DNA from: Symbiodinium sp. CCMP2592
Lineage: Eukaryota; Sar; Dinophyceae; Suessiales; Symbiodiniaceae
Assembly (NCBI GenBank): GCA_905221615.1
Contig: CAJNDT010000124.1
Span: 62,001 to 126,000, forward strand
DNA: 64,000 nucleotides
Direction: 5' to 3'
The position numbers and the translations under genes were made by a program. Shown in pieces: positions 1-64,000 of this stretch. The notes under the pieces are model-generated. The model searched no databases, was not told the DNA's origin, and worked only from the letters and a program-made list of their open reading frames with translations. Positions within the stretch are counted from its first letter, which is position 1, and the number at the start of each line of letters is the position of its first letter.

Positions 1-117
1 GGCGTCTTTGACGTCGGCGCCCGACTCCACAAGCTGCTCCAACCGCCAGTTTATGCTGGACCTTCTGGGACTCAGCCGGCGCTGTACCCCTACAGAGTCC
101 GAAGCTTGTAGACTCAT
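1..117 (-). CDS. Partial exon candidate, ankyrin-repeat-like, running off the window
   Basis: Read on the minus strand, a frame from an ATG at 117 stays open to the edge for 39 codons. Its last part reads WRLEQLVESGADVKDA, which resembles the helix-2 and loop end of an ankyrin repeat (consensus LLxxGADVNAxD). Ankyrin repeats mediate protein-protein contacts. Only half a repeat is visible, so this rests on one motif. The plus strand is also open over part of the stretch. The next exon would lie outside the window. Confidence 0.3.
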   Translation of the reverse strand, partial: MSLQASDSVGVQRRLSPRRSSINWRLEQLVESGADVKDA

Positions 118-960
118 ATACACCCTGCATTTCATACCATGGCATCCGGGAATCCGAACCCACAACTTTCCCACTGTCATAGCGCTAGGTCATCCGGTTT
201 AGGCTTACGGGTTCGAGGGTCTAGGGTTCAGGGCCCCTTGATCCTTGAGACTCAGGAAAGAACCCACAATGCCTCGGGGTCTATGTACGACATATACACG
301 CTGGCCCTACATGAACCCTCGGGAATCAGACCGCAACGTCGCAAGACTAATCCTGGGCCAATCTGCACTGCGAAGCACCCAGAAGGCTCGAGGATAAGCC
401 CGTGCCTGCATATCGTAGAGGAGGAGCATCACGATCTCCTTTGCGAAACAAGCAATATATCACATCATAGTATTACTTAGACCACGAGCTGAGGTACATG
501 CGGCCTGCAGCCACTCATGAAGCCCTAAATTGCAATGACATCTATGGTTCCGGGCTTGGCGACAAAGTAGTTGAAGATAACTCATGGGTTTAAGCCTCAC
601 AGCTCCCAGGACTTCGACTAGGATTTACGGTGAGCGTTGGGTGCTTACAAATGTTATCCACTTTTTAGGGGGAAGGGCGGGGGGGGGGGGGGTTCGGGTT
701 AAGGGCTGATTACGGCTTACAGGGCATGCTGCATTTCTTGACACTGCTTCTATAGGTACTCAACCTAGTCCTGGCGACTGTAACTAAAGTCAGCCGGGCT
801 CTCCCCATGGTATCCAACATGTACGCAACTCCTTGTTTATGCCATCGACCTTAATATATTTCTATCCTTCAACCAAACCTAGACCCGCCAACTACCCTAC
901 TACACCCTGAACACCCACTATTAAGGGCCATACGGGCTCTATTAAAGGGCCCTTGGAGGG
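118..960. other. Unassigned stretch
   Basis: Holds a 113-codon plus-strand open frame (139-480) with no recognisable domain, a G run of about 15 at 675-691, and a few single telomere-like heptamers. I see no palindromic element and no convincing gene. Confidence 0.4.
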
Positions 961-1219
961 TCTTGGAACACGATATGAACTAGGAGCTAGGGCCAGGGCA
1001 GCTCGAGGAGGCGCGTGGACAGCAATGGTCGAAGGTATGCTGGGGAAGGGCTCGAAAGTACTATGATCAATTCTGTCACCGCACCTTTGCCCCCTACCGT
1101 TGAGTCGTGCGTAAGCTCGTATGGTTTGGACTTAGAGTTTAGGGTTTTACAAGTTGTGATGTTTGCAGCATCCTAGGTTCCACGAGGCCACATGGCAGTC
1201 AGCGACGGCAGATATGACG

Positions 1220-1450
1220 TCATCGGAAAGCATGTCCGCTGCACCAGCTCAGGTGTGGGTGGGCAACCTCGACCGCCGTGTTCCGCTGTGGGCTTGAAAG
1301 CGGCGACAGTCCAGTTTTGCCAGCACATGCCTTAATGCCCATGGTCCATCCCAATTGTGTCTTGATACCGGCCTTCTTGGAACACGCGGTTCTGGCAGTG
1401 TTCTTCTCCTCGATCCTGCTCTGAAACTTGTAGCGAACTTGCGAACCAAC
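1220..1450 (-). CDS. Exon-like open frame, unknown product
   Basis: A 76-codon frame without an initiating ATG at its start, ending in TGA. It begins near VRYKFQSRIEEKNTARTACS and is rich in Lys codons ending in G, unlike the repeats around it. Upstream on the same strand (1450-1700) the other frames are also open in short runs beside several candidate AG acceptors, so this could be the terminal exon of a gene spanning about 1.2-1.7 kb. No family is recognised. Chance openness is a serious alternative. Confidence 0.2.
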   Translation of the reverse strand, partial: VGSQVRYKFQSRIEEKNTARTACSKKAGIKTQLGWTMGIKACAGKTGLSPLSSPQRNTAVEVAHPHLSWCSGHAFR

Positions 1451-2480
1451 TCAATCCACACCAAACATGTTTGCGGTACAGGCTTTGCACCCTGGTCAGC
1501 CCCGTGTCGAGGTTGTCATCGAAACTTTTGCATATCCACATGCACCGTTGTGTGTCAACGAGTTTGTTGCCAAGGGACATGCTGGGAAATTCTGAACCTC
1601 TGGAGACTCAACCCCCTGCAGCCCGATGTTGAGAAAGGACAACAAACAATCGCCGCCCCTTCGCACGTGCCAGTGTGAATGCTGAATATAGAACTTGGAT
1701 GATTAAAGCGAATCAAATCTACTAAGTGTATGTATTTACAGGGTGTTGTAACCCCGGTCCCGAAACCAAATCCCAAACTAACCCTGCATACACATGCTCC
1801 TTCACAGTGGGCATCGGTACCAGCGCCAGTGTCATCGCCTCGCAGCCATGACTTTACGGATTCCGAAGACTCCGGTCTTTTGGGGTTGAGGAACTGCCAT
1901 GTTCTGAAACCTCGGAGCGTCACTTCCATAAACTACATAATCGCAATCCTCTGCATGACCGACGCACCCCGTGTGGCTTCTGAAAGCATTGCCCGAGATC
2001 ATTAAGCATGCATTACAGACACTCTTTTGCCGCTTCGCAGCATGTGCCACATTTACACACAAACAGCCCTGATTGCAACACCCGCCGCAAAGGAGAAGTA
2101 ATCCGCACTTCTTGCGATGATCTGCATCTGTAGTTTCGATTATCTGCGTTTTTCTCGATTTGGCGAGGCTTGCCATGCTTTTTAGGCTGCTCACTGGGAT
2201 ATCTGCGTTTTTCGAAAGTGTTATCTGCGCTTTTGGGGTTGCGGATTTCTGGTTCTGGGTTTGGGGTTTAAGGTTTTGGACCTTTCCGCCGAAACTCTAC
2301 CGGTCTGCGGTTTTTCTTTGTAGGCGTGTCTCGAAGTCTTGCTACTGGCCCTCCTGTTCTGAATAGGATACACACAAGTCAGAGTGGGGTACAGAGCAAT
2401 AAAGAAACTCATCCAAAGGCTCCATCAGCCCTGATTATGCCTTCTGTTATGATGTACACTCTTTTTCTGGTAGAAGTAAA
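1451..2480. other. Unassigned stretch with overlapping open frames on both strands
   Basis: The minus-strand frame 1832-2194 contains a cysteine-rich run near its middle (KKCGLLLLCGGCCNQGCLC) but no arrangement I recognise as a zinc-binding domain. Plus-strand frames are open over the same bases. No palindromic element is seen. Confidence 0.3.
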
Positions 2481-2489
2481 CAGTAGACG

Positions 2490-2693
2490 ATGGACCTTGC
2501 AGAGTATCAAGGCGACGCGAGCACCGGCGACTGGACTCCATTGACTCACCACGGAAACTCCGACGTCCAGTGTGCTAAGTTACAACTAGAAGCTCGACGT
2601 GAATCCCTGACGGACAGACGTGATACTCAATTCAACAAGGTTCAGCGAATTGCGACAAAAAACGAGTTCTCACTGTTGTTGTTCACGACCTAG
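2490..2693 (+). CDS. Open frame, possible exon
   Basis: A 67-codon frame from ATG with a charged middle part (QLEARRESLTDRRDTQFNK) that could form a helix. A second frame in another phase (2693-2905) follows directly, so an intron or frameshift would be needed to join them. No family is recognised and there is no splice evidence. Confidence 0.2.
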   Translation: MDLAEYQGDASTGDWTPLTHHGNSDVQCAKLQLEARRESLTDRRDTQFNKVQRIATKNEFSLLLFTT

Positions 2694-3149
2694 TGATCGT
2701 CACTGGTAACGCAAAGCAGACACCGATCTCCTTCTTTTCCGTCTCTGGTGGATTGGCATTGGAGGCTTTGGCACGTTTAGATTTCAACGCGATTCGCGGT
2801 TTGGAGCTTGAGGATAAGATTACTGCAGGCCTAATGACTACAGTCGCCATCTTTCGGACTCTGTGCGGCAACAGCCTCCAACAAGTCAGGGTAGGGAAGA
2901 TATGAAGCAAGAGTGGCAGATTTGTTCAAAAAAGAATCTTGATAGCTTCAGTTCCAACCACCGTGGAAAACCGAACCATGTTGTTTGACTCTGCCGATCT
3001 GACCCCAAACCTCGAGATCTTAAACTGAGATGGAACTAACTCCTCTTAGCCTTTGAGCCTTTGAAGTACCTGGCATCTATAACGACACTGCCCTGAGTTG
3101 CCCAATACCGAACAAGATGTTTTCGGTTCCAAAAATCGGAACACGTCAA

Positions 3150-3350
3150 CCCTAAACCCTAAACCCCCACAACCACTCCAATGTGAAGGAGTTGGGACTT
3201 CAACCCCGTAAACCCTAAACCCCTAAACAGACAAACCCTAAACCCGAAACCCTAAACCCCTAAAACCCTAAACCTTAAATCCCTGATCCCCTAAACCCTA
3301 ATCCCTAAACCCCTAAACCCCTAAACCTTAAGCCCTAAACCCTAAACCTT
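3150..3350. repeat. Degenerate telomere-like tract (CCCTAAA orientation)
   Basis: About 200 bp of CCCTAAA and variants such as CCCCTAAA, CCTTAAG and CCCTGAT. The copies are too divergent and too short to be a chromosome end. Confidence 0.85.
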
Positions 3351-3639
3351 GTGTAGTTTTTGCTGTCCCTAAGGGTCCAAGTACTCCTTATTCTATGGCT
3401 CCTTTAAGGGTACCATAAGGGTTCTACTAGGGTTCTATAGGATTTCGGGTTTAAGGGTCTACCTAGTCCTTATTGCAGGACTTTGGTGCCCTTTTGGATA
3501 CCAAAAACCACGATAGGAACTCTAAGATCCAGTGAGGTTACAGTGTTCGCTCGGGTCCCTAAATAAGGCCGCCCCCTGCCAAGCTCTTCAAGGAGCCTGC
3601 GCTACTTATTCAAGCTCCGATATCTTAGCCCCCAGGGCT

Positions 3640-3725
3640 CAGCACAACCCAAACATCCTTGTGTAGTAGGGTCTGTAATTAGTTTGTAGGCACGAACATC
3701 CTTGTGTAGTAGGGTCAGTAGGCAC
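3640..3725 (+). repeat. Short direct repeat, about 25 bp
   Basis: The string CATCCTTGTGTAGTAGGGTC occurs twice about 40 bp apart, separated by a TTAGTTTGTAGGCACGAA spacer that is itself partly repeated after the second copy. Confidence 0.6.
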
Positions 3726-3896
3726 GAGAGCTAATATGAACATTTAGAACCATAAACTTCCAATAAGGATGCAGCTTTTGGGCTTTCGGGTCGTAGTTAC
3801 AGAGTAAATTGTGCTCAATACTTCGGGCTCGACGGTCAAGGAGCTTGGAACTTACGTGCTTCTCTAATCTTGCGGAAAACACTGCGTCAAGATCCT

Positions 3897-4029
3897 GCTT
3901 GGGGGTCGGGGGACTTAGTAAGTAGTTAGTAAGTAGACTTATAAGTACCCTAAAAGGGACCCTAATTGGGGTTATGGTACTTATAAGTCCCTAGAATAAC
4001 CAGCTACTACGTCCCCCGACCCTCCAAGT
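3897..4029 (-). mobile_element. Pal-A element
   Basis: First of ten Pal-A copies. The ends are CTTGGAGGGTCGGGGGACTT and its reverse complement. The middle is a TAAGTAGTTAGTAAGTAGAC arm, a central GGGACCCTAATTGGGG, and the inverted TTATAAGTCCCTAGAATAAC arm. The two halves are not identical, so orientation can be read. It has no coding capacity. Short size, terminal inverted repeats and TA flanks in the best copies fit a non-autonomous DNA transposon of Tc1/mariner type. Confidence 0.85.
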
Positions 4030-4116
4030 GAAGCCCTAAATCAGACCAGGACCTGACATGCTGCACAAAAAAAACATCACCAGGCGAATCGGGAACATCA
4101 GACGGAGTCTGCCTAG

Positions 4117-4383
4117 ACGGGCAAGCAAGAGTGCAACCACGACAATAACAACGATACTCACAAGAAGGACCTCTATGATACCAACAATTGCAGCAAGATT
4201 TGCCATCACCTCAATTACGTTGATCCAGATGTGCAAGCCGACGGTACAGAAGATGTGGAGAAATGGCGCAGATGCAGTAGGGGCAGAGAGTGCTTTAGCC
4301 ACAAAGGGATCACTGAGTCAAAGTCCCAAATATGCTTTGGGGTCTGGCACAGAGTGGCAAGGTTCACCTGCGGCACAAGCTAA
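4117..4383 (+). CDS. Cysteine-rich exon-like frame, no ATG
   Basis: An 88-codon frame opens just after TAG at 4114, has no methionine at all, and ends in TAA. It contains eight cysteines and segments such as CSKICHHLNYVDPDVQADG and WRRCSRGRECFSHKG. The lack of a start and a possible AG acceptor at its left edge would fit an internal-to-terminal exon. The base composition is unlike the telomere-like DNA around it. No family is recognised. Frames on both strands overlap it, so chance is possible. Confidence 0.22.
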   Translation, partial: TGKQECNHDNNNDTHKKDLYDTNNCSKICHHLNYVDPDVQADGTEDVEKWRRCSRGRECFSHKGITESKSQICFGVWHRVARFTCGTS

Positions 4384-4730
4384 ACCTTTGGAAACGCTGC
4401 ATGAGCGAAACCCGACATGATATACTCTCTCCTCTGAACATCACAAAAATCTCTGCCGCCTGGAGAATCCCACACTTTGGAGCTTTTCAGTAGAACCGAA
4501 AACACTGCCCCCCGGAACCCTAACTCTAAAACTGTAGAACGCTGAAGCCATAGACATTGAACCGCAGAATCTGAACTTTCAACGAACGCATGTTGAAACT
4601 GTGAACTCTTAGAGCAACCTCATAGAATCCATTATGGCTTCTGGAACCTTATACAAAGAGAAAGCCTTGTAGACCCCTGTAATTAAATCGAGATCCGTGT
4701 AGACACCTTTAAAGAATGCTTTTTGTCTTT

Positions 4731-4838
4731 ACCCCAAGGGTCCAAGTACCTACTAATCATATACTCTCCAAATTCCTAACCTACGTAACTACTATCCTGA
4801 AACCGAGTACCTAATTATTGGGTCCTTTGGACCCTTGA
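4731..4838. mobile_element. Pal-L element
   Basis: Ends CCCCAAGGGTCCAAGTACC and an inverted GGGTCCTTTGGACCC. The middle carries TATACTCTCCAAATTCCTAA and CATAACTACTATCCT-like sequence shared with copies at 16.0 and 63.4 kb. Confidence 0.8.
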
Positions 4839-4910
4839 AGTTAAAACTCACATGGTTGTAGAGTCTGAAGATGTCTGAAGTAGGCTACACCCTGATTCCT
4901 AGAGCCCGAC

Positions 4911-5012
4911 TCCTACTTGTCGGATATCATGGGGAACAAAAGGTTAACCTTTTTGGTTATATAGGGACTCTATGGGGACTATACTACCCAAACAAGGTTA
5001 AAGCCTAATCGA
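4911..5012 (+). repeat. Pal-U repeat
   Basis: Shares CCTACTTGTCGGGTATCATG-type sequence and a GGACTATACTACCC block with a second copy at 38.0 kb. The inverted-repeat ends are weak, so whether it is a transposon is unclear. Confidence 0.6.
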
Positions 5013-5035
5013 CTACTAGAGACTGTAGGACCCTC

Positions 5036-5061
5036 ACACCCCCACCCCCACCCCCACCCCC
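5036..5061 (+). repeat. (ACCCCC)n microsatellite
   Basis: A short run of ACCCCC units. Confidence 0.85.
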
Positions 5062-5144
5062 CGTTCGGTCCCTGTGAGCATTTACAGTTGAGTCAGAAGC
5101 CTGGTTGGACAAACACTCAACTCTGAAATCTAAATTCATGTGGA

Positions 5145-5244
5145 GGTTTGTCAAAATTATGGTCCCTTTTTGTGAACCCTAAATAAAAGGAGCCGGATTA
5201 TAATAAGGACCCGAAAAGGGACCCTAATTTTGACAACCGCCCAT
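5145..5244. mobile_element. Pal-B element
   Basis: First of seven Pal-B copies. The ends are GGTTGTCAAAATTATGGTCC and its reverse complement, usually extended outward by GGTG or TGGGTGG. The centre normally reads AATACGGCACC. This copy has diverged in the middle. Confidence 0.8.
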
Positions 5245-5533
5245 GTATATCCTGATCCCGAAGCCTCCGCCCCCCCACAGAAGCCCTGCTATAGTTACAA
5301 AACCCCGTTTTGAACTCCTTCAAGAACTCCGTAAACAGTTAAAGCAAGCTTCTAGTTACAAGAACCTTCTAGCCCTTCGAAGAACCGGCGGTATAGAGCT
5401 CGAAATACTGTTTCAGGAACTCGAACAACAAGAAAGTCCGCAAAGCAGAACCTTCAAACGTAATATATATATATATATATATATGTATATAATCACATCC
5501 GGCCCACCGCGAACAACGGAAAACTCCTTTTGA
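5243..5533 (+). CDS. Open frame with helical segment, interrupted by TA repeat
   Basis: A 96-codon frame from ATG. Residues 25-70 read as an amphipathic, Leu/Glu/Gln-rich helix (FELLQELRKQLKQASSYKNL). The frame then enters a TA microsatellite that yields meaningless Ile-Tyr repeats, so only about 5290-5460 could be exonic. The start overlaps the Pal-B end. No family is recognised. Confidence 0.22.
   Translation: MYILIPKPPPPHRSPAIVTKPRFELLQELRKQLKQASSYKNLLALRRTGGIELEILFQELEQQESPQSRTFKRNIYIYIYMYIITSGPPRTTENSF
5463..5486. repeat. (TA)n microsatellite
   Basis: A 24-bp alternating TA run. Confidence 0.9.
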
Positions 5534-5767
5534 TGACGAACCCCATCCAAGCCCTTCCAGGACCCATGCAAACAGAAAAAATGCTGGCAACAATGCAGAC
5601 CCTCCAGGAACGCCTAAACCCTGAACCCCAAGTCATGCAAAATCCTAAACTATCCCAAATCCTTCACCATAAACTACTAAGGCGAAACAACCAAAAAACA
5701 CAAAGCCTTGTAGAACCATTGTAGGAACCCTTATGGGGACCCCTATAGAAGAATTAAAGGAAGAGCT

Positions 5768-6056
5768 TGCGACAAGCATCCTAAACCCTACGCTCCGAAA
5801 CCCTATCCCCCAATTAACCCCTCTAAACCCCTAAACCCTAAACCCAGCAAAACAGAAGGGAAACTTCCGAGACCCTCCATCTACCCTCTATTAGACCCTA
5901 GGACCGTTTTCCCCCTATTTGAGGGTACAAGGGGGGTCCTGGTTCGTCTTAAAAACTTAAAACCCTAGACCCTAAACCCTAAACCCTAAAACCCTAAACC
6001 CTAAACCCCTAAACCCCAAACCCCTAAACCCTAAACCCTACACCCTAAACGGACAC
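5768..6056. repeat. Degenerate telomere-like tracts (CCCTAAA orientation)
   Basis: Two blocks (about 5790-5850 and 5955-6056) of CCCTAAA variants separated by unrelated sequence. Confidence 0.85.
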
Positions 6057-6140
6057 CTGGTATAGCGCTACCCTGGGCCCCTGGGCACCTCCAAGGCTTC
6101 CTTCTGCACCGAGAGGTTCCGGCTAAACTGGAGCTTGCCC

Positions 6141-6330
6141 ACCTTGGGGTTTGGGGTTTGGGGTTTGGGGTTTAGGATTTAGGGTTTAGGGTTTAGGGTT
6201 TAGGGTTTAGGGTTTAGGGTTTAGGATTTAGGGTTTAGGATTTAGGGGTGGGTGGAGGGGGAGGGGAGAGTCGGGGAGGGGGAGGGGGAGGAGGAGGTGG
6301 GGGGGAGAGTCGGGGAGAGAAGTTTTGAAC
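6141..6330. repeat. Telomere-like tract (TTTAGGG orientation) followed by purine-rich GGGGAGG run
   Basis: About 105 bp of GGGTTTG and GGGTTTA units with seven near-perfect TTTAGGG copies, then a run of GGGGAGG, GGAGG and GGGGGAG. It faces the opposite tract at 5955-6056 across about 85 bp of non-repeat sequence. Confidence 0.9.
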
Positions 6331-6494
6331 CCAGTGTAGAGGTGAAACTTCGGGGGTTTCCGAGAAGAAGGGCCTAGGGTGCCTTTAAAAGGATCCTTTA
6401 AGGGCTCTCCTATAAGGGATCTATAGGGTTTAGGGACTAGGGTTCCTTTAAAGGGATCCTTTAAGGTTCTCCTATGAGGGATCTACAGGGTTTG

Positions 6495-6627
6495 CTTGGA
6501 GGGTCGGGGGACTTAGTAACTGGTATTTTTAGAGACTGATAAGTACCATAACCCCAATTAAGGTCCCTTTTAGGATACTTATAAGCCTACTTACTAACTA
6601 CTTACTAAGTCCCCCGACCCTCCAAGT
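6495..6627 (+). mobile_element. Pal-A element
   Basis: Full copy in the opposite orientation to the one at 3.9 kb, with intact CTTGGAGGGTCGGGGG ends. It sits inside a field of CCTTTAAAGGGATCC-type repeats. Confidence 0.85.
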
Positions 6628-6727
6628 GGGGTTTCCGAAAACAAGGGCCTAGGGTTCCTTTAAAGGGATCCTTTTATGGGCTCCTATAAGGGATCTAGAG
6701 GGTCTAGGGTTTAGGGGACTGTAGCAT

Positions 6728-6823
6728 GGGAGTTTCCGAAAACAAGGGGTACCTGATCTTGGGGTCCTTAAAGTACGGATCCTACTATTTAGGGTACTAG
6801 TTTAGGGTCCCCTGCTTTCGGAG
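6728..6823. mobile_element. Pal-H element, right end decayed
   Basis: First of the Pal-H copies. The left end is GGGAGTTTCCGAAAACAAGG and the inner part is GGTCCTTA..GGATCCTACTATTTAGGG. The right end has decayed to CTTTCGGAGCTT. Confidence 0.75.
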
Positions 6824-6834
6824 CTTGCCTTTGT

Positions 6835-7000
6835 AGGGCTTAGGGGTGTAAGGTTTAGAGGGTTTGGGGGCTTAGAGGGTTTTATAGGGCTCATAAGGTT
6901 TAGGGCCCCTTTGGGGGAGTGTTTAGGGTTCAGGGGTGCGGGGTCTCGTTTTGGTCAGCGGGGTTTGCGGTTCAGGGGTTTAGGGTCATGGAGTCTCTTG
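6835..7000. repeat. Degenerate telomere-like tract (TTTAGGG orientation)
   Basis: Loose GGGTTTAG, GGGCTTAG and GGTTCAGGGG units. Confidence 0.7.
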
Positions 7001-7395
7001 CTGTATGGTGCTGAACAGTTGTCGGTTTCAAGATGGAAATATTAGTTGTATTGGGTTGTGGTTTAGGGTTCTGGGTCTTCAATCAACTTTTGGCGTTCGG
7101 GCTTACATGTTGTTGAATGGTTGAGGGTTGTGAGCTTCTTCTTGAGCGGGAGTTTTCTGAGGGGGTGGATTCTGCGGCTTGCGGTTTAGACTCTTTATTT
7201 GGGCCTCAGTGTTGAAGCGATATTAGTGGTCGAGAGTCTTTCTCGGTTGGTTTTTAGGTTTAGGGGTTCAGGGTTTAGAGTCTTTTTGGGGACTAGGACT
7301 GTGGAAATATGTACTCTGAAGAATGCCAGCACTATGGCTATCGCTGATCCACCTTTCAACGCTCAAACGGAGGACCAGCAATGGACGCAGGCGTT

Positions 7396-7503
7396 CCCAG
7401 AGAATCCAATACCCCTTATAATTAAGGCATATACCTTAAGCAATAGGGGGCTTAATGTTATGGCCTTAGGTATGTTCCTGAACAAAGGGATATTGGAGTC
7501 TCC
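7396..7503. mobile_element. Pal-P element
   Basis: First of the Pal-P copies. The ends are CCCAGAGACTCCAATATCCC-like and its inverse, with TTAATTAAGG and ATACCTTAA in the stem. Both ends are mutated here. Confidence 0.75.
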
Positions 7504-7572
7504 TAAACCCTATAGATCCCTTAAAGGAACCCTATAGATCTCTCATACCTAGATCCCTTTAAGGAACCCGGG

Positions 7573-7607
7573 GTATTCCTAAATTAAGGGGTATTGGGAT
7601 CTCTGGG
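7573..7607. mobile_element. Pal-P half copy
   Basis: Only the right arm (TTAAGGGGTATTGGGATCTC then TGGG) is present, 70 bp from the full copy. Confidence 0.65.
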
Positions 7608-7673
7608 TTGTTGTTCACAACAGGGCTTGTGTTGTCAGGATCTCGAGGCGTCTGATACTTTCGCAACAAGTCC

Positions 7674-7773
7674 GGTGGTTGTCGAAATTATGGTCCCTTT
7701 TTGGGTCCCGATTAGAATACGGCACTGATTTTCGAGTACCCAAAAAGGGACCCTAATTTTGACAACTACCCAA
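7674..7773. mobile_element. Pal-B element
   Basis: Complete copy with the AATACGGCAC centre. Confidence 0.85.
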
Positions 7774-7779
7774 GAGTTA

Positions 7780-8205
7780 CAGAGCTTATGAGCTCAAGGT
7801 TTGGAGTGTGCGTGTGTTGCAAGCCGTAGATGTTAGGGGTACGCTAGTGCCCTCCAGGATTTAGTGATCCTTGCATCCACATCCCGCTGTCAACAAATCA
7901 TACGCACGGAAGTCGCTGAAGACTAATAAAAGTCTACGGGGCGAACATGACCAAACACACGATATGTCGCGCCGTGCTGCAGCTGCTGCAACCGCCTTGA
8001 CCAGCCGCACCTGGCTTCTGCGGGGTGTTGTGGGTTCAAGCTGATTAACTCAGCAGAATCGGTTTTTGGTTGTTGCTCTGCGTTTAGGATGTTTGAGGGG
8101 CTGATAGGTGTATGTGCAGGCTTCAGTTGCGGACTCACCACCCAAACTGACCCGAAGCTTCAAACCCCCCCCGAACTTCAACACCTAAACTCACGTCTAC
8201 CATCC
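7780..8205. other. Unassigned stretch
   Basis: Contains a GCTGCAGCTGCTGCAACC run and several short open frames on both strands, none recognisable. Confidence 0.3.
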
Positions 8206-8212
8206 AAAGGCC

Positions 8213-8303
8213 TTACCCTAAGGCTCTAAGAACTCATATTTTGAGGCTTTTGGGCCTAAAGACCATATTATGTTAGGTTTTGGGCCATTTTGAGCCTTAG
8301 GGT
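8213..8303. mobile_element. Pal-X element
   Basis: First of three Pal-X copies. The ends are CCCTAAGGCTCTAAGAACTC and GAGCCTTAGGG. The middle is GCTTTTGGGCCTAAAGACCA. Two related copies at 57.4 and 60.5 kb lie in opposite orientation within a duplicated segment. Confidence 0.8.
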
Positions 8304-8595
8304 TAGGGTTCAGGGCAAAGCGGGGGGGGGGGAGTGGACAGGGGGTCTTCGGACTGAGGGACCCTGAAAGCATAGGTCTTTTGGCTTGCATCGAACCCCC
8401 CCGGATCCTACCTGACGTGGGACAGCCCTAATGAACCCCGTACCCTCTTTGCCATAAAATAGACAGCCAATCCTGACTGGCACTACCACAGTGTTCATTA
8501 CCATCAAAATACCTAGAGATACCCTACAGAACCCCCCACAGGGAACCGGCACAATTATGAGTGCCGAAAGTGCGCAGAATCACTGTTGCCCTTCA

Positions 8596-8760
8596 GACTC
8601 CATGTACACATATAGTAGGAACCTAGGCCATAAAGGGGTCCCTATATAGTACCCTAAACCCTAAACCCAAACTTTAAGGCCTTAAAGGTAGGCCTTAAAG
8701 GGGTCCCTAGCTAGGAACCTTAAGGCCTAAGTACCTACTACATGGGTACATGGAGCCTTT
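8596..8760. mobile_element. Pal-J element with telomere-like insert
   Basis: The ends CTCCATGTACACATATAGTA and TACTACATGGGTACATGGAG mark the Pal-J family. The middle contains CCCTAAACCCTAAACCC, which is absent from the copies at 17.6, 49.9 and 52.3 kb, so this copy gained telomere-like DNA internally. Confidence 0.75.
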
Positions 8761-9074
8761 GTGTTGCAAATCTCGAACTCTCCTTTAAGCTCCGTTTTCG
8801 GGCTGTCTGGTTCTTAGTAGGGAATAGCGTTCCTTTTTGAGGGTTTAGGGTGTAAGGGTTACTATAAGGGTTCTATAAAGGGTCTTAGGGTATCTATAGT
8901 CCCTATCCGGTTCTTAGTAGGGAGTGGGGTTCTGGAGACGATCATTGGGGATTATTTAGGGACCACTCTAGGAATCCATTCCCCCATTGGGTAGTAACAA
9001 CCAGACAGTAGGGCTTGGGTTTAGGGTTGAGGGGAGCTGGGCTGTTGGAGTGTAGGTTTTGAGGGTCTATATTG

Positions 9075-9177
9075 GGGGTTGTCTTTTAATTAGGGTCCCT
9101 TTTTGGGTCCTTATGATAATACGGCACCTAATAATTAGGGTACCCAAAAAGGGACCATAATTTTGACAACCACCCAT
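9075..9177. mobile_element. Pal-B element
   Basis: Complete copy with the AATACGGCACC centre and a clear TACCCAAAAAGGGACCATAA right arm. Confidence 0.85.
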
Positions 9178-9340
9178 ATGAAGTTGAGTGGGCTCTTGGA
9201 TATCTAGACACTACAGACTGTAGTATCTTTGTTCGAAGGACCTCTGTTCGGGCCAGGGGATCTCGTGATTGTAGCCTAGGCCCCCCCAAACACAGACCGC
9301 GGCGCCGCGGAGACAACACCATGCAAGAAAAGGAAGTCAG

Positions 9341-9454
9341 ATCCCCAAAGGGTCCTATGTACTGTTATGGGGAAGACTTCCCCAAATCATGATAGTAATT
9401 CCTAATATAGAAACCCTACATTCTACTATATCGGTACTTTGGACCCTTTGGGAT
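9341..9454. mobile_element. Pal-N element
   Basis: First of four Pal-N copies. The ends are CCCAAAGGGTCCTATGTACT and its inverse. The inner parts are GGGGAAGACTTCCCC and ATAGAAACCCTACATTCTAC. It lacks the Pal-O insertion found in the 57.1-kb copy, so it shows the empty site. Confidence 0.8.
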
Positions 9455-9660
9455 CTTGTTCGAAGCTGAATCTCTAGAACCGCAACTACATGACTGTCGA
9501 GGTCCCTGGGCCGCCGAACGGCACCCAACAAACCCTAAACCCTGAACCCAAACATAACATCATCGTCGTAAACGTCTCACGAAGAAAAAGACTCGTTCTG
9601 TCATCTTAAGAGGCCTGGGTACTTCAAGGATCTTTAAGGGGTTAGTTTTAATGGCTTAGG

Positions 9661-9936
9661 GTGCGGATCGATGTGATTTGGAGAAAGCGCGGCCAACAAC
9701 ACAGGTCGGGCGACCGCTTCCCGCGCCAAGATCAAGTGAGTGGCCGTCAATTCGAAGCCTCCAAGAAGCGCACAAAGAACAACAACACTGACAAGCGGAG
9801 AACCGCAAGAAACCCCCGAAAGACATATAAGTTCAGCTATGACGTAAGCACCGATAGGAGAAAATCGCCATCAAAGCTGAAGTCTTGGCAACTGGGCCCT
9901 GTAGGACTCTTCGACCCCCATGTAGGAAGACTTTAA
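9661..9936 (+). CDS. Basic open frame, unknown
   Basis: A 91-codon frame from ATG, very rich in Arg, Lys, Asn and Ser (for example SKKRTKNNNTDKRRTARN). The minus strand is also open across most of it. No domain is recognised. The length is within chance expectation. Confidence 0.15.
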   Translation: MRIDVIWRKRGQQHRSGDRFPRQDQVSGRQFEASKKRTKNNNTDKRRTARNPRKTYKFSYDVSTDRRKSPSKLKSWQLGPVGLFDPHVGRL

Positions 9937-10238
9937 GTTTTGCGACTTTGTTTATCGTTCTGAAAAATCGGTAAGAACACCGAAAACTCTGAATTTTGCT
10001 AGAACATCTGTTGGGAGGCATTCGAGAGCTGTGTGGGGGGTGTTTCTTGGCTTGGTAAGATTTTGGCGCTGGACGGGCTCCCCACCAACAGCTCATGCTA
10101 CATACAAGCGGGTGACTGGAGAGGGTGCTGAAAGCAATTTTCCCTAAAGCCTTACAACACCCTGTGGCGCCCTATAAGTCTCCAGATAAGTACGAGCTAT
10201 CTCACTGCCCTCGGGATCATAGGGCCCGGATTTCTTAA

Positions 10239-10413
10239 TCAGGCTCCTACATTAGAGCTGCGAAGCTCGTAGTGATCTTCTGGGGGGTCCTTCATTTCCG
10301 TCCTTTCGTTGTTCCAGGTCCGAGTTGGGTGCCAAGAACTGCTGGGTCCCGTTTGTCTGTCGGCAGCCTTTTCCAGAAGATGTGCTATGGCCCTCCCTGC
10401 GAACTCTGGAGCT
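10239..10413 (-). CDS. Terminal exon candidate, unknown product
   Basis: On the minus strand a good acceptor (TTTTCTGTCACTTAG) precedes a frame that stays open for 57 codons to TGA. It starts APEFAGRAIAHLLEKAADRQ, looks like an amphipathic helix, and ends hydrophilic (PEDHYELRSSNVGA). The plus strand is also open over the same bases. It would be the last exon of a minus-strand gene with exons at 10.6-10.85 kb. The protein is not recognised. Confidence 0.3.
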
Positions 10414-10575
10414 CTAAGTGACAGAAAACCATGAAAGGAACCCCTAAATAAAGTAAACGCTAAATGTGATAGTGCTGCTAATACTTATGACCCGTATGGT
10501 GATCAGTTGAACCCCTATAACCCTAAATCGTAGGGTTCGTTTTTCCTTCGCCTAAGGCTCGAAGGACCCACATTT

Positions 10576-10731
10576 TCAGGATTCTGGAATTGCATTCTGC
10601 GCGGGCCGTGGAGACGAAACATAGGCGAGATTTTGTGAGAAGTCTGTCCCGCCCACACCCATATGACGCCCTCTAGCAGCCCAATGAGATCTCTTGAGAA
10701 CTCGAGCTGCCAGAAAACTCTCTAGCAATCC
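10576..10731 (-). CDS. Internal exon candidate, unknown product
   Basis: Opens directly after an acceptor TTTGTGCAGCGTTTAG in phase 0 and reads GLLESFLAARVLKRSHWAAR, continuing to a stop 51 codons later. The true donor must lie before the stop and is not certain. Splicing in phase with the 10.80-kb exon is possible through a 72-nt GTGAGG...TTTAG interval (10732-10803). No domain is recognised. Confidence 0.3.
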   Translation of the reverse strand, partial: GLLESFLAARVLKRSHWAARGRHMGVGGTDFSQNLAYVSSPRPAQNAIPES

Positions 10732-10803
10732 CTAAACGCTGCACAAAACCAGCTGAAACAACCTGCTATGCTGCTGCTGCCATGCCTGATCCAAAAACCT
10801 CAC

Positions 10804-10853
10804 CCCGCGCCTTTTCCCAGCCGCCTCGTCAGCGGAGAAAGCAACTCCAGCAC
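10804..10853 (-). CDS. Small exon candidate, 50 nt
   Basis: Preceded on the minus strand by degenerate telomere-like DNA ending CTCTTCAACCCCAAG, and followed by a consensus-like donor GGG|GTGAGG. The in-phase reading is AGVAFSADEAAGKRRG, joining the next exon in phase 0. Both splice sites are canonical, but an exon this short carries little weight alone. Confidence 0.28.
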
Positions 10854-10933
10854 CTTGGGGTTGAAGAGAGTTTAGGATTTAGGGTTTGGGTTTTTCGGGG
10901 TTTTCAAGATGTTGTTTATAGGGTTTAGGGCCT

Positions 10934-11382
10934 ATGGGGTCGTGTATAGTTTGTGGTTTCTATAGAAAGGGTTTGGGAAGGAATGAGAAGGACGTTGACG
11001 TATTTGAGGCGGTAGTTGCCAAAAGGTCCGAGGTAGCCCTTACGTTCCTTACATCAGGGCCTAATGAAGGGTGATTGGCAGGGTCCAGGGGGGTTTATAG
11101 GTTCAGCGTCAGCCTTGGATTAGGTGTTATAGGGTTAGGAGTTTCATGGTTAGACAATGGGTTTTCAGGGCAAGGTAATGGCGAGGTGTTTTCTGTATTG
11201 GATTTCGAGTTTTAGTCTTACTGTTCAGAGACGACCCAATGATCCCCAACACGGGTTCATGCTTCATATCCTATGGGAGCGTGTAGGAAAAGAATCCTGC
11301 TTGCCGGCAGGGTCGTGTGGTCTACGGGGATACACAGGTCTTGAAAGACTTTGCATGAATGTTTGTGATATAGGAGTTGCAT
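10934..11382. other. Island with short frames on both strands
   Basis: Minus strand: a 41-codon ATG frame at 11257-11382 (MQLLYHKHSCKVFQDLC at its start) and a 45-codon ATG frame just downstream. Plus strand: a 46-codon ATG frame at 10934-11074. They cannot all be real. The minus frames agree in direction with the exon candidates on both sides. Confidence 0.2.
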
Positions 11383-11394
11383 CAAGGTTTAGTT

Positions 11395-11496
11395 GGGAGT
11401 TTCCGAAAATAGGGGACCCTAATATAGTACCCTAAAAAGTAGGATCCTTATTAAAAGGACCCCAAAATAAGGTACCCCCATTTCGGAAACTCCCAT
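11395..11496. mobile_element. Pal-H element
   Basis: Complete copy. Both GGGAGTTTCCGAAAATAGGG-type ends are intact around an AGGATCCTT core. Confidence 0.85.
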
Positions 11497-11571
11497 GCTA
11501 GAGTCCCCTAAACCCCAAACCCTAAACATCCCTTATAGGAGCCCTTAAAGGATCCCTTTGATAAAGGAACC

Positions 11572-11593
11572 CTAGGCCTTTCGGAAACTCCCA
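11572..11593. mobile_element. Pal-H end fragment
   Basis: A lone right end (TTTCGGAAACTCCCA) 75 bp after the complete copy. Confidence 0.5.
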
Positions 11594-12058
11594 GTTCAGG
11601 GTTAGGTTTCACGGTTCAGCAGCCCGTAGCCTGGGCCTGGCAGACAATTCCGTCTGCTCATCTGTGGCCCCAAAACAGCACACAAGCAAAAACAAGGGTT
11701 TAGGGTTGAGGGATATCCCATATAAACCCCCTTACAATGAAGCCCAATAACGTAGGGATATCCTTATAAAATGCTTGTGCTTATGTGCTTTTTTGAGTCC
11801 CTATCATCTGTCTAGCCACTCATGGTCAGTCACGCACGTACAAAAACTTCTAGTTCATGGTTGGGATAGGATTAAAAATGTAGTTTTTTTATTCCTTATT
11901 GAGTTTGAGTACCCACAGTGTAAAATGTTACCCAGCTATGACGAAGACTTCTTGCCTGCAGAAGCTGGACAGGCAGATATAGCATTGGAACGTCGTGCAT
12001 ACTTGTCTACAAAAGCAGCCCCGACAAGTACGCATGAATGCTTTCTACACATACTTAC

Positions 12059-12280
12059 TCAAGCATCGACATACACTCCAGTACATCCCGTGCTGCTGGA
12101 GATTCGGCTATCTGCCTCCCTTTCTCATGGTTTTCTCGCTCGTTGTCGCTCTGACAGACTCTCCGACTTCATCTCTGCATGTCTTGCTTCCTGCAGAACA
12201 GCTGCAGCTTGCTGACTTTGCACAATGAACAACAACTTAATCTTCAGATTGTGCTTTTGCCAGGCAAAAACCGGTGTCTG
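12059..12280 (-). CDS. Exon candidate with coiled-coil-like reading and GTAAGT donor
   Basis: After a possible acceptor (CATAACATCAG) a minus frame runs through a Gln/Glu/Arg-rich helix (SQQAAAVLQEARHAEMKSES) to TGA at 12127-12125. A second frame, offset by one base, then reads on (NERENHEKGRQIAESPAARD) to a strong GTAAGT donor at 12058. Using both frames needs a frameshift or a tiny intron, so a decayed gene is possible. A 146-codon plus-strand frame (11775-12215) overlaps and is rich in Leu, Ser and Cys, as expected for an antisense shadow of a charged exon. Confidence 0.25.
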
Positions 12281-12312
12281 ATGTTATGACCTGGATATTT
12301 TCGAGCTTCTTC

Positions 12313-12450
12313 TCAACCCTCAACCCTAAACCCCTAAACCCTAAACCCTGAACCCTAAACCCTGAACCCTGAACCCTGAACCCTACTGCCTACCACTACT
12401 ACTACTGCTACTACTACTACTACTGCTACTACTGCTACTGCTACTGCTAA
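12313..12450. repeat. Telomere-like tract plus (CTA/CTG)n trinucleotide run
   Basis: CCCTAAACCCTGAACCCTGA units run directly into about 60 bp of CTACTACTGCTACTGCT repeats. Confidence 0.85.
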
Positions 12451-12685
12451 ATCCCTAAACCCCTAAGCCCTAAACTGATCCGGAGCCTGGTCGCAGGCTC
12501 TTAGGAAGCGATTGAAAGAATTCGAAGCCCCATTCCAACATCTTGCAAACCCTACCGATAGCTTCGAAACGGGGCTTAAGTGTTCAGGGTTTAGGGACGA
12601 GGGTTTAGGGGTTTAGGGGATTAGGCGTTTAGGGTTAGGATTTAAGGCATAGGGTTGAAGGAGGAACGTGCACAAAACCTCAAAA

Positions 12686-13027
12686 TCATGGCATATCATT
12701 CCAAGACGGCAAATTCCAAGAACATCCGGGAGGACCGTGCGCAGTAGGATGTTTGACCTCTGTGCGCTGGCCCGAACCGCCACCACGGCCTGCCAACCAC
12801 GAATAGCCCGAGCTTTGACTGCTGAATGCTGATTCATCTTCTTCCTCCGAACTTGACACCTCCACGGTGAACGTGCCCTTCACGCCGTCAAGTTCGTCAG
12901 AATGCAACGTTGCATACAACGCAGTATGCTCCTGCACGAGGTGCCCGTTGCGATCCGGAGCGACAGCATCCGCTGCCTTCTGTGGAGTCGGCCTGGATGG
13001 AGCTCGACTTCTGCATCTAACTGCCAC
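12686..13027 (-). CDS. Exon candidate with acidic serine-rich segment
   Basis: A minus-strand frame open for over 110 codons without an initiating ATG. In order it holds a charged N-terminal part (KAADAVAPDRNGHLVQEHTA), a strand-like GVKGTFTVEV, the low-complexity acidic run SSSEEEDESAFSSQSSG, a GRGGGSG linker and a short end. Such acidic Ser/Glu linkers are common in real eukaryotic proteins. Candidate acceptors GTGGCAG and GTTAG precede it. The length alone is expected by chance, so composition is the main support. No domain is recognised. Confidence 0.38.
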   Translation of the reverse strand: MAVRCRSRAPSRPTPQKAADAVAPDRNGHLVQEHTALYATLHSDELDGVKGTFTVEVSSSEEEDESAFSSQSSGYSWLAGRGGGSGQRTEVKHPTAHGPPGCSWNLPSWNDMP

Positions 13028-13149
13028 AGCGGCTAGGCTTCAACCGTGATCCCTGCCTTGGCATACGGTGCCCGGAGAATGGTTCCCAGCCCCGGTCAGG
13101 TCTCCGGAGAAATAAGGTGCGGCAACAGAAGCCTGAAGCCTAAACATCC

Positions 13150-13255
13150 TACGGAATTACCAGGTTTAGGGTTTAGGGGCTGAGGGGTATAGGGCTTAAT
13201 AGGGGTTTGGGGTTTAGGGGTATAGGGCTTAGGGGTTTAGGGTTTAGGGTTCTGG
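13150..13255. repeat. Telomere-like tract (TTTAGGG orientation)
   Basis: GGGTTTAGGGGTATAGGGCT-type units. Confidence 0.8.
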
Positions 13256-13336
13256 CCCTTTAATAGAACCCTTATGGCCCTTAATTTGTGGGTGTTTCGA
13301 GGGTACTTGGGGGGTCTACTTACACCCTTCCCGCAG

Positions 13337-13402
13337 AACGCCAGGCGAGCCCTTGAAGCACCAAGCGTACACACGCGCAAGATGCTGTCCTTACAAGATC
13401 AG
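13337..13402 (+). CDS. Tiny exon candidate
   Basis: Preceded by a strong polypyrimidine acceptor (CTTACACCCTTCCCGCAG) and open for 22 codons (NARRALEAPSVHTRKMLSLQ), ending at CAG. There is no convincing GT donor after it, and the neighbouring candidates are on the other strand. Confidence 0.18.
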
Positions 13403-13687
13403 TTACCTATATAGCACTGTATAGCTATTGTTTCTCGAGCCCTATATGATATAATATAGGCTTTTCCCAACCTATAACCTAGCAACCCGCGGTATGAACC
13501 TGGCCTTGTACAATAAAACCTTGGCCCTATCAAACAGTCGAGCGTATACTTACCCTGCAAGAACCTCACAAAATCTTACGAAAGCCCTTATAAGACAACA
13601 AAATATAAACTATAAACCCTACACAACACCTACAACCCCCCACAAAAACACATCCTTATAAGCCCTGTTCTGACTGAACGCCGTTCT

Positions 13688-13786
13688 ACCCATAGGCCCC
13701 TTACTTAGTGATTCCTTTTTGAAGCTCATATTTGGAATTCTAGAAGGTTTAATCCCAAAAAGGAACTACTATGGGGCCTATGGGTA
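13688..13786. mobile_element. Pal-C element
   Basis: First of the Pal-C copies. Canonical ends are CCCATAGGCCCCAAAGTAGT and its inverse, enclosing TTCCTTTTTGGGATTACC, a TATAGGATTCTATA core and its mirror. TA flanks are common. The left arm here is diverged. Confidence 0.8.
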
Positions 13787-13859
13787 GCTTCATAAAGCTA
13801 TAAACCCTATAGATCCCTTACAGGAGCCCTTATAGTACCCTGTAAAGAATTCTATAAGG

Positions 13860-13968
13860 TAGTTACGGTAATCCACGAGTTGAGTCGAAGCTGCGCGTCC
13901 CGCCAGGCCCGCGGCGATCACGAGGCTGATGCTGTGCTGCCACTCGTTCTCCTTTTTGGCTATTCCAA
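13860..13968 (-). CDS. Exon candidate, faint mitochondrial-carrier resemblance
   Basis: Directly after a Pal-D element on the minus strand, an AG (GGAATAG) opens a frame reading KKENEWQHSISLVIAAGLAG and then RAASTQLVDY. The AAGLAG within a hydrophobic stretch recalls the first helix of a mitochondrial carrier repeat, but the following PxD/ExxK/R signature is absent. Treat the family as unproven. Confidence 0.28.
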
Positions 13969-13969
13969 A

Positions 13970-14072
13970 AGTCTCCAGTAGTTCCCGTTCGTGGTTAACC
14001 AGTTTTATGGTTAGGATCCTATAATAAAGATATTGGTTAACCACAAAAAGGAACTACAATGGAGACTGTAGG
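13970..14072. mobile_element. Pal-D element
   Basis: First of the Pal-D copies. Ends CCTATAGTCTCCATTGTAGT and its inverse, then TTCC(T)nGGTTAACC, with a central TTATGGTTAGGATCCTATA. Flanks are often TA. The left end of this copy is decayed to AAAAGTCTCC. Confidence 0.8.
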
Positions 14073-14097
14073 TTGTTTGGTTACCGGTCTGGGCGGT

Positions 14098-14120
14098 GTG
14101 TGTGTGTACGTATGTATGCA

Positions 14121-14151
<31 letters not shown>

Positions 14152-14176
14152 CTCTCTCTCTCTCTCTCCCTCCCTC
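14098..14176. repeat. Compound (TG)n(TA)n(TC)n microsatellite
   Basis: Runs of TG with TATG interruptions, then TA, then CT, in that order. Confidence 0.9.
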
Positions 14177-14205
14177 TATCTGTGTATACCATTGCTATAT
14201 GAGCC

Positions 14206-14527
14206 TTGAGATCCAACGGCCCCACACGAATGAGGCCCAGATTATCCAGCTTCATTTCGAAGCATGATCCTGGATCTTCAGAAAAGATCTTGAAGGGACT
14301 CGAAGATCTGAGGTTTAGGTGGACTTGGGGTGTCATTGGGCTCACTCCATGGACAGGACAAGCACATGGGCAAACTGATCAAGCTGTGTGTATACAAACA
14401 AGCTGCAGTGCACCACATTGGATTCTATTGTTTGTCCACGCCCGCAAAAGAAGCCGGATACCGCAACAAGCTGCCTGTGCCAATCAACCGCTTTAGACAC
14501 TTACAGTTATACTTCTGGGGACTATGA
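14206..14527 (+). CDS. Two exon-like segments, strand uncertain
   Basis: Plus strand: one frame reads SKHDPGSSEKILKGLEDLR near 14256-14312, and after a possible acceptor CTCCATGGACAG a 59-codon frame reads DKHMGKLIKLCVYKQAAVHH to TGA at 14525. The minus strand is also open across the first part, with an equally plausible reading. Direction cannot be decided from the sequence. Confidence 0.2.
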
Positions 14528-14926
14528 GGCCTTCATTATGGATAGCGTTGGGGCCCTAAACCCTAAACCCTACAGATAGCTTGGGGGAATTCGTGCAAAT
14601 CTGTGTGATGCTGAACTTCCCTAGAATTCCGATGCCTCAGATGTCTGAGACTCCCAAGCCTGCCCGGTCATATTCAAAAAGTACCATAGCGGCTTGGAAT
14701 TCAGGAGTTTGGGGTCCTTTAAGGTTCCTTTAAGGGTTCATGAAGGGACCGGAATTTAAAGGAGCTATAATGGATCTATAAGGGTTTCTGGGTTTAGTGG
14801 TTCTGGGGTTTCGTCTTAAAAGTTTAGGGTTCCGAGGTTCTGGGGTTCAGGGCCTGGTGTCAGCTTTATTGGTTTTGGGGATGAGGGTGTAGGGCTTACT
14901 GGGCTGGCTCTTTGCTATAACATTCT

Positions 14927-15028
14927 GCCCATAGGCCCCAAAGTAGTTTCAAGTAGCTCCTTTGTGGGGCTCCTATTTAGAATCCCATAAGGTAACCCCA
15001 AAAAGGAACTACTATTCTGGGATCCTAG
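14927..15028. mobile_element. Pal-C element, right end lost
   Basis: Left half intact. After GGAACTACTATTC the right terminal repeat is replaced by unrelated sequence. Confidence 0.75.
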
Positions 15029-15068
15029 GGTAGTGTGGTGAAACGGGGACTGGAGGAGGATTGCATTA

Positions 15069-15169
15069 CGGTTGATGATAGAAATCCTGCATTACCCATA
15101 ATAAGGTGTATACCATAATTCCCATAGTTTTGGGTCCTTAAGGTATTGCAGGATTTATATCATCAACAG
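15069..15169. mobile_element. Pal-F element, 101 bp, TA duplication
   Basis: First of seven Pal-F copies. Ends CGGTTGATGATAGAAATCCT and its inverse, centre CCATAATTCCCATAGTTT. It is flanked by TA on both sides (15067-15068 and 15170-15171), the pattern of Tc1/mariner-class insertion. Confidence 0.88.
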
Positions 15170-15362
15170 TATGTACAGGCCTCCATGTTCTGCTTCTTGT
15201 TTCCGGAAAAAAACTCTCACACCCGCTGACCCCCTGAACCTCGGAATTTTTGACGCCCGAAATCCTGAACACGAAGCAGCCCACAGTTGACGCCTAGTCA
15301 AGGCACGCCTTTTCTTGGGTTTAAGGGTTAGGGTTTGAAAGGTTTAGGGAGAGGGTCGAAAT

Positions 15363-15476
15363 TCACACACTCTCCAATATCACAACCTCTGCTCTGAGGT
15401 TTCCTTCGGGGCGATGGCAGACTGATCCGGTCGAGGTCGGAGGACAAGAGCTAGGATCCTCATCCTGAGGTTGTTT
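15363..15476 (-). CDS. Terminal exon candidate
   Basis: After an acceptor CAAAAACTAAG a phase-0 frame of 37 codons ends in TGA. It reads KQPQDEDPSSCPPTSTGSVC and then a mixed charged end finishing EVVILESV. It lies on the same strand as the candidates from 10 to 17 kb. No family is recognised. Confidence 0.32.
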   Translation of the reverse strand, partial: KQPQDEDPSSCPPTSTGSVCHRPEGNLRAEVVILESV

Positions 15477-15604
15477 CTTAGTTTTTGAAAAAGGTTGTGT
15501 GTCTTTGTCTTGGTTTTTGTAGAAGGTTTTATGGGGGGGGTTAGGGCCCCTTATCTTCTGGGTTCGGGGTGCCTTGGGGCTGCGCATTCGTAGGGATATT
15601 GAAA

Positions 15605-15757
15605 CCCAAAGGCTCCATGGACCCATCTAGTAGGTACTTAGGCCTTAAAGTACCTCTATAGGGACCCCTTTAAGGCCTACCTTTAAGGCCTTAGGGTTTA
15701 GGGTACCTATATAGGGACCCCTTTAAGGCCAAAGGACCTACTATATGGGCACATGAG
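15605..15757. mobile_element. Pal-J element with internal duplication
   Basis: The segment TACCTATATAGGGACCCCTT plus TAAGGCC occurs twice inside, separated by TTAGGGTTTAGGG, so the copy is longer than its relatives. The right end has lost the usual terminal GGGTA. Confidence 0.75.
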
Positions 15758-15827
15758 GTCTTGCTGGAAGAAGCTTTGGGAGGGCTTCATCCTGCTTCTG
15801 CAAGCCTTCGCGGTGGAGTTCTGGGAT
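15753..15827 (-). CDS. Exon candidate abutting a Pal-J element
   Basis: A 25-codon phase-0 reading, IPELHREGLQKQDEALPKLL and then PARPH, between an AG at the end of a CCCTCGAAACCTCGAG tract and a GT that lies inside the terminal repeat of Pal-J. Plausible but short. Confidence 0.25.
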
Positions 15828-15990
15828 CTCGAGGTTTCGAGGGTTTATACCTTGGGGAGCAAATGACCTCTATCGGTAGCAACCCTGTACCCATACACTA
15901 CAAATCCCTACATGGTGTATGAACCTTAAACCCTTTCTACATGGTATATGAAACTTAAACCCTTTCAGGCTTCACCTCGTCCCTAAGTTA

Positions 15991-16102
15991 ACCCCAAGGG
16001 TCCAAAGGACCCAATTATTAGGTACTGGGTTTTAGGATAGTAGTTATGTAGGTTCCTATTTTGGAGAGTATACGAGAGCTAGGTACTTGGACCCTTAGGG
16101 TA
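15991..16102. mobile_element. Pal-L element
   Basis: Complete copy in opposite orientation to the 4.7-kb copy, with TTAACCCCAAGGGTCC and GGACCCTTAGGGTAA ends. Confidence 0.82.
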
Positions 16103-16109
16103 AGGTTTA

Positions 16110-16280
16110 GAGTTTGAGCCTGGTGTTTGCGAGCTTCGGGCTAAAGCTTTGGGGGCTCAGGGCGTAGATGGTTTGGGACGTAGAGGTTTAGGGGTTCGGG
16201 GTGTAGGGCTTAGGGTTTAGGGCTTCGGTGATTAGAGTTTAGGGTTCAGGGCTTAGGGGTTCGGGGTTTAAGGTTTGCGG
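16110..16280. repeat. Degenerate telomere-like tract (TTTAGGG orientation)
   Basis: GGGGTTCGGGGTGTAGGGCT and related units. Confidence 0.75.
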
Positions 16281-16549
16281 CAAACCTTTGATTAATTTCA
16301 CTTTCTGCCTTAGAAGCTGCGTTTTAATCAGGGTGCTAATCCTAATATATCCGCAGGTTAAGGCCGATAAGGGCAAAGAGAAAAGTGCTTGTCAATTGGG
16401 GCCTACAGTCTACATTAGGAGTTGGGGCTGTTGAGTAATAGCTGGAAACCTGAAGACGGAAACACTAAATCGTGCATCTAAACACGGCTATTTATGATAC
16501 AACCTTAAACCCTAAAACTGTAAGAAGCCCAACAGACCCATACTCCCTC

Positions 16550-16639
16550 TGCTACTGCTGCTGCTGCTGCCCAGGGGCAGCTTGGCGGCGAGATGGCAGT
16601 CCGCATAGCCTCAACGGCGGGCTTGGCACAAACCTTATA
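16550..16639 (-). CDS. Exon candidate after the hairpin intron
   Basis: Begins right after TTCCTTTCACAG. Two frames are possible: one starts YKVCAKPAVEAMRTAISPPS and runs into an Ala-coding GCAGCA run, the other ends in a Gln run and TAG. The CTG/GCA trinucleotide run lies within it. The reading frame depends on the upstream phase and is unresolved. Confidence 0.25.
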
Positions 16640-16693
16640 CTGTGAAAGGAACCCTTTAGAGGAACCCTTGTTCCTCTAAAGGGTTCCTGTCAC
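16640..16693 (-). other. Candidate 54-nt intron that is almost entirely a hairpin
   Basis: Starts GTGACAGG and ends TTTCACAG. Between them is a perfect 19-bp inverted repeat AGGAACCCTTTAGAGGAAC (16647-16665 and 16670-16688) around a 4-base loop. If spliced, the donor and acceptor would be held together at the base of one stem. Confidence 0.35.
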
Positions 16694-16833
16694 TGCCCTG
16701 CCCATCTGATGGTAGGATATCGTTTTGGGTCTGCTTTGGCGATCCTTTACCGCAGCCGTGGAGGGTCACAGGCAAAAGGTTGATGGCTTCAGCCATAGAA
16801 TGGCGAGGAAAGCCAACAGTGACAACACCAAAC
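16694..16833 (-). CDS. Exon candidate, unknown product
   Basis: Entered from an acceptor at the end of telomere-like DNA (CCCTAAGCCCAG), with a reading VTVGFPRHSMAEAINLLPVT that continues LHGCGKGSPKQTQND for about 46 codons and a preference for C- or T-ending codons. Other possible donors (GTGACC, GTAAAG) lie inside it. An overlapping frame gives a hydrophobic reading. No family is recognised. Confidence 0.33.
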
Positions 16834-16877
16834 CTGGGCTTAGGGTTTCGTATCGGTGCTGGGGTCTGATAACTACC

Positions 16878-17100
16878 TTAATAATTAATAAGCAAGCTGT
16901 AGCACCTATGTAAATGTTCCTTTTCTGGTAGTAGTTTAGAAGATGCTCCATAACAAGCGCAGGGGTATAGGAGCATTTTTGCATATCTTATAATCATACT
17001 CATGAGCCCGATTCCGTGGTCGCCAACTCTTCGATCACAATGATTTGCCCACCCAGAGTGACCCGGCTGTGCCCAGCAGTCGCTGCGCAACCTTGACGCA
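16878..17100 (-). CDS. Exon candidate downstream of a Pal-I element
   Basis: After the Pal-I copy two minus frames are open. A short one reads MRQGCAATAGHSRVTLGGQI to TGA near 17000. A longer one, open in phase with the sequence before the element, runs to 16878. The first would join the exon at 17.2 kb if the element is spliced out, the second if it is not. Confidence 0.25.
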
Positions 17101-17103
17101 TTA

Positions 17104-17187
17104 ACCCTAAGGGTCCATGTACTCATATAGTATATAGGTACTTTGGGGCCCATGTATCTCTATATGGATACATGGACCCTTAGGGAT
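17104..17187. mobile_element. Pal-I element at a candidate exon boundary
   Basis: First of the Pal-I copies. The family ends are CCCTAAGGGTCCATGTACCC and its inverse. This one is short (84 bp). It lies between two minus-strand exon candidates, with GT sites just outside one end and TTAG inside the other end. TTA on both sides may be a target duplication. Confidence 0.85.
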
Positions 17188-17190
17188 AAC

Positions 17191-17298
17191 GGCACATGTC
17201 TTCAAGAGTCTGTGGCACCTCGCTGCCATCGCCATCTTGCTCAATGCGAAACTGTCCAGTGAAGGGCTGTCAGACATGAGAGGTGTGCCAATTAGTGT
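17191..17298 (-). CDS. Exon candidate, 36 codons
   Basis: Follows an AG in telomere-like DNA (CCTAAACAAAG) and reads TLIGTPLMSDSPSLDSFALS, then KMAMAARCHRLLKTCA, up to GTTATCC, which abuts the Pal-I element. An alternative donor GTGCCG lies 5 bases earlier. The composition is clearly different from the flanking repeats. No family is recognised. Confidence 0.36.
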
Positions 17299-17428
17299 CT
17301 TTGTTTAGGTTAAGGGCTCAAAAAAACCTTTCAAACCCACACTTAAACAAAAAAACATGACTTCTAGTACATGCTTGAGCTACCTGACCTGGGTCGCGTA
17401 CTCTACCAAATAAAACCACTTACCTGAA

Positions 17429-17473
17429 ACACACACACACACACACACAGACACACACACACACACACACACA
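17429..17473. repeat. (AC)n microsatellite
   Basis: About 45 bp of AC with one AG interruption. Confidence 0.92.
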
Positions 17474-17488
17474 GCACTTCAGGGTCTT

Positions 17489-17593
17489 CCTGTGGGCTCA
17501 TACCCTACCCCTTGTTTAGGTTATCTACTTTTCTAAACACATCCTACTCATAAACTAGGTATCCTAAAAAGGAGTAGGGTATGAGCCAACAGG
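17489..17593. mobile_element. Single-copy palindromic element
   Basis: Arms CCTGTGGGCTCATACCCTAC and its near-perfect inverse (19 of 20) enclose an asymmetric middle. No second copy is seen in the window. Confidence 0.7.
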
Positions 17594-17606
17594 TTGGCAA
17601 GCCCTC

Positions 17607-17714
17607 CCAAAGGTTCCATGTAGCAATATGGTATATACTTATACCCTAAAGTACCCATATAGGAACCCCTTTGAGGTCCAAGTATATACTATATGGGTAC
17701 ATGGAGCCTGAGGG
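17607..17714. mobile_element. Pal-J element
   Basis: Compact copy without internal telomere-like DNA. Ends CCCAAAGGTTCCATG and its inverse. Confidence 0.82.
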
Positions 17715-17734
17715 CCTCAACCTAAAACCGAAAT

Positions 17735-17882
17735 CCCAAACCGCTGAACCCTAAACCCTGAACCCTGAACCCTAAACCCTGAAGCGTAAACCCTCAACCC
17801 TGAACCCTAAACCCTGAACCCTAAACCCTGAATCCTAAACCCTCAACCCTAAACCGTAAACCCTCAATCCTACACCCTAAAT
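17735..17882. repeat. Telomere-like tract (CCCTAAA orientation)
   Basis: Alternating CCCTGAA and CCCTAAA units, one of the more regular tracts. Confidence 0.88.
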
Positions 17883-18002
17883 ACGAACCGGCTGGAAGGC
17901 TAGATTCATCTAGAACTGGATACCTGACCCCCCCTCCCCCCCAAACCGCCCTAAACCCTGAGCCCTGAAGCCTAACCAATCTTCCAGAGCCCTACAGCGA
18001 AC

Positions 18003-18110
18003 CCCAGAAAATTGGAACATGGAACGAGGATGATTGGTGCTGGGATTCCATATACTTTCATTTTTAGAGTATGAGGATAACGATGTTCCAACTTTCTGGC
18101 AGATACTATA
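18003..18110. mobile_element. Pal-Q element
   Basis: First of seven Pal-Q copies. Arms are CCAGAAAATTGGAACAT and its inverse. Middles vary strongly between copies. Confidence 0.75.
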
Positions 18111-18113
18111 TAC

Positions 18114-18135
18114 ATTATATATATATATATATATA
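18114..18135. repeat. (TA)n microsatellite
   Basis: About 20 bp at the end of the Pal-Q copy. Confidence 0.85.
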
Positions 18136-18265
18136 ACTTACATCAGGCGGCTGCCGCACTTCTCCAGGAGGGCCACCAACCGAAGCTGCATCGCCGGATT
18201 GCGTAGCCCTGGCAGAGATACCAGCCATGACCCCGTCGGACGATATAAAGGGATTAAGGCCGAAC

Positions 18266-18379
18266 CCAGAGGCTCCATGTATAGTACCATTATGGAATTA
18301 GGTCCCAAAAGACCATCCATATCATGGCTTTGGGGACCTAATTCCATTCCATAATGGCACTATATGTGGAGCCTCTGGG
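18266..18379. mobile_element. Pal-K element
   Basis: Ends CCCAGAGGCTCCATGTATAG and its inverse, stem TACCATTATGGAATTAGGTC, loop CATATCATGG. Both arms are intact. Confidence 0.85.
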
Positions 18380-18595
18380 GAAGCAACCAAAGTACATAAT
18401 ATTGGGTCGGACCTACTTAGTACCTATCAGATCTTAAGCTGTACTACATGTTGGTGGTTTACCTCATGTTCTTATGAAGGGATCATCGCCACAAAACAGC
18501 TTGTCTCATGTGTCTGTAATTTATAAATGTAAAAACATACACGGTATCCATTTTGCAAGGTCAACATATGTACTGTGCGGGCACATGGGCCCTAA

Positions 18596-19042
18596 GAAAA
18601 AGCAATCGCCATCGACGAAAATGGGCGAAGAATGGCTCGTGGGTTCCATTACTTCAAGTGGGTTAAAGGCACAGTTACTAATCCTAAGGGTCCATGTGCC
18701 CAAATAGCATATCCTGTGGTTGATTCGGTTTTGTCCTACATAGGTACTTCGGGGCCGATGTATACATGGACCCTTAGCGTAAGGGTTTTCAGTGGATACA
18801 AGCAAGAGTACAAACTGTTGAAGTACGTGGCTGGAGGTGGTAATAGAAACACATGCAAAATACAAAGCGATTTTGCTTACAATGCTACAAACAACACAAA
18901 AGTCCAGCAGCCATCATCAGTGGAGGCTCATCGTTATTGTTCAACAATGAAATTAAGCTTTTCTGCTGTTGAGTTGCTAAAGTTTTGCAAAATCAGGCGG
19001 CAAAGCTGGACAATGCAATTCGGCACTTTTTGGAAATTTTGA
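18596..19042 (+). CDS. Open frame running through a Pal-I element; two exons possible
   Basis: The first part reads AIDENGRRMARGFHYFKWVK. A GT at 18674 and a TTTTCAG ending at 18792 would remove a 119-nt interval containing the whole Pal-I copy and continue in phase 0. Without splicing the frame stays open through the element to TGA at 19042, with GYKQEYKLLKYVAGGGNRN after it. Either an intron-borne element or a readthrough. No family is recognised. Confidence 0.27.
   Translation, partial: EKAIAIDENGRRMARGFHYFKWVKGTVTNPKGPCAQIAYPVVDSVLSYIGTSGPMYTWTLSVRVFSGYKQEYKLLKYVAGGGNRNTCKIQSDFAYNATNNTKVQQPSSVEAHRYCSTMKLSFSAVELLKFCKIRRQSWTMQFGTFWKF
18682..18781. mobile_element. Pal-I element inside an open frame
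   Basis: Ends CCTAAGGGTCCATGTGCCC and TACATGGACCCTTAG, middle diverged (TGATTCGGTTTTGTCC). Confidence 0.8.
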
Positions 19043-19129
19043 GGGTCTGCTATTTTCTGAATACCCCATATCTTACAACTCTTCAAGCCGCAAGATGATT
19101 TGCAAACGTCCACCAGCGGGCAGAGTCGA

Positions 19130-19770
19130 CTGAAGTTGCTGGAACTCGGTTTAAGGGTGTAGGGCTTCGGGGTAAGGGGATTAAACCAATAATGGGTCCG
19201 ACTTACAGCTGCGCAGTGGGAACGGCATCTTGGAGCGCGCTATGCTTTGGATATGATTAGGATGCGAGATTGTGGGCTAACAGTTTAGGGTTGGGAGCAT
19301 ACTGAGCAACTAGATGTGCTTGACAATTGATTCGACAGGCATCTGCTATCCTAGCCCATAGCAAGGCATGATGTTCAAAAACTACGGCCCAAAACACACG
19401 CCTGAAGCGCTTGGATTGGGACTTACTTAGACGTAGATCATCGAACGAGTCATGTCATAAGTCCTGGCTCTTAAGGCTTTTGTAATAGGAGTTAGGATCA
19501 GGGGGACCCATGGGGATATAGACCTTCTCTATAACAGTAAGGTCAGAGCCAAAAAATAGGGTCAAAAAGGCTCCCCTTCAAGGGGTCTACCTAATACTGC
19601 CTAGGATAAAGGCTCCTTTCATGCAGCCCAATAAACCCTAAACCCTAAACTATAGTTCCCAAACCCTTGGCGTTCACAGCCCAAAACAAGGCTGGAGGGG
19701 CGAAAGTTGACCAATCCGGAGACGGATTCCGTGGTGGGGAGCATCAGAGCCGAATAGATCGTGCCTGAGC
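19130..19770. other. Unassigned stretch
   Basis: Contains CTGGCTCTTAAGG near 19465 and an inverted CCTTACTGTTATAG/GGTCAGAGCC region near 19540 that may be a decayed palindrome, plus one CCCTAAACCCTAAAC run at 19633. No convincing exon is seen. Confidence 0.3.
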
Positions 19771-19772
19771 TC

Positions 19773-19832
19773 TCCCAAAGGGTCCAAGTGCCTTTCTAGT
19801 AGGTAATTAGTAGGTACTTGGGCCCCAAAAGT
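19773..19832. mobile_element. Pal-M half copy
   Basis: Left half (CCCAAAGGGTCCAAGTGCCT ... TACTTGGGCCCCAAAAG), then replaced by TA repeats. Confidence 0.65.
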
Positions 19833-19908
19833 ATATATAGATATATAGATATACATATGTATATATATATATATATACTGATATATATACTTATATATAT
19901 ACACATAT

Positions 19909-19957
<49 letters not shown>

Positions 19958-19970
19958 CATATGTATATAT
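19832..19970. repeat. (TA)n-rich microsatellite block
   Basis: About 140 bp of TATATA with CATA and GATA interruptions, grown from the broken Pal-M centre. Confidence 0.92.
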
Positions 19971-20059
19971 AACTTGGAAATCTTGGGGTCTGCAAGTCTA
20001 GGGGAGCTAATCAGGGCCTTCCTGCTGGGATCTTGATTGCAAGGCCCCCTTACGAAGCC

Positions 20060-20165
20060 CCAGAGGCTCCATATATGGTACCATTATGGAACTAGGCCCC
20101 ACAAGACCATCCTTATCAGGGTTTTAGGGACCAAATTCCATAATGGTACTATATATGGAGCCTAT
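20060..20165. mobile_element. Pal-K element
   Basis: Second intact copy, with CCCAGAGGCTCCATATATGG and its inverse. Confidence 0.85.
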
Positions 20166-20203
20166 AGAAGCTATGCCCAATCCAGAAGGGCGATGCAAGG
20201 TCT

Positions 20204-20350
20204 TCACACAGGGCGCCGACGCACCGTCGGTATCCCCGACGTCACGACATGCTTTACAGATTCAAACATTTTCGCTCGATTGCCAGAATGGACTGCATGA
20301 TCCTGTTCGCTTGGTTTGCGAACGGTCTGAGCAAGCAAATGCCCTCTTAG
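20204..20350 (-). CDS. Exon candidate beside a Pal-K element
   Basis: A minus frame after GTCTAAG reads HLLAQTVRKPSEQDHAVHSG, then NRAKMFESVKHVVTSG, to TGA. The plus strand is open too but gives a less charged reading. The element lies 40 bp downstream. No family is recognised. Confidence 0.3.
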   Translation of the reverse strand, partial: LRGHLLAQTVRKPSEQDHAVHSGNRAKMFESVKHVVTSGIPTVRRRPV

Positions 20351-20480
20351 ACTAGTACCAAGACGCCATTAATTAAGGGGAGTCTCAGAAATCCTAGTCT
20401 TGCGGATCCCAACATGAGGGTTCGGTCTGGAAAAAGGCAAAGCGAAGCTTAGTTCTGAAGGGATAAGTAAAGCCACATAA

Positions 20481-20594
20481 CATGCCGCCGAGATTCGCAG
20501 CAATGAAGCTACGAAGAAGGAAGGGTTTACCAAACCGTTCGAGCCTCGCGGAGTGCTGTCGAAACGAAGACTCAAAGACAAACCTCAAACCTAA
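20481..20594 (+). CDS. Short basic exon candidate
   Basis: A 37-codon plus frame reads EIRSNEATKKEGFTKPFEPR, then a basic end, to TAA in telomere-like DNA. Two minus frames of 60-70 codons overlap it. The strand is uncertain. Confidence 0.2.
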   Translation, partial: HAAEIRSNEATKKEGFTKPFEPRGVLSKRRLKDKPQT

Positions 20595-20734
20595 AACCTC
20601 AATCCCGTCTAAACCCTAAACCCTCAACCCCTACATCCCATCACCCACCCTCAAACCTACGCCGCTTCTCGTGCCAGCGGTCCGTCGGCAAGAGGGGAAC
20701 GCCGAGGCTGCTCTCCGCTACTGTGTAATGTCGG

Positions 20735-20840
20735 GGTTCCTGAGTAGCCTCTTTATGATATAGATGCCCTTTTGCCTACTACTCGGTTTTAACAAGGGCA
20801 CGCTGATATAAAACGGGCAAAAGAGTACTACTCAGGAACC
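20735..20840. mobile_element. Single-copy palindromic element
   Basis: Arms GGTTCCTGAGTAGCCTCTTT-like and its inverse, with GCCCTTTTGCC and GGCAAAAGAG in the stem. No second copy is seen. Confidence 0.7.
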
Positions 20841-20841
20841 T

Positions 20842-21002
20842 AGATGTATGCATGCATGTGCATGTATGCATATACATGTGTCCATGTCCATGTGGATGTG
20901 TCTATATGCCACAATATGTATGTCTGCACTATGATATGTGTATATCTATGTACACATACATACATAGATATATGTATGTATATATATATAGATATGTAGT
21001 GT
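20842..21002. repeat. Complex TGTATGCA/TATA microsatellite region
   Basis: Mixed ATGTATGC, ATACATGTG and TATA repeats. Confidence 0.85.
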
Positions 21003-21067
21003 TATGGTGCCTATAACTTTGTTCCGCATGACTATGTGTCTGCTGCCGGTTGCTACAGGCACCCGTG

Positions 21068-21157
21068 CCTGTGTGTGTGTGTGTGTCCGCGTGTGCGCTT
21101 ATGTATGCATGTATGTATGCATTTTAGTATGGTATAGTTTGGTACGGAAGGGTATGG

Positions 21158-21188
<31 letters not shown>

Positions 21189-21298
21189 CACGTGTGTATT
21201 TGTACACATACGCCTATCACGATCAGTAGAGTGCGAGGTTGAGGGAATATACATCTCTCTTGCATTCTCGCTCTCTCTGTCTCGCTTTCTCTCTGTCG
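21068..21298. repeat. Microsatellite cluster (TG)n, (TATG)n, (TA)n, (TC)n
   Basis: TG run at 21068-21086, TA run at 21160-21184, and CT-rich block at 21249-21297. Confidence 0.9.
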
Positions 21299-21566
21299 GG
21301 TGTTCAGCCTTGGGGTGTGTGGGAGTCCCGGGCTTTCAGGCTTCCACAACCCTATTCTAATCATTAAGGCCCCTCTAGCCCTAAATCCCTTATAGTGCCC
21401 CTGTAGCATCCCGTAAAGGAACCCTTTAAAGACACCCTGATCGAATTTTTCCGGCCCCTGTATTACAGGAGGCCTTGTGTTCCGGTTCAGGGTTTGGGGT
21501 CCTTGTAAACCCTAGACATCCCAGCGGAAGCCGCCTGGAACGAAGAAGGAGTCGGTCCTGGCAGAG

Positions 21567-21681
21567 CCCCATGGGGGTTTCCGAAATAGGGGACTTTACT
21601 AGAATACCCCAAATCACAGAATCCTTATTCTATGAACACCAAAACAAGGTACCCAAAATTTTCGGAAACGCCCCCATGGGG
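21567..21681. mobile_element. Pal-H element flanked by GCCCCATGGGG
   Basis: Ends GGGGGTTTCCGAAATAGGGG and its inverse. CCCCATGG precedes and CCCCATGGGG follows, possibly a longer target duplication or extended terminal repeat. Confidence 0.8.
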
Positions 21682-21738
21682 TCCGAAGGCTCAGAGTATA
21701 GGGTTTAGGTTTGGGCGGGGTTTGGGTTGACCGAACCT

Positions 21739-21804
21739 TATCCCTTAGAAGGGGCCCCCTAAACCCTGTAATAGTGGTATAGTAGGAATATGGCCTTAGG
21801 GTAT
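21739..21804. mobile_element. Pal-O, left half only
   Basis: TTAGAAGGGGCCCCCTAAACC then CTGTAATAGTGGTATA, cut off exactly where Pal-D begins. The right half is missing, so the original element was lost or rearranged after the Pal-D insertion. Confidence 0.65.
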
Positions 21805-21912
21805 ACCTATAGTCTCGATTGTAGTTATGTTGTGTGTTTTTGTGTTACTTATAGGATCCTAACTATCATAATGGTTAAACCAAAAATGGAGCTACAATGG
21901 AGACTATAGGTA
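21805..21912. mobile_element. Pal-D element, possible TA duplication
   Basis: TA precedes CCTATAGTCTCGATTGTAG and TA follows AGACTATAGG. The middle is diverged. Confidence 0.82.
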
Positions 21913-22079
21913 GTTTTTAGAGCTCGCGGCTAGCGATGATGTCAAACGTCCAACGTCGCTTTAACTTAAGCTTGTCTTGTCCACTCCTGAACTGCTAAAC
22001 CCGACGCCCCTCAAGCCCCAAAATCAAAATACACATCAAAACACCCGACACCCCAAACTCGACCTATAACCGAACCCAG

Positions 22080-22700
22080 GCCGAACCTATCTCCTGAACC
22101 CAACCTGCACCTGGATCCTGGAAAACCCAGAAAGCCTTCCAAACACCCTATGACCTGAAACTTCATACCCGATAACAAACCCTATAGCTCCCCTTCTCGA
22201 GAATCCCTGCAGTTCCCTTCATAGAAGCTCTTAAGGCAAGCCCTAGGAACCCTTCTAGAAACCCGAACGCGAACCCTACGAAAGGAATGATCCCCACTGC
22301 TGAGAAACCCTAAACCCTGATGCCCCTCCTCGTCCCCTTGGCGTACAGAACCTTAAAACCCCCCTCTTTCCCCCTGAATGAACACTAATTCCTAAACGGC
22401 ATCGAAGGACGTAGGCACACTTAGGGGAACCTTTAAACCCCAACTCAGCCCTCGGAAAGCTCTATAAAACCCTTTAAGGAGTTTGAGGAACTTTCTTTGG
22501 AACCCCGTCAATGTCAAACCTTTACCTAGACCCTTTAAACTCTTGAAAAACCGTTGAACCCCATTACAACCCTTAAAGGAACCTTTAAACTCTTGAAAAA
22601 CAATGAAAATCTTTTAAAAGCCTATAAACACCCTTAAAGGAACCTTTAAACTCTTGAAACACCCTGAAACATCCCTTAAAACCCTTAAAACCCTTGAAAA
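22080..22700. other. C-rich unassigned stretch with short dispersed repeats
   Basis: Many ACCCTTAAAGGAACCTTTAA and AACTCTTGAAAAAC units repeated at about 55-bp spacing between 22480 and 22690, with no terminal structure. Confidence 0.5.
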
Positions 22701-22828
22701 GGAATCTTCAACTCCCTGTGTCCTTCGCAGCCGCTTCGGTACGGTCGGCAGCGCACTCGGACAGGCATCTGCGACCCAAAGGCCTTGGAGCGATTCTGCT
22801 GTGGAAATAAACAGAGAATTAAAGGGAA

Positions 22829-22922
22829 CTCCAGAAAGTTGGAATATGAAATAATGGCAGCATCCCCTCTAATTTACCTTAAAGGGGTCATGATAATGAT
22901 ATTCCAACTTTCCGGCTTCTAC
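22829..22922. mobile_element. Pal-Q element
   Basis: Arms CCAGAAAGTTGGAATATGA and its inverse with TTTACCTTAAAGGGG in the loop, close to the 42.5- and 59.8-kb copies. Confidence 0.8.
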
Positions 22923-22989
22923 TGTATGTGATCGAGACATAAGCGTGTAACTGAATACATAAACAAGAAGCTATAGTTACGATATACAT

Positions 22990-22993
22990 ATAA

Positions 22994-23029
<36 letters not shown>

Positions 23030-23052
23030 GTCTACATATAAATACACAGACT

Positions 23053-23138
<86 letters not shown>

Positions 23139-23195
23139 CAGATATATATATATATATATATATATACCGATATATATATATATATATATATACAG

Positions 23196-23272
<77 letters not shown>
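22990..23272. repeat. Long (TA)n block
   Basis: About 280 bp of TA with sparse CA, GA and CG interruptions. Open frames across it encode only Ile-Tyr runs. Confidence 0.95.
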
Positions 23273-23274
<2 letters not shown>

Positions 23275-23727
23275 GAACAATGTTTATGCCTGCAAACATG
23301 TCTTTCTGTCTGTCTACGTCCTAAACCCGCAACCTGAACCGCAGCTGCGTACTCGGACACATCATGATAAACTAGCCAGCGATGCAAAGCGCAGGGGCTT
23401 GCTTAGACTACTCGTCATGTTGCACGTAAGAAGCTTGCGGGAAACACCAACATGTACACAGCACGCTATGCCGCAGCATGCAAAACAGCCTAAACGAGTC
23501 AAGCCCCAAGCCCTCAGTCAGACTCTAAGCCTAGTCCCGGCGAAGTGCGCCTGGAGATCAGTGTCTGGGCTTTGAAGTTACCGCGGAGAAGAAGGCATAC
23601 ACTTATTGAATGATGGTTACCTTCAGGAACAATTCCAACATAACACAAAAAGTATAGTACTCCAAAACCAGGTGTAGGCTTTACCAAGAGAGTTTTCACT
23701 TCCCCAATGTATTCAACACCTCGTAAT

Positions 23728-23838
23728 CCCTAAGGGTCCATGTGCTCATATAGTACATACCTTGGCCTCAAAGTAGTCCCTGTACAAGAATTTTGGGGCC
23801 AAAGTATATACTCGTTGGGTACATAGACCCTCAGGGCA
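23728..23838. mobile_element. Pal-I element
   Basis: Complete, with the AAAGTAGTCCCTGTAC centre that defines the long form of the family. Confidence 0.83.
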
Positions 23839-23926
23839 CACTAAAAGAAGGCAAAATCTGGGGGAATTTCGTGCGCCACTGAAAACCCGAAGGCTTGGAG
23901 CTAATGACCTGCGGATCCCGACCCTC

Positions 23927-24112
23927 GGTTCTTGTTAAGGAAATTTGCTTAAAGTTACCATACCAGGGATGTATAAGGGTTCCTTTAATGGATCTCCTTT
24001 AAGGGTTACGGGCTTAAGGCATAAGTTACCGTAATAGGGGCTACATTAAATGATGTGGTTTCCGGGTAAAAACTATTATCGTAACCTAAACTAAATCCCT
24101 TAACAAGAACTG
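23927..24112. mobile_element. Long single-copy inverted repeat
   Basis: Arms GGTTCTTGTTAAGGAAATTT and its inverse (CCCTTAACAAGAAC) about 150 bp apart, with GTTACC and GTAACC deeper in the stem. It is longer than the usual elements. Confidence 0.6.
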
Positions 24113-24152
24113 TGGTCCCCAAAAATTCATATTTTAGGGCTTACGATAAGAA

Positions 24153-24236
24153 GCTGCAAAAAGTAGGTTATGGTACTTGAAGGTAAATACTGCCTCTTAC
24201 CGATGTGGAATTGTAACCTACCATTGTGCAGGTTTG
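24153..24236. mobile_element. Short single-copy inverted repeat
   Basis: Arms CTGCAAAAAGTAGGTTATGG and CCTACCATTGTGCAG. Confidence 0.5.
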
Positions 24237-24309
24237 GATCCACGAGTAAAGCAAGACAAGCACGAACAACCCAAACCCCGATTAACTAACATCGCTATAA
24301 CAGTCCGAT

Positions 24310-24515
24310 ACACCTTATAAACCCTAAAGTTAAACCTCGACCCTAAACCTAACCCTCAAGTTGACCCTAAACCCTATAAGCCCTAAACTTAACCCTAAAG
24401 TCAGCACTAAACCCGAAAAACCCTATAAACTTCTAAACCCTAAACCCTGTAAACCCTAAACCCTATAGAGCTAACTCTAAACCCTATATAACTATATAAA
24501 CTGAACCCTAAAGCT
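24310..24515. repeat. Telomere-like tract (CCCTAAA orientation)
   Basis: ACCCTAAAC, CCCTATAAGCCCTAAAC and CCCTAAAGTTAAACC units. Confidence 0.8.
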
Positions 24516-24619
24516 TCTTTCCAATTGATGCAATGCGGCTCTGATGATGGCTGCCCTGGGATCGCCCGAAAAGATCCTGAGCGCCCCATGCGGTTCGGAA
24601 GGGTTCTCTACCAGGGTTT

Positions 24620-24785
24620 ACTTTGGGGGGGATTAGGGGCTTAGGGGCTTGAGGGTTTGGGTTTAGGGGGGCTAGGGGGGCTTGGGGGGCTTTAGGGTTA
24701 AGGGCCTCGGGGTTGAGGGGCTTCCGGGTTCAGGGTTTAAGGGGGTTTAAGGGCTTTACAGGGCTTAGGGGTTTAGGGGGGCGGT
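24620..24785. repeat. Telomere-like tract (TTTAGGG orientation), G-rich
   Basis: GGGGCTTAGGGG and GGGTTTAGGGGG units. It faces the opposite-orientation tract at 24.3-24.5 kb. Confidence 0.8.
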
Positions 24786-24829
24786 CAACTGCGGAGAAGT
24801 TAAGCTTGGGCTGCTGAGGGGGTTTCGGA

Positions 24830-25006
24830 CTACGCGCTGCAAGCTTCATCTGAATTTTCGTCAGCAACATCCTTTTCCGTACCATTCAGATCCTGCGAAC
24901 TACCCTCTTCAGTGCCAGCCTCCTCTGATGCTTCCGTCTCCTCACCTGTAGCCAGCAGGCCAAACCCAAACTTGTTCTGCGTTTTCAAAGCAAAGCGCAA
25001 CGCCAT
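24830..25006 (-). CDS. Small acidic ORF or terminal exon
   Basis: From ATG at 25006 to TAG, 58 codons. After a short basic start (MALRFALKTQNKFGFG) the rest is strongly acidic: GEETEASEEAGTEEGSSQD, then NGTEKDVADENSDEACSA. Such an acidic tail is unlikely from random DNA of this base composition. A pyrimidine-rich GGCTTCTTCTTGAAG sits immediately upstream and could be an acceptor, so the ATG may be internal to a longer gene. No family is recognised. Confidence 0.36.
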   Translation of the reverse strand: MALRFALKTQNKFGFGLLATGEETEASEEAGTEEGSSQDLNGTEKDVADENSDEACSA

Positions 25007-25185
25007 GCTTCAAGAAGAAGCCCTAGCTGGGCGAGCAGCTGTGCCTTCGCCACACTGCAGGGCTTTATGGGTTTCGGGTTTGGGGTTTCGGGGTTCAGGG
25101 TTTAAGGTCTCTGCTATGCTTGCCAGCCGTGCTTGAAAGTTGCAGTGCCGCGGCATTTCCCGCTTGCGGTGCTCACTGTAATGGT

Positions 25186-25287
25186 TTAAAAGTCCTGTAA
25201 GGCCCATAGCAAAGCAAAATCCATAGACTCAACTTCAACCTCGCTACTGTCAGAGTCTACAATCAGGACGAATTTGACCACGAAAAA
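25186..25287 (-). CDS. Upstream exon candidate of the acidic ORF
   Basis: A 33-codon frame reads VVKFVLIVDSDSSEVEVESM, then FALLWALQDF, to TAA. A possible acceptor (CTGATTGTAG) lies inside it. A telomere-like stretch (25060-25115) separates it from the acidic ORF. An overlapping 65-codon frame continues through that stretch. Confidence 0.25.
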   Translation of the reverse strand, partial: FFVVKFVLIVDSDSSEVEVESMDFALLWALQDF

Positions 25288-25708
25288 TCAATCCCCAATT
25301 TCAAGAACCACCTGTGTGAGGACGCAGAGCAGGATAGGGGGCCTTTAAGGTTTAACGGCTACGACCCTGCATGAGACTACAGTACAAACAAGCACCTGAA
25401 AAGACATGGTTGATGTTGCATGGGGTTTAGGGTGAAGCCTAAGCCCCATACCATGAAATACTGGATCCTGCAAAACCCACATGCCTGGGCCGCAATATGC
25501 AATTCGCAGACACTCCTTAACTAATCACTAAGCCTGACATAAACGAAACACCCTGAACCACCTTCCCTGAACCCTAGACCCAAAACACTCAAACCCTGAA
25601 CCCCACCTGCACCCTTAGAAACCTACCCTTTTCGGGCTCCATAATATGGTTTCCTCAAGGGAACCTCAGAAAAGTAGGTTATTTGGGGTTAAGGTGGAGC
25701 CCAAACAC

Positions 25709-25820
25709 TACCTATAGTCTCCATTGTAGTTCCTTTTTTTTGGTAATCAAGACCTCTATTATTGGATCCTAACCATAAAACTGGTTAACCCCAAAAAGGA
25801 GCTACAATGGAAACCCCGGA
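25709..25820. mobile_element. Pal-D element
   Basis: Left arm complete (TACCTATAGTCTCCATTGTAG). The right terminal GACTATAGG is replaced by AAACCCCGG. Confidence 0.78.
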
Positions 25821-25829
25821 GTCCCCTTT

Positions 25830-26205
25830 ATATGATGCCTGAGCAAAAAAACAAACCTGAGCGGAGGACATTCAACAAGGAGGCGATGCCATCTTCGCTG
25901 CTGAAGGCTTGTCGGGCCTTGCCACTAGGGGTTACCTTTAACGGTTCAGGGGTATAAGGTTCAGGGCCCTCACGGCCCTGATCCGTGGGTGGGTTGGTGG
26001 TGTTTTGAGGCAGTGAGGATTTGGATCTGCGGCAAAGGTCGGGCCTCTGAGGAGAAGGGTTTTGGGGATTTAGAGCTTAGGGGCTGAGGGCTTACTTACC
26101 AGTAGAGAAACCAATGTACAAAAAACAGGGATGCGACAGTAAAACAAGGATAGGTTTACCCTTCGTTGAGGACCTTGGATAATCTAGCCAGGGCCCAGTT
26201 TAGGG
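25830..26205. other. Unassigned stretch
   Basis: Single telomere-like units and a GGTTCAGGGCCCTCACGGCCCTG hairpin. No exon or element is recognised. Confidence 0.3.
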
Positions 26206-26262
26206 AAGGTTCAGCCTAAACCCTAAACCCCTGAACCCTAAACCCCTAACCCCTAAACCCGG
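26206..26262. repeat. Telomere-like tract (CCCTAAA orientation)
   Basis: Seven or so CCCTAAACCCCTGAACC units. Confidence 0.85.
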
Positions 26263-26317
26263 TAAATCCTCTGACATTCCAACGCTGGTATCTCCCAAGA
26301 GCTGCCCCACACCGAGT

Positions 26318-26407
26318 ACCCTAAGGCCCAAAGTAGTGTTTTTGGGGGTTCATATTTAGAATCCTATGATGTAATCCCCAAAAGGAACTACTTTGGGGCC
26401 TGTGAGT
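26318..26407. mobile_element. Pal-C element
   Basis: Copy with a shortened left end (TACCCTAAGGCCCAAAGTAG) and a complete right end. Confidence 0.8.
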
Positions 26408-26665
26408 ATACCTCAAACTACCCATAACCTAACTTTTTGTATGCTTTAGGGTTTTAGGGTTTGGGTTCTAGTTATAAACATGCAATAAAGATTCAAATAA
26501 ACTTTATAGGGAGCCTGCAAAAAACAGGTTTGGGTAGCTCAAGGCAGGGCAGTGTGGGTTTGGGGTGTAGGGGAAGGGGTTTAAAGCTGCAGGGCTTAGT
26601 GCTTGAAACAATCGGCTTTGGGGATTCATTCTGCAAAAGTTACGGTTGTACAAAGCTCTGATTAC

Positions 26666-26758
26666 CCCAAAGAGTCCAAGTAATGGTATAGTATATACTT
26701 TCCGGGCCCAAATAGCTACGAAGTACCTACTGTCATGGTACTTGGACCCTGTGGGTTA
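26666..26758. mobile_element. Pal-M element
   Basis: Ends CCCCAAAGAGTCCAAGTAAT and CTTGGACCCTGTGGG, middle GGGCCCAAATAG. It is followed by 210 bp of unique DNA and another Pal-M. Confidence 0.78.
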
Positions 26759-26787
26759 GCTTGAAGCAAGGGCCTGTTGGTGAGAGG

Positions 26788-26968
26788 CATCTACCCGTAT
26801 CACGGGACTCGACACATCTACCGTTCAAGGCCACGCATATCCCCTTCCAGGCGCTGCAACCCAACTACAGAAAGGTTTGAACCTGGTAAGAAAAGCCGAG
26901 ACGGCGACAGGAGCGCCTGACAGCGTGACCTCAACAGATCCGAAGCTTGCGAGTCTGGGGTACTGGAA
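26788..26968 (+). CDS. Exon-like island between two Pal-M elements
   Basis: The best plus frame reads STRITGLDTSTVQGHAYPLP, then GAATQLQKGLNLVRKAETAT, and continues to SLG where GGGGTACTGG could be a donor just before the second element. Both other plus frames are open over much of the island, so the frame is not certain and chance cannot be excluded. Confidence 0.25.
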
Positions 26969-27059
26969 TTTAAAGGGTCTAAGTACCATTATAGTAGGTG
27001 TTTCGTAGGTATTTGGGCCCGAAAAGTGTATACTATACCATTACTTGGACCCTTTGGGG
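26969..27059. mobile_element. Pal-M element
   Basis: Second copy with TAAAGGGTCTAAGTACC and its inverse, and a GGGCCCGAAAAG middle. It is inverted relative to the first copy. Confidence 0.78.
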
Positions 27060-27792
27060 AAGGTTGATGTACAGTTCGACGGTAACAGTAGGTTTCTGTG
27101 ACCTGAAACGCAGGTGTTGGTGTGGGTCATGGTTTGGTTGTCGTGGAATCATGTACGGCAGCTGGCCCAAAAGCATATTCCGACGTGGCGAAGTTCGGCC
27201 CGTGACATCAGACCTCCGGCATACTCTGGCATGCAACTTTCACCATCCCCTGATCCTTCAAGGGAATTCCCACAGACATATCAAAACCGACAACCTTTAA
27301 GCAAACCTATACACAAATAGTATGCTCTAAGCCTCTTGCGGCTCGAGGACCTGTGTGAGCACCCGAAAAGGTTCATCCAATACCCTGATGGCTGCCGAAT
27401 CGAACGGCACACAACAGCTGGCGGTGTCGGGTTTAGGGTTTACCGCTTCTCGCAAACCGTCTCATGTACGCAGTGATCAAGATCTCGGGTCATTGTAGTT
27501 GTGATAGCAGACGAGAACTGGAAGAGGGATAACGATGTACACTCAAAGTGCATCCTAAACCCTACACCCTAAACCTTGAAACCTAAACTCTAAGCCCAGC
27601 AGCCTTATGTGCGGCAATATTCCTGGGGCCCAGAGCCTCCAAGTATTAATCCCCACGTCTCGGATTTCTCTTGAGACTTACACTAAGGGTCCCTGTACCC
27701 AAACGGGCTCCTTGAAGGATTCCTTTAAGGGTACCATATAAGGGGGGCTCCTTTAAGGGCTCCTTTAAGGAATCTGTAGGGTTCAACAGGGT

Positions 27793-27891
27793 TTGAGGGT
27801 CCATGTACCCAAATAGTATATACTTTGGCTATAGGAACTAATTTAAGCCCATTCTATATACGAACTATTTGGGCATATGGACCCTGAGGGT
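27793..27891. mobile_element. Pal-I element
   Basis: Preceded by a broken CTAAGGGTCCCTGTACCC at 27683 that looks like a lone Pal-I end. Confidence 0.8.
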
Positions 27892-28194
27892 TATAGATCA
27901 AGCTAAATCAGCTAACTTATAACCTAGCGTAACCCCAAATAATCTACCTTGTGGAGAACTTTTATAAACAAACCATAATTAGGCAACGTCAAAGTTGGTA
28001 ATGCGGGATCCAGGTATTTACTAAAGCCTTTGGCTGCGCCGAGGCACGCTTGCGCTGCGCACGGTCTTGGTAAAGACCTGGGATGATAGATGTCTGAGCC
28101 CAAGAGAATATGGGGTTTATAAAACATCAAAAACCAAAAACCCTATATAAGTCCTAAACCCTAGGCGTCAGGGTTCAGAGATTTAGGCTCTAGT

Positions 28195-28293
28195 AGGGTT
28201 AGGGGGGTTGGGGGCCCTAATGCCCAAAATAAGGGCTTTATGCGGCCTAATGAAGGAAGCATAGTCCCCTACCGCCCTCCCCTAACCCCCCAA
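28195..28293. mobile_element. Degraded palindrome, Pal-W-like
   Basis: GGGTTAGGGGGGTTGGGGG and CCCCTAACCCCCC face each other around AATAAGGGCTTTATGCGGCC. Confidence 0.45.
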
Positions 28294-28299
28294 GAGTCC

Positions 28300-28665
28300 C
28301 TACGACTGAAAAAAAGTTCTCGATGCTTCCTCGTACTATTCAAGCCTTCATCCTTGTGCAAACCATGGTCGGTCTTTGACCCAAAAGTATTCTTGGGTTT
28401 CTCTGTCTTGAAAGCATCGGAGCCGCGTCTCATTAGTGGCGCCTCCTAATAGCCACGTTGCATGCAACGGTTTAGGGTTTAGGGGATATGATAAGCTGCG
28501 CATTTTTTACATGTGTCCCAACGATCGGACGACACCAAACAGCCCGCCGGCCCGGAGATAGACCTTAAACAGGCGATCCTATCTAGACCCTAACTATCGT
28601 GCCGTTTCAGCGTACTCTAGTTTCTGAATCAATGGGATCTGAACCAGAGCATCGGCTATCCAAAG
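28300..28665. other. Unassigned stretch
   Basis: A 69-codon plus frame (28240-28449) and no recognisable domain; one TTTAGGG pair at 28470. Confidence 0.3.
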
Positions 28666-28673
28666 AGGCATTA

Positions 28674-28774
28674 TACCCAAAGGCCCCACAGTAGCTCCTT
28701 TTCGGTGTTCGTATATAGAATCCTATAAGCCTATAAAGTAATCCCAAAAAGGAACTACTATGGGGCCTCTGGGT
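28674..28774. mobile_element. Pal-C element, TA flanks
   Basis: Complete copy. TACCCAAAGGCCCC at the left and GGGGCCTCTGGGTA at the right. Confidence 0.85.
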
Positions 28775-29082
28775 AGGGTCTAGGTGATAATTTTTAAGAC
28801 TCTCAGAAAGGATTCGTTCATCAGATGTTTGCAGCAGGAATACTGTGTCTATTGCTTGCATGACGGCAGGGTTCCCTTCCTGTGCGATCCTCCTTCAATG
28901 GTTGTTGCGCATTGAATGGCTCTAGTGGCCCAGCTCCCTAAATCCCAAAAACCCTCCAGAACCATATCAAAGCAGCACAGAATGGGGGCTTCGAATAATT
29001 CTGTCGGGCCACATCCACGTCCTCTCGAGCGCCGGAGTGCCGCAGCGATTGCCATCCTGGCATTCGAGGAGAAAGCTGCTGT

Positions 29083-29227
29083 ACTTGGGGGGTCGGGGGA
29101 CTTAGTAAGTAGTTAGTAAGCAGTCTTATAAATACCCTAAAAGGGACCCTAATTGGGGTTATGGTACCTATCAGGGCTGCTATAATTCCCAAAATAAACA
29201 GTTACTAAGTCCCCCGACCCTGCAAGT
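29083..29227 (-). mobile_element. Pal-A element, TA flanks
   Basis: Complete but with a longer, diverged right arm (ATCAGGGCTGCTATAATTCC). TA on both sides. Confidence 0.85.
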
Positions 29228-29229
29228 AG

Positions 29230-30080
29230 GGTTCTTATGAGGGTTTATGCACTTCCTTCCAGGGTGCATGTCGCCTTGAGGGTTTAAGATTTACTGTGTG
29301 GTGTTTCTTTAAACGTGCCTCTAAGGGTTCTACTAGGACGAAGACGGCTAGTTCGGAATTAGTTGAGGTTTTCGGGCCAACTGTTAGGGTTTAGGCTTCA
29401 GGGTTTAAGGTTCGAGAGACTGAAACAGACTAACAACACTAAACGACAAGAATCCGGGGGCCAGACGAGCTCATGAATCCATAAATCCTGTAACCAATCC
29501 ACACACTACAATCTTGAACCTGTAAATCCTCAAGTGCACTTGGAAAGGGCACATTCTGACTGCGGTACCCTCTTGTTTTACTACAGTCTCGTTGCAGTTC
29601 CGTTGTCAAGGTTAACAAATTTCACGGTTCGGATCCCAGAAACCCAGAAAGTACATTAGTAAACACAACAAGACTCGAGATTTGTAGGCAAACCCCGGGT
29701 GCCCCATGCCCTGACTGACGGCTTCTTGGCGGGCCTTCCATGGCGTAAACCTGCTGAGCTGGACAGGCGGGGCATCGGTTTGTCTTGGGACTCTCAGTGC
29801 GTGCCGGGCTTCGGGTGTAATTAGGGTTCATGAGTGCGGCGATCTACAATCTAGGTCTTGTGACTCTTAGGGGTTCGGGATGTTCGAGTTCAGGTTTGCA
29901 GGGTCGCTCTGGGACTTGCCAGTACAGTTGGTGTAGGGTGGTGGAAATTGCGTGGCCCCCTGTGGTGTGGGGATGTGTGGGGTGTGGGGTCGCTCTTCCC
30001 TCTGTGGGGTGGTTGTGGGTTCGGGTTTAGGGTTTACGGTTCAAAAAGCATAAGGCTTCGAGTCGACATAGGGACTTGTC
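29230..30080. other. Unassigned stretch
   Basis: GGGTTTAAGG-type single units, a GTGGGGTGTGGGG-rich segment near 29960-30010, and a 69-codon minus frame. No elements. Confidence 0.3.
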
Positions 30081-30404
30081 GTGCGAAAGCTGTCTTAGGG
30101 TTCGGGATCGGGGAACCCAAATAGGTCCTGCACTGGAAACCCAATATAAACTCTGAACTCGAAACCTAAGGAAAAAACGAACCCCAAATAATATAGCACA
30201 AAGATCCCGGTTGAAAGCTTTGACCCCGCGACGTCCTGATTCTTAGCCCTGACACCTTGCAAAATCCTGCCCCACCCTGAACTCCTGAACCATAAACACA
30301 GGACTCTCACTCTCTCTCGTAGCGGCAACCCCAGTTAAGACAGTACAAACCGCAGAGCCCCAAACCCCGCAACCGCACAGAACCTCCGACAAACCTTGAG
30401 TCAA

Positions 30405-30475
30405 AAAACCCTAAACCCCTAAACCCCCACAACCCTAAACCCTACCAAACCCTCAACCCCTAAACCTCAACCCGC
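30405..30475. repeat. Telomere-like tract (CCCTAAA orientation)
   Basis: Block of CCCTAAACCCCTAAACCCCC units. Confidence 0.85.
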
Positions 30476-30589
30476 GACGTCCTCTGTATCCCAAGCCCTC
30501 CCTGAACCCGGAACCCACAACCCTAAGTAGAGACCAAAGTATTCCCCCTAAGGCCTTCCTCCACCCTAAACCCGACTCCCGAAACCCCT

Positions 30590-30723
30590 ACTTGGAGGGT
30601 CGGGGGACTTGGTAGCCGGTTATTTTAGGGACTTATGAGTACCTTAACCCCAATTAGGGTCCCTTTTAAGGTACTTATAAGTCTACTTACTAACTACTTA
30701 CTAAGTCCCCCGACCCTCCAAGT
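30590..30723 (+). mobile_element. Pal-A element, TA flanks
   Basis: Full copy with TA on both sides. Confidence 0.88.
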
Positions 30724-30967
30724 AAGCCCTCAGGGGATCCTTGTAGGATTCCTTTAACGGTTCTTTCAAGGGGCTCCTTTAAGAGCTCCATAGAACTTCT
30801 TCAGGAAGCCCTTGTTGGATAGGAGCCCTGAAAGAGCCCTTAAAGCAAGCCGTACAGAACACCCTTAACCCTAAATAAAGCCTAGACCCGGAAGAACCCG
30901 AGTATGATTTCCTTATATAAGTCCTGAAATAGGTAGGTTATTTGGGGATAGCCTAAACCCTAAACTC

Positions 30968-30968
30968 G

Positions 30969-31031
<63 letters not shown>
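30968..31031. repeat. (AC)n microsatellite
   Basis: About 64 bp, one GC interruption. Confidence 0.95.
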
Positions 31032-31033
<2 letters not shown>

Positions 31034-31391
31034 CCCTGAACTCTAATTACCCGACAACCTAAACCCCAAACCCAAATCCCTAAATCCCCAACCCGAGCCC
31101 TTACCGGAGGCCTGCCGAAGCAGCTCCTCCCCGCGGGATCCCAGCTTCGGAATCTCCGTGTCTTCAATCTCCTTGCCCGGCTTGTTATGGCTAAGGGCTG
31201 AAGGTCCAGGTTTTAAGGGCTAAGTTTGAGGGTTCAGGGGGGTTAAGGTTGGGTTTAGGGTCTAATGTCTAAGGTTTAGGTTTAGTGATCAAGGTTACAA
31301 GCCACGAGTGCTTAAGGTTTAGGATCTAGCCTCAATCACTGCAAGATACTTCCATTGGTATGTACAGGACTCAATTGAGGGATCTTATAGT

Positions 31392-31502
31392 AGACCCAAG
31401 AGTAACCTAGGAAAAAGAACAAGGGAGCCCCTGTTTGGGTTAAAGCGGGCTATAAGAGAACCTGAACCTTAAAACGGGAACAAGGGCCTGCTCTGGGTCC
31501 TA
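31392..31502. mobile_element. Pal-S element
   Basis: Ends GACCCAAGAGTAACCTAGGA and CTCTGGGTCCTAG. One other copy at 50.2 kb. Related in layout to Pal-R (same AGTAACCTAGGAATAAAAAG theme). Confidence 0.8.
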
Positions 31503-31719
31503 GCACTTACAAGAACTTTAAAGGAACCCTTGTAGTACACTTGTAAAACCCCTATCCCCTTCTTAAGCCCAGAGCCCTTATAGAACCCTTACAAGGTCTC
31601 AATTAAGGGTTCGTGCGTTTGGTAGGGTGTCCTAGGGCTTATGGCGCGATGATACTGCAGAGCACTAAGGCCATAAGGGTTTAGGGTTTAGGGCAGCGCA
31701 ATAAGGGTTGACTGGGCCA

Positions 31720-31822
31720 CGGCTGATGATGAATAAATCCTGCATGACCCATAATAAGGAATATGCCATGATTCCCATAGATCAGGGTCCTTGAGGTAAT
31801 GCAGGATCTGTACCATCAACCG
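31720..31822. mobile_element. Pal-F element, 103 bp
   Basis: CA precedes and TA follows, so the target duplication has one mismatch. The only copy not exactly 101 bp long. Confidence 0.85.
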
Positions 31823-31949
31823 TATCACATCCACCAACCGTAGTTGTCGATTTGGAAATCCACGAGCTCCCTTTGAAACCTCTCCAGCAGCCCTTGATGT
31901 AGGGGTCTGAAACAACTATAGAAAAGGGTGCCGGTGTCCATTAGAGTAT

Positions 31950-31976
31950 TGGTGTGTGTGTGTGTGTGTGTGTGTT
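31950..31976. repeat. (TG)n microsatellite
   Basis: About 26 bp. Confidence 0.92.
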
Positions 31977-32067
31977 GAGGACCTGCTACTAGTTTTTCCG
32001 ACCCCATCCTAGACCGTCAATCCTGAATCCACGACAGGGCTCAAGGTTCAGGGGTGTATACGGTATA

Positions 32068-32222
32068 TACCCTAAACCCTAAACCCCTAAACCCTAAACC
32101 CTAAACCCCTAAACCCCTAAGCCCTAAAAACCCCTAAGCCCTAAACCCTAAACCCCATATACCCTAAAAAACCCTAAAACCCTAATACGGTATACGGCAT
32201 TTCTAGGATGACTCTAAACCCT
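32068..32222. repeat. Telomere-like tract (CCCTAAA orientation)
   Basis: One of the most regular tracts, flanked by two GGTATA/CGGTATA strings. Confidence 0.9.
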
Positions 32223-32298
32223 AAACTCTCATGGCGAATCAACTCGGAAGGCCCGGGGTAAAAAGTTGTAGTCACGAGCCTCAAGGCCCTGAAGCCCT

Positions 32299-32877
32299 CT
32301 ACTTGGAGGTTCCATGGGTAGTTATAAGTAGGGTTTATAGGGGGGTCCTTTTAAAGGGATCTGTAGGGATATAAGTAGGGTTTATAGGGGATCCTTTTAA
32401 AGGGATCTGTAGGGATTCTATAAGGGTGTAGGGTTTATAGGGGGGGTCCTTTTAAAGGGATCTGTAGGGATATAAGTAAGGTTTATGGGGGGTCCTTTTA
32501 AAGGGATCTGTAGGGATATAAGTAAGGTTTATGGGGGGTCCTTTTAAAGGGATCTGTAGGGATATAAGTAAGGTTTATAGGGGGGTCCTTTTAAAGGGAT
32601 CTGTAGGGATATAAGTAAGCTTTATAGGGGGGTCCTTTTAAAGGGATCTGTAGGGATATAAGTAAGGTTTATAGGGGGGTCCTTTTAAAGAGATCTGTAG
32701 GGATATAAGTAAGGTTTATGGGGGGTCCTTTTAAAGGGATCTGTAGGGATTCTATAAGGGTTTAGGGTTTAGGGCCTCGTGGGTAGTTATAAGTAGGGCT
32801 ATGTCCCCTAATATGGGTTATAAGTACAGTTACCCTACTTACAACTCTACTTATAACTACCCATGAACCTCCAAGTA
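32299..32877. mobile_element. Pal-T element expanded by an internal minisatellite
   Basis: Outer ends CTTGGAGGTTCCATGGGTAG and CTACCCATGAACCTCCAAG lie between TA dinucleotides. The compact copy at 47.8 kb is about 105 bp, whereas this one is about 580 bp because nine repeat units have accumulated in its left half. Confidence 0.85.
32331..32755 (+). repeat. 46-47-bp minisatellite, nine units
   Basis: The unit holds GGTTTATAGGGGGGTCC, TTTTAAAGGGATCTGTAGGG and ATATAAGTAA. Units differ by only a few bases, so the expansion is recent. The unit contains the Pal-T inner GTTATAAGTAGGG. Confidence 0.93.
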
Positions 32878-33174
32878 ATTCAGGCAAGGCACGACCATCT
32901 CTGGATCTTCGCCTGGGAGAGGGTCATCTTAAAAGTTATAAGGGCTTTATAAGGGTTCTACTGATTCTACAAGGGGTCTAAAGGGGGAGGGGTAATAAGG
33001 GGGCTTTATAGGGGTTCTACTGATTCTACAAGAGTCCTAAACGGGTTTTAGAAGGGGTCTACAAGCATCAGGGGGAATGACTGGGCTGTCGTCTTTAGGG
33101 CTTAGTTGGCTCAGGAGTTGAAGACTTTGGGATTATGTCCGGGATGGTCTAGGGCGCTCAGTCTATATAGGGAA

Positions 33175-33474
33175 TCATGAACGGCAAGAACTGCCAGATA
33201 ACATAATGCATGGCCAGCCGAGAACACTTGGGTTGCCGAAGCCTTGTAAAATCACTGAAACAGAAACAAAGCCAAAAAATGAACGGCTCCTAGCTAAGCG
33301 CAGCGGCCTGCAGCTAAAACCACATATACAAAACGACCTAAACTGTAGCACGTAAACCCTCAACCTATATACCCAGCAAAACACTGCGAAGCCATCAGAA
33401 AACACCCTAGAGAGCATTCTGACGGTACTGTGCAACGCATCACCAGCACTTTGTAAAACACTTGTCGATGCCAT
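33175..33474 (-). CDS. Open frame, possible first exon
   Basis: A 99-codon frame from ATG. The first 30 residues (MASTSVLQSAGDALHSTVRM, then LSRVFSDGF) look plausible, and AGGGTGTTTTC could be a donor inside. The rest is an unlikely Phe/Ser/Cys-rich run, so only the first part may be exonic. No family is recognised. Confidence 0.24.
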   Translation of the reverse strand: MASTSVLQSAGDALHSTVRMLSRVFSDGFAVFCWVYRLRVYVLQFRSFCICGFSCRPLRLARSRSFFGFVSVSVILQGFGNPSVLGWPCIMLSGSSCRS

Positions 33475-33479
33475 ACAAC

Positions 33480-34260
33480 CCTAGACAATCCAATGTAAAT
33501 CGCTCAACAACTAGCAACAAGCACCAACATCGCCAAACTGTAAATTTTGAAATGTGTCCCAACCCGAAACCCTGTCATATCTAGGAAACTATCCTTCCGG
33601 TGCCTGTTATGAATCCCCTCTAAAGGCCTTTATGAAGCCCCGTAGAAACACTCAATTCTAACGGAATCCCTGACTGGAACCCCTGTAAACTACTAAATTT
33701 TGAATTAAACGAGCCTTAAAGGAACCCCCACAAGAATCCTTAACGGAACCTTAAGACCCTTAACCCCAAACACTACCAGCACCCCCCAAGGGCCCTTTAA
33801 TAGAGTCCTTATTGCCCTGAATAGTGGGTATTTGGGGTGCATGAGCTGGTAACTGGGGTGTCTAGGAATCTAGAAAAGCCCTAAACTCTAAACCACAAAT
33901 TACAAACCCCATAACCCAACACCAAAAAGCGCGCCGAGGGACGCTTCGACGAGCTCTTCGCCCGGGCGACCTCGTTTGCCTCGGCAGACTCCACGAAGGA
34001 CAGGAGGCCCTGGCGACAGAAACGGTTTAGGGGTTACCTGGACCCCAAGTAACCTGCCTTTTTCGAAATTTCACCAGTATGATTTCTATATATAAGGAAT
34101 TAAAACGGTAGGCCATGGAAGGTTTAGGTTTAGGGTTAAGTTCAGTGTTTAGGGTGCAGAATTAGGGTTCGGGGTTTGGGGTTAAGGTTGCCGTTCGAGG
34201 TTTAGGATTTAGGATTCAGGGTTTAGGGCTTTGGTTTAAAGGCCTGGAGGCAGAACAAGA
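33480..34260. other. Unassigned stretch
   Basis: CCTTAAAGGAACCC-type short units, telomere-like single units near 34130-34230, and no elements with clear ends. Confidence 0.3.
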
Positions 34261-34452
34261 GGCTTTTGCCGTGCATAGTACGGTATACTCACAATAAGGA
34301 GCCGCAGGAAATAGCACTTATAGTACCCTAACCCCTAAACCCGAAACCGTAAACCCTAAACCCTAAAAATCGGATTTGTGTTTGTGCAGACCCGGGCCAT
34401 GGCTTAGAATTTTTCGATTTGGGACTTTGTTTTCTCATGGTCCGATTCTCTA

Positions 34453-34559
34453 CCCGAAGACTCCAATATCCCTTAAGTAAAGAGTGTACCTTAGATTATA
34501 GTAGGCTCCATAATTTAATATGATTTACCTGAATTAAGGGATATTGGAATCTCCGGGTA
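34453..34559. mobile_element. Pal-P element, TA flanks
   Basis: TACCCGAAGACTCCAATATCCC at one end and GGAATCTCCGGGTA at the other. Confidence 0.83.
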
Positions 34560-34631
34560 CTGGGCGCTCTGGGTCTCGCTGGTTGGCGCAAGGCTACCGG
34601 GTTTTGGGGGCGATTTTTTTATCACTATAAT

Positions 34632-34745
34632 ACAGTATGCCACATACAATTGGAAACCGGATTAGGGCCAAATAGTGCTGGGATTGGAAACCCTATACCT
34701 TACTCTTAAGGATAGAGGCTGTTGTGTTTCCAACTTTTGGACTGC
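34632..34745. mobile_element. Pal-Q element
   Basis: Diverged copy; GGAAACCGGATTAGGGCC and TCCAACTTTTGGACTGCTAC arms resemble the 47.6-kb copy. Confidence 0.65.
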
Positions 34746-34962
34746 TACTGCAAACATGAAGCCCCGGGAAGAGGATTGACAACTATTCAGTCCCCTATAG
34801 CATTGGCTGAGGGGGTTCAGGGCTAAAGGGTTGGCTGCGGACGTAGGGCTTACGGCGTAGGTTTAAGGTTTGGGACATAGGGCTTCTACGAGACGTCTGT
34901 AAGACTTCTACAAAGGTTCTAAAATGGGATCTTAGCCCAAATGGTCCCAAGCAACTATTAGC

Positions 34963-35247
34963 ATGGGTGTTACAACAATACTTATATCGTCATCGAGCCG
35001 GCATCGTCACCGAACCGAATCCCCATCGCAGAAAACTACATCGCAAAAGTCGACACCACATGATACCGCATCGCAGTATCGGGCTTCAAGGACGATAGCC
35101 ACCAAACACCACCAGCCACCGTGGGTGTGGGCTGGAGGGGTATCGAACCGCACCGCACCGCTAACAGCAATACCTAGCAGTTGTGTACCGCGTACAATCG
35201 TTAGTAATCGCAAACCGATTGAACCGATGAATTCCAACCATGAATAG
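34963..35247 (+). repeat. Low-complexity (CATCG/CACCG)-rich open stretch
   Basis: Degenerate CATCGN and CACCGN units give a 94-codon Ser/Thr/His-rich frame. I read it as cryptic simple sequence, not a gene. Confidence 0.5.
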
Positions 35248-35315
35248 GTATTTGGGTTCAGGATAGGAAGTAGTAACTAAGTAGTAGGTTCGTATTTGGA
35301 GGAGTACATGGACCC
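35243..35315. mobile_element. Pal-L remnant
   Basis: Only TTCAGGATAGGAAGTAGTAAC and the GTACATGGACCCT end remain. Confidence 0.5.
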
Positions 35316-35688
35316 TCGACTCGGGGTGAGGTTTTGCAGATAAGGGACCCTAAACCCTAAACCCTACGCGTTTTCAGGCTCAAGTCTTCAGGATCTCAGG
35401 GTTTGAGTTTGAGGCTGAGCTTTCCTAAAGCGTCCTCCACGGCTCTTGCTTGTTTTAGGGTCCTTTGCCCAAACCCGGGTTCCTAACTCAAACAGCTTAC
35501 TATGGGCCCTTCAGTAGAGGCCTCATGGCCCTTAATAGTGCGTATTTGGGTGTATTAGACCTAAACTCCTCCACTGAGCCCATAAACCGGATTGGAAGAT
35601 CACCTAAACCCTAAACCCTACACCCCAAAACCGAAGCGCTTACAGTTGAGGGTTTAGGGCGTATGTTTGGAGTTTGGTGTAAGGGGAT

Positions 35689-35937
35689 GCCTATAGTCTC
35701 CATTGTAATTCCTTTTCATGGTTTACCAAGTTTATGGTCAGGGTCCTATATCAAAGGGGAAAGGGAGGGACCCTGAATGGGGAACCCTACCCTATAATGG
35801 GCTATATAATGGGCATATAATAGCTATATTAAGGGTATATACCTAGGGGTCCTTATTGAGGGTGCCTCCTTTTACCCTTGGACTATAGTAACAGCTTGCT
35901 TAAACAAGAGAGGGAACTGCAATGGAGACTATAGGTG
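35689..35937. mobile_element. Pal-D element split by Pal-E
   Basis: The Pal-D arms are at 35689-35750 and 35883-35937. Removing Pal-E and one CTATA restores a normal Pal-D middle (GGTCCTATAGTAAC). Confidence 0.88.
35751..35882. mobile_element. Pal-E element, 132 bp, CTATA duplication
   Basis: Ends TCAAAGGGGAAAGGGAGGGA and TCCTTTTACCCTTGGA. The five bases CTATA occur immediately before (35746-35750) and after (35883-35887). Confidence 0.9.
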
Positions 35938-36041
35938 GGTGGTTGTCAAAATCATGGTCCCTGTTTGGATCCCTAAAATAGTACGGCACCAAATTATTTA
36001 GGGTACCCAACGAAGGACCAGATAATTTTGACAACCACCCA
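35938..36041. mobile_element. Pal-B element inserted at the Pal-D end
   Basis: Lies exactly where Pal-D's terminal ATAGG should be followed by TA. GG occurs on both sides and the missing TA follows the element. Confidence 0.85.
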
Positions 36042-36116
36042 GGTAGGGCTGAACAGGCGCCTCCAAGTAGAGCTTCGCCTGTTGCTGTAACTCGACCGCG
36101 ATGGACCGGTCCTTGG

Positions 36117-36217
36117 CGGTTTCCGAAAACAAAGGACCCTAATATAGTACCCTAAATAGTAGGATCCTTAATATAAGGACCCCAAAATAAGGTACCCCTC
36201 ATTTTCGGAAACTCCCA
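36117..36217. mobile_element. Pal-H element
   Basis: Complete, nearly identical over the centre to the 11.4-kb copy. Confidence 0.87.
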
Positions 36218-36462
36218 CATCGGGCCCCCATTTTGAGGCTTCTTGTTGGGCGTTTAGGGGCTTAGAACCCTGAAGGGCGGGTTGCAGTGAGGGTGCGTAG
36301 TGGGGCTTTGGTCGTTTAGGGCTGAGGGTTGAGACACTGACTGAACTATGCCTGGATCCCGGCGTACCCAGGAGAGAAGCCTCTGGCCCTTGACTACTTA
36401 CTTGGTCCCAGGTCACCCAAAGATTTACAAGCTGGGAACCAGCAGCAATGTACGCGAAGGGG

Positions 36463-36481
36463 CACACACACACACACACGC
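36463..36481. repeat. (AC)n microsatellite
   Basis: Short AC run within GGGGCACAC. Confidence 0.85.
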
Positions 36482-36806
36482 ATACACCGAGAGACAAAGA
36501 TAATGTACTCCCTCACTCACTTAAGCGATCAATCCATCCATCGAGCAGTCGATCAGGTCATAAATCAACACTCAACTCTCTACCACCCGGTCACACCTTT
36601 CACCGGAGACCCCTCACATCAACTCCTAAGTCCTAAACCTTATCTGAAGAACAAAAATGAAAGCCCTAAACCCTAAACCTTTTAGGGTTTGAAGAAGAAA
36701 ATGCGCGTTTCATCCAGGTGACACTCTTCTTGAGCGTGCCCTCCTCCGGCTCGGCAGGCTGCTGGGTGCCATCCTGGATGCCAAGCCCCACGGCACGGCT
36801 CCGTGT

Positions 36807-36940
36807 ACTTGGAGGGTCGGGGGACCTAGTAACTGGCTATTGTAGGGACTTATAAGTACCATAACCCCCATTAGGGTCCCTCTTAGGGTACTTATAAGTC
36901 TACTTACTAACTACTTACTAAGTCCCCCGACCCCCCAAGT
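36807..36940 (+). mobile_element. Pal-A element abutting a truncated Pal-C
   Basis: Complete copy. Three bases after its right end a Pal-C lacking its left third begins. Confidence 0.85.
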
Positions 36941-36942
36941 TC

Positions 36943-37015
36943 ACTTTGGGGGTTCATACTTAGAATCCTATAATTAAGGTAATCCCAAAAAGGAACTACT
37001 ATGGGGCCTATGGGT
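36943..37015. mobile_element. Pal-C element, left part missing
   Basis: Starts at ACTTTGGGGGTTCATACTTA. The right end AGGAACTACTATGGGGCCTA is intact. Confidence 0.75.
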
Positions 37016-37063
37016 ACTGTCAAGGTTCCGTTGTAAGGGTACCATGAGGCTTCTATAGGGTAT

Positions 37064-37109
37064 CAGGGTCCACGTGCCCAAATAGTATATATATTTTGGC
37101 CCTCCCTCC

Positions 37110-37110
<1 letters not shown>
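37064..37110. mobile_element. Pal-I half copy
   Basis: Left arm to TTTTGGCCC, then replaced by a TA run. Confidence 0.65.
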
Positions 37111-37140
<30 letters not shown>

Positions 37141-37141
37141 G
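37111..37141. repeat. (TA)n microsatellite
   Basis: At the broken centre of the Pal-I copy. Confidence 0.9.
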
Positions 37142-37306
37142 ACTTCAAGTCCCGTGCAACAAACATATGAGCACATGGATTCTTAGGGCCACACAGAAGC
37201 ATAAACAAGCTCTAGATCTGGTGCTGCGTCGCCACGTCAGCAGACCCCCCCCCTTCCCCACGCCCCGCCCCGAGGGGAGCGCGGAATCGATGTTGGGGCC
37301 AGAAGT

Positions 37307-37430
37307 CCCCAGACCCCCGGGAGGGTCCAAAAAGTAGATCCCTTAATGGGGGTTCCTATAAAGTACCCGTTGTGGTATAGGACCCCAAATTAGGGGATCT
37401 ACTTTCTAGATCCTCCCCGGGGATCTGGGT
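37307..37430. mobile_element. Single-copy palindromic element
   Basis: Arms CCCCAGACCCCCGGGAGG and its inverse, with AAAGTAGATCCCTTAAT and GGGGATCTACTTTC in the stem. Confidence 0.7.
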
Positions 37431-37522
37431 CATTGACTCTAAAGTAGGGTCATAAGGTCACAACAACAACGTTTAAGCTCTGAAGCTTAAGGTTTGTAAC
37501 CCTCAGCCGCCCGAGCTTTACT

Positions 37523-37632
37523 AGGATACCCAGTAACCTAAGAATAAACAGGCCTCTCTTTTTGGTATTGGGTAACTTTACAAGGAGCCTAGGACTACAA
37601 AAAGGGAATAAGGGTACTACTGGGCATCCTAG
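37523..37632. mobile_element. Pal-R element
   Basis: Ends CTAGGATACCCAGTAACCTA and GGGCATCCTAG, stem CCTCTCTTTTTGGTATTGGG. The homology with the 60.9-kb copy continues into the following TCGGAAACCCTAAACCC. Confidence 0.85.
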
Positions 37633-37687
37633 CCTCTAATTTTCGGAAACCCTAAACCCTTTATAGAACCCTTATAGATCCCTTATA

Positions 37688-37741
37688 TAGCCCATTATAG
37701 GGTAGGGGTCCCCATTAAGGGTCCCTCCTTTTCCCCTTTGA
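37688..37741. mobile_element. Pal-E half copy
   Basis: Right arm only (GGTCCCCATTAAGGGTCCCT), directly after the Pal-R-linked sequence. Confidence 0.6.
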
Positions 37742-37807
37742 TTAAACTCCGCAGACCGAAGCCCTAAAACCTGGAACCCACAGCCCGACCACACCAAAAC
37801 CGAGCCC

Positions 37808-37831
37808 TAAACTACCCATGAACCTCCAAAT
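37808..37831. mobile_element. Pal-T end fragment
   Basis: CTACCCATGAACCTCCAAAT only. Confidence 0.5.
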
Positions 37832-37911
37832 TGGGGTTCCTTTAAGGGGTACCATAAGGGTGCTTACTAGGGCTCCTTTAAGGGATACTTACTATAAAGG
37901 CACTATATATG

Positions 37912-37914
<3 letters not shown>

Positions 37915-37956
<42 letters not shown>

Positions 37957-37972
37957 TATATATATATATATA
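37915..37972. repeat. (GA)n(TA)n microsatellite
   Basis: About 38 bp GA followed by TA. Confidence 0.93.
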
Positions 37973-38007
37973 GATATTAAGGATCCTACTATTTAGGGTG
38001 CTACAAT

Positions 38008-38120
38008 AGCCTACTTGTCGGGTATCATGGGGAACTAAAGGTTAGCCTTTTTGGATATATAGGGATAACGTAGGGACTATACTACCCGAAAAAGGATAAA
38101 GGTTCCGCTCTACTACTAGG
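38008..38120 (+). repeat. Pal-U repeat
   Basis: Second copy of the 4.9-kb repeat, matching over CTTGTCGGGTATCATGGGGA and GGGACTATACTACCCG. Confidence 0.65.
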
Positions 38121-38543
38121 TAAAGCACCGAAGGCCTTAATAAAGCTCGAAAGCCGGGGGCCGTAAACCTCGAAACCCAAAGCCCCACACCCTACAACCC
38201 TGATCCTTTTCACCTGAGCACTCAACGCTAAACCCTAAAAGCCGGAGCCCTAAACCCCCAAATCCAGGGCTTCAAACCCTAAAGCCCTGAACCCTACAGC
38301 CCTGACTAAACCCTCGGAAAGAATTTCCCAAATCCTCCGGGGGCATCTCCAGGAAATGCACCTGAGCAACTTTACACAGGATCAGGATTTAGGGCCTATG
38401 GCGGAAATGCCGTGAGCAACTGACTTTGCAACGGATTCCATCCTAAACCCCTAATCTCTGAACCAGATCTCGTCGTCCATGAAACATTAGCTTTCAACCC
38501 GACACCTACGAGCATAAGCCCTGAACCCTGCTCGAGTAAGGTC

Positions 38544-38653
38544 CCCAGAGACTCCAATATCCCTTAATTAAGGAATATACCTTAAATCTTACTAGGGATC
38601 CTACTATAATTTAAGGTATATTCCATAATTAAGGGATATTGGAGTCTCTGGGT
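38544..38653. mobile_element. Pal-P element
   Basis: The best-preserved copy: CCCAGAGACTCCAATATCCC and its exact inverse. Confidence 0.9.
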
Positions 38654-38862
38654 CTCCACCCACTGTACACTACACAAAGGCCCGTCTGAGCAATAGAAGG
38701 TTCAATGATAAGTCGCAGGGCTAGGCGTTTAAAAGTTTGATGCAAGCGCCAGAATCGGGTTTGGGGTAGATAATGCTGTAAGTACGTAAAAAGTAAGTGT
38801 GTCTAAGGAAACGTTGCCACACATTCTGCCGAGCTGAAAGGTTTTTTGTTTGGCATGTGTAG

Positions 38863-38954
38863 GGCCATTCTTGCGAACGGCCGAGGATAGCAGTGGAACT
38901 ACGAAGCCAAGGAGCATCAACCCGGCTGCCCTCAGCCTCAACCGTCAATCCTAA
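38863..38954 (+). CDS. Exon candidate after a poly-T acceptor
   Basis: GGTTTTTTGTTTGGCATGTGTAG is followed by a frame reading PFLRTAEDSSGTTKPRSINP, then AALSLNRQS, to TAA. A 91-codon minus ATG frame (38721-38996) covers the same bases, so the strand is uncertain. If plus, it may belong with the exon at 39.04 kb. Confidence 0.25.
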
Positions 38955-39040
38955 TCCTCCTTGGAAGCCCTCCAGGCCCATCCACTTTCCGTTCAAAACC
39001 CCTACACCCTAGACCCCAAGCTGCAAATCCTAAACGTTCT

Positions 39041-39142
39041 GAGGCAAGTGGCCATGCGCTCGATCCCACTGAACGAGAAGAAGATCAATTGCTGCTGGAG
39101 CTGGTCCTGCACGCGGCTTGGGGCTTCGAACTCCCCCACAAG
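39041..39142 (+). CDS. Exon candidate ending at a Pal-N element
   Basis: A plus frame reads GHALDPTEREEDQLLLELVL, then HAAWGFELPHK, with strong helical character and C/G-ending codons. It ends AAG followed by GTCCTACAG, which is the first part of Pal-N. Upstream the frame stays open through telomere-like DNA, so its start is uncertain. No family is recognised. Confidence 0.38.
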
Positions 39143-39254
39143 GTCCTACAGTACCTAGATATAGTAGGTTATAGTAGGGTTTGATATGAATGTCCGGGAT
39201 TACTGTTATGATGTGGGGAAGTATCCCTATAATAGTACCTAGGAACTGTTGGGA
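39137..39254. mobile_element. Pal-N element at an exon boundary
   Basis: Ends AAGGTCCTACAGTACC and TAGTACCTAGGAACTGTTGGGAC, diverged. The GT of its left end could be a splice donor. Confidence 0.75.
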
Positions 39255-39305
39255 CTTTGTAACGATTGGCTTTTACAGTGTTGACATCCCTTTGTCTGCC
39301 CACAG

Positions 39306-39323
39306 CAGGCGGCTCACAACTAG
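39306..39323 (+). CDS. Possible last exon, 18 nt
   Basis: Follows one of the best acceptors in the window (CATCCCTTTGTCTGCCCACAG) and adds QAAHN and a stop in phase with the exon at 39.04-39.14 kb. Too short to stand alone. Confidence 0.25.
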   Translation, partial: QAAHN

Positions 39324-39351
39324 ACGGTTTAGGGTTTCGGGGTTGGGAACC

Positions 39352-39464
39352 CTACCAAAAGTCTCCATTGTAGTTCCTTTTTTGGTTAACCAGTTTTATG
39401 GCTAGGATCCTACAATAGAGATTTCGGTTAACCAAAAAAGGAACTACAATGGAGATTACATAGG
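39352..39464. mobile_element. Pal-D element, TA flanks
   Basis: Both GGTTAACC blocks intact. TA at each end. Confidence 0.88.
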
Positions 39465-39778
39465 TAAACCCTAAACAGCTCTCAGCAAACCAGCAGAGCC
39501 GTAGAGAGAGACGAAAGTCAAATGGAGGCCCCTTCAGGATTTTGGGTTTGACGCTTGGTTTACTCCAAGGTACATGTGCCCAGATAGTCTTTCGTATAAC
39601 GGTACAATTACCTTGGCCCCAATGCACCTACACAGGGACTACTTTGAGACCAATGTGGCTTTGGGTTCAGACCTCAAGCCTGCGAGTGTTGCCCTGTGCC
39701 GCTTGCCGCGCCCATGTCAAACAAGCCACCTTATGAGCCTAAACCATGAACCCTTGACTCTCAAATCTCTGGACCCTA

Positions 39779-39886
39779 CCCTAAGGGTCAATGTACTCAT
39801 AAGCATTGGCGTTACAGTAATTTGTCCCTATATAGGTACTTCGGGGCCACAGTATGTATTATTTGGGTACATGGACCCGTAGGGTT
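39779..39886. mobile_element. Pal-I element
   Basis: Long form with CCCTATATAGGTACTTCGGG. Confidence 0.83.
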
Positions 39887-40025
39887 TAACCCTCAACCCA
39901 AAAGCCTGTCCCATAGATCTCTCTGCGAGCAGGAATGAATCGGACTATGGATGAAGGTCATTCGGGCTCCTTCGCAGCAGAGACTCCCAAACCCCCCAGG
40001 CCAAAGAACTTGCCTCAAACCTTAT

Positions 40026-40087
40026 TAAGCTTCCCAATATAGTGTAGAGTATATTATTTAATTCAAGGGTTTTGAAGTCTCTGGGCT
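40026..40087. mobile_element. Pal-P remnant
   Basis: TTCCCAATAT and AAGTCTCTGGG ends with a much reduced middle. Confidence 0.45.
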
Positions 40088-40553
40088 CGTGGAACCTAAA
40101 CCCGAAGCCCTAAACCTCCCTAGAGATCCAAATCGCCCGAGAGCCTTCTAATTCTACGGTCCTATCTTTGGGCCCAAAGTTGTTCCGACATGGGTCCATA
40201 AAACCGTTAATAAGGCCGTACATGGAAGTCTTTACTACATGGGTCACTGGATCCTGAAGGAAGGAATCCTACTGCAACGGTGTCAGGCGTTTCGGGTTTA
40301 GTATTTTGAGTCTTGGGGCTTTAGTGTGAGCTTTGCAATGTTTTGAGGTTTAGCACTTGAGGTTCTTCCTAGACTACTCTCTAACATATATAAATACCCA
40401 TGATTATGGGTCAGAAGGGCCCCAAGTACCCACTATTGAGGCGGCTCTTTTGGGGGGTCCTGGGCTTCTAACCAAGCTTAGGGTCACGGCTCCTCGTAGG
40501 CGTGATCGTCCAAGGTGTTTGCCTCGCCAGAGCCCCGGCCACTTAATGTATAT

Positions 40554-40688
40554 ACTTGGAGGGTCGGGGGACTTAGTAACTGCTTATTTTTAGTATCTTA
40601 TGGCTACCATAACCTCAATTAGGGTCCCTTTCAGGGTACTTACAAGTCCACTTACTACCTACTTACTAAGTTCCCCGACCCTCCCAGT
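40554..40688 (+). mobile_element. Pal-A element, TA flanks
   Basis: Full copy with TA|CTTGGAGGGTCGG and CTCCCAG|TA. Confidence 0.88.
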
Positions 40689-40745
40689 AAGGGCCTGAAT
40701 AGTTAGAATAGGGCTTGGGGCTCATTTACAGTGCACTTATCATCA
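40689..40745. mobile_element. Pal-W half copy
   Basis: GGGCCTGAATAGTTAGAATA begins directly at the Pal-A right flank. The right half is missing. Confidence 0.55.
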
Positions 40746-41427
40746 GGACCCCTCAGCAACCATGTTGGTATTTATCTTAGGCTTATATATAACAGTGCCA
40801 GGCGTCCCCAATTTCCACCCCACCTAGGGCTGAGGGTTCAGGGTGTATGGAGTGTTATTAAATCAATGGAAGCCATAACCGAATCAGCTATCCACGCCGT
40901 TACCAACTGCATCGCGGCTAACACCAAGCCACCAACGGAATTAATGCAACCCATCAAAGGCACGCACATCGTACACTAAACCACAAATCCTGTGAATCCC
41001 GAAGGCCAAATTAGGGCACCGGCATAGCTAACAAACGCTGAAAAAGCCGACCCTGAGTATCTCTAAACTCAGTGTTGAAATGTTGGCCTGCTGACGCATC
41101 AGCTGCTCGTTCCACATCACCGTCTCCTCTTCCGTATGCACCCCGGCCCCCCATGCAGCCGCCCTCTGGTTCGGATGTCAAGGGGTAGTTACAAGACGAA
41201 CCTGTGCTGGGAAAAGCGTCATGATAAGGATTAAGAAACAATGAATGTAAGTATTCATCGTTACTCAGGGGCTCCACTCTAGGGCTCTTGAACCCAGTGT
41301 AATCCCATACTCGAGGCCCCGAAGCAACCCCGAGCCAACAGGTTTCCCCCTGAATCCTTTAGATCATAAGGACCCTAAGGGGGGTGGGGGGGGGGTAGGG
41401 GGCCTTAATACCTATAATAAGGACAAA

Positions 41428-41565
41428 ACTTGGAGGGTCGGGGGACTCAGTAACTGGTTATTTTAGGGACTTATAAGTACCATAACCTCAATTAGGGTCC
41501 CTTTTAGGGTACTTATAACTCTACTTATATACTAACTACTTACTAAGTCCCCCGACCCCCCAAGT
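41428..41565 (+). mobile_element. Pal-A element inside a duplicated flank
   Basis: The 17-base string GGGGGCCTTAATACCTA precedes it and GGGGGCCTTAATACCTTA follows it, each continuing AATAAGGACAAAA. The flank itself is therefore duplicated on both sides. Confidence 0.87.
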
Positions 41566-41703
41566 AGGGGGCCTTAATACCTTAATAAGGACAAAAGGAC
41601 TTCCAGTCCTCTACCCCCCTCCCCCCTACCCCCCTCCAAAGGGTCCCTAGACCTCCATGAAGACATCTGCCTGCATAGTGAAAGCAAGCCTGACATGCTC
41701 ATG

Positions 41704-41802
41704 TAGAGGCCTTAGAATAGGGTTTCAGGGTTTGGGGGGGCTCTTTGTAATGCATAGTTATAGTAAAATGTCCCCCGAAGCCCTATTCTAACTAGAGGCC
41801 CG
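41704..41802. mobile_element. Pal-W element
   Basis: AGAGGCCTTAGAATAGGGTTTC and CCCTATTCTAACTAGAGGCCC arms, with GGGGGGGCTC/TGTCCCCC in the stem. Confidence 0.75.
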
Positions 41803-41894
41803 TATACGTACTAGGCTGCTAGAGCGGGCATGTCCCAAATATGGGCTGAACATGCGTCTTCCGTCGAAACGCACGCCTGCCCTGAGTCCCAGGC

Positions 41895-42010
41895 CGGTAC
41901 CCTAAACCTTAAACCTAAACTTATGCCCTATAAGCCCTAAACTCCCTAAACCCTAACCACCTAAACCCCTAAGCCCTAAACTACCTAAGCCCTAACCACG
42001 AAACCCCAAA
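41895..42010. repeat. Telomere-like tract (CCCTAAA orientation)
   Basis: CCCTAAACTCCCTAAACCC units. Confidence 0.85.
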
Positions 42011-42486
42011 CCGCAACAAAGTGCAAGCCAGGAAGTGTCCTCTGCGGCACGCGCCTCTGCACTTCCTCTCAGCTGGGACGTTTGGGGGCTCCGGAAGTGA
42101 TATGGCCGCACTTCAAGGCACCCCATAGGGTACTACAGGGATCAAAAAGGTAACATAGGTCTTTCAGGGCTTACGGCCACCTGCTAATTCTAGACAAAAA
42201 ACCAGGATATGTGGAACACACTACACTGGTCGCCCGGGGATGGCCACAGTCTGCAGAAAGCCCTGACTGACCGCCCAGTGCTCCAACTCTACCTGCTGGA
42301 GTTCCAAGCCGATGCCTGGATCCAAACCCCAACTTAGATTTAGGGTTTACCTAGACCCCCAAGTACCCTTTAAAGGGCTCTGATATTTCATATTAAGATG
42401 TTACTCGGGGCTACAATAATGAAGGTCGTCGGGGGGGTTCTAGGTAGGGGTTCAGGGGCTTCGGGGTTAGGGGTTTACAGGGAACT

Positions 42487-42575
42487 CCAGAAAGCTGGAA
42501 TATGGTTTCATGGTAGGATACCCTATAATTTACCATAGAAGGGTTAGGATAATCATATTCCAACTTTCTGGCGTT
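42487..42575. mobile_element. Pal-Q element
   Basis: CCAGAAAGCTGGAATATGGT and CATATTCCAACTTTCTGG arms. Confidence 0.83.
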
Positions 42576-42660
42576 TACCTTAGGGGTTTAGGGTTTGAAG
42601 TCAACCCCTCCAAGGCGAATCCCAAGATGCCCCTTGCAAGGCAAATACCCTATTCATTGT

Positions 42661-42777
42661 CCTAAGGGTCCATGTATCCACATAGGGTTCCTTTAAGGGT
42701 TCTATTGGGCTTTACAGGGCAATTATAAGGGCCATGCACTCATATGATATATATATATATATATACATATACATACA

Positions 42778-42810
<33 letters not shown>

Positions 42811-42881
42811 TTATACACATTGGCCTTAAAGTAGTCCGTGTGAAGGGTACATTGGGCCCAAAGTACATGGACCCTTAGGGT
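42661..42881. mobile_element. Pal-I element enlarged by a TA/CATA microsatellite
   Basis: Ends CCTAAGGGTCCATGTATCC and ACATGGACCCTTAGGG. A duplicated left arm and about 60 bp of TA and CATA repeats lie inside. Confidence 0.8.
42746..42808. repeat. (TA)n(CATA)n microsatellite
   Basis: TA run, then nine CATA units. Confidence 0.93.
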
Positions 42882-42912
42882 TTTCATTGTAACTACAACC
42901 CCTCCCCTTCAC

Positions 42913-43008
42913 CCTCCCCCAAAGTCTCTCTGCAAGCAAAGTTTCGAGCTTGATCTGTGTGGTCTCCGACACCTTGCGCAGGACATCGAGGCTTTGGGGG
43001 CATCTTTG
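42913..43008 (-). CDS. Exon candidate between Pal-P and Pal-I
   Basis: Exactly 32 codons in phase 0 between CTTTACAG (immediately outside Pal-P) and GTGAAG. It reads QRCPQSLDVLRKVSETTQIK, then LETLLAERLWGR, an amphipathic helix. The next downstream element on the strand is a Pal-I. The repeats on both sides, clean phase and composition make this one of the better exon calls. No family is recognised. Confidence 0.4.
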
Positions 43009-43017
43009 CTGTAAAGC

Positions 43018-43130
43018 CAGAGACTCCAATGTCCCTCAATTAAGGAATATGCCTTAAATAAACGGGGCCTTAATTAGTAGTATGCTTTGAAATATATTGC
43101 TTAATTAAGGGGTATTGGGATCTCTGGGTA
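43018..43130. mobile_element. Pal-P element filling a candidate intron
   Basis: The 130-nt interval 43009-43138 (GTGGCC...CTTTACAG on the minus strand) consists of this element plus 8 bases on each side. Confidence 0.85.
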
Positions 43131-43138
43131 AGGGCCAC

Positions 43139-43198
43139 CGCAGATTTACAGGTTTGCAGGGCTTCCAGCCGGCATGGACACCCAGACGTTTGTAGGTG
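43139..43198 (-). CDS. Exon candidate between Pal-F and Pal-P
   Basis: Exactly 20 codons in phase 0, HLQTSGCPCRLEALQTCKSA, between CAACCGGAG (the end of Pal-F plus two bases) and GCG|GTGGCC. Confidence 0.36.
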
Positions 43199-43201
43199 CT
43201 C

Positions 43202-43302
43202 CGGTTGATGATAGAAATCCTGCATTACCCATACTGAGGAATATACCATAATTCCCATAGTTTAGGGTCCTTAAGGCAATGCAGGATCTATATCATCAAC
43301 CG
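43202..43302. mobile_element. Pal-F element, 101 bp, filling a candidate intron
   Basis: Flanked by TC on both plus-strand sides (43200-43201 and 43303-43304), a 2-bp target duplication. A minus-strand GT (GTTGAT, part of its end) and an AG one base past its other end bound a 102-nt interval. Confidence 0.9.
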
Positions 43303-43356
43303 TCACACTCCCTATGCTAAAAGCAAGTCGCAAACCGGGAAACCCGAAGTTAAAGA
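43301..43356 (-). CDS. Exon candidate before Pal-F
   Basis: After telomere-like DNA ending AAAGCCCCAG, the frame reads FNFGFPGLRLAFSIGSVT and runs into the Pal-F end, where ACG|GTTGAT is the only GT. Its last base and part of the codon belong to the element. Confidence 0.3.
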
Positions 43357-43359
43357 CTG

Positions 43360-43585
43360 GGGCTTTAGGGTTTAGGGTTTTAGGGTTTAGGGTTTAAGGT
43401 TGATAGGGTTTAGGGTTTATAGGTTTTAGGGTTTAGGGTTTAGGGTTTAGGTTTTAGGGTTTGGAGGTTTAGAGCTTTAGGGTTTAGGGTTTATAGGTTT
43501 CAGGGTCTAGGGTTTATAGGTCTTAGGGTTTAGGGCTTTAGGGTTTAGGGCTTTACGGTTTAGGGTTTAGTTTAGGGTTATCCCA
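43360..43585. repeat. Telomere-like tract (TTTAGGG orientation)
   Basis: The longest tract: TTTAGGGTTTAGGG with TTATAGG variants, between two oppositely directed exon clusters. Confidence 0.93.
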
Positions 43586-43647
43586 CCAGCTTGACTCAAA
43601 ACACAAAGGCACCATAAAACACCCAAGAACTTTACAAAATCTTCTGA

Positions 43648-43785
43648 AGGCCTGAAGAATTCATAACCCGAAGCCACGAACCGTCCCTGCAAGCCCAAAT
43701 ATGCACCTGCCATGACGTTCGCAATCCGGTGGAAGACGCGAAACGCCTGGCGGAAGACTTCTTCCGGACAAGGTACCGAGGGCAG
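43648..43785 (+). CDS. Exon candidate with GTGTCT donor
   Basis: An open frame of 46 codons after TGA. Its second half reads CHDVRNPVEDAKRLAEDFFR, then TRYRGQ, followed by CAG|GTGTCT. Several AGs near its start could be acceptors. The helical, charged reading and good donor favour an exon. It joins the 43.9-kb exon in phase 0. No family is recognised. Confidence 0.4.
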
Positions 43786-43897
43786 GTGTCTGGCTGTGCG
43801 GTTTAGGGTAAATTGCAGAACTTGGAAGGTAATTGGGGGGCGGGGCTCGGTTCAGTCACTGAGGAGTTGGGCGAAGCTTCAGGGCATTGTGCTGCAG

Positions 43898-43975
43898 TGC
43901 ACCCTCGCAGACACTGCACCGCTACATCGTCTACAGTCTAACTCTAAGCCCTGCACTGCCCGTAAATGGTGCTAG
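43898..43975 (+). CDS. Terminal exon candidate
   Basis: After GGCATTGTGCTGCAG, 25 codons in phase 0 (CTLADTAPLHRLQSNSKPCT, then ARKWC) end in TAG. The intron would be 112 nt (43786-43897). A Pal-A element starts 4 bases after the stop. Confidence 0.33.
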   Translation, partial: CTLADTAPLHRLQSNSKPCTARKWC

Positions 43976-43979
43976 AAGT

Positions 43980-44113
43980 ACTTGGGGGGTCGGGGGACTT
44001 AGTAAGTAGTTAGTAAGTAGACTTATAAGTACCCTAAAAGGGACCCTTTTTGGGGTTGTGGTACTTTTTAGTCCCTAAAATAACCAGTTACTAAGTCCCC
44101 CGACCCTCCAATT
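43980..44113 (-). mobile_element. Pal-A element
   Basis: Complete copy immediately downstream of a candidate stop codon. TA at the left and TT at the right flank. Confidence 0.87.
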
Positions 44114-44349
44114 AGACCCCACACAGCTCCTCAGCTCCCCACACACGCCTTCCTGGTCTGGGATAGAACCTTGAAGTAAGCCCCCATAGGCCAATATAAC
44201 TCCGACTTGCGACTGGATCCCCAACCCTAAACCCAAACCCCCCGTAAGCAAAAACAATACTTCTGAACCCTAACCCCTAAACCCTACAGGCCTTTGAAAC
44301 AAGAAGCAATGAAACTGAACCCTATAAACCCTAAACCCTATAAAACACA

Positions 44350-44376
44350 CATATTATATATACATATATATATATG

Positions 44377-44410
<34 letters not shown>

Positions 44411-44413
44411 CAT
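44350..44413. repeat. (TA)n microsatellite
   Basis: About 60 bp with GTA and CATA interruptions, within CCCTAAA units. Confidence 0.92.
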
Positions 44414-44639
44414 TTAAGCCCTAAACCCAAACCCTAAAGCCTATAGGCCTTTGAGACCAAAACTTAAAGACTCTGAACCTGCTTCATGTCGTTGCGCAGG
44501 CAGACAGTCGAGGCCTGGCTCGACTTCTCTTGGGAAAAAGGCGTGGGGCTTGTAGGGGTTCCTTTAAAGGGATCTATAGGGGTTTATAGGGCTCCTTGAA
44601 AGGGATTCTATAGGGGTTTATAGGGCTCCTTTAAGGGAT

Positions 44640-44800
44640 CCATAGGGCTTAGGGGTTTAGGGGATCAGGGTTTAGGGTTCAGGGTTTAGGGATTTAGGTT
44701 CAGGGTTTTGGGGGTTTGGGGTTTCGGGTGCAGGGTTTAGGGTTCAGGGTTCGGGGTTCAGGATTTATGGTCTACAGTTTAGGGTATAGGGTTTGGGGTT
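44640..44800. repeat. Telomere-like tract (TTTAGGG orientation)
   Basis: GGGTTTAGGGTTCAGGG units. Confidence 0.88.
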
Positions 44801-45008
44801 GAGGATTCAGTTCGTATTGTGATGGGCTTAGCAAGTAGGCTTTGCCAGGCTACAGGGTCTTTCAAGGGGTCTAGGGTCATCATCGGCTCTTAAAAGTCGG
44901 GTTCTTCGGGGCTTCTTGGAGGAAAAACAAGTCTTGTGCGCAGGACTGAAACGTCGTCTTCCTGGCAAGAGTGGGGTCTGAGGTGTTATGGTTTAGGGCG
45001 GCTCCGCG

Positions 45009-45012
<4 letters not shown>

Positions 45013-45051
<39 letters not shown>
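45013..45051. repeat. (TA)n microsatellite
   Basis: 39 bp of TA running directly into Pal-B. Confidence 0.93.
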
Positions 45052-45053
<2 letters not shown>

Positions 45054-45054
<1 letters not shown>

Positions 45055-45149
45055 GGTTGTCAAAATTAGGGTCCCTTTTTGGGTCCTTAATACAGAACGG
45101 CACCCAAGGGGTGGCCCAAAAGGGGCCCTAATTTTGACAACCACCCATA
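45054..45149. mobile_element. Pal-B element at the edge of a TA run
   Basis: ATATGAGGG lies before it and ATATGAGGG after CCACCC, consistent with insertion into TA-rich DNA. Confidence 0.84.
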
Positions 45150-45580
45150 TGAGGGTTTAGATCTTCCGGGAGTAACCTCATTCCACGGGTTCAGTTCCCA
45201 GGGTGTCCCAGGCCATGTGATATGATCTTGTCATTGTGGTAATACAGGAGGCCAGAACGACCAGAATCGGATTTCCGGGTGTTCTATAGCATAAACATCC
45301 AGGGACTGTAAGGGGAATCCGGCTTCTATATTTGCATTCTGAGTTCTAGACCCCACCGCCGCACAAAACCGACACCTACTCAGCTACGAACCCTGCTTCG
45401 GGTTTCAATCATAACACACTCATAACACAACTACACCCGTAAAACCCAAACCTGAAACCGCTACAGTATGTTGTTTCACCCCAAGCCGATAAACCAAAGA
45501 TCAAAATGGACCTCTCCATAGAAAACCTAAACACTCCCAGGAACTGCTATGCATCCTAAGCTCCTACACATGAGGATTCA

Positions 45581-45910
45581 GTGCTGTCAGGGCTTCCGGG
45601 ATGCCCAGCCGTGTTCAGACAGGAGAGGAGCAAGTCCAAATGCCGACCGGTCCTGAGCTATGCTGAGGGTTTCTGCAATGGCAGTATAGCGGTTTTAGGG
45701 CCGTCAAGTTTGACGGGATGCCATAATTATACCATACAATTTCCCCAGTCCCTGCCAACTAAACGCTGGTTCTTGTTGGGTTTGGGCTTGCCGATCTCCC
45801 CCAAAAATGCATCTGCCTACGATTTCCCGGCTTGCGCGAGCCGCCACAACCACAAAACGAGTAACCTGAGGCTTCTTTCAGGGTTCCCTAGACCTGAAAA
45901 GGAACCCTAA
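45581..45910 (+). CDS. Open frame on both strands, doubtful
   Basis: A 109-codon plus ATG frame. The minus strand is open over about 45 codons in the middle with an equally plausible reading (IVWYNYGIPSNLTALKP). No domain and no clear splice site. Confidence 0.15.
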   Translation: MLSGLPGCPAVFRQERSKSKCRPVLSYAEGFCNGSIAVLGPSSLTGCHNYTIQFPQSLPTKRWFLLGLGLPISPKNASAYDFPACASRHNHKTSNLRLLSGFPRPEKEP

Positions 45911-45916
45911 GCCCTG

Positions 45917-45961
45917 TAAAAAAAAAAAACAAAAAACACACACACACACACACACACACAA
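45917..45961. repeat. (A)n(AC)n microsatellite
   Basis: A-run followed by AC. Confidence 0.92.
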
Positions 45962-46191
45962 GAAGGAACCCTAAGCGCCTGAACGGAATCCAGAGAGGAA
46001 CTCGGAACCCTAAGCCCTTTGAGGGTTTTATGACGCTTTTTGTAGGGTTTTCATCAGCGTATCTTGGGACTATGTAATGTAACCATAAAAATCCACTGTA
46101 GCCTTTAAAGGAGCTCCTTCCTAGTAGCTTTGGTGCCAGAGTACGTCACTACTATGAACACAATAGCAATGATACTTCTTCTTGCTTCTAT

Positions 46192-46299
46192 ACCCTAAGG
46201 ATCCACGTACTCAAACAGTATATACATTGGCTTTAAAGTACTCCCCATGTAGGTACATTGGGCCCAAAAAATATATACTATTTGGGTACATGGACCCTA
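46192..46299. mobile_element. Pal-I element
   Basis: Long form, ending TACATGGACCCTA with the last GGG lost. Confidence 0.82.
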
Positions 46300-46317
46300 A
46301 AACCGTGTTGAACCCTA

Positions 46318-46434
46318 TACAGTAGAAGCCGGAGAGTTGGAACATCATTAGCCTCATGCCCTTAGAGTAAGGTATAGGGAATCCCAGCATGAATCATCCT
46401 AAATCTATGTTCCAACTTTCTGGGGTTCACCATA
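46318..46434. mobile_element. Pal-Q element
   Basis: Starts 18 bp after Pal-I. Arms GTAGAAGCCGGAGAGTTGGA and CCAACTTTCTGGGGTTC. Confidence 0.78.
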
Positions 46435-46495
46435 GATTCCTTGAAGGAGCCCCTCTCTTGGTACCCTCAAAGGAATCCTCACAGGAACCCTATTT

Positions 46496-46600
46496 GGGAG
46501 TTTCCGACAATTAGGGGTACCTGATTTGGGGGTCCTTATAATAAGGATCCTACTATGTAGGGTACTAGTCTAGGGTCCCCCCATTTTCGGAAACTCCCAT
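46496..46600. mobile_element. Pal-H element
   Basis: Complete; GGGAGTTTCCGACAATTAGG to CATTTTCGGAAACTCCCAT. Confidence 0.87.
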
Positions 46601-46886
46601 TTGGGCACATGGACCCTTAAGCTTTATAGAACCTTCAAAGCAAGCCTTAAAGGAACCCTTATGGTACCCTTATGGATATCCACAGATTTGCCAGGTGTCC
46701 AAGTCAGCTCTATGGGCACGTCGCGGCAGAACCAGGATTCCTTCGTCTCCTTTGTCTCACTGACCCAAAACCCAAGCAAAAAGGTGAAACAATCAGAATC
46801 GACTACCTCGTAAGACCCCCAAAAGTTGAAAAGTTGAGTTTACAACCAATAAGTTGTCTCAGTAGAGTCGTGAGGGCTTATTGGGC

Positions 46887-47258
46887 TTAACTGTCTTTGA
46901 CTCTAGGGCTTGGACTGGTAAGGTCCAGGGCTGCAGGGAAGGTTTGGGCTCTTTTTCGGGCGAGGGGAGGGGGCGGGGGTGGGGGCAGATAAGCCTGGTT
47001 TTGCCCCTTCCTCGGCAAACCTGGAAAGCTTGCGGATTCGTTCCTGTGTTTTGTTTGTCCAAAGCCGGTTGTTTTTTGTAGAATCCTGCTCATCCATTTA
47101 CCACAACCCCCAAATGTCGAAATTTTGCAGGCCGTAAGCCTGAGGCAGAGGCCCTTTTGGCAAATGTCAGTTCTCATGAGCTGTATGAGTCTAGGGGGCT
47201 TGGGGGCAGTGGATTTTGACAGTCTTCTGACTCCAATTTCCGACGAATTAACTACCAA
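46887..47258 (-). CDS. ATG open frame with poly-proline, unknown
   Basis: A 123-codon frame from ATG in DNA free of elements. The N-terminal half is basic (MVVNSSEIGVRRLSKSTAPK). A Cys/Gly/Trp patch (STFGGCGKWMS) and a run of seven prolines follow, then a basic end. The poly-proline comes from a GGGGGTGGGGG-type run, so part may be simple sequence. It is among the longest ATG frames outside repeats but not beyond chance. Confidence 0.27.
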   Translation of the reverse strand: MVVNSSEIGVRRLSKSTAPKPPRLIQLMRTDICQKGLCLRLTACKISTFGGCGKWMSRILQKTTGFGQTKHRNESASFPGLPRKGQNQAYLPPPPPPPLARKRAQTFPAALDLTSPSPRVKDS

Positions 47259-47344
47259 CAGAGTTTGAATGCCTTTTTGACTTTCATCTCCCTAGTGCGA
47301 CAATGAAATCTGAAACTTTATTGACTTCAATCTCCCCACAAACC

Positions 47345-47455
47345 CGCCCAAATCCAATAAACCCTGAACCCCAAACCGCGTAAACCCTAAATCCTATAAA
47401 CCCAAAACCCTAAACCCCATAAACCCTATAAGCCCTATAAAGCCGCGAGCCCGCT
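47345..47455. repeat. Degenerate telomere-like tract (CCCTAAA orientation)
   Basis: CCCTATAAACCC and CCCTAAACCCC units. Confidence 0.75.
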
Positions 47456-47549
47456 TAGTCCACTGGCTCCTCATCCTTCAGCATCCGGACGAAGTCCTTT
47501 GCAACCTGCTCCACAGGAGTTGACGCTCCATTGGCTTACCTAAAGAATA

Positions 47550-47670
47550 CAGTAGAAGCCCACAAGTTGGAAACCCAATAGCCTCAATCCGTAAGAGTAA
47601 TGTAATTTTAGAGAGTCCAAGCACTATTTGGCCTTAATCCGGTTTCCAAATTTATGGGGTTTTACTGTAG
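47550..47670. mobile_element. Pal-Q element
   Basis: ACAGTAGAAGCCCACAAGTT and its inverse, ending TTACTGTAG. Confidence 0.8.
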
Positions 47671-47819
47671 GGTTCCTTAAAGGGGTACCATAAGGGTTCT
47701 ACAAGGGGACTATATGGTATAGGAGCCTTGGTAGTTTGAATAGGGATTTGTGGTTCCTTTAAAAGGACCCTCAAACGGGCTCTATCAGGGATCTATCGTC
47801 AGCAGGACCCTCCTTGCAT

Positions 47820-47924
47820 TAAGGTTCATGGATAGTTATATAAGTGGGTTTAAGGTAACCATAATTATAACCCATCATCGGGGACTTATAACTCCACTTT
47901 TAACTACCCATGAACCTCCAAGTG
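47820..47924. mobile_element. Pal-T element, compact form
   Basis: AGGTTCATGGATAGTTATA and ACTACCCATGAACCTCCAAG arms. It shows the size before the expansion seen at 32.3 kb. Confidence 0.82.
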
Positions 47925-48257
47925 TGCACTCAAATAGGGATATCTGGTCCCAAATAACGGGCATTTCGGGTCTTATAGAGGGTGGATGGAGGGTCTAGGC
48001 AAGCTACGATTCTCGTAGCGGGGCTTGGAGGGCTTGGGGTTTAGGCTCTTGTCGCTTCGGATGAACTACTGGGTTCTCGTTGACGACCTGAACTGACATA
48101 AGTGACCATGACACGGAAAGCAGGCGATTTGCGCGTTGACCCGCTGCATGGCAGAATGAACGAGAACCCAGGTTCATGCCGCGCTAGAGTTCACAGGCCC
48201 AGGCTTGAAGATGTTGAGATTTTATGCTTAGGCTCAGCTTGTCTGCGGTTTTATCTA

Positions 48258-48335
48258 GGTACCCGGCCCCCACTCAGTAATAGTTAGTAGTATTCATAAG
48301 ATAGATATATTAGGACCTGAATAACCCATGAAAGG
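48258..48335. mobile_element. Pal-AA half copy
   Basis: GGTACCCGGCCCCCACTCAGTA to CCTGAATAACCCAT, in opposite orientation to the complete copy that follows. Confidence 0.65.
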
Positions 48336-48396
48336 AAGCAAAAAACCCTGAACCCTGCACTCCTAAGGCTCCTAAGGCCCCTAAGCCCTAAACATT

Positions 48397-48503
48397 GGGC
48401 ACTGCACCCATACAGTAAGAGTCTATATAGGGCTACTATTCAGGTCCCTATAAATCTATGTTATGGGTGTTATTCAACTATTCCTGAGTGGGAGCCGTAC
48501 CCA
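48397..48503. mobile_element. Pal-AA element
   Basis: GGGCACTGCACCCATACAGT to CCTGAGTGGGAGCCGTACCC. A third copy is at 63.3 kb. Confidence 0.78.
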
Positions 48504-48517
48504 AAATAAACAACATT

Positions 48518-48609
48518 ACCCATAGGCCCCAAAGTAGTTCCGTTTTGGGATTACCTTATAGGATTCTATATACGAACCCCAAAAAGGAAGGACTTTGGGG
48601 CCTTAAGGT
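48518..48609. mobile_element. Pal-C element
   Basis: Complete left arm, right arm slightly decayed (AGGAAGGACTTTGGGG). Confidence 0.85.
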
Positions 48610-48718
48610 AAACATCAGAACATGCAGTAAACGGAAGGCAGCCGTGGCGGAAGGCGGGCAGTGCAAGAGGAGAGGCCGGGCCTTGCTACAGTCCATCCCT
48701 TTAAAGGGCTCCTTTATG

Positions 48719-48830
48719 GCCCAAAGGCTCTGAAGTACCTTTATAGTAGAATGTAGGGTTTCGATATTAGGAATTACTATTATGAGTTGGGGAAGTATCC
48801 CCCCACAACGATACTTTGGACCCTTTGGGT
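48719..48830. mobile_element. Pal-N element
   Basis: Copy without Pal-O. The intact AGTATCCCCCCAC region shows the target site. Confidence 0.82.
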
Positions 48831-48864
48831 GAGATGCTCTCGGGGTTCTGTAAGGATGTGGGGA

Positions 48865-48973
48865 TAAAAGAGCCTTAATAATTAGAATAGGGCTTTGGGG
48901 CCCACTATAGTATACATATAAATATAATGAATCCCCAAAATAGTGTTGGTAGTTATTTAGGCCCCCATAGTAG
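48865..48973. mobile_element. Pal-W element
   Basis: AGCCTTAATAATTAGAATAG and TAGTTATTTAGGCCCCC arms. Confidence 0.8.
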
Positions 48974-49567
48974 AAGTCCCAGGCAAGAGAAGCCCCCGAA
49001 CGCCTCACCCCGCAGATGTCGTCGCAGCAGAGGCTGGTAAGAGGCCGTGCGCAGCACCTGAGGGTGAGGTTGTAAGGCTAAGAGAAAGGTTTCATTTATC
49101 CCAGGGCCCTAAAAGCCTTAAACCTTCAACCCTTGAAGAACCCTTTCCAGAGCCCAAAACCCTGCAAGCCTTAAAACCCTGCAAGCCTTAAAGCCTTAAA
49201 CCCTCAACGCCTTAGGAACCCTTTCAGGAACCGTTATCGAAATCCCCAAAACAACCCAAGTCGTCTAAAATAGGCCTCGACCCTTTAGGATCCTTTCAGG
49301 AACTCTTTTAGGGTTTAGGGTTTAAGGGGGGTTAGGTTCGCACATCTCAAAGGTCATAGCCGAATAATGACATCTACCTCTACCTACACCCTTAATCGCA
49401 GCGCGTTTCTTGAGTACCTGAGTTTCTTATTCTAGGATCCTAACCGGCAGAATTTTCACCATAAGGCATATCAATGATGACATCTACCTGCTGCTTTGAG
49501 GGCTTCTACACAGGTTACTAGAGGTTCTATGATATGGCGGCCTCAATCGGGTTCCGGGGTACATGTT

Positions 49568-49632
49568 ACCTATAGTCCCCATCGGAGTTCCTTTATGAGT
49601 AAACCAACTTTATGAGATCCTGTAATTCGACT
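49568..49632. mobile_element. Pal-D half copy
   Basis: Left arm TACCTATAGTCCCCATCGGA through TTTATGAGATCCTGTA. The right arm is missing. Confidence 0.65.
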
Positions 49633-49659
49633 CTATCTATATTCTAAACCGTAAGCCCG

Positions 49660-49865
49660 TTAGGATTGATGGAGTTGGGCGGATGGACTCAAAGCAGTAA
49701 ATGAGGTCTCGTCACGGCGAAGCATGCCCCGGAAGATGTGGACCAACTTCAAAGCATTTTGCTGCATGCTAGTACGATACTGGATGCATGGGTCGCCAAG
49801 TGTGATGGTCCTCACGCCAAGCTGAAATTCAGAGACAGCTGGTCGATCCCGGAAAAAACACAAAG
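49660..49865 (-). CDS. Terminal exon candidate beside Pal-J
   Basis: On the minus strand, just after the Pal-J copy, a frame reads FRDRPAVSEFQLGVRTITLG, then DPCIQYRTSMQQNALKLVHI and FRGMLRRDETSF, to TAA. A possible acceptor is GGGATCGACCAG. Mixed, non-repetitive composition over about 65 codons makes it a fair exon candidate. No family is recognised. Confidence 0.35.
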
Positions 49866-49896
49866 GGTCCTGAGTCCTGAGTCTGAGTACCTCTAT

Positions 49897-50006
49897 CCCT
49901 AAGGCTCCATGTACCCACATAGTAGATACTTAGGACTTAAAGTACCTATATAGGGACCCCTTCAAGGCTTAAGTATCTACTATGAAGGTGCATGGAGCCT
50001 TTGGGT
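49897..50006. mobile_element. Pal-J element, TA flanks
   Basis: TA-TCCCTAAGGCTCC and GAGCCTTTGGG-TA. Confidence 0.86.
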
Positions 50007-50149
50007 ATGCTAAAGGACCTGCTATTACGGTTTAGAGACGTATCCCCATGAAGGAGCCCTTAAACTAACCCTTCAAAAGGAGCACGTAGAGGAGCCCTTC
50101 TAAAGTGCTTAGGATCCTTTGAGAAGCCCTAAACCCTAAACCCTAAAAC

Positions 50150-50260
50150 TAGACCCAAGAGTAACCTAGGAATAAAAAGGGTGCCCTTTTTGGTTTAAAG
50201 GGGCTTAATGAGGGAACCAGAACCCTAAAAAAGGGAATAAGGGCTTACTCTGGGTCCTAG
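50150..50260. mobile_element. Pal-S element
   Basis: Second copy with GACCCAAGAGTAACCTAGGA and ACTCTGGGTCCTAG. Confidence 0.82.
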
Positions 50261-50269
50261 AAAACGAAC

Positions 50270-51580
50270 ATTCCAGGCTGGCGGCGTCCACGCACTGCTC
50301 AGACAAGGTCAACTTTTGCTCCTGGGTCGGTTTAGGGTTCAGGTTTTAGGGCGCACTCCTTACAACCCCAATAAACCACAGAAATCAAAGGTTAAACTTT
50401 CCGATTCCTACTAAAAGACAAGAACCCAAAAAGTTAAAAGGTTGGGCATTGGGGATCCAAGACTCAAAACCCTACACGGTAGCCCTAAAACACCTAATTA
50501 CCAAGGAGTTATGTAAAAGAAGCATGACATAAACCTAAAACCTACCTGAAGCCCGAGAAAAAAAAACTACCTGCCGAGTTATGTACAGAAGCCCTAGCCC
50601 TAAACCCCAACGGTAGCCCTCAAGAACTACCTGCTTAAGGACCGATGTAAAGATCCCAAAAGGAGGAACCTTGAGAAACCTGGGCTTTCTGGGCTACAGG
50701 TAGTTGTGGTCGTCATTATAGTTAAATCCTTTGTGTGTCTTCCCTGTTTTCGGTTTAAGAGAACTTAAGATGACCACCTATATCTATGTCTATGTCACAG
50801 CATCTGGTTAGCCAAAATTGCAGAACTAGAACGGATACTATAGGCAGAAGTCAACGACCAGCTCATTTTCTGGAACACGCATACAGGGCAAGGTCTATCT
50901 TACATCCTGGGGGCGTGAAACAGCATTTCGTGGATCTCGCTTAGGAAGGTACTTGGGCCAAATGATGGACTGCATACCAGGTGTAAGCCGGGGTGTTTGG
51001 CTGATTGAGGATTCGGGTCCTACAGACAGTTCAAGCAATGGTCTGCAAAACCATCATCCTAGACTCAAGTACATCAAGTCAAAATTGCAGGACCCTTCCG
51101 GACAACTGCTCTCCTCCTCGGATGGGTTTCCAAAAGTGTCGCGTGCTGAATTCTCTGCCAACACGGCGAAGGTGCGATGAATCACCTGGCACAACTTGCT
51201 GTTGGCTTTCCTGCCCCTAAACCCCAAACCCCCAGGCCGTAAAGCCTCGGCCCCAAAATCCTAAATAATAGCTTGGGGTGTTGGGTTTACGGCCATGAGG
51301 ATTTGCTGGCACCCGGCAGTTGGGGGGTTGCGGTGTGGACTGCAGGTTTAATTTCTTGACATGAGTGTAATCTCTCCATTGTAGTTGATGTCTATCGTTT
51401 TGGCTGCCTCGTTTCAATATCCGAAAGCACCCGAGCTCTTTGAACTCGCAGCGTATCTACTGAACTCCACAGCCTCAGCGCCAAGTCCGCCCAACGTATG
51501 CATGCACTTGCCTACCCAGCTCTCTACCTACGTGCGTACATACACACATTACATACATGGGTAGCCTAAAGCATAGGTGC
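50270..51580. other. Unassigned 1.3-kb stretch
   Basis: Holds a possible very decayed Pal-D (50693-50850), plus-strand open frames of about 70 codons at 50953-51220 in two phases, and a minus frame of 66 codons. I cannot choose among them. Confidence 0.3.
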
Positions 51581-51586
51581 GGCATT

Positions 51587-51630
51587 ATAGTACGGACCCA
51601 GAAAGGGACCATCATGTTGACAACCACTCA
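51587..51630. mobile_element. Pal-B right-half remnant
   Basis: TAGTACGGACCCAGAAAGGG to TTGACAACCACTCA. Confidence 0.5.
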
Positions 51631-51938
51631 CATAACTGCATCGCTTACAAACGCATAGTTGTGCCAGCATGAGCTCCTTTAGCCACTCGTGCTTCATGGC
51701 CTCTCCTTGACACTTTCAAACGACAATGCAAATGAGGTGCAGCCCTGAGGTTAGTACCCAATAACGAGTTAAATACTTTGCAGTAGGATTGTACCGGATT
51801 GTAGGTTGGGCTTAAGGAGAAGTTTTTGAATGTTGAATATTCGGACCCTGGGTGTGTGGCATCTCCACACGAATCCCCGAGTATATACTCATCCCGAGCA
51901 GCCCTATGGAACGTGCTTGCACGACGATCTGAGCGTTC

Positions 51939-52048
51939 CTATATAGTCTCCATTGTAGTTCCTTTTTTGGTTCACCAATTTTATGGTTAGGATTCTATAG
52001 TATAGACTTTAGTTAACAAAAAAGGAACTACAATGGGGACTAGAGGTA
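51939..52048. mobile_element. Pal-D element
   Basis: Well preserved; AGTCTCCATTGTAGTTCC and GGAACTACAATGGGGACT. Confidence 0.88.
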
Positions 52049-52295
52049 GACCTGACCTCGCATGGGGACAGAAAATCAACCATCCCTTGAATGCACAAAC
52101 GTTTCGTTCATAACCGGGTCGATCTGCTGTTTTGTGCAGCTCATGTCACTCTAGCCAGTATAGGAATTCCGGGGAGGAGAGCGGTAAAGGTTCGTGGACA
52201 CCTTTCGAAGAGTCTTTGTGGCCTCCAGGGAAAATGCAGCTTCTCTAATGAGTCTGCAGAGCAACGCTGAGATCGAAAATTTCCAAACCCCTCAA

Positions 52296-52405
52296 ACCCA
52301 AAGGCTCCATGTACCTTTGTAGTAGATACTTAAGCCTTAAAGGGGTGCCTAGATAGGTACTTTAGGGCCTAAGTATATACTATATGGGTACATGGAGCCT
52401 TAGGG
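52296..52405. mobile_element. Pal-J element
   Basis: Complete compact copy. Confidence 0.86.
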
Positions 52406-52856
52406 AAACTAACGGCTGCTTTTTTGTTCGTATCAATACTATGATTACTGCTATTACCTTGGCCATTAGTACAACTATTCTAAAAAAATCTTGGCGAGGC
52501 GATTAATGAAAGGTTAATACAAGGAATCCTGAACATGCAGGCTTTGTTGAGCCACAAAGAACCCCAAGCCGTTGCAGCTCACCAGTTAGAAGCATGCCCG
52601 GTGCACGCTGCGGGTGTGATTTGTGCGGAACTTGTCGGCAGCCTCTTAAGCGACACACAGGAAAAGGTTGTGGTTTAGGTTTTAGGAATTCGCGTTTGGG
52701 ATATAGTTATTACCCTAGGCCCTAGGCCTTAAAATTTCTACGTACCCCTAAGGTTTAGCATCAGGGGTGTCTTGCGACGTTGACGCTTCGCAGTTCTCGA
52801 GGTTCGAGGGCTGGGTCCCGAGTGGGTCTTCTTTTCATTAGGTAGCTGGGAAGTTT

Positions 52857-52949
52857 ACCCAAAGGCCCCATAGTGGTGCCTTTTTGGGATTACCTTATAG
52901 GATTCTATATACGAACACCACAAAGGAACTACTTTGGGGCCTTTGGGTA
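52857..52949. mobile_element. Pal-C element, TA flank at right
   Basis: TTACCCAAAGGCCCC and GGGGCCTTTGGGTA ends. Confidence 0.86.
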
Positions 52950-53056
52950 TATTGTTTGGCATTGGGGTCTGGGATTCTGCGAACCGTGACAACACTCTCA
53001 ACTCCCAAAGCCCTAAGCCGTACCATCCGAACCCGCAATCTTAAACCCTTGAACTA

Positions 53057-53157
53057 CGGTTGATGATATAAATCCTGCATTACCTTAAGGACCCTAAACC
53101 ATGGGAATTATGGTATATTCCGTATTATGGGTAATGCAGGATTTCGATCATCAACCG
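53057..53157. mobile_element. Pal-F element, 101 bp, TA duplication
   Basis: TA at 53055-53056 and 53158-53159. In the opposite orientation to the copies at 15.1 and 54.9 kb. Confidence 0.92.
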
Positions 53158-53273
53158 TAGCTGTCAACTGCAAGGGTCCCCTGAAACTGTTCACGATTCG
53201 GGCTCTATATAAGAAAAATACGTCTATCTCACATCGGTACCTAGTTGATGGCATTGCGAGTTCGGAGAATGCA

Positions 53274-53387
53274 GGGGCCTTAATAATAAGGGGTAGGGTT
53301 TCGGGGCATATTATACCACAACTAAAATAAGGGACCCCTAATCCAACACCCTATTCGAATGATTAATTAGGCCCCTACATTAGGCTT
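53274..53387. mobile_element. Pal-W element
   Basis: CAGGGGCCTTAATAATAAGG and ATTAATTAGGCCCCT arms. Confidence 0.8.
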
Positions 53388-53769
53388 CAAGTGCACGTCA
53401 TTCGTGCCCAAGGGTGCGACTTGAGGGCTTCTAGAGTTTCTAGACCTGCATGTTGCTTAGGTTGGAGGGCTTCTTCCAGTTCGGAAAATACCTGATGGAG
53501 GCTTTAGTCCATTCAGGATCCCTGCATGGAGCCAACTCAAGAGACCAAGAACGAAGGCAGTTCCGTGAAACACGGTTTCGGATTTAGGGCGTAAAGGTTG
53601 GAATTCCAAATCTCAACTCTATTCTCTACCAGGACCATATAATAAAACCTACACTTTCTAAAGACTTATATTAATACAAGGAAATCATAACCAATAAGGA
53701 ACCCTAGAAAAGTGGATCCCCTCAGGGTCCAGGTAAACCCTGCAGTTCCAAGTCCTGGATCAGGGTTTA

Positions 53770-53808
53770 CCCATAGGCCCCATAGTAGTTCCTTTTTGGG
53801 ATTACCCT
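53770..53808. mobile_element. Pal-C half copy
   Basis: Left arm ACCCATAGGCCCCATAGTAG, cut after GATTACCC. Confidence 0.65.
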
Positions 53809-53852
53809 ACAGAAGCCTGTCCAAATTATAAGCCCTTGTAAGCCTTAGCCAT

Positions 53853-53945
53853 TACCCAAAGGCCCCAAAGTAGTTCCTTTTTGGTGTTCGTATATAGAAT
53901 CCGATAAGGTAATCCCAAAAAGGAACTACTTTGGGGCCTTTGGTT
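53853..53945. mobile_element. Pal-C element
   Basis: Left member of the composite, both arms intact. Confidence 0.88.
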
Positions 53946-54052
53946 AGGGATGTTTGGAGGAAGCCATGAACCCCCCGACCGACCGACTGATGCGGCCTCG
54001 CCATCCTTCGTCAGGAAACCACACCTGAATCCGTTTTAGGGTGTATTGGTGT

Positions 54053-54141
54053 CAGAGGCCCCAAAGTAGTTCCTTTTTGGGAGTACCCTATAGGATTCTA
54101 TACATGAACTCCAAAAAGGAACTGCTTTGGGGCCTTTGGGT
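54053..54141. mobile_element. Pal-C element
   Basis: Right member of the composite, in reverse orientation; left terminal CCC replaced by CAG. Confidence 0.85.
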
Positions 54142-54169
54142 GATGGCTAAGGCTTACAAGGCCTTATTA

Positions 54170-54690
54170 TTTTTGACAGCCGGTGATCGGCACTAGTGGA
54201 CTCGTCTTCTTTTCCGTGGTGTGATCAAAAAGTCCGGCATTTCGGCGTTTCGAAACATGCCTGAAACCCTGTATCCTCGATAAGTCCTAAAAAATCCGAA
54301 GGGGGGCAGAGAACCTCAGCATCACACCTCATGTCTTTTCGGGGTTGCAGGTTAAGGTTTACGCGTTTAGGGTGCACAGCGACCTGCCCACTATGCTTCT
54401 AAAGGTGGGATGCCAGGACTGCTGCACTGATGCTTCCCTCCATGGAATTCGGAATGGCGGGATTCAAGATTCCTCCGAAATACCAGCAGGATTCGCAAAA
54501 CGGTGGCGGTTATAGCGATTTAAAGTGAGTCTGGCTTTCCTTGGGATGGTGTCCGCCGGATCCACGTAAACAGTATGACATGCGCACAAAGTATGCAGCA
54601 CACCACAATACCAGGAGCTGTGTATAAAGGAGTTCTCCTCTCGCTCACGCCGGGCAGTCATGCAACCAAATATCAAAAAACTCGAGACTG
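54170..54690. other. Unassigned stretch
   Basis: A 114-codon minus frame (54464-54808) overlaps the Pal-C copy and so is not independent evidence of a gene. Nothing else is recognised. Confidence 0.3.
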
Positions 54691-54695
54691 CAACT

Positions 54696-54789
54696 ACCCA
54701 AATGCCCCAAAGTAGTTCCGTTTTGGGGGCTCGTAAATAGAGTCCTATAAGGTAATCCCCAAAAGGAACTACTATGGGGCCTCTGGGTA
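54696..54789. mobile_element. Pal-C element, TA flanks
   Basis: TACCCAAATGCCCCAAAG and GGGGCCTCTGGGTA. Confidence 0.86.
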
Positions 54790-54914
54790 TCCTCATCGTG
54801 TGCACCATCCTGGAGTGGATATCTAACCTTCTGCGACCCCCAATTAAAGCCCGGGCCCCTCAAGGCTTCCCAAACCCAGAACCCCAAACCCCTTGATTCC
54901 ATAAGCAAACGCTA

Positions 54915-55015
54915 CGGTTGATGATAGAAATCCTGCATGACCCATAGTAAGGAGTATACCATAATACCCATAGTTTAGAGTCCTTAAGGTAATGCAGGAT
55001 TTCTATCATCAGACG
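54915..55015. mobile_element. Pal-F element, 101 bp, TA duplication
   Basis: TA at 54913-54914 and 55016-55017. Confidence 0.92.
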
Positions 55016-55084
55016 TATAACTCTTCTAGCCCTGCAACCCATGGAAACCCTGTAGTCGATTACAAAACCTTAGAAAGCCCCGAA

Positions 55085-55216
55085 TCAAAGGGGAAAAGGA
55101 GGGACCCTTAATGGGGACCCCTACCCTATAATGGGCTATATAATGGGTATATAATAGCTATATTAAGGGTATATACCTAGGGGTCCTTATTAAGGGTCCC
55201 TCCTTTTACCCTTGGA
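55085..55216. mobile_element. Pal-E element, 132 bp
   Basis: Same length as the nested copy at 35.8 kb, with only scattered base differences. Flanks CCGAA and CCTAA would be a 5-bp duplication with one mismatch. Confidence 0.88.
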
Positions 55217-55269
55217 CCTAAGGCCCCATGCAGCCCTAATGCCCCCCACAAAATCCACAGAACCTGTCA

Positions 55270-55420
55270 GAACACCCTAACCCTAAACCCCAAACCCCTA
55301 AACCCCCAAACCCTAAACAACTAAACCCTAAACCTCTCAACCCTGGCTAAACTCCTAAACCCTAACCCCTAAACCCCTAAACCCCTCAACCCCCTGAACC
55401 CCTAAACCCAAATCCGCAGA
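55270..55420. repeat. Telomere-like tract (CCCTAAA orientation)
   Basis: CCCTAAACCCCTAAACCCC units. Confidence 0.9.
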
Positions 55421-55499
55421 ACTCTCCAGAACAGAGCCATGCAGCAAACATCCAAGGACTGCCCCCAGAAGCTGCTCCTGGGTTTTGGGGATTCCTGGG

Positions 55500-55625
55500 A
55501 GGTTCAGGGTTTTTAAGGGTTCCTTTAAGGGTTCCATAATTGAGGCTTTAGGGCTTTAGGGGTTTCGGGTTCAGGGTTTAGGGTTTATAGGGTTCAGGGA
55601 TTGGGGTTTAGTTTACGGCTTTTGG
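55500..55625. repeat. Telomere-like tract (TTTAGGG orientation)
   Basis: Inverted relative to the tract 80 bp earlier, so the two could pair. Confidence 0.82.
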
Positions 55626-55770
55626 GATTCAGGGGAGTTCTTTGTATATACAGGCTTTGTAAGGGGTGCCACGCGGGGGTGCGTTTGACTTTTCCCGAGG
55701 AGCTGCGGGGCCCTGCGACTGCGACCCCCTGCCGACGTTCCGAAGGGAACCACCTATAGTCTCCATGGTA

Positions 55771-55871
55771 CTGTTGATGATATAAATCCTGCATGACCCA
55801 TAATAAGGAATATCCCATATTTCCCATAGTTTAGGGTCCTTGAGGTAATGCAGGATTTATATCATCAACAG
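55771..55871. mobile_element. Pal-F element nested in Pal-D, 101 bp, TA duplication
   Basis: TA at 55769-55770 and 55872-55873. The rejoined host site CCATGGTAGTGCC matches the standard CCATTGTAGTTCC. Confidence 0.95.
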
Positions 55872-55927
55872 TAGTGCCTCTTTTTGGTTAACCAAAATCT
55901 ATACTGTAGGATCCTAACCATGAAATT

Positions 55928-56005
55928 CCCTATCCCTCCAAGGACCTCATAGTTAGGGCCCTAAAGCCCTTAAGGACCCCATAATAGGTCCCTGGAGGCA
56001 TAGGG
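55928..56005. mobile_element. Pal-G element nested in Pal-D, 78 bp, ATT duplication
   Basis: Ends CCCTATCCCTCCAAGGACC and its inverse. ATT at 55925-55927 and 56006-56008. Only copy in the window. Confidence 0.87.
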
Positions 56006-56114
56006 ATTGGTTAACCAAAAAAGGAACCACAAATGGAGACTATAGGCACTGCTTGCGCTGCCGGCCTTAGGGCCTCCGTGCCCTCCACCTTCTTGTGCTT
56101 TCCTGGGTTCCGCT

Positions 56115-56156
56115 TACCTATGGTCTCCATTGTGGTTCCTTTTTTTGGTTTAACCA

Positions 56157-56191
<35 letters not shown>

Positions 56192-56244
56192 GGATTCTAA
56201 AAGGTAACCCCGAAAAGGAACTACAATGGAGATTATAGGTAGAA
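56115..56244. mobile_element. Pal-D element with a TA microsatellite in its loop, TA flanks
   Basis: The usual TTATGG..GGATCC centre is replaced by about 30 bp of TA. Confidence 0.88.
56159..56188. repeat. (TA)n microsatellite
   Basis: Within the Pal-D loop. Confidence 0.93.
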
Positions 56245-56374
56245 ACTCAGCCTCCTAGTCCTGCGGTCTGCAACCGTGTATGTGTATGCGGCGGAGAACC
56301 CCAAAAGCTAACCCCAACTTTAAACTCCCGACCCTAGATCCCCATCCCGAAAACCAGCATAAACCCCAATCCCA

Positions 56375-56565
56375 AACCTTATACCTTAAACCCTAAACCC
56401 CCAAACCCCAAACCCCCTAAACCCCAAACCCTCTCAACCCAAAACCCTAAGCCCCAAACCCCCTCAACCCAAAACCCCAAAACCCCAAAACCCAAATCCC
56501 CAAACCCCCTCAACCCTAAACTTACCCCCAAACCCCCTCAACCCAGAACCCTAAACCCCAAAACA
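56375..56565. repeat. Telomere-like tract (CCCTAAA/CCCCAAA orientation)
   Basis: CCCCAAACCCCCTCAACCC units, more C-rich than other tracts. Confidence 0.88.
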
Positions 56566-56723
56566 AACCTGCTTGCCGGGCCAGGCTGCCCCAGACTCGA
56601 CCATGGCAGGGTTAAGCATGTGGAGAAGCTGTTGGACCTGCACGGTTTAGGGTTTAGGGTTCCTTTAAAGAGATCTTTAAGGGTTCCTTTAAAAGGATCT
56701 ATAAGGGTTCCTTTGAAGGGTTT

Positions 56724-56801
56724 GGAGTTTCGGAAAATACGGGGTACCTTACTTCTGGGATCCTTATAAATAATCAGGATCCTGCTATTGGGGGAGCTCT
56801 C
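56724..56801. mobile_element. Pal-H, right part missing
   Basis: GGAGTTTCGGAAAATACGGG to GGATCCTGCTATTGGGG, then lost. Confidence 0.68.
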
Positions 56802-56861
56802 TTCCTAAAATCCTGGATCAGGGGTTAAAGGTTTAGGGGTGTAGGGTTTGGGTAAGGCTTC

Positions 56862-56974
56862 TACCTGCAATCTCCATGGCAGTTCCTTTTTTGGTTTAAC
56901 CAAAATCCATGTTATAGGATCCTAACCATACAACTGGTTAACCAAAAAAGGAACTACAATGGAAAAGATAGGTA
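56862..56974. mobile_element. Pal-D element
   Basis: Intact inner GGTTTAACCAAAATCC and GGTTAACC; right terminal AAAAGATAGGTA. Confidence 0.87.
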
Positions 56975-57052
56975 TGTTCCGGGAATGACTCAATGACTTA
57001 GGGTCAAGGCCTTAGCGGGGCTCAGGGTTACGATGGGTGCAGGGTTTGCAGT

Positions 57053-57270
57053 CCCAAAGGGTCCTATGTACCTATATAGTAGAATGTGGGGTTTCTATAT
57101 GAGGAATTACTATTATGATCCAGGGAAGTATCCCTTCGAAGGGGCCCCCACCCTGTAATAGTGGTATAATAGGAATATAATAGGGCCCTAATATAATCCT
57201 TATAGCCACTATTACAGGGTGGGGGCAGCTTCTAAAGTATCCCCGATAACAGTACATAGGACCCTGTGGG
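57053..57270. mobile_element. Pal-N element split by Pal-O
   Basis: Arms at 57053-57134 and 57236-57270. Ends CCCAAAGGGTCCTATGTACC and GTACATAGGACCCTGTGGG. Confidence 0.9.
57135..57235. mobile_element. Pal-O element, 101 bp, 8-bp duplication
   Basis: Ends TTCGAAGGGGCCCCCACCC and the inverse of TTAGAAGCTGCCCCCACCC. AGTATCCC at 57127-57134 and 57236-57243. An 8-bp target duplication is typical of hAT-class transposons. Confidence 0.93.
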
Positions 57271-57360
57271 AGTTTAGGGCTCAGCGTTTCAGGGCTCAGG
57301 GTTTCTAGCCTTGGGGTTCACGGGTATGGGTTCAGGGCGTGGACCTTACAACGGTTTGGC

Positions 57361-57569
57361 CCCTTACCCTAAGGCTCAAAATGGCCCAAAAGCCGTATAT
57401 GGTATGGTCTTTGGGCCCAAAAGCCATAGAATATGAGTCCTTAGAGCCTTAGGGCTAGGGTTTAGGGCTTAGGGAGTTCTTGCAAAGCCAACGGTATGCG
57501 TACGATGGTCTTTTTGGGGTCAATCATGAACCAGTGCCTGCGATTGCCTGCTGCTCCCACCCACTACTG
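57361..57569 (+). repeat. Duplicated segment, copy 1
   Basis: Contains a Pal-X copy (57361-57453) and about 115 bp of unique DNA starting TTAGGGAGTTCTTGCAAAGC. It matches 60519-60718 with few differences, ending at CACTACTG. Confidence 0.93.
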
Positions 57570-57954
57570 CCTGCTCGTACCACCACTGCCAGGGCCGATT
57601 CTAAAACCACCGCCAACGCCACATACAGCGATGTCCATATTGGTGAATACACAGCTGAAACATAGCAGGTAATTCCTGAACAGGGATGTCGAGCAATAAA
57701 CATTAGGTTTGGTTTTGTATTGCAGTATACATTGGTTGGAACTGCAGGTATACGCTGTTACCGTTCATTCCGACATCTGTATTAGACGAGTTTATGAGAC
57801 TTAAACTCTCAGTTACTCATACTGCACGGGACAAGCGCGGTTCACTCAAAGCATAAAGAATCGACGCATCGTTGGTCAGTGTAGGACCTTCCCCAGACGC
57901 ATCGTGTAATTCCGTAAAGAACTCGTCATTTAATACGTCAGTTAGATACACCTT

Positions 57955-58083
57955 ACTTGGAGGGTCGGGGGACTTAGTAACAGTAACTAGTTATTTTAAG
58001 GACTTATAAGTACCATAACCCCAATTAGGGTCCCTTTTAGGGTACTTTTAAGTCTACGTACTAAGTCCCCTGACCCCCCAAGT
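57955..58083 (+). mobile_element. Pal-A element, TA flanks
   Basis: Right arm shortened (TTTAAGTCTACGTACTAAG), otherwise complete. Confidence 0.86.
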
Positions 58084-58160
58084 ACCACCGAAACCTCATA
58101 CCGGCCCCGTACTCGTAACTTCACTCAGCAACCGTTGTATGAGACCCATGTGGCAATCTC

Positions 58161-58263
58161 TAGGATACCCAAGAATAAAAAGGCCTCTCTTTTTGGTATT
58201 GGGTAACTTTCTAAGGAACCTGGGACTACAAAAAGGGAATAAGGGTACTACTGGGCATCCTAG
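58161..58263. mobile_element. Pal-R element
   Basis: Left arm lacks the AGTAACC segment; right arm complete. Confidence 0.83.
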
Positions 58264-58388
58264 ATCTTGTGAAACCACATGAAACCCTGTCAAGCAGCTA
58301 AATCTTACGACCTAGACCACAAAGCACACACCAACAAAAACCAAACACACAACAAGTTGCAAAGCTATGGGACATTATGAAACCCCTA

Positions 58389-58478
58389 CCCTAGGGCTGC
58401 AAGTCTGCAAATAGTACCTACTTTGGGGTCTACAGTCCATAAATAGTGCCTACTTTGGGGCTGTTTGGAGCCTCAGGG
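58389..58478. mobile_element. Degraded palindrome with internal direct repeat
   Basis: CAAATAGTACCTACTTTGGGG and AAATAGTGCCTACTTTGGGG are repeated in tandem between CCCTAGGGCTGC and GGAGCCTCAGGG. Confidence 0.55.
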
Positions 58479-58599
58479 CTATGGGAAGCTACCAGAACCC
58501 ACAGTGACGAAAGCGGCCACCTCCTCGTCATCGAGCTCCGCCAACTGTGCAAACTTCAGGCAGCTCATCACCGCCTCCTGGCAGAATGCTTGAGGCTCC

Positions 58600-58652
58600 G
58601 GGTTTAGGGTTTAGGGCTTAGGGTTTCGGGCTCAGGATTTAGGGTTTAGGGC
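58600..58652. repeat. Telomere-like tract (TTTAGGG orientation)
   Basis: Short GGGTTTAGGGTTTAGGGC run. Confidence 0.85.
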
Positions 58653-59020
58653 CTCATCCATCCATCCGTCCATCCATCCATCCATCCATCCATACATCCA
58701 TCCATCCATCCATCCATCCATCCATCCATCCATCCATCCATGTATCCATGCATCCACTCATCTATCCATCGGTCTATCTGTCTGTTCTTCCCATCTATCA
58801 ATCTATCTACCTATCGATCTAGCCATCCCGGTACCTATACATCGGTCTATCTAGCTAACTCTCTCTCTAGCTGCTGATCCACCTATCTGTATCAACCGAT
58901 CCACCTATCGTTCAATCCATCCATCTGAGTTTCTGCCTCTTTGCCTATCTCCGTAACGAGCCATCTATCGAGCAATCCATCTGTCTATGCCTCTGTCTAT
59001 CTATCGATCTAGCTATCTCC
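58653..59020. repeat. (CATC)n block grading into degenerate CTAT/CATC
   Basis: About 90 bp of CATC, then 270 bp of decaying CATC, CTAT and CTGT units. Confidence 0.93.
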
Positions 59021-59219
59021 CTACTTGAGCTTGGGCAGCTTGGGCCCTAAACAACATTGGTGTGCCACGGGTATACGTACAAGGGTTCGGGGTGCAGGGT
59101 GCAGTTTGGGGTCGGAGTCTTGGGTACCGGGTGTGGGCGTGAGGCAAGTAATCAGGTCTCGAATCTCTCCCTTTTCTCAGACCCGTAAACCACGCCCCAT
59201 TTACAGCCCTAACTAATGA

Positions 59220-59835
59220 TTAATGAATGTCTACAAAAAAAACCTTAACTTCCTAAACTCTGAACCCTGACCTGCATACATATTCCTGCGATACCCAGTC
59301 ACTTCGAGCCTGGACGTCTGGGCTTGGAACCTGCGCCGAAGTCGAAACTCCAATGACTTGTCTTTGATGTCGGACAGGTCGGGTCTTATAAATATGTGGG
59401 TTTAGGGTTTAGGGTTAAATATGTCCAAGGACACAGACAGCACCTGAAGCCCCTCAGCCCTAAACCTTAATGACCTGAACCCTAAAAACAGCTATTGCAC
59501 GACGTGGGCAGCTTTCTATTGGTGTTCCTTGGTGGACCTCTGAGAACTTATGTGACTCTTGGTGCAGAATATAAGCGTCATGGCCTGGACACATATACTT
59601 TTTCTGTTTATCGACGGCAAATTACACCCTCATTTATAAAATTGCTATACTTGCAAGCACTTCTGGGATAGGTGGGGCCTGGAGTGCTCTCGGGTGGGGG
59701 GGATCCCCGCTGTAAAGCGTGAAGAGCCAGAGGGTGAGCCTTAAGCCGAAGCCATAGACTATACCTTGAGCATCTAAGGACTTGTATGAAGAAAGCATGA
59801 CACGGAGCCCTACAAAGACTTAAACAGCCCTAAAC
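59220..59835. other. Unassigned stretch
   Basis: A TTTAGGG pair at 59400 and scattered CCCTAAA units. No element or exon is recognised. Confidence 0.3.
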
Positions 59836-59840
59836 CCATA

Positions 59841-59936
59841 AAAGGAACTGTATATGGATTAATGGTAGGATCCCCTATAATTTACCTTAAAGGGGGGGGG
59901 CGATAATGATATTCCAACTTTCTGGCTTCTACTGTA
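59841..59936. mobile_element. Pal-Q element, left end lost
   Basis: TATATGGATTAATGGTAGGA to CCAACTTTCTGGCTTCTACTG. A G run of nine lies in the loop. Confidence 0.76.
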
Positions 59937-60010
59937 ACCCTAATGTCCAGCCAGCCACGCCCCCAAAGCCAATGAACTCCACTGCTCGAAGAGCCCCATG
60001 TGTACTAATC

Positions 60011-60167
60011 TAGGTACCTGATTAAGAAACCTTGGGCCTTTAGTAGGGTTCCTTTAAAAGGGGTCTATAAGGGTTACTATAAGGTATCTATAAGGGTACC
60101 ATAATATTGTAGGAACCTGATTAAGAAACCTTGGGCCTTTATTAGGTTTCTTAATCAAGTTCCTACA
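60011..60167. mobile_element. Pal-BB: hairpin plus a second partial arm
   Basis: At 60109-60167, GTAGGAACCTGATTAAGAAA and its inverse form a near-perfect hairpin. A further direct copy of the left arm lies at 60011-60046. Confidence 0.75.
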
Positions 60168-60216
60168 TTACCATTATGTAGGGTTTAGGGCCTAGGGTTT
60201 GGGCTTTAGGATGTAG

Positions 60217-60395
60217 GGTACTACCATGATGGAATTAGGTCCCAAAAGACCATCCCTACTGTTGATGGACTAAATCCTGCATTACCCCAAGGACCCTAAA
60301 CTATGGGAATTATGGTATATTCCTTCTTCTGGGTAATGCAGAATTCTGTCCATCAACTCTATGATGTTTTTGGGAACCTCTCACATTCCAAACTG
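60217..60395. mobile_element. Pal-K element split by Pal-F
   Basis: Left part to CCATCCC and, after Pal-F, TGATGTTTTTGGGAACCT corresponds to the Pal-K middle. The right end is decayed. Confidence 0.72.
60259..60359. mobile_element. Pal-F element nested in Pal-K, 101 bp, TA duplication
   Basis: TA at 60257-60258 and 60360-60361. Confidence 0.92.
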
Positions 60396-60480
60396 CTGGC
60401 ATCTGCAAGTTGGAGCAGACTCGAAAAATTCCACCGAAGAACGAAGCCGAAGCTCACTGCGAAGTACGAACTTCTTAATA

Positions 60481-60518
60481 CAAGGGCCCTAATAATTCGA
60501 ATAAGGTTTTGGGGCCTA
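60481..60518. mobile_element. Pal-W half copy
   Basis: AGGGCCCTAATAATTCGAAT to GGGGCC, cut at the start of the duplicated segment. Confidence 0.6.
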
Positions 60519-60718
60519 TTACCCTAAGGCTCAAAATGGCTCCAAAGCCTTATATGGTATGGTCTTTGGGCCCAAAAGCCATAGAATATGAGTCCTTAGA
60601 GCCTTAGGGTTTAGGGCTTAGGGAGTTCTTGCAAAGCCAACGGTATGCGTACGATGGTCTTTTGGGGGTCAATCATGAACCAGTGCCTGCGATTGCCTGC
60701 TGCTCCCACCCACTACTG
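60519..60718 (+). repeat. Duplicated segment, copy 2
   Basis: Matches 57361-57569, including its Pal-X copy (60519-60611). It ends at CACTACTG and joins a truncated Pal-A. Confidence 0.93.
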
Positions 60719-60726
60719 GTTATACT

Positions 60727-60828
60727 AGTAAGTAGACTTATAAGTACCCTAAAAGGGACCCTAATTGTGTTTATGGTACTTATAAATCCCTAAAATAGCC
60801 AGTTACTACGTCCCCCGACCCTCCAAGT
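60727..60828 (-). mobile_element. Pal-A element, left 30 bp missing
   Basis: Begins at AGTAAGTAGACTTATAAGTA. The CTTGGAGGGTCGG end is absent at this side. Confidence 0.82.
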
Positions 60829-60849
60829 AAGGTGTAGGTCCTAGATACT

Positions 60850-60961
60850 ATGATACCCAGTAACCTAAGAATAAAAAGGCCTCTCTTTTTGGTATTGGGT
60901 AACTTTATAAGGAACCTAGGACTACAAAAAGGGAATAAGGGTACTACTGGGCATCCTAGCC
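60850..60961. mobile_element. Pal-R element
   Basis: Complete. A second copy of its right end (GGGTACTACTGGGCATCCTA) occurs at 61083-61104. Confidence 0.86.
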
Positions 60962-60992
60962 CCTAATTCTCGGAAACCCTAAACCCTTTATG

Positions 60993-61082
60993 GAACCCTT
61001 ATAGATCCCTTTAAGGAACCCTTATAGATCCCTTTAAGGAACCCTTATAGATCCCTTTAAGGAACCCTTATAGATCCCTAAG
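60993..61082 (+). repeat. Tandem repeat, about 24 bp, four units
   Basis: CTTATAGATCCCTTTAAGGA then ACCC, repeated. It lies between the two Pal-R right ends. Confidence 0.88.
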
Positions 61083-61203
61083 GGTACTACTGGGCATCCT
61101 AGACTATGAGGCCGAAGCTCACTACGAGCTACGGACTCCTTACGCCCAGTAGGCTCGGGCTCTAGAACTCAGAGACCATGCTGTCTAAGGCTTTTGGGCT
61201 ACC

Positions 61204-61330
61204 CTACTATAAGGCCTCATAGTAGTTCCTTTTTGGGATTCATATATATATATATATATATATATAGAATCCTCTAATAGAGGATTCTATATATATGAAT
61301 CCCAAAAAGGAACTACTTTGAGGCCTTATT
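61204..61330. mobile_element. Pal-C perfect-palindrome derivative with TA loop
   Basis: AAGGCCTCATAGTAGTTCC...GGATTCATATA and a mirror around CCTCTAATAGAGG, with a TA run in the left arm. Each half is the same half of Pal-C. Confidence 0.85.
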
Positions 61331-61371
61331 ACTAAGGTAAACCCAAAAAGGAACTACTTTGGGGCCTATAT
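61331..61371. mobile_element. Pal-C right-end fragment
   Basis: GGTAAACCCAAAAAGGAACT to GGGGCC, following directly. Confidence 0.65.
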
Positions 61372-61849
61372 GGGCCATTTTGATCCCCGGGGTACGCTAA
61401 AGCCGACTTCGCCTGAAGCAGCTTGAAGAGAACACTCTCGCGACCCATCTCCTTTCGAAGGCTCTGTTCTGGATGCTTGGCTCAGGAAACTCACAAAGCA
61501 GATTTTGCCTTATACCTAAAGCCTCGGGAGACTTATAGGTTTTGGGGCTCAAGTTTTGTATGGTGGGCGCTTAAGGGTAAACTTGCTCAGCTTTTCCCTC
61601 AATGTTGTCTATGTGCGTGTGTGTATAGTGATGTCTGCTTTCTCATGCGCGGTTCGATGCTTCAACAGCATTCCTGTTGCTGACATCACCCGGCATTGGC
61701 TCCATTCTCTTGGATACAAACAGTTGCGTATAATTCAAAAGCTTTATGTACATCTGTATATATATGTACACACACGCACACATGTTGTACGTATAAGTGT
61801 ATGTCAGGCTAGGTGTCACAGTGCAGTGCAGATGGGATCCAATATATGG

Positions 61850-61948
61850 GTGGTCGTCAAAATTAGGGTCCCTCTTTGGGTCCTTATTATAATACGGCAC
61901 CAATTATTTGGGGTACCCAGAAGGGACCATAATTTTGACAACCACCCC
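61850..61948. mobile_element. Pal-B element
   Basis: Complete with the AATACGGCACC centre; lies inside the longest ATG frame of the window (61556-62029), which is therefore not a gene. Confidence 0.87.
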
Positions 61949-62123
61949 TATAGATCCCATACAGATCCCTTTATAAGTAAGGAACCCCTAAACCCTAAAC
62001 CCTATAGACCCCTTAAAGGAACCCTATAGATCCCATGTAATGTTTGTTTACCGCCCATATAGACTCAAAGCAAAGGCTTCTGCAGAGTTCTTCCCGCAGA
62101 CACCAAGCGAAGCTGCATCCCTT

Positions 62124-62236
62124 CCCAGAGAACCCAAGGGCCACTTAATCAAGGAGTATACCTTAAATTATACAGGCCTCAATATTATGATTCAAGGTAT
62201 ATTCCTTAATTGAGGGGGATTGGGATCTCTGGGTTT
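62124..62236. mobile_element. Pal-P element
   Basis: CCCAGAGAACCCAAGGG and GATTGGGATCTCTGGG ends; AATCAAGGAGTATACCTTAA stem. Confidence 0.8.
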
Positions 62237-62337
62237 AGCTGCTTGACAGGAGGTTGCATCAAGAAGACTACGGCCACGGGCATTCGTTTTTTTGTTAGAT
62301 AAGGGAACCCGGACCTACTATGGCATCGTCAGAGCGG

Positions 62338-62364
62338 ACACACACACACACACACACACACACA
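62338..62364. repeat. (AC)n microsatellite
   Basis: About 26 bp. Confidence 0.93.
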
Positions 62365-62369
62365 TGACA

Positions 62370-62820
62370 TCATGATAAATCACTGAACCATTTGCAGAAT
62401 GCACCAAACAGCGCATGTGCTCCGCATGGCGACAAGTTGCATGTTGACGGCTGTAAGACTACAAAAAGTTCCAAAACCCATGTTGGCGCAGACGAATATG
62501 TCGGGGATACGCCCACAGACGTTCACTAAGCCCCATTAGTTCGACTGCAGCTTGGCGGCATTGAACACCTGCGACACCTGGGTGCAAAGGTTCGACGTCT
62601 CCTGCACGAGACAGGCAGGCGGTTGTTGAAGGCAACGGGGGGGTGTTTCACGAGGCCTGTATGTGGTGTTTGTGTACGGTTGTCATCAGAGCTTGCTACA
62701 GCCACCATCAGCCACGTGTCACTGGCAGGGTTTCGACAAGCCTTCAAAAATCCTCAACCATACAGGGCTCTGAGCTTTGAAAAGGAAACTCTACACCACC
62801 GTACTCTGAACCGTGCCTGA
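62370..62820. other. Unassigned stretch with frames on both strands
   Basis: 73-codon minus and 65-codon plus frames overlap. No domain is recognised. Confidence 0.25.
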
Positions 62821-62887
62821 AGCCGGATCTAGGCTTAGGGTCTTTAGATGCTGCCGTAAGTGCCGGAAAGGACCATAGAGCTACACT

Positions 62888-62978
62888 ACACTATGTAATA
62901 GTGACTATAAGGGTATTGAGCCCGAATATATACCTATTCTACCACTATTACAAGGTGACCGGTGGGGGCCCCGGCTAA
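62888..62978. mobile_element. Pal-O element lacking its left terminal repeat, 8-bp duplication
   Basis: GCTACACT occurs at 62880-62887 and 62979-62986. The right end GGTGGGGGCCCCGGCTAA is complete, the left begins only at the inner ATGTAATAGTG. Confidence 0.85.
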
Positions 62979-63272
62979 GCTACACTCATGGTCTACAGGG
63001 ATCAAACAACCATGAGTGCAGCGCGAACGCAACGCTTGCCCGGGCTATAGAAGGTGGGTGGTCCAACCCTCCAAATCGTTTTAGGCAATTTAGGCATGAG
63101 CAAGCGGCACCAGACCGTGCGCTAAACGCTAAACCCTGAAAAAAAAAACCTAAACCCAAAACGCTGACACCCTTACACCCTCTAACACCTCGAAACCTAA
63201 ACCCTAATACCGTGAAGCCCTGAATAGTCGTCGCCCCAAGGCCGTGTAGCCGGTCAGAATGCTGTGAGACTT

Positions 63273-63380
63273 AGGTACTGCCCCCATACAGAAAGAGCCT
63301 ATAACAGGACTACGATTAAGGTCCCAATATATCTATATTTTGAATCCTATTCAACCATTACTGAGTGGGGGCCGTACCCC
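63273..63380. mobile_element. Pal-AA element
   Basis: GGTACTGCCCCCATACAGAA to ACTGAGTGGGGGCCGTACCC. Confidence 0.8.
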
Positions 63381-63437
63381 ATGTGAGACCTCAACCCACG
63401 CCTGCCGGGTTTAGGGTTCATAAGGCTTAGGGCGTTT

Positions 63438-63546
63438 ACCCCAAGGGTCCAAGTACCCCAAACTCGTATACTCTCCGAATTCCAAACCTACATAACTACT
63501 ATCCTAAGGCCGAGTACCTAATGATTGGGCCGCTTGGACCCTTAGG
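63438..63546. mobile_element. Pal-L element
   Basis: Best-preserved copy, TACCCCAAGGGTCCAAGTAC to TTGGACCCTTAGGG. Confidence 0.86.
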
Positions 63547-63609
63547 GCTAGGTTTCAGAGGATGGTATAGAGCTGAAGCCAACTCCCAACTAATCCCATT
63601 CCCCTGACA

Positions 63610-63825
63610 TCAGTTGCATCGATGCCTAAACCCTAGCCCTAGAACCGTATCCCTTGGACCGCCCAAACCCAAACCCCAAATCCCGACCCTTACCCCCCGT
63701 ACCCCCCGTACCCCCCGTACCCCCCAAACCCTAATCCCCCCAACCCTAAACCCTAGACTATCCTAGACCCCTAAACCACCCAAACCCCTAAACCCTAAAG
63801 CCCCAAACCCAAGCCCTAAATCTCG
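63610..63825. repeat. Telomere-like tract (CCCTAAA orientation) with CCCCGTA run
   Basis: Includes four CCCCCGTA units at about 63690-63725. Confidence 0.85.
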
Positions 63826-63892
63826 AACTGCCACGTGCCTTTGTCTCTGCTTCTCTCGATGCCAGCTCGGAGAAGAGTCTCCTGACAATTCC

Positions 63893-64000
63893 CTAAGGGT
63901 CCATGTGCCCAAAGAGGGTTTCCTTTAAGGGTTCCCTTAAAGGGTTCTATAGGGTATAGGGTATAAGGGTCCATGTACCCCAATAGTGTATACTTTGGGC
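63893..64000. mobile_element. Pal-I copy running off the window, preceded by a lone end
   Basis: CCTAAGGGTCCATGTGCCC at 63893 breaks into CCTTTAAGGG repeats. A fresh left arm starts at 63966 and is cut by the window end. Confidence 0.7.

Follow-up and report, generated by a model that had tools for sequence, protein, structure and literature searches.

Palindromic elements are dense in the window

The window, a 64-kb stretch of DNA (64,000 nucleotides) from a 1.1-Gb dinoflagellate genome, contains numerous short palindromic elements, some of which are placed in Table 1. Using a library of 20 family models, we found 113 non-overlapping copies covering 11,113 bp, or 17.4% of the window, against 0 copies when the same library was applied to the reversed window sequence as a control. 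The density of ~100-bp palindromic families claimed in the preliminary description is thus borne out. Its count of about 25 families holds in part: 20 models fit, but the independent families are fewer, because D fell together with C, Y with H, and G, I, O, P, and R with F once the profiles were iterated. TA-bounded inverted repeats, a few of which are AT-rich or telomere-like, number 70 in the window; three first-order Markov shuffles gave 1, 4, and 2. Palindromes of low complexity or rich in CCCTAAA were removed from the palindrome lists, and 25 telomere-like queries of 138 were left out of one repeat comparison. Twenty sampled 10-kb stretches of the genome held 129 copies, amounting to 6.3% of their sequence as opposed to 17.4% in the window. 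The surrounding compartment has a low GC content and abounds in words resembling CCCTAAA and CCCTTTAAGG.

TABLE 1 Elements placed in the window (positions in the 64-kb stretch; TSD, target site duplication)
Element	Sequence	Position	Strand	TSD or other observation
E	CCCAGAGACTCC...GGAGTCTCTGGG	38544..38652	.	TC/TC
E		34453..34557	.	TA/TA
E		62124..62233	.	TT/TT
F/G	CCCAAAGGCTCC	52297..52405	.	AAA/AAA
F/G		49897..50005	.	TAT/TAT
F/G		17606..17714	.	CCT/CCT
F	CCCTAAGGGTCC	23728..23836	.	exact TSD absent
I	CCCAGAGGCTCC	18265..18379	.	GAA/GAA, flanks inspected
C	CCCAAAGGCCCC	52858..52947	.	TA/TA
C		28676..28773	.	TA/TA
C		54697..54787	.	TA/TA
D	CCTATAGTCTCC	21806..21910	.	TA/TA
J	CCCAGACCCCCGGGAGGGTCC	37308..37429	.	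TC/TC, read off the flanks
Palindrome inside a D element	CCCTATCCCTCC	55928..56005	.	ATT, gapless join
B inside the same D element as the CCCTATCCCTCC palindrome	CTGTTGATGATA	55771..55871	.	TA
B inside an I-type repeat		60259..60359	.	TA
K inside a D element		35751..35882	.	CTATA
K		55085..55216	.	35 further places match it at 92-100% identity (39 candidates scored)
L within another repeat		57135..57235	.	AGTATCCC (8 bp)
A	CTTGGAGGGTCG	6495..6626	.	TG/TG, a direct, not inverted, repeat
A		36808..36939	.	query of the first genome search

The elements are ~80 to 145 bp long overall, and the inverted repeat makes up the bulk of each. Median lengths are 109 bp for E (range, 105 to 119) and F/G (81 to 118), 90 bp for the C/D model (80 to 104), and 132 bp for A (120 to 143). 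As in MITEs, the palindrome families have terminal inverted repeats, are short, uniform in length, and non-coding, and reach high copy numbers: exact 30- to 31-base ends occur genome-wide 3,127 times for E, 868 times for C, and 48 times for F, with 0 occurrences of the reversed patterns. The longest stop-free frame, from a scan of the whole window rather than element by element, is an AT-repeat artefact of 177 codons. Rfam gave no match within the window, and a single pattern searched in viral contigs gave none. A 10-kb query meant to find a paralogous segment with empty sites matched nothing but short repeats (39 candidates scored).

Families with unrelated middles share a terminal motif

An end close to CCCnnAGgnnCC is common to several families whose middles are unrelated. 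In six of these families (C, E, F, J, M, and N), pre-selected in the preliminary description and compared by representative arms typed by eye, the first 12 bases agree at a mean of 7.7/12. As a control, sets of 6 chosen from 18 families for their best agreement at inner positions drawn at random reached at most 7.3 in 2,000 draws, and agreement among the six is ~0.23 from position 13 inward. M is represented by two copies and N by one, a nested copy at TA in which the 12-base end of F surrounds a different middle. The comparison is not a clean test, but it suggests that the end is really shared and lends support to the original description of similar ends on unrelated middles.

Target site duplications are characteristic of the family

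Among 20 fetched genome copies of each family, E was flanked by a varied 2-bp TSD in 12 and by a 3-bp TSD in 0, F by a varied 3-bp TSD in 13 and by a 2-bp TSD in 0, K by a 5-bp TSD in 14, and C by TA/TA in 15. The E duplications were TA (four), TC (three), TT (two), and AA, GG, and AG (one each). Only 3 of the 13 exact F duplications were TTA or TAA, the rest being AAT, TCG, AAG, TAC, CTC, GAA, ATA, and ACA. In a mate-swapped control, in which ends were exchanged between copies, matches arose in 14/380 cases for F, 49/380 for E, and 2/380 for K; the corresponding 274/380 for C means that its constant TA is not separable from the element end. An exact TSD was absent in 7/20 F, 8/20 E, 5/20 C, and 6/20 K copies, the last including one copy whose excised sequence was shifted by one base. 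Some of the TSD-less copies have no recognisable second end.

We also paired flanks in the sequence set, which comprises the window and fetched loci after removal of one fetched locus overlapping the window. Pairing took only copies with both ends recognisable, namely 12/17 E, 17/31 F/G, 19/25 CD, 8/16 D, 25/32 A, 15/18 B, 16/20 Y, 9/18 H, 7/10 K, and 4/8 L. TSDs of 4 bp were found for Y (7/16) and H (5/9), and exact TSDs in this set for just 2/7 K and 2/4 L. Families without the shared end show TSDs of 4, 5, and 8 bp. TA is constant in C only; it is the most frequent dinucleotide in A, B, and D, where other direct repeats also occur (TG in 4/25 A pairs, TC in 1/15 B pairs, TG or TT in 3/8 D pairs); the dinucleotide in these three families is therefore target and not element.

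The usual duplication length is thus characteristic of the family, at 2, 3, 4, 5, or 8 bp, with the constant TA of C ambiguous in this respect. Families with the shared end follow three integration patterns: C at TA, E with a varied 2 bp, and F/G/I with a varied 3 bp. The TA duplications that the preliminary description proposed to test for are accordingly the rule at C, but not at E or F, and TA does not belong to a common end, since E, F/G, I, and J insert at other sequences.

These patterns bear on two accounts of the shared ends. The first, put forward in the preliminary description, is that a single transposase recognising the shared terminal bases mobilised all of these families. The spread of one end over unrelated middles speaks for it, as does the occurrence of F's end on N at a TA target, but the differing TSDs of E (2 bp in 12/20, 3 bp in 0/20), F (3 bp in 13/20, 2 bp in 0/20), and C (TA in 15/20) disfavour it. 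No single transposase is known to us whose stagger varies by family in this way, and we consider this account very unlikely. The second is that the ends reflect convergence or composition bias (CCC, AGG, and TCC words) rather than common descent of binding sites. It draws on the different TSD types beneath similar ends and on the abundance in the compartment of words that resemble CCCTAAA and CCCTTTAAGG; even so, the terminal agreement, measured in a pre-selected set, exceeds all 2,000 inner draws and is confined to the end, leaving this account rather doubtful.

Nested insertions indicate mobility

In nested insertions, excising the element with one TSD copy restores the host repeat, which gives the equivalent of empty sites in sister repeats. 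Restoration is gapless for B both in D and in an I-type repeat (TA in each case), for the CCCTAT palindrome in D (ATT), for N in A (TA), for L in another repeat (AGTATCCC), and for E in J (CA), the last with only four J bases left of the junction; for K in D (CTATA), a one-base gap lies two bases past the junction. Among fetched copies, insertions were also found in a microsatellite and a telomere-like array. On insertion into other repeats, the palindromes give rise to a short target duplication, which upholds the initial view of them as mobile.

It is hardly conceivable that the palindromes are instead immobile, whether as structural or regulatory hairpins or as products of recombination. 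Such origins would fit their strong palindromy and the fact that the two arms of one copy resemble each other about as closely as the same arms of different copies do (E, F/G, and C/D), but they are contradicted by TSDs of characteristic length and by the restored hosts. Moreover, 19/20 fetched K copies agree with the one in the window at 129 to 132 of 132 positions, with different flanks. Homogenisation of arms by hairpin-templated repair was considered but is not supported: the two arms of a copy are closer to each other than to its nearest sister copy in only 0/28 E, 2/37 F/G, and 1/36 C/D cases.

Search for an autonomous element

In a limited search of the sequence set, no long autonomous element with E, F, or G ends and an equal TSD was found. 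Long candidates with an equal TSD numbered eight for C/D ends, three for A, and one for H. Two of the D candidates and the H candidate coincide with nested insertions already described, and one A candidate is an A-like palindrome broken by a Tc1-like insert. A profile search of the genome gave 10 matches to PF13358 and 150 to PF03184, and none to PF01359 or PF02992, for which control genomes were equally silent. No inverted CCC-type ends were seen at the 17 DDE loci inspected, ten of which (DDE_3) were inspected for inverted repeats only. At the other seven (DDE_1) there was no flanking terminal repeat, and TACCC-type sites, present at three, were single and unpaired. Thus, within these loci and profiles, the search did not yield the autonomous transposase gene with the same ends that had been sought.

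DISCUSSION

Taken together, the data make it very probable that the palindromes are non-autonomous, MITE-like DNA transposons of the cut-and-paste type and that the shared-end set was served by several transposases. Transposases acting in trans may recognise mainly the terminal bases, which would permit different middles under one end. At least two, and probably three, would have served the shared-end set, and others would have served A, B, Y/H, K, and L. Insertions may pile up where GC is low and CCCTAAA frequent, since such a compartment would offer few genes to disrupt. More tentatively, a lineage of related transposases could have kept its recognition of CCCnnAGgnnCC while stagger and target preference changed, with new MITE families arising when ends were placed on unrelated hairpins; inheritance of the end would then be uncoupled from the middle and from the integration chemistry alike. 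End capture is a possible source of new families, in line with the F end on the different middle of N and the TA at its single nested copy.

About one-sixth of this 64-kb stretch, in a genome that probably belongs to a coral symbiont, is made up of short hairpin transposons. Among the papers listed for MITEs together with Symbiodinium, Symbiodiniaceae, or dinoflagellates, we recognised none that describes intergenic MITE families in Symbiodiniaceae, and the 2021 assembly paper does not use the word MITE in its main text. Similar ends coupled to different TSD lengths make it possible to ask, as in a natural experiment, what in a transposase and its DNA determines end recognition and what determines stagger. 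As presence/absence markers, the elements could also help to tell symbiont strains apart.

Comparison with known systems

The preliminary description knew of no system with so many end-sharing families, but the Stowaway MITEs of rice comprise many families with shared ends and different middles. Plant Stowaway MITEs are related to Tc1/mariner, use a TA target, and are thought to be moved in trans. The elements described here resemble them in being short, non-coding, and palindromic, in their TA target, and in combining one conserved end with different middles across many families. They differ in the end itself (CCCnnAGgnnCC here, CTCCCTCC in Stowaway), in that C alone is TA-only (15/20) while E has a varied 2-bp and F/G/I a varied 3-bp TSD, and in that no cognate transposase was found in our search. 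Two features look unusual: a shared end occurs with TSDs of different length, and the elements are dense in a compartment low in GC and rich in CCCTAAA.

Tourist MITEs and PIF-Harbinger elements have a 3-bp TSD, TWA. F/G/I share the 3-bp length, but 10/13 exact F TSDs are not TTA or TAA. EnSpm/CACTA elements and their miniature derivatives combine 2- to 3-bp TSDs without fixed sequence in one superfamily, and the short, varied TSDs seen here are similar. The ends, however, are CCC..., CTTGG..., and CGGTT..., with no CACT, and PF02992 gave no match, in the controls as in this genome.

Dinoflagellate introners are small, fall into many families, and carry terminal inverted repeats and TSDs (PMC9860276, PMC7789003; Roy et al. 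2023 via PMC11453091), features that the palindromes share. Those reported in Symbiodinium microadriaticum have 4-bp TSDs (PMC9860276), as do Y (7/16) and H (5/9), and the palindromes might be introners or their relatives, seen here as intergenic copies. We regard this as improbable. Introners are introns by definition, and the fact that no palindrome was placed in an intron here counts weakly against the idea. The CMITEs of corals are likewise a group of related MITE families, but they show the reverse pattern to the one described here, in that conservation between families is stronger in the middle than at the ends (PMC2872659).

Results

Abundance and distribution

The window contains 70 TA-bounded inverted repeats, whereas three Markov shuffles gave 1, 4 and 2. 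A library of 20 family models, drawn from the window and from sampled loci of the same genome, identified 113 non-overlapping copies in the window (11,113 bp, 17.4%) and none in the reversed window sequence. The same library found 129 copies (12,618 bp, 6.3%; 0 in reverse) in twenty 10-kb stretches on 16 contigs (200 kb), a non-random sample because round positions were chosen by hand on contigs with earlier hits, some bearing family A. Copies are unevenly spread: palindromic elements make up 23% of the richest stretch, and none was found in five stretches without CCCTAAA/TTTAGGG words or in a sixth (L041) with four. Those five have a GC content of 0.51-0.54; degenerate telomere-like words of this kind occur throughout the window (4.64 per kb) and in other low-GC stretches. 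Scaling gives a rough genome-wide figure of several hundred thousand copies. Genome-wide searches covered 1,098,105,373 bases in 5,383 contigs and gave 3,127 exact matches to a 30-31-base end for E, 868 for C and 48 for F, and 0 for the reversed patterns. The dinoflagellate spliced-leader motif (≤1 mismatch) gave 318 forward and 318 reverse matches in this assembly, and the reversed motif 0 and 0, which marks the genome as that of a dinoflagellate.

Shared ends and target site duplications

The preliminary description proposed different middles under a common end that included TA, mobilized by one transposase or arising by end capture. Among families C, E, F, J, M and N, whose middles are unrelated, the terminal 12 bases agree at a mean of 7.7 of 12, in a set pre-selected in that description, with arms typed by eye and with N represented by one copy and M by two. 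When random inner positions were compared, taking the best 6 of 18 families, the maximum in 2,000 draws was 7.3 and 7.7 was never reached; at position 13 inward, identity across the six families is ~0.23. The common end is absent from A, B, H, Y, K, L, U, V and W. Iterated profiles fuse C with D, and F with G, I, O, P and R. Thus, the middles are unrelated only in part.

Target site duplications (TSDs) in the window and sampled loci measure 2 bp in A (19/25 pairs; 15 TA, 4 TG), B (14/15; 13 TA, 1 TC), D (6/8; 3 TA, 2 TG, 1 TT), the joint C/D profile (12/19, every one TA) and E (7/12, seven different dinucleotides), 3 bp in F/G (9/17), 4 bp in Y (7/16) and H (5/9), 5 bp in K (2/7), and 8 bp in L (2/4). 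Because the TG/TG and TC/TC pairs are direct rather than inverted, they belong to the target, outside the palindrome. Twenty further copies were fetched for each of F (best consensus matches), E and C (first places of the pattern lists) and K (matches to a 10-kb query). Exact 3-bp duplications flank 13 of the 20 F copies (2 bp, none), 2-bp duplications 12 of the E copies (3 bp, none), TA/TA 15 of the C copies (3 bp, none) and 5-bp duplications 14 of the K copies. When ends were exchanged between copies, the corresponding counts out of 380 were 14 for F, 49 for E, 274 for C and 2 for K; the value for C shows that a constant TA alone cannot tell target from element end. Family V (GGATGCCCAGTA) lies in CTAG, and with the boundary shifted one base inward, the same tetranucleotide bounds 5 of 7 copies on both sides and may belong either to the target or to the end of the element.

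Similar-ended families therefore integrate differently, with TA, varied 2-bp or varied 3-bp duplications. The stagger is normally fixed by the transposase, so the shared-end families would have required a minimum of two enzymes, and probably three, rather than the single one proposed. Nor does TA belong to the common end, which is to be read without it, since E duplicates varied 2-bp and F/G varied 3-bp targets.

Nested insertions

Several elements interrupt other repeats (see table), a mark of their mobility. Rejoined with one TSD copy, the host repeats align without gaps across the junction for both B elements, the CCCTAT palindrome, L, E and N, although for E the J sequence left of the junction amounts to four bases only. 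For K in D, a one-base gap falls two bases beyond the junction. A W element inside another palindrome (L039) is bordered by TA at one end, while at the opposite end a base is altered. Insertions of F within an AC microsatellite (L066) and of C within a telomere-like array (L095) were also seen. The non-palindromic insert in a family H element resembles a SINE or other retroposed RNA.

Palindromic elements and other features (window positions unless a sampled locus, L, is named)
Feature	Position	TSD	Sequence or remark
Family C end			CCCATAGGCCCC, as read from copies
Family D end			CCTATAGTCTCC, as read from copies
Family E end			CCCAGAGACTCC, as read from copies
Family F end			CCCTAAGGGTCC, as read from copies
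Family G end			CCCAAAGGCTCC, as read from copies
Family I end			CCCAGAGGCTCC, as read from copies
Family J end			CCCAGACCCCCGGGAGGGTCC, as read from copies
I element	18265-18379	GAA
B in D	55771-55871	TA
CCCTAT palindrome in same D	55928-56005	ATT
Second B, in I-type repeat	60259-60359	TA
K in another D	35751-35882	CTATA
L in another repeat	57135-57235	AGTATCCC
E interrupting end of J	L025	CA
N interrupting A	L038	TA
V copies, among others	60851-60956; 37524-37629; L004:314-419
Insert in H, ~100 bp	L022:9520-9630	TATAGTACGG (10 bp)	starts AGCTGACAAGG, ends AAAAA
Tc1-like element, ~1.06 kb	L018:1295-2360		ends CTGCGGTAGGACGAAAG; DDE_3 fragment
47-bp tandem repeat	32323-32750		9 copies, 92% matches

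Copy similarity

Family K was found at 92-100% identity in 35 places (10-kb query, 39 candidates scored). Nineteen of the 20 fetched copies are identical to the window copy at 55085-55216 in 129-132 of 132 positions; the remaining one had been extracted with a one-base shift of register. Near-identical copies lie on many contigs, and most retain the same small inter-arm difference. Judged from these identities, K was very active recently, in a burst, in agreement with the low divergence of most LTRs and DNA transposons of the hybrid assemblies reported in PMC8045281. Hairpin-templated homogenization of the arms need not be invoked, as the similarity between the two arms of a copy does not in general exceed their similarity to the nearest sister copy.

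Search for a transposase source

Across the whole assembly, the transposase domain DDE_3 (PF13358) was matched 10 times among 12 candidates and DDE_1 (PF03184) at least 150 times (150 of 218 candidates scored, all matching); PF01359 and PF02992 gave none, and control genomes were equally silent for these two. Seven DDE_1 loci (GC 0.52-0.56) show no terminal repeats of the type sought on their flanks. Many DDE_1 (pogo-type) matches are regularly spaced at ~2.1, 5.4 or 6.3 kb, as in tandem arrays (contigs C5152, C1272, C1430, C1224 and others). A Tc1-type element is present in the genome, occupying a TA within an A-like palindrome, but its ends differ from those of the palindromes. No long element bounded by E, F or G ends with an equal TSD was found in the window and sampled loci.

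Discussion

MITEs, common ends with different middles and mobilization in trans are all established, as in Stowaway. Dinoflagellate introners with terminal inverted repeats and TSDs are known, according to PMC9860276 and PMC7789003 and to Roy et al. 2023 as cited in PMC11453091. In the MITE literature on Symbiodinium, Symbiodiniaceae and dinoflagellates, represented mostly by titles and abstract openings and by few subscription journals, we recognized no description of these intergenic families. What looks new is chiefly the combination of common ends with different duplication lengths, together with the density of the elements.
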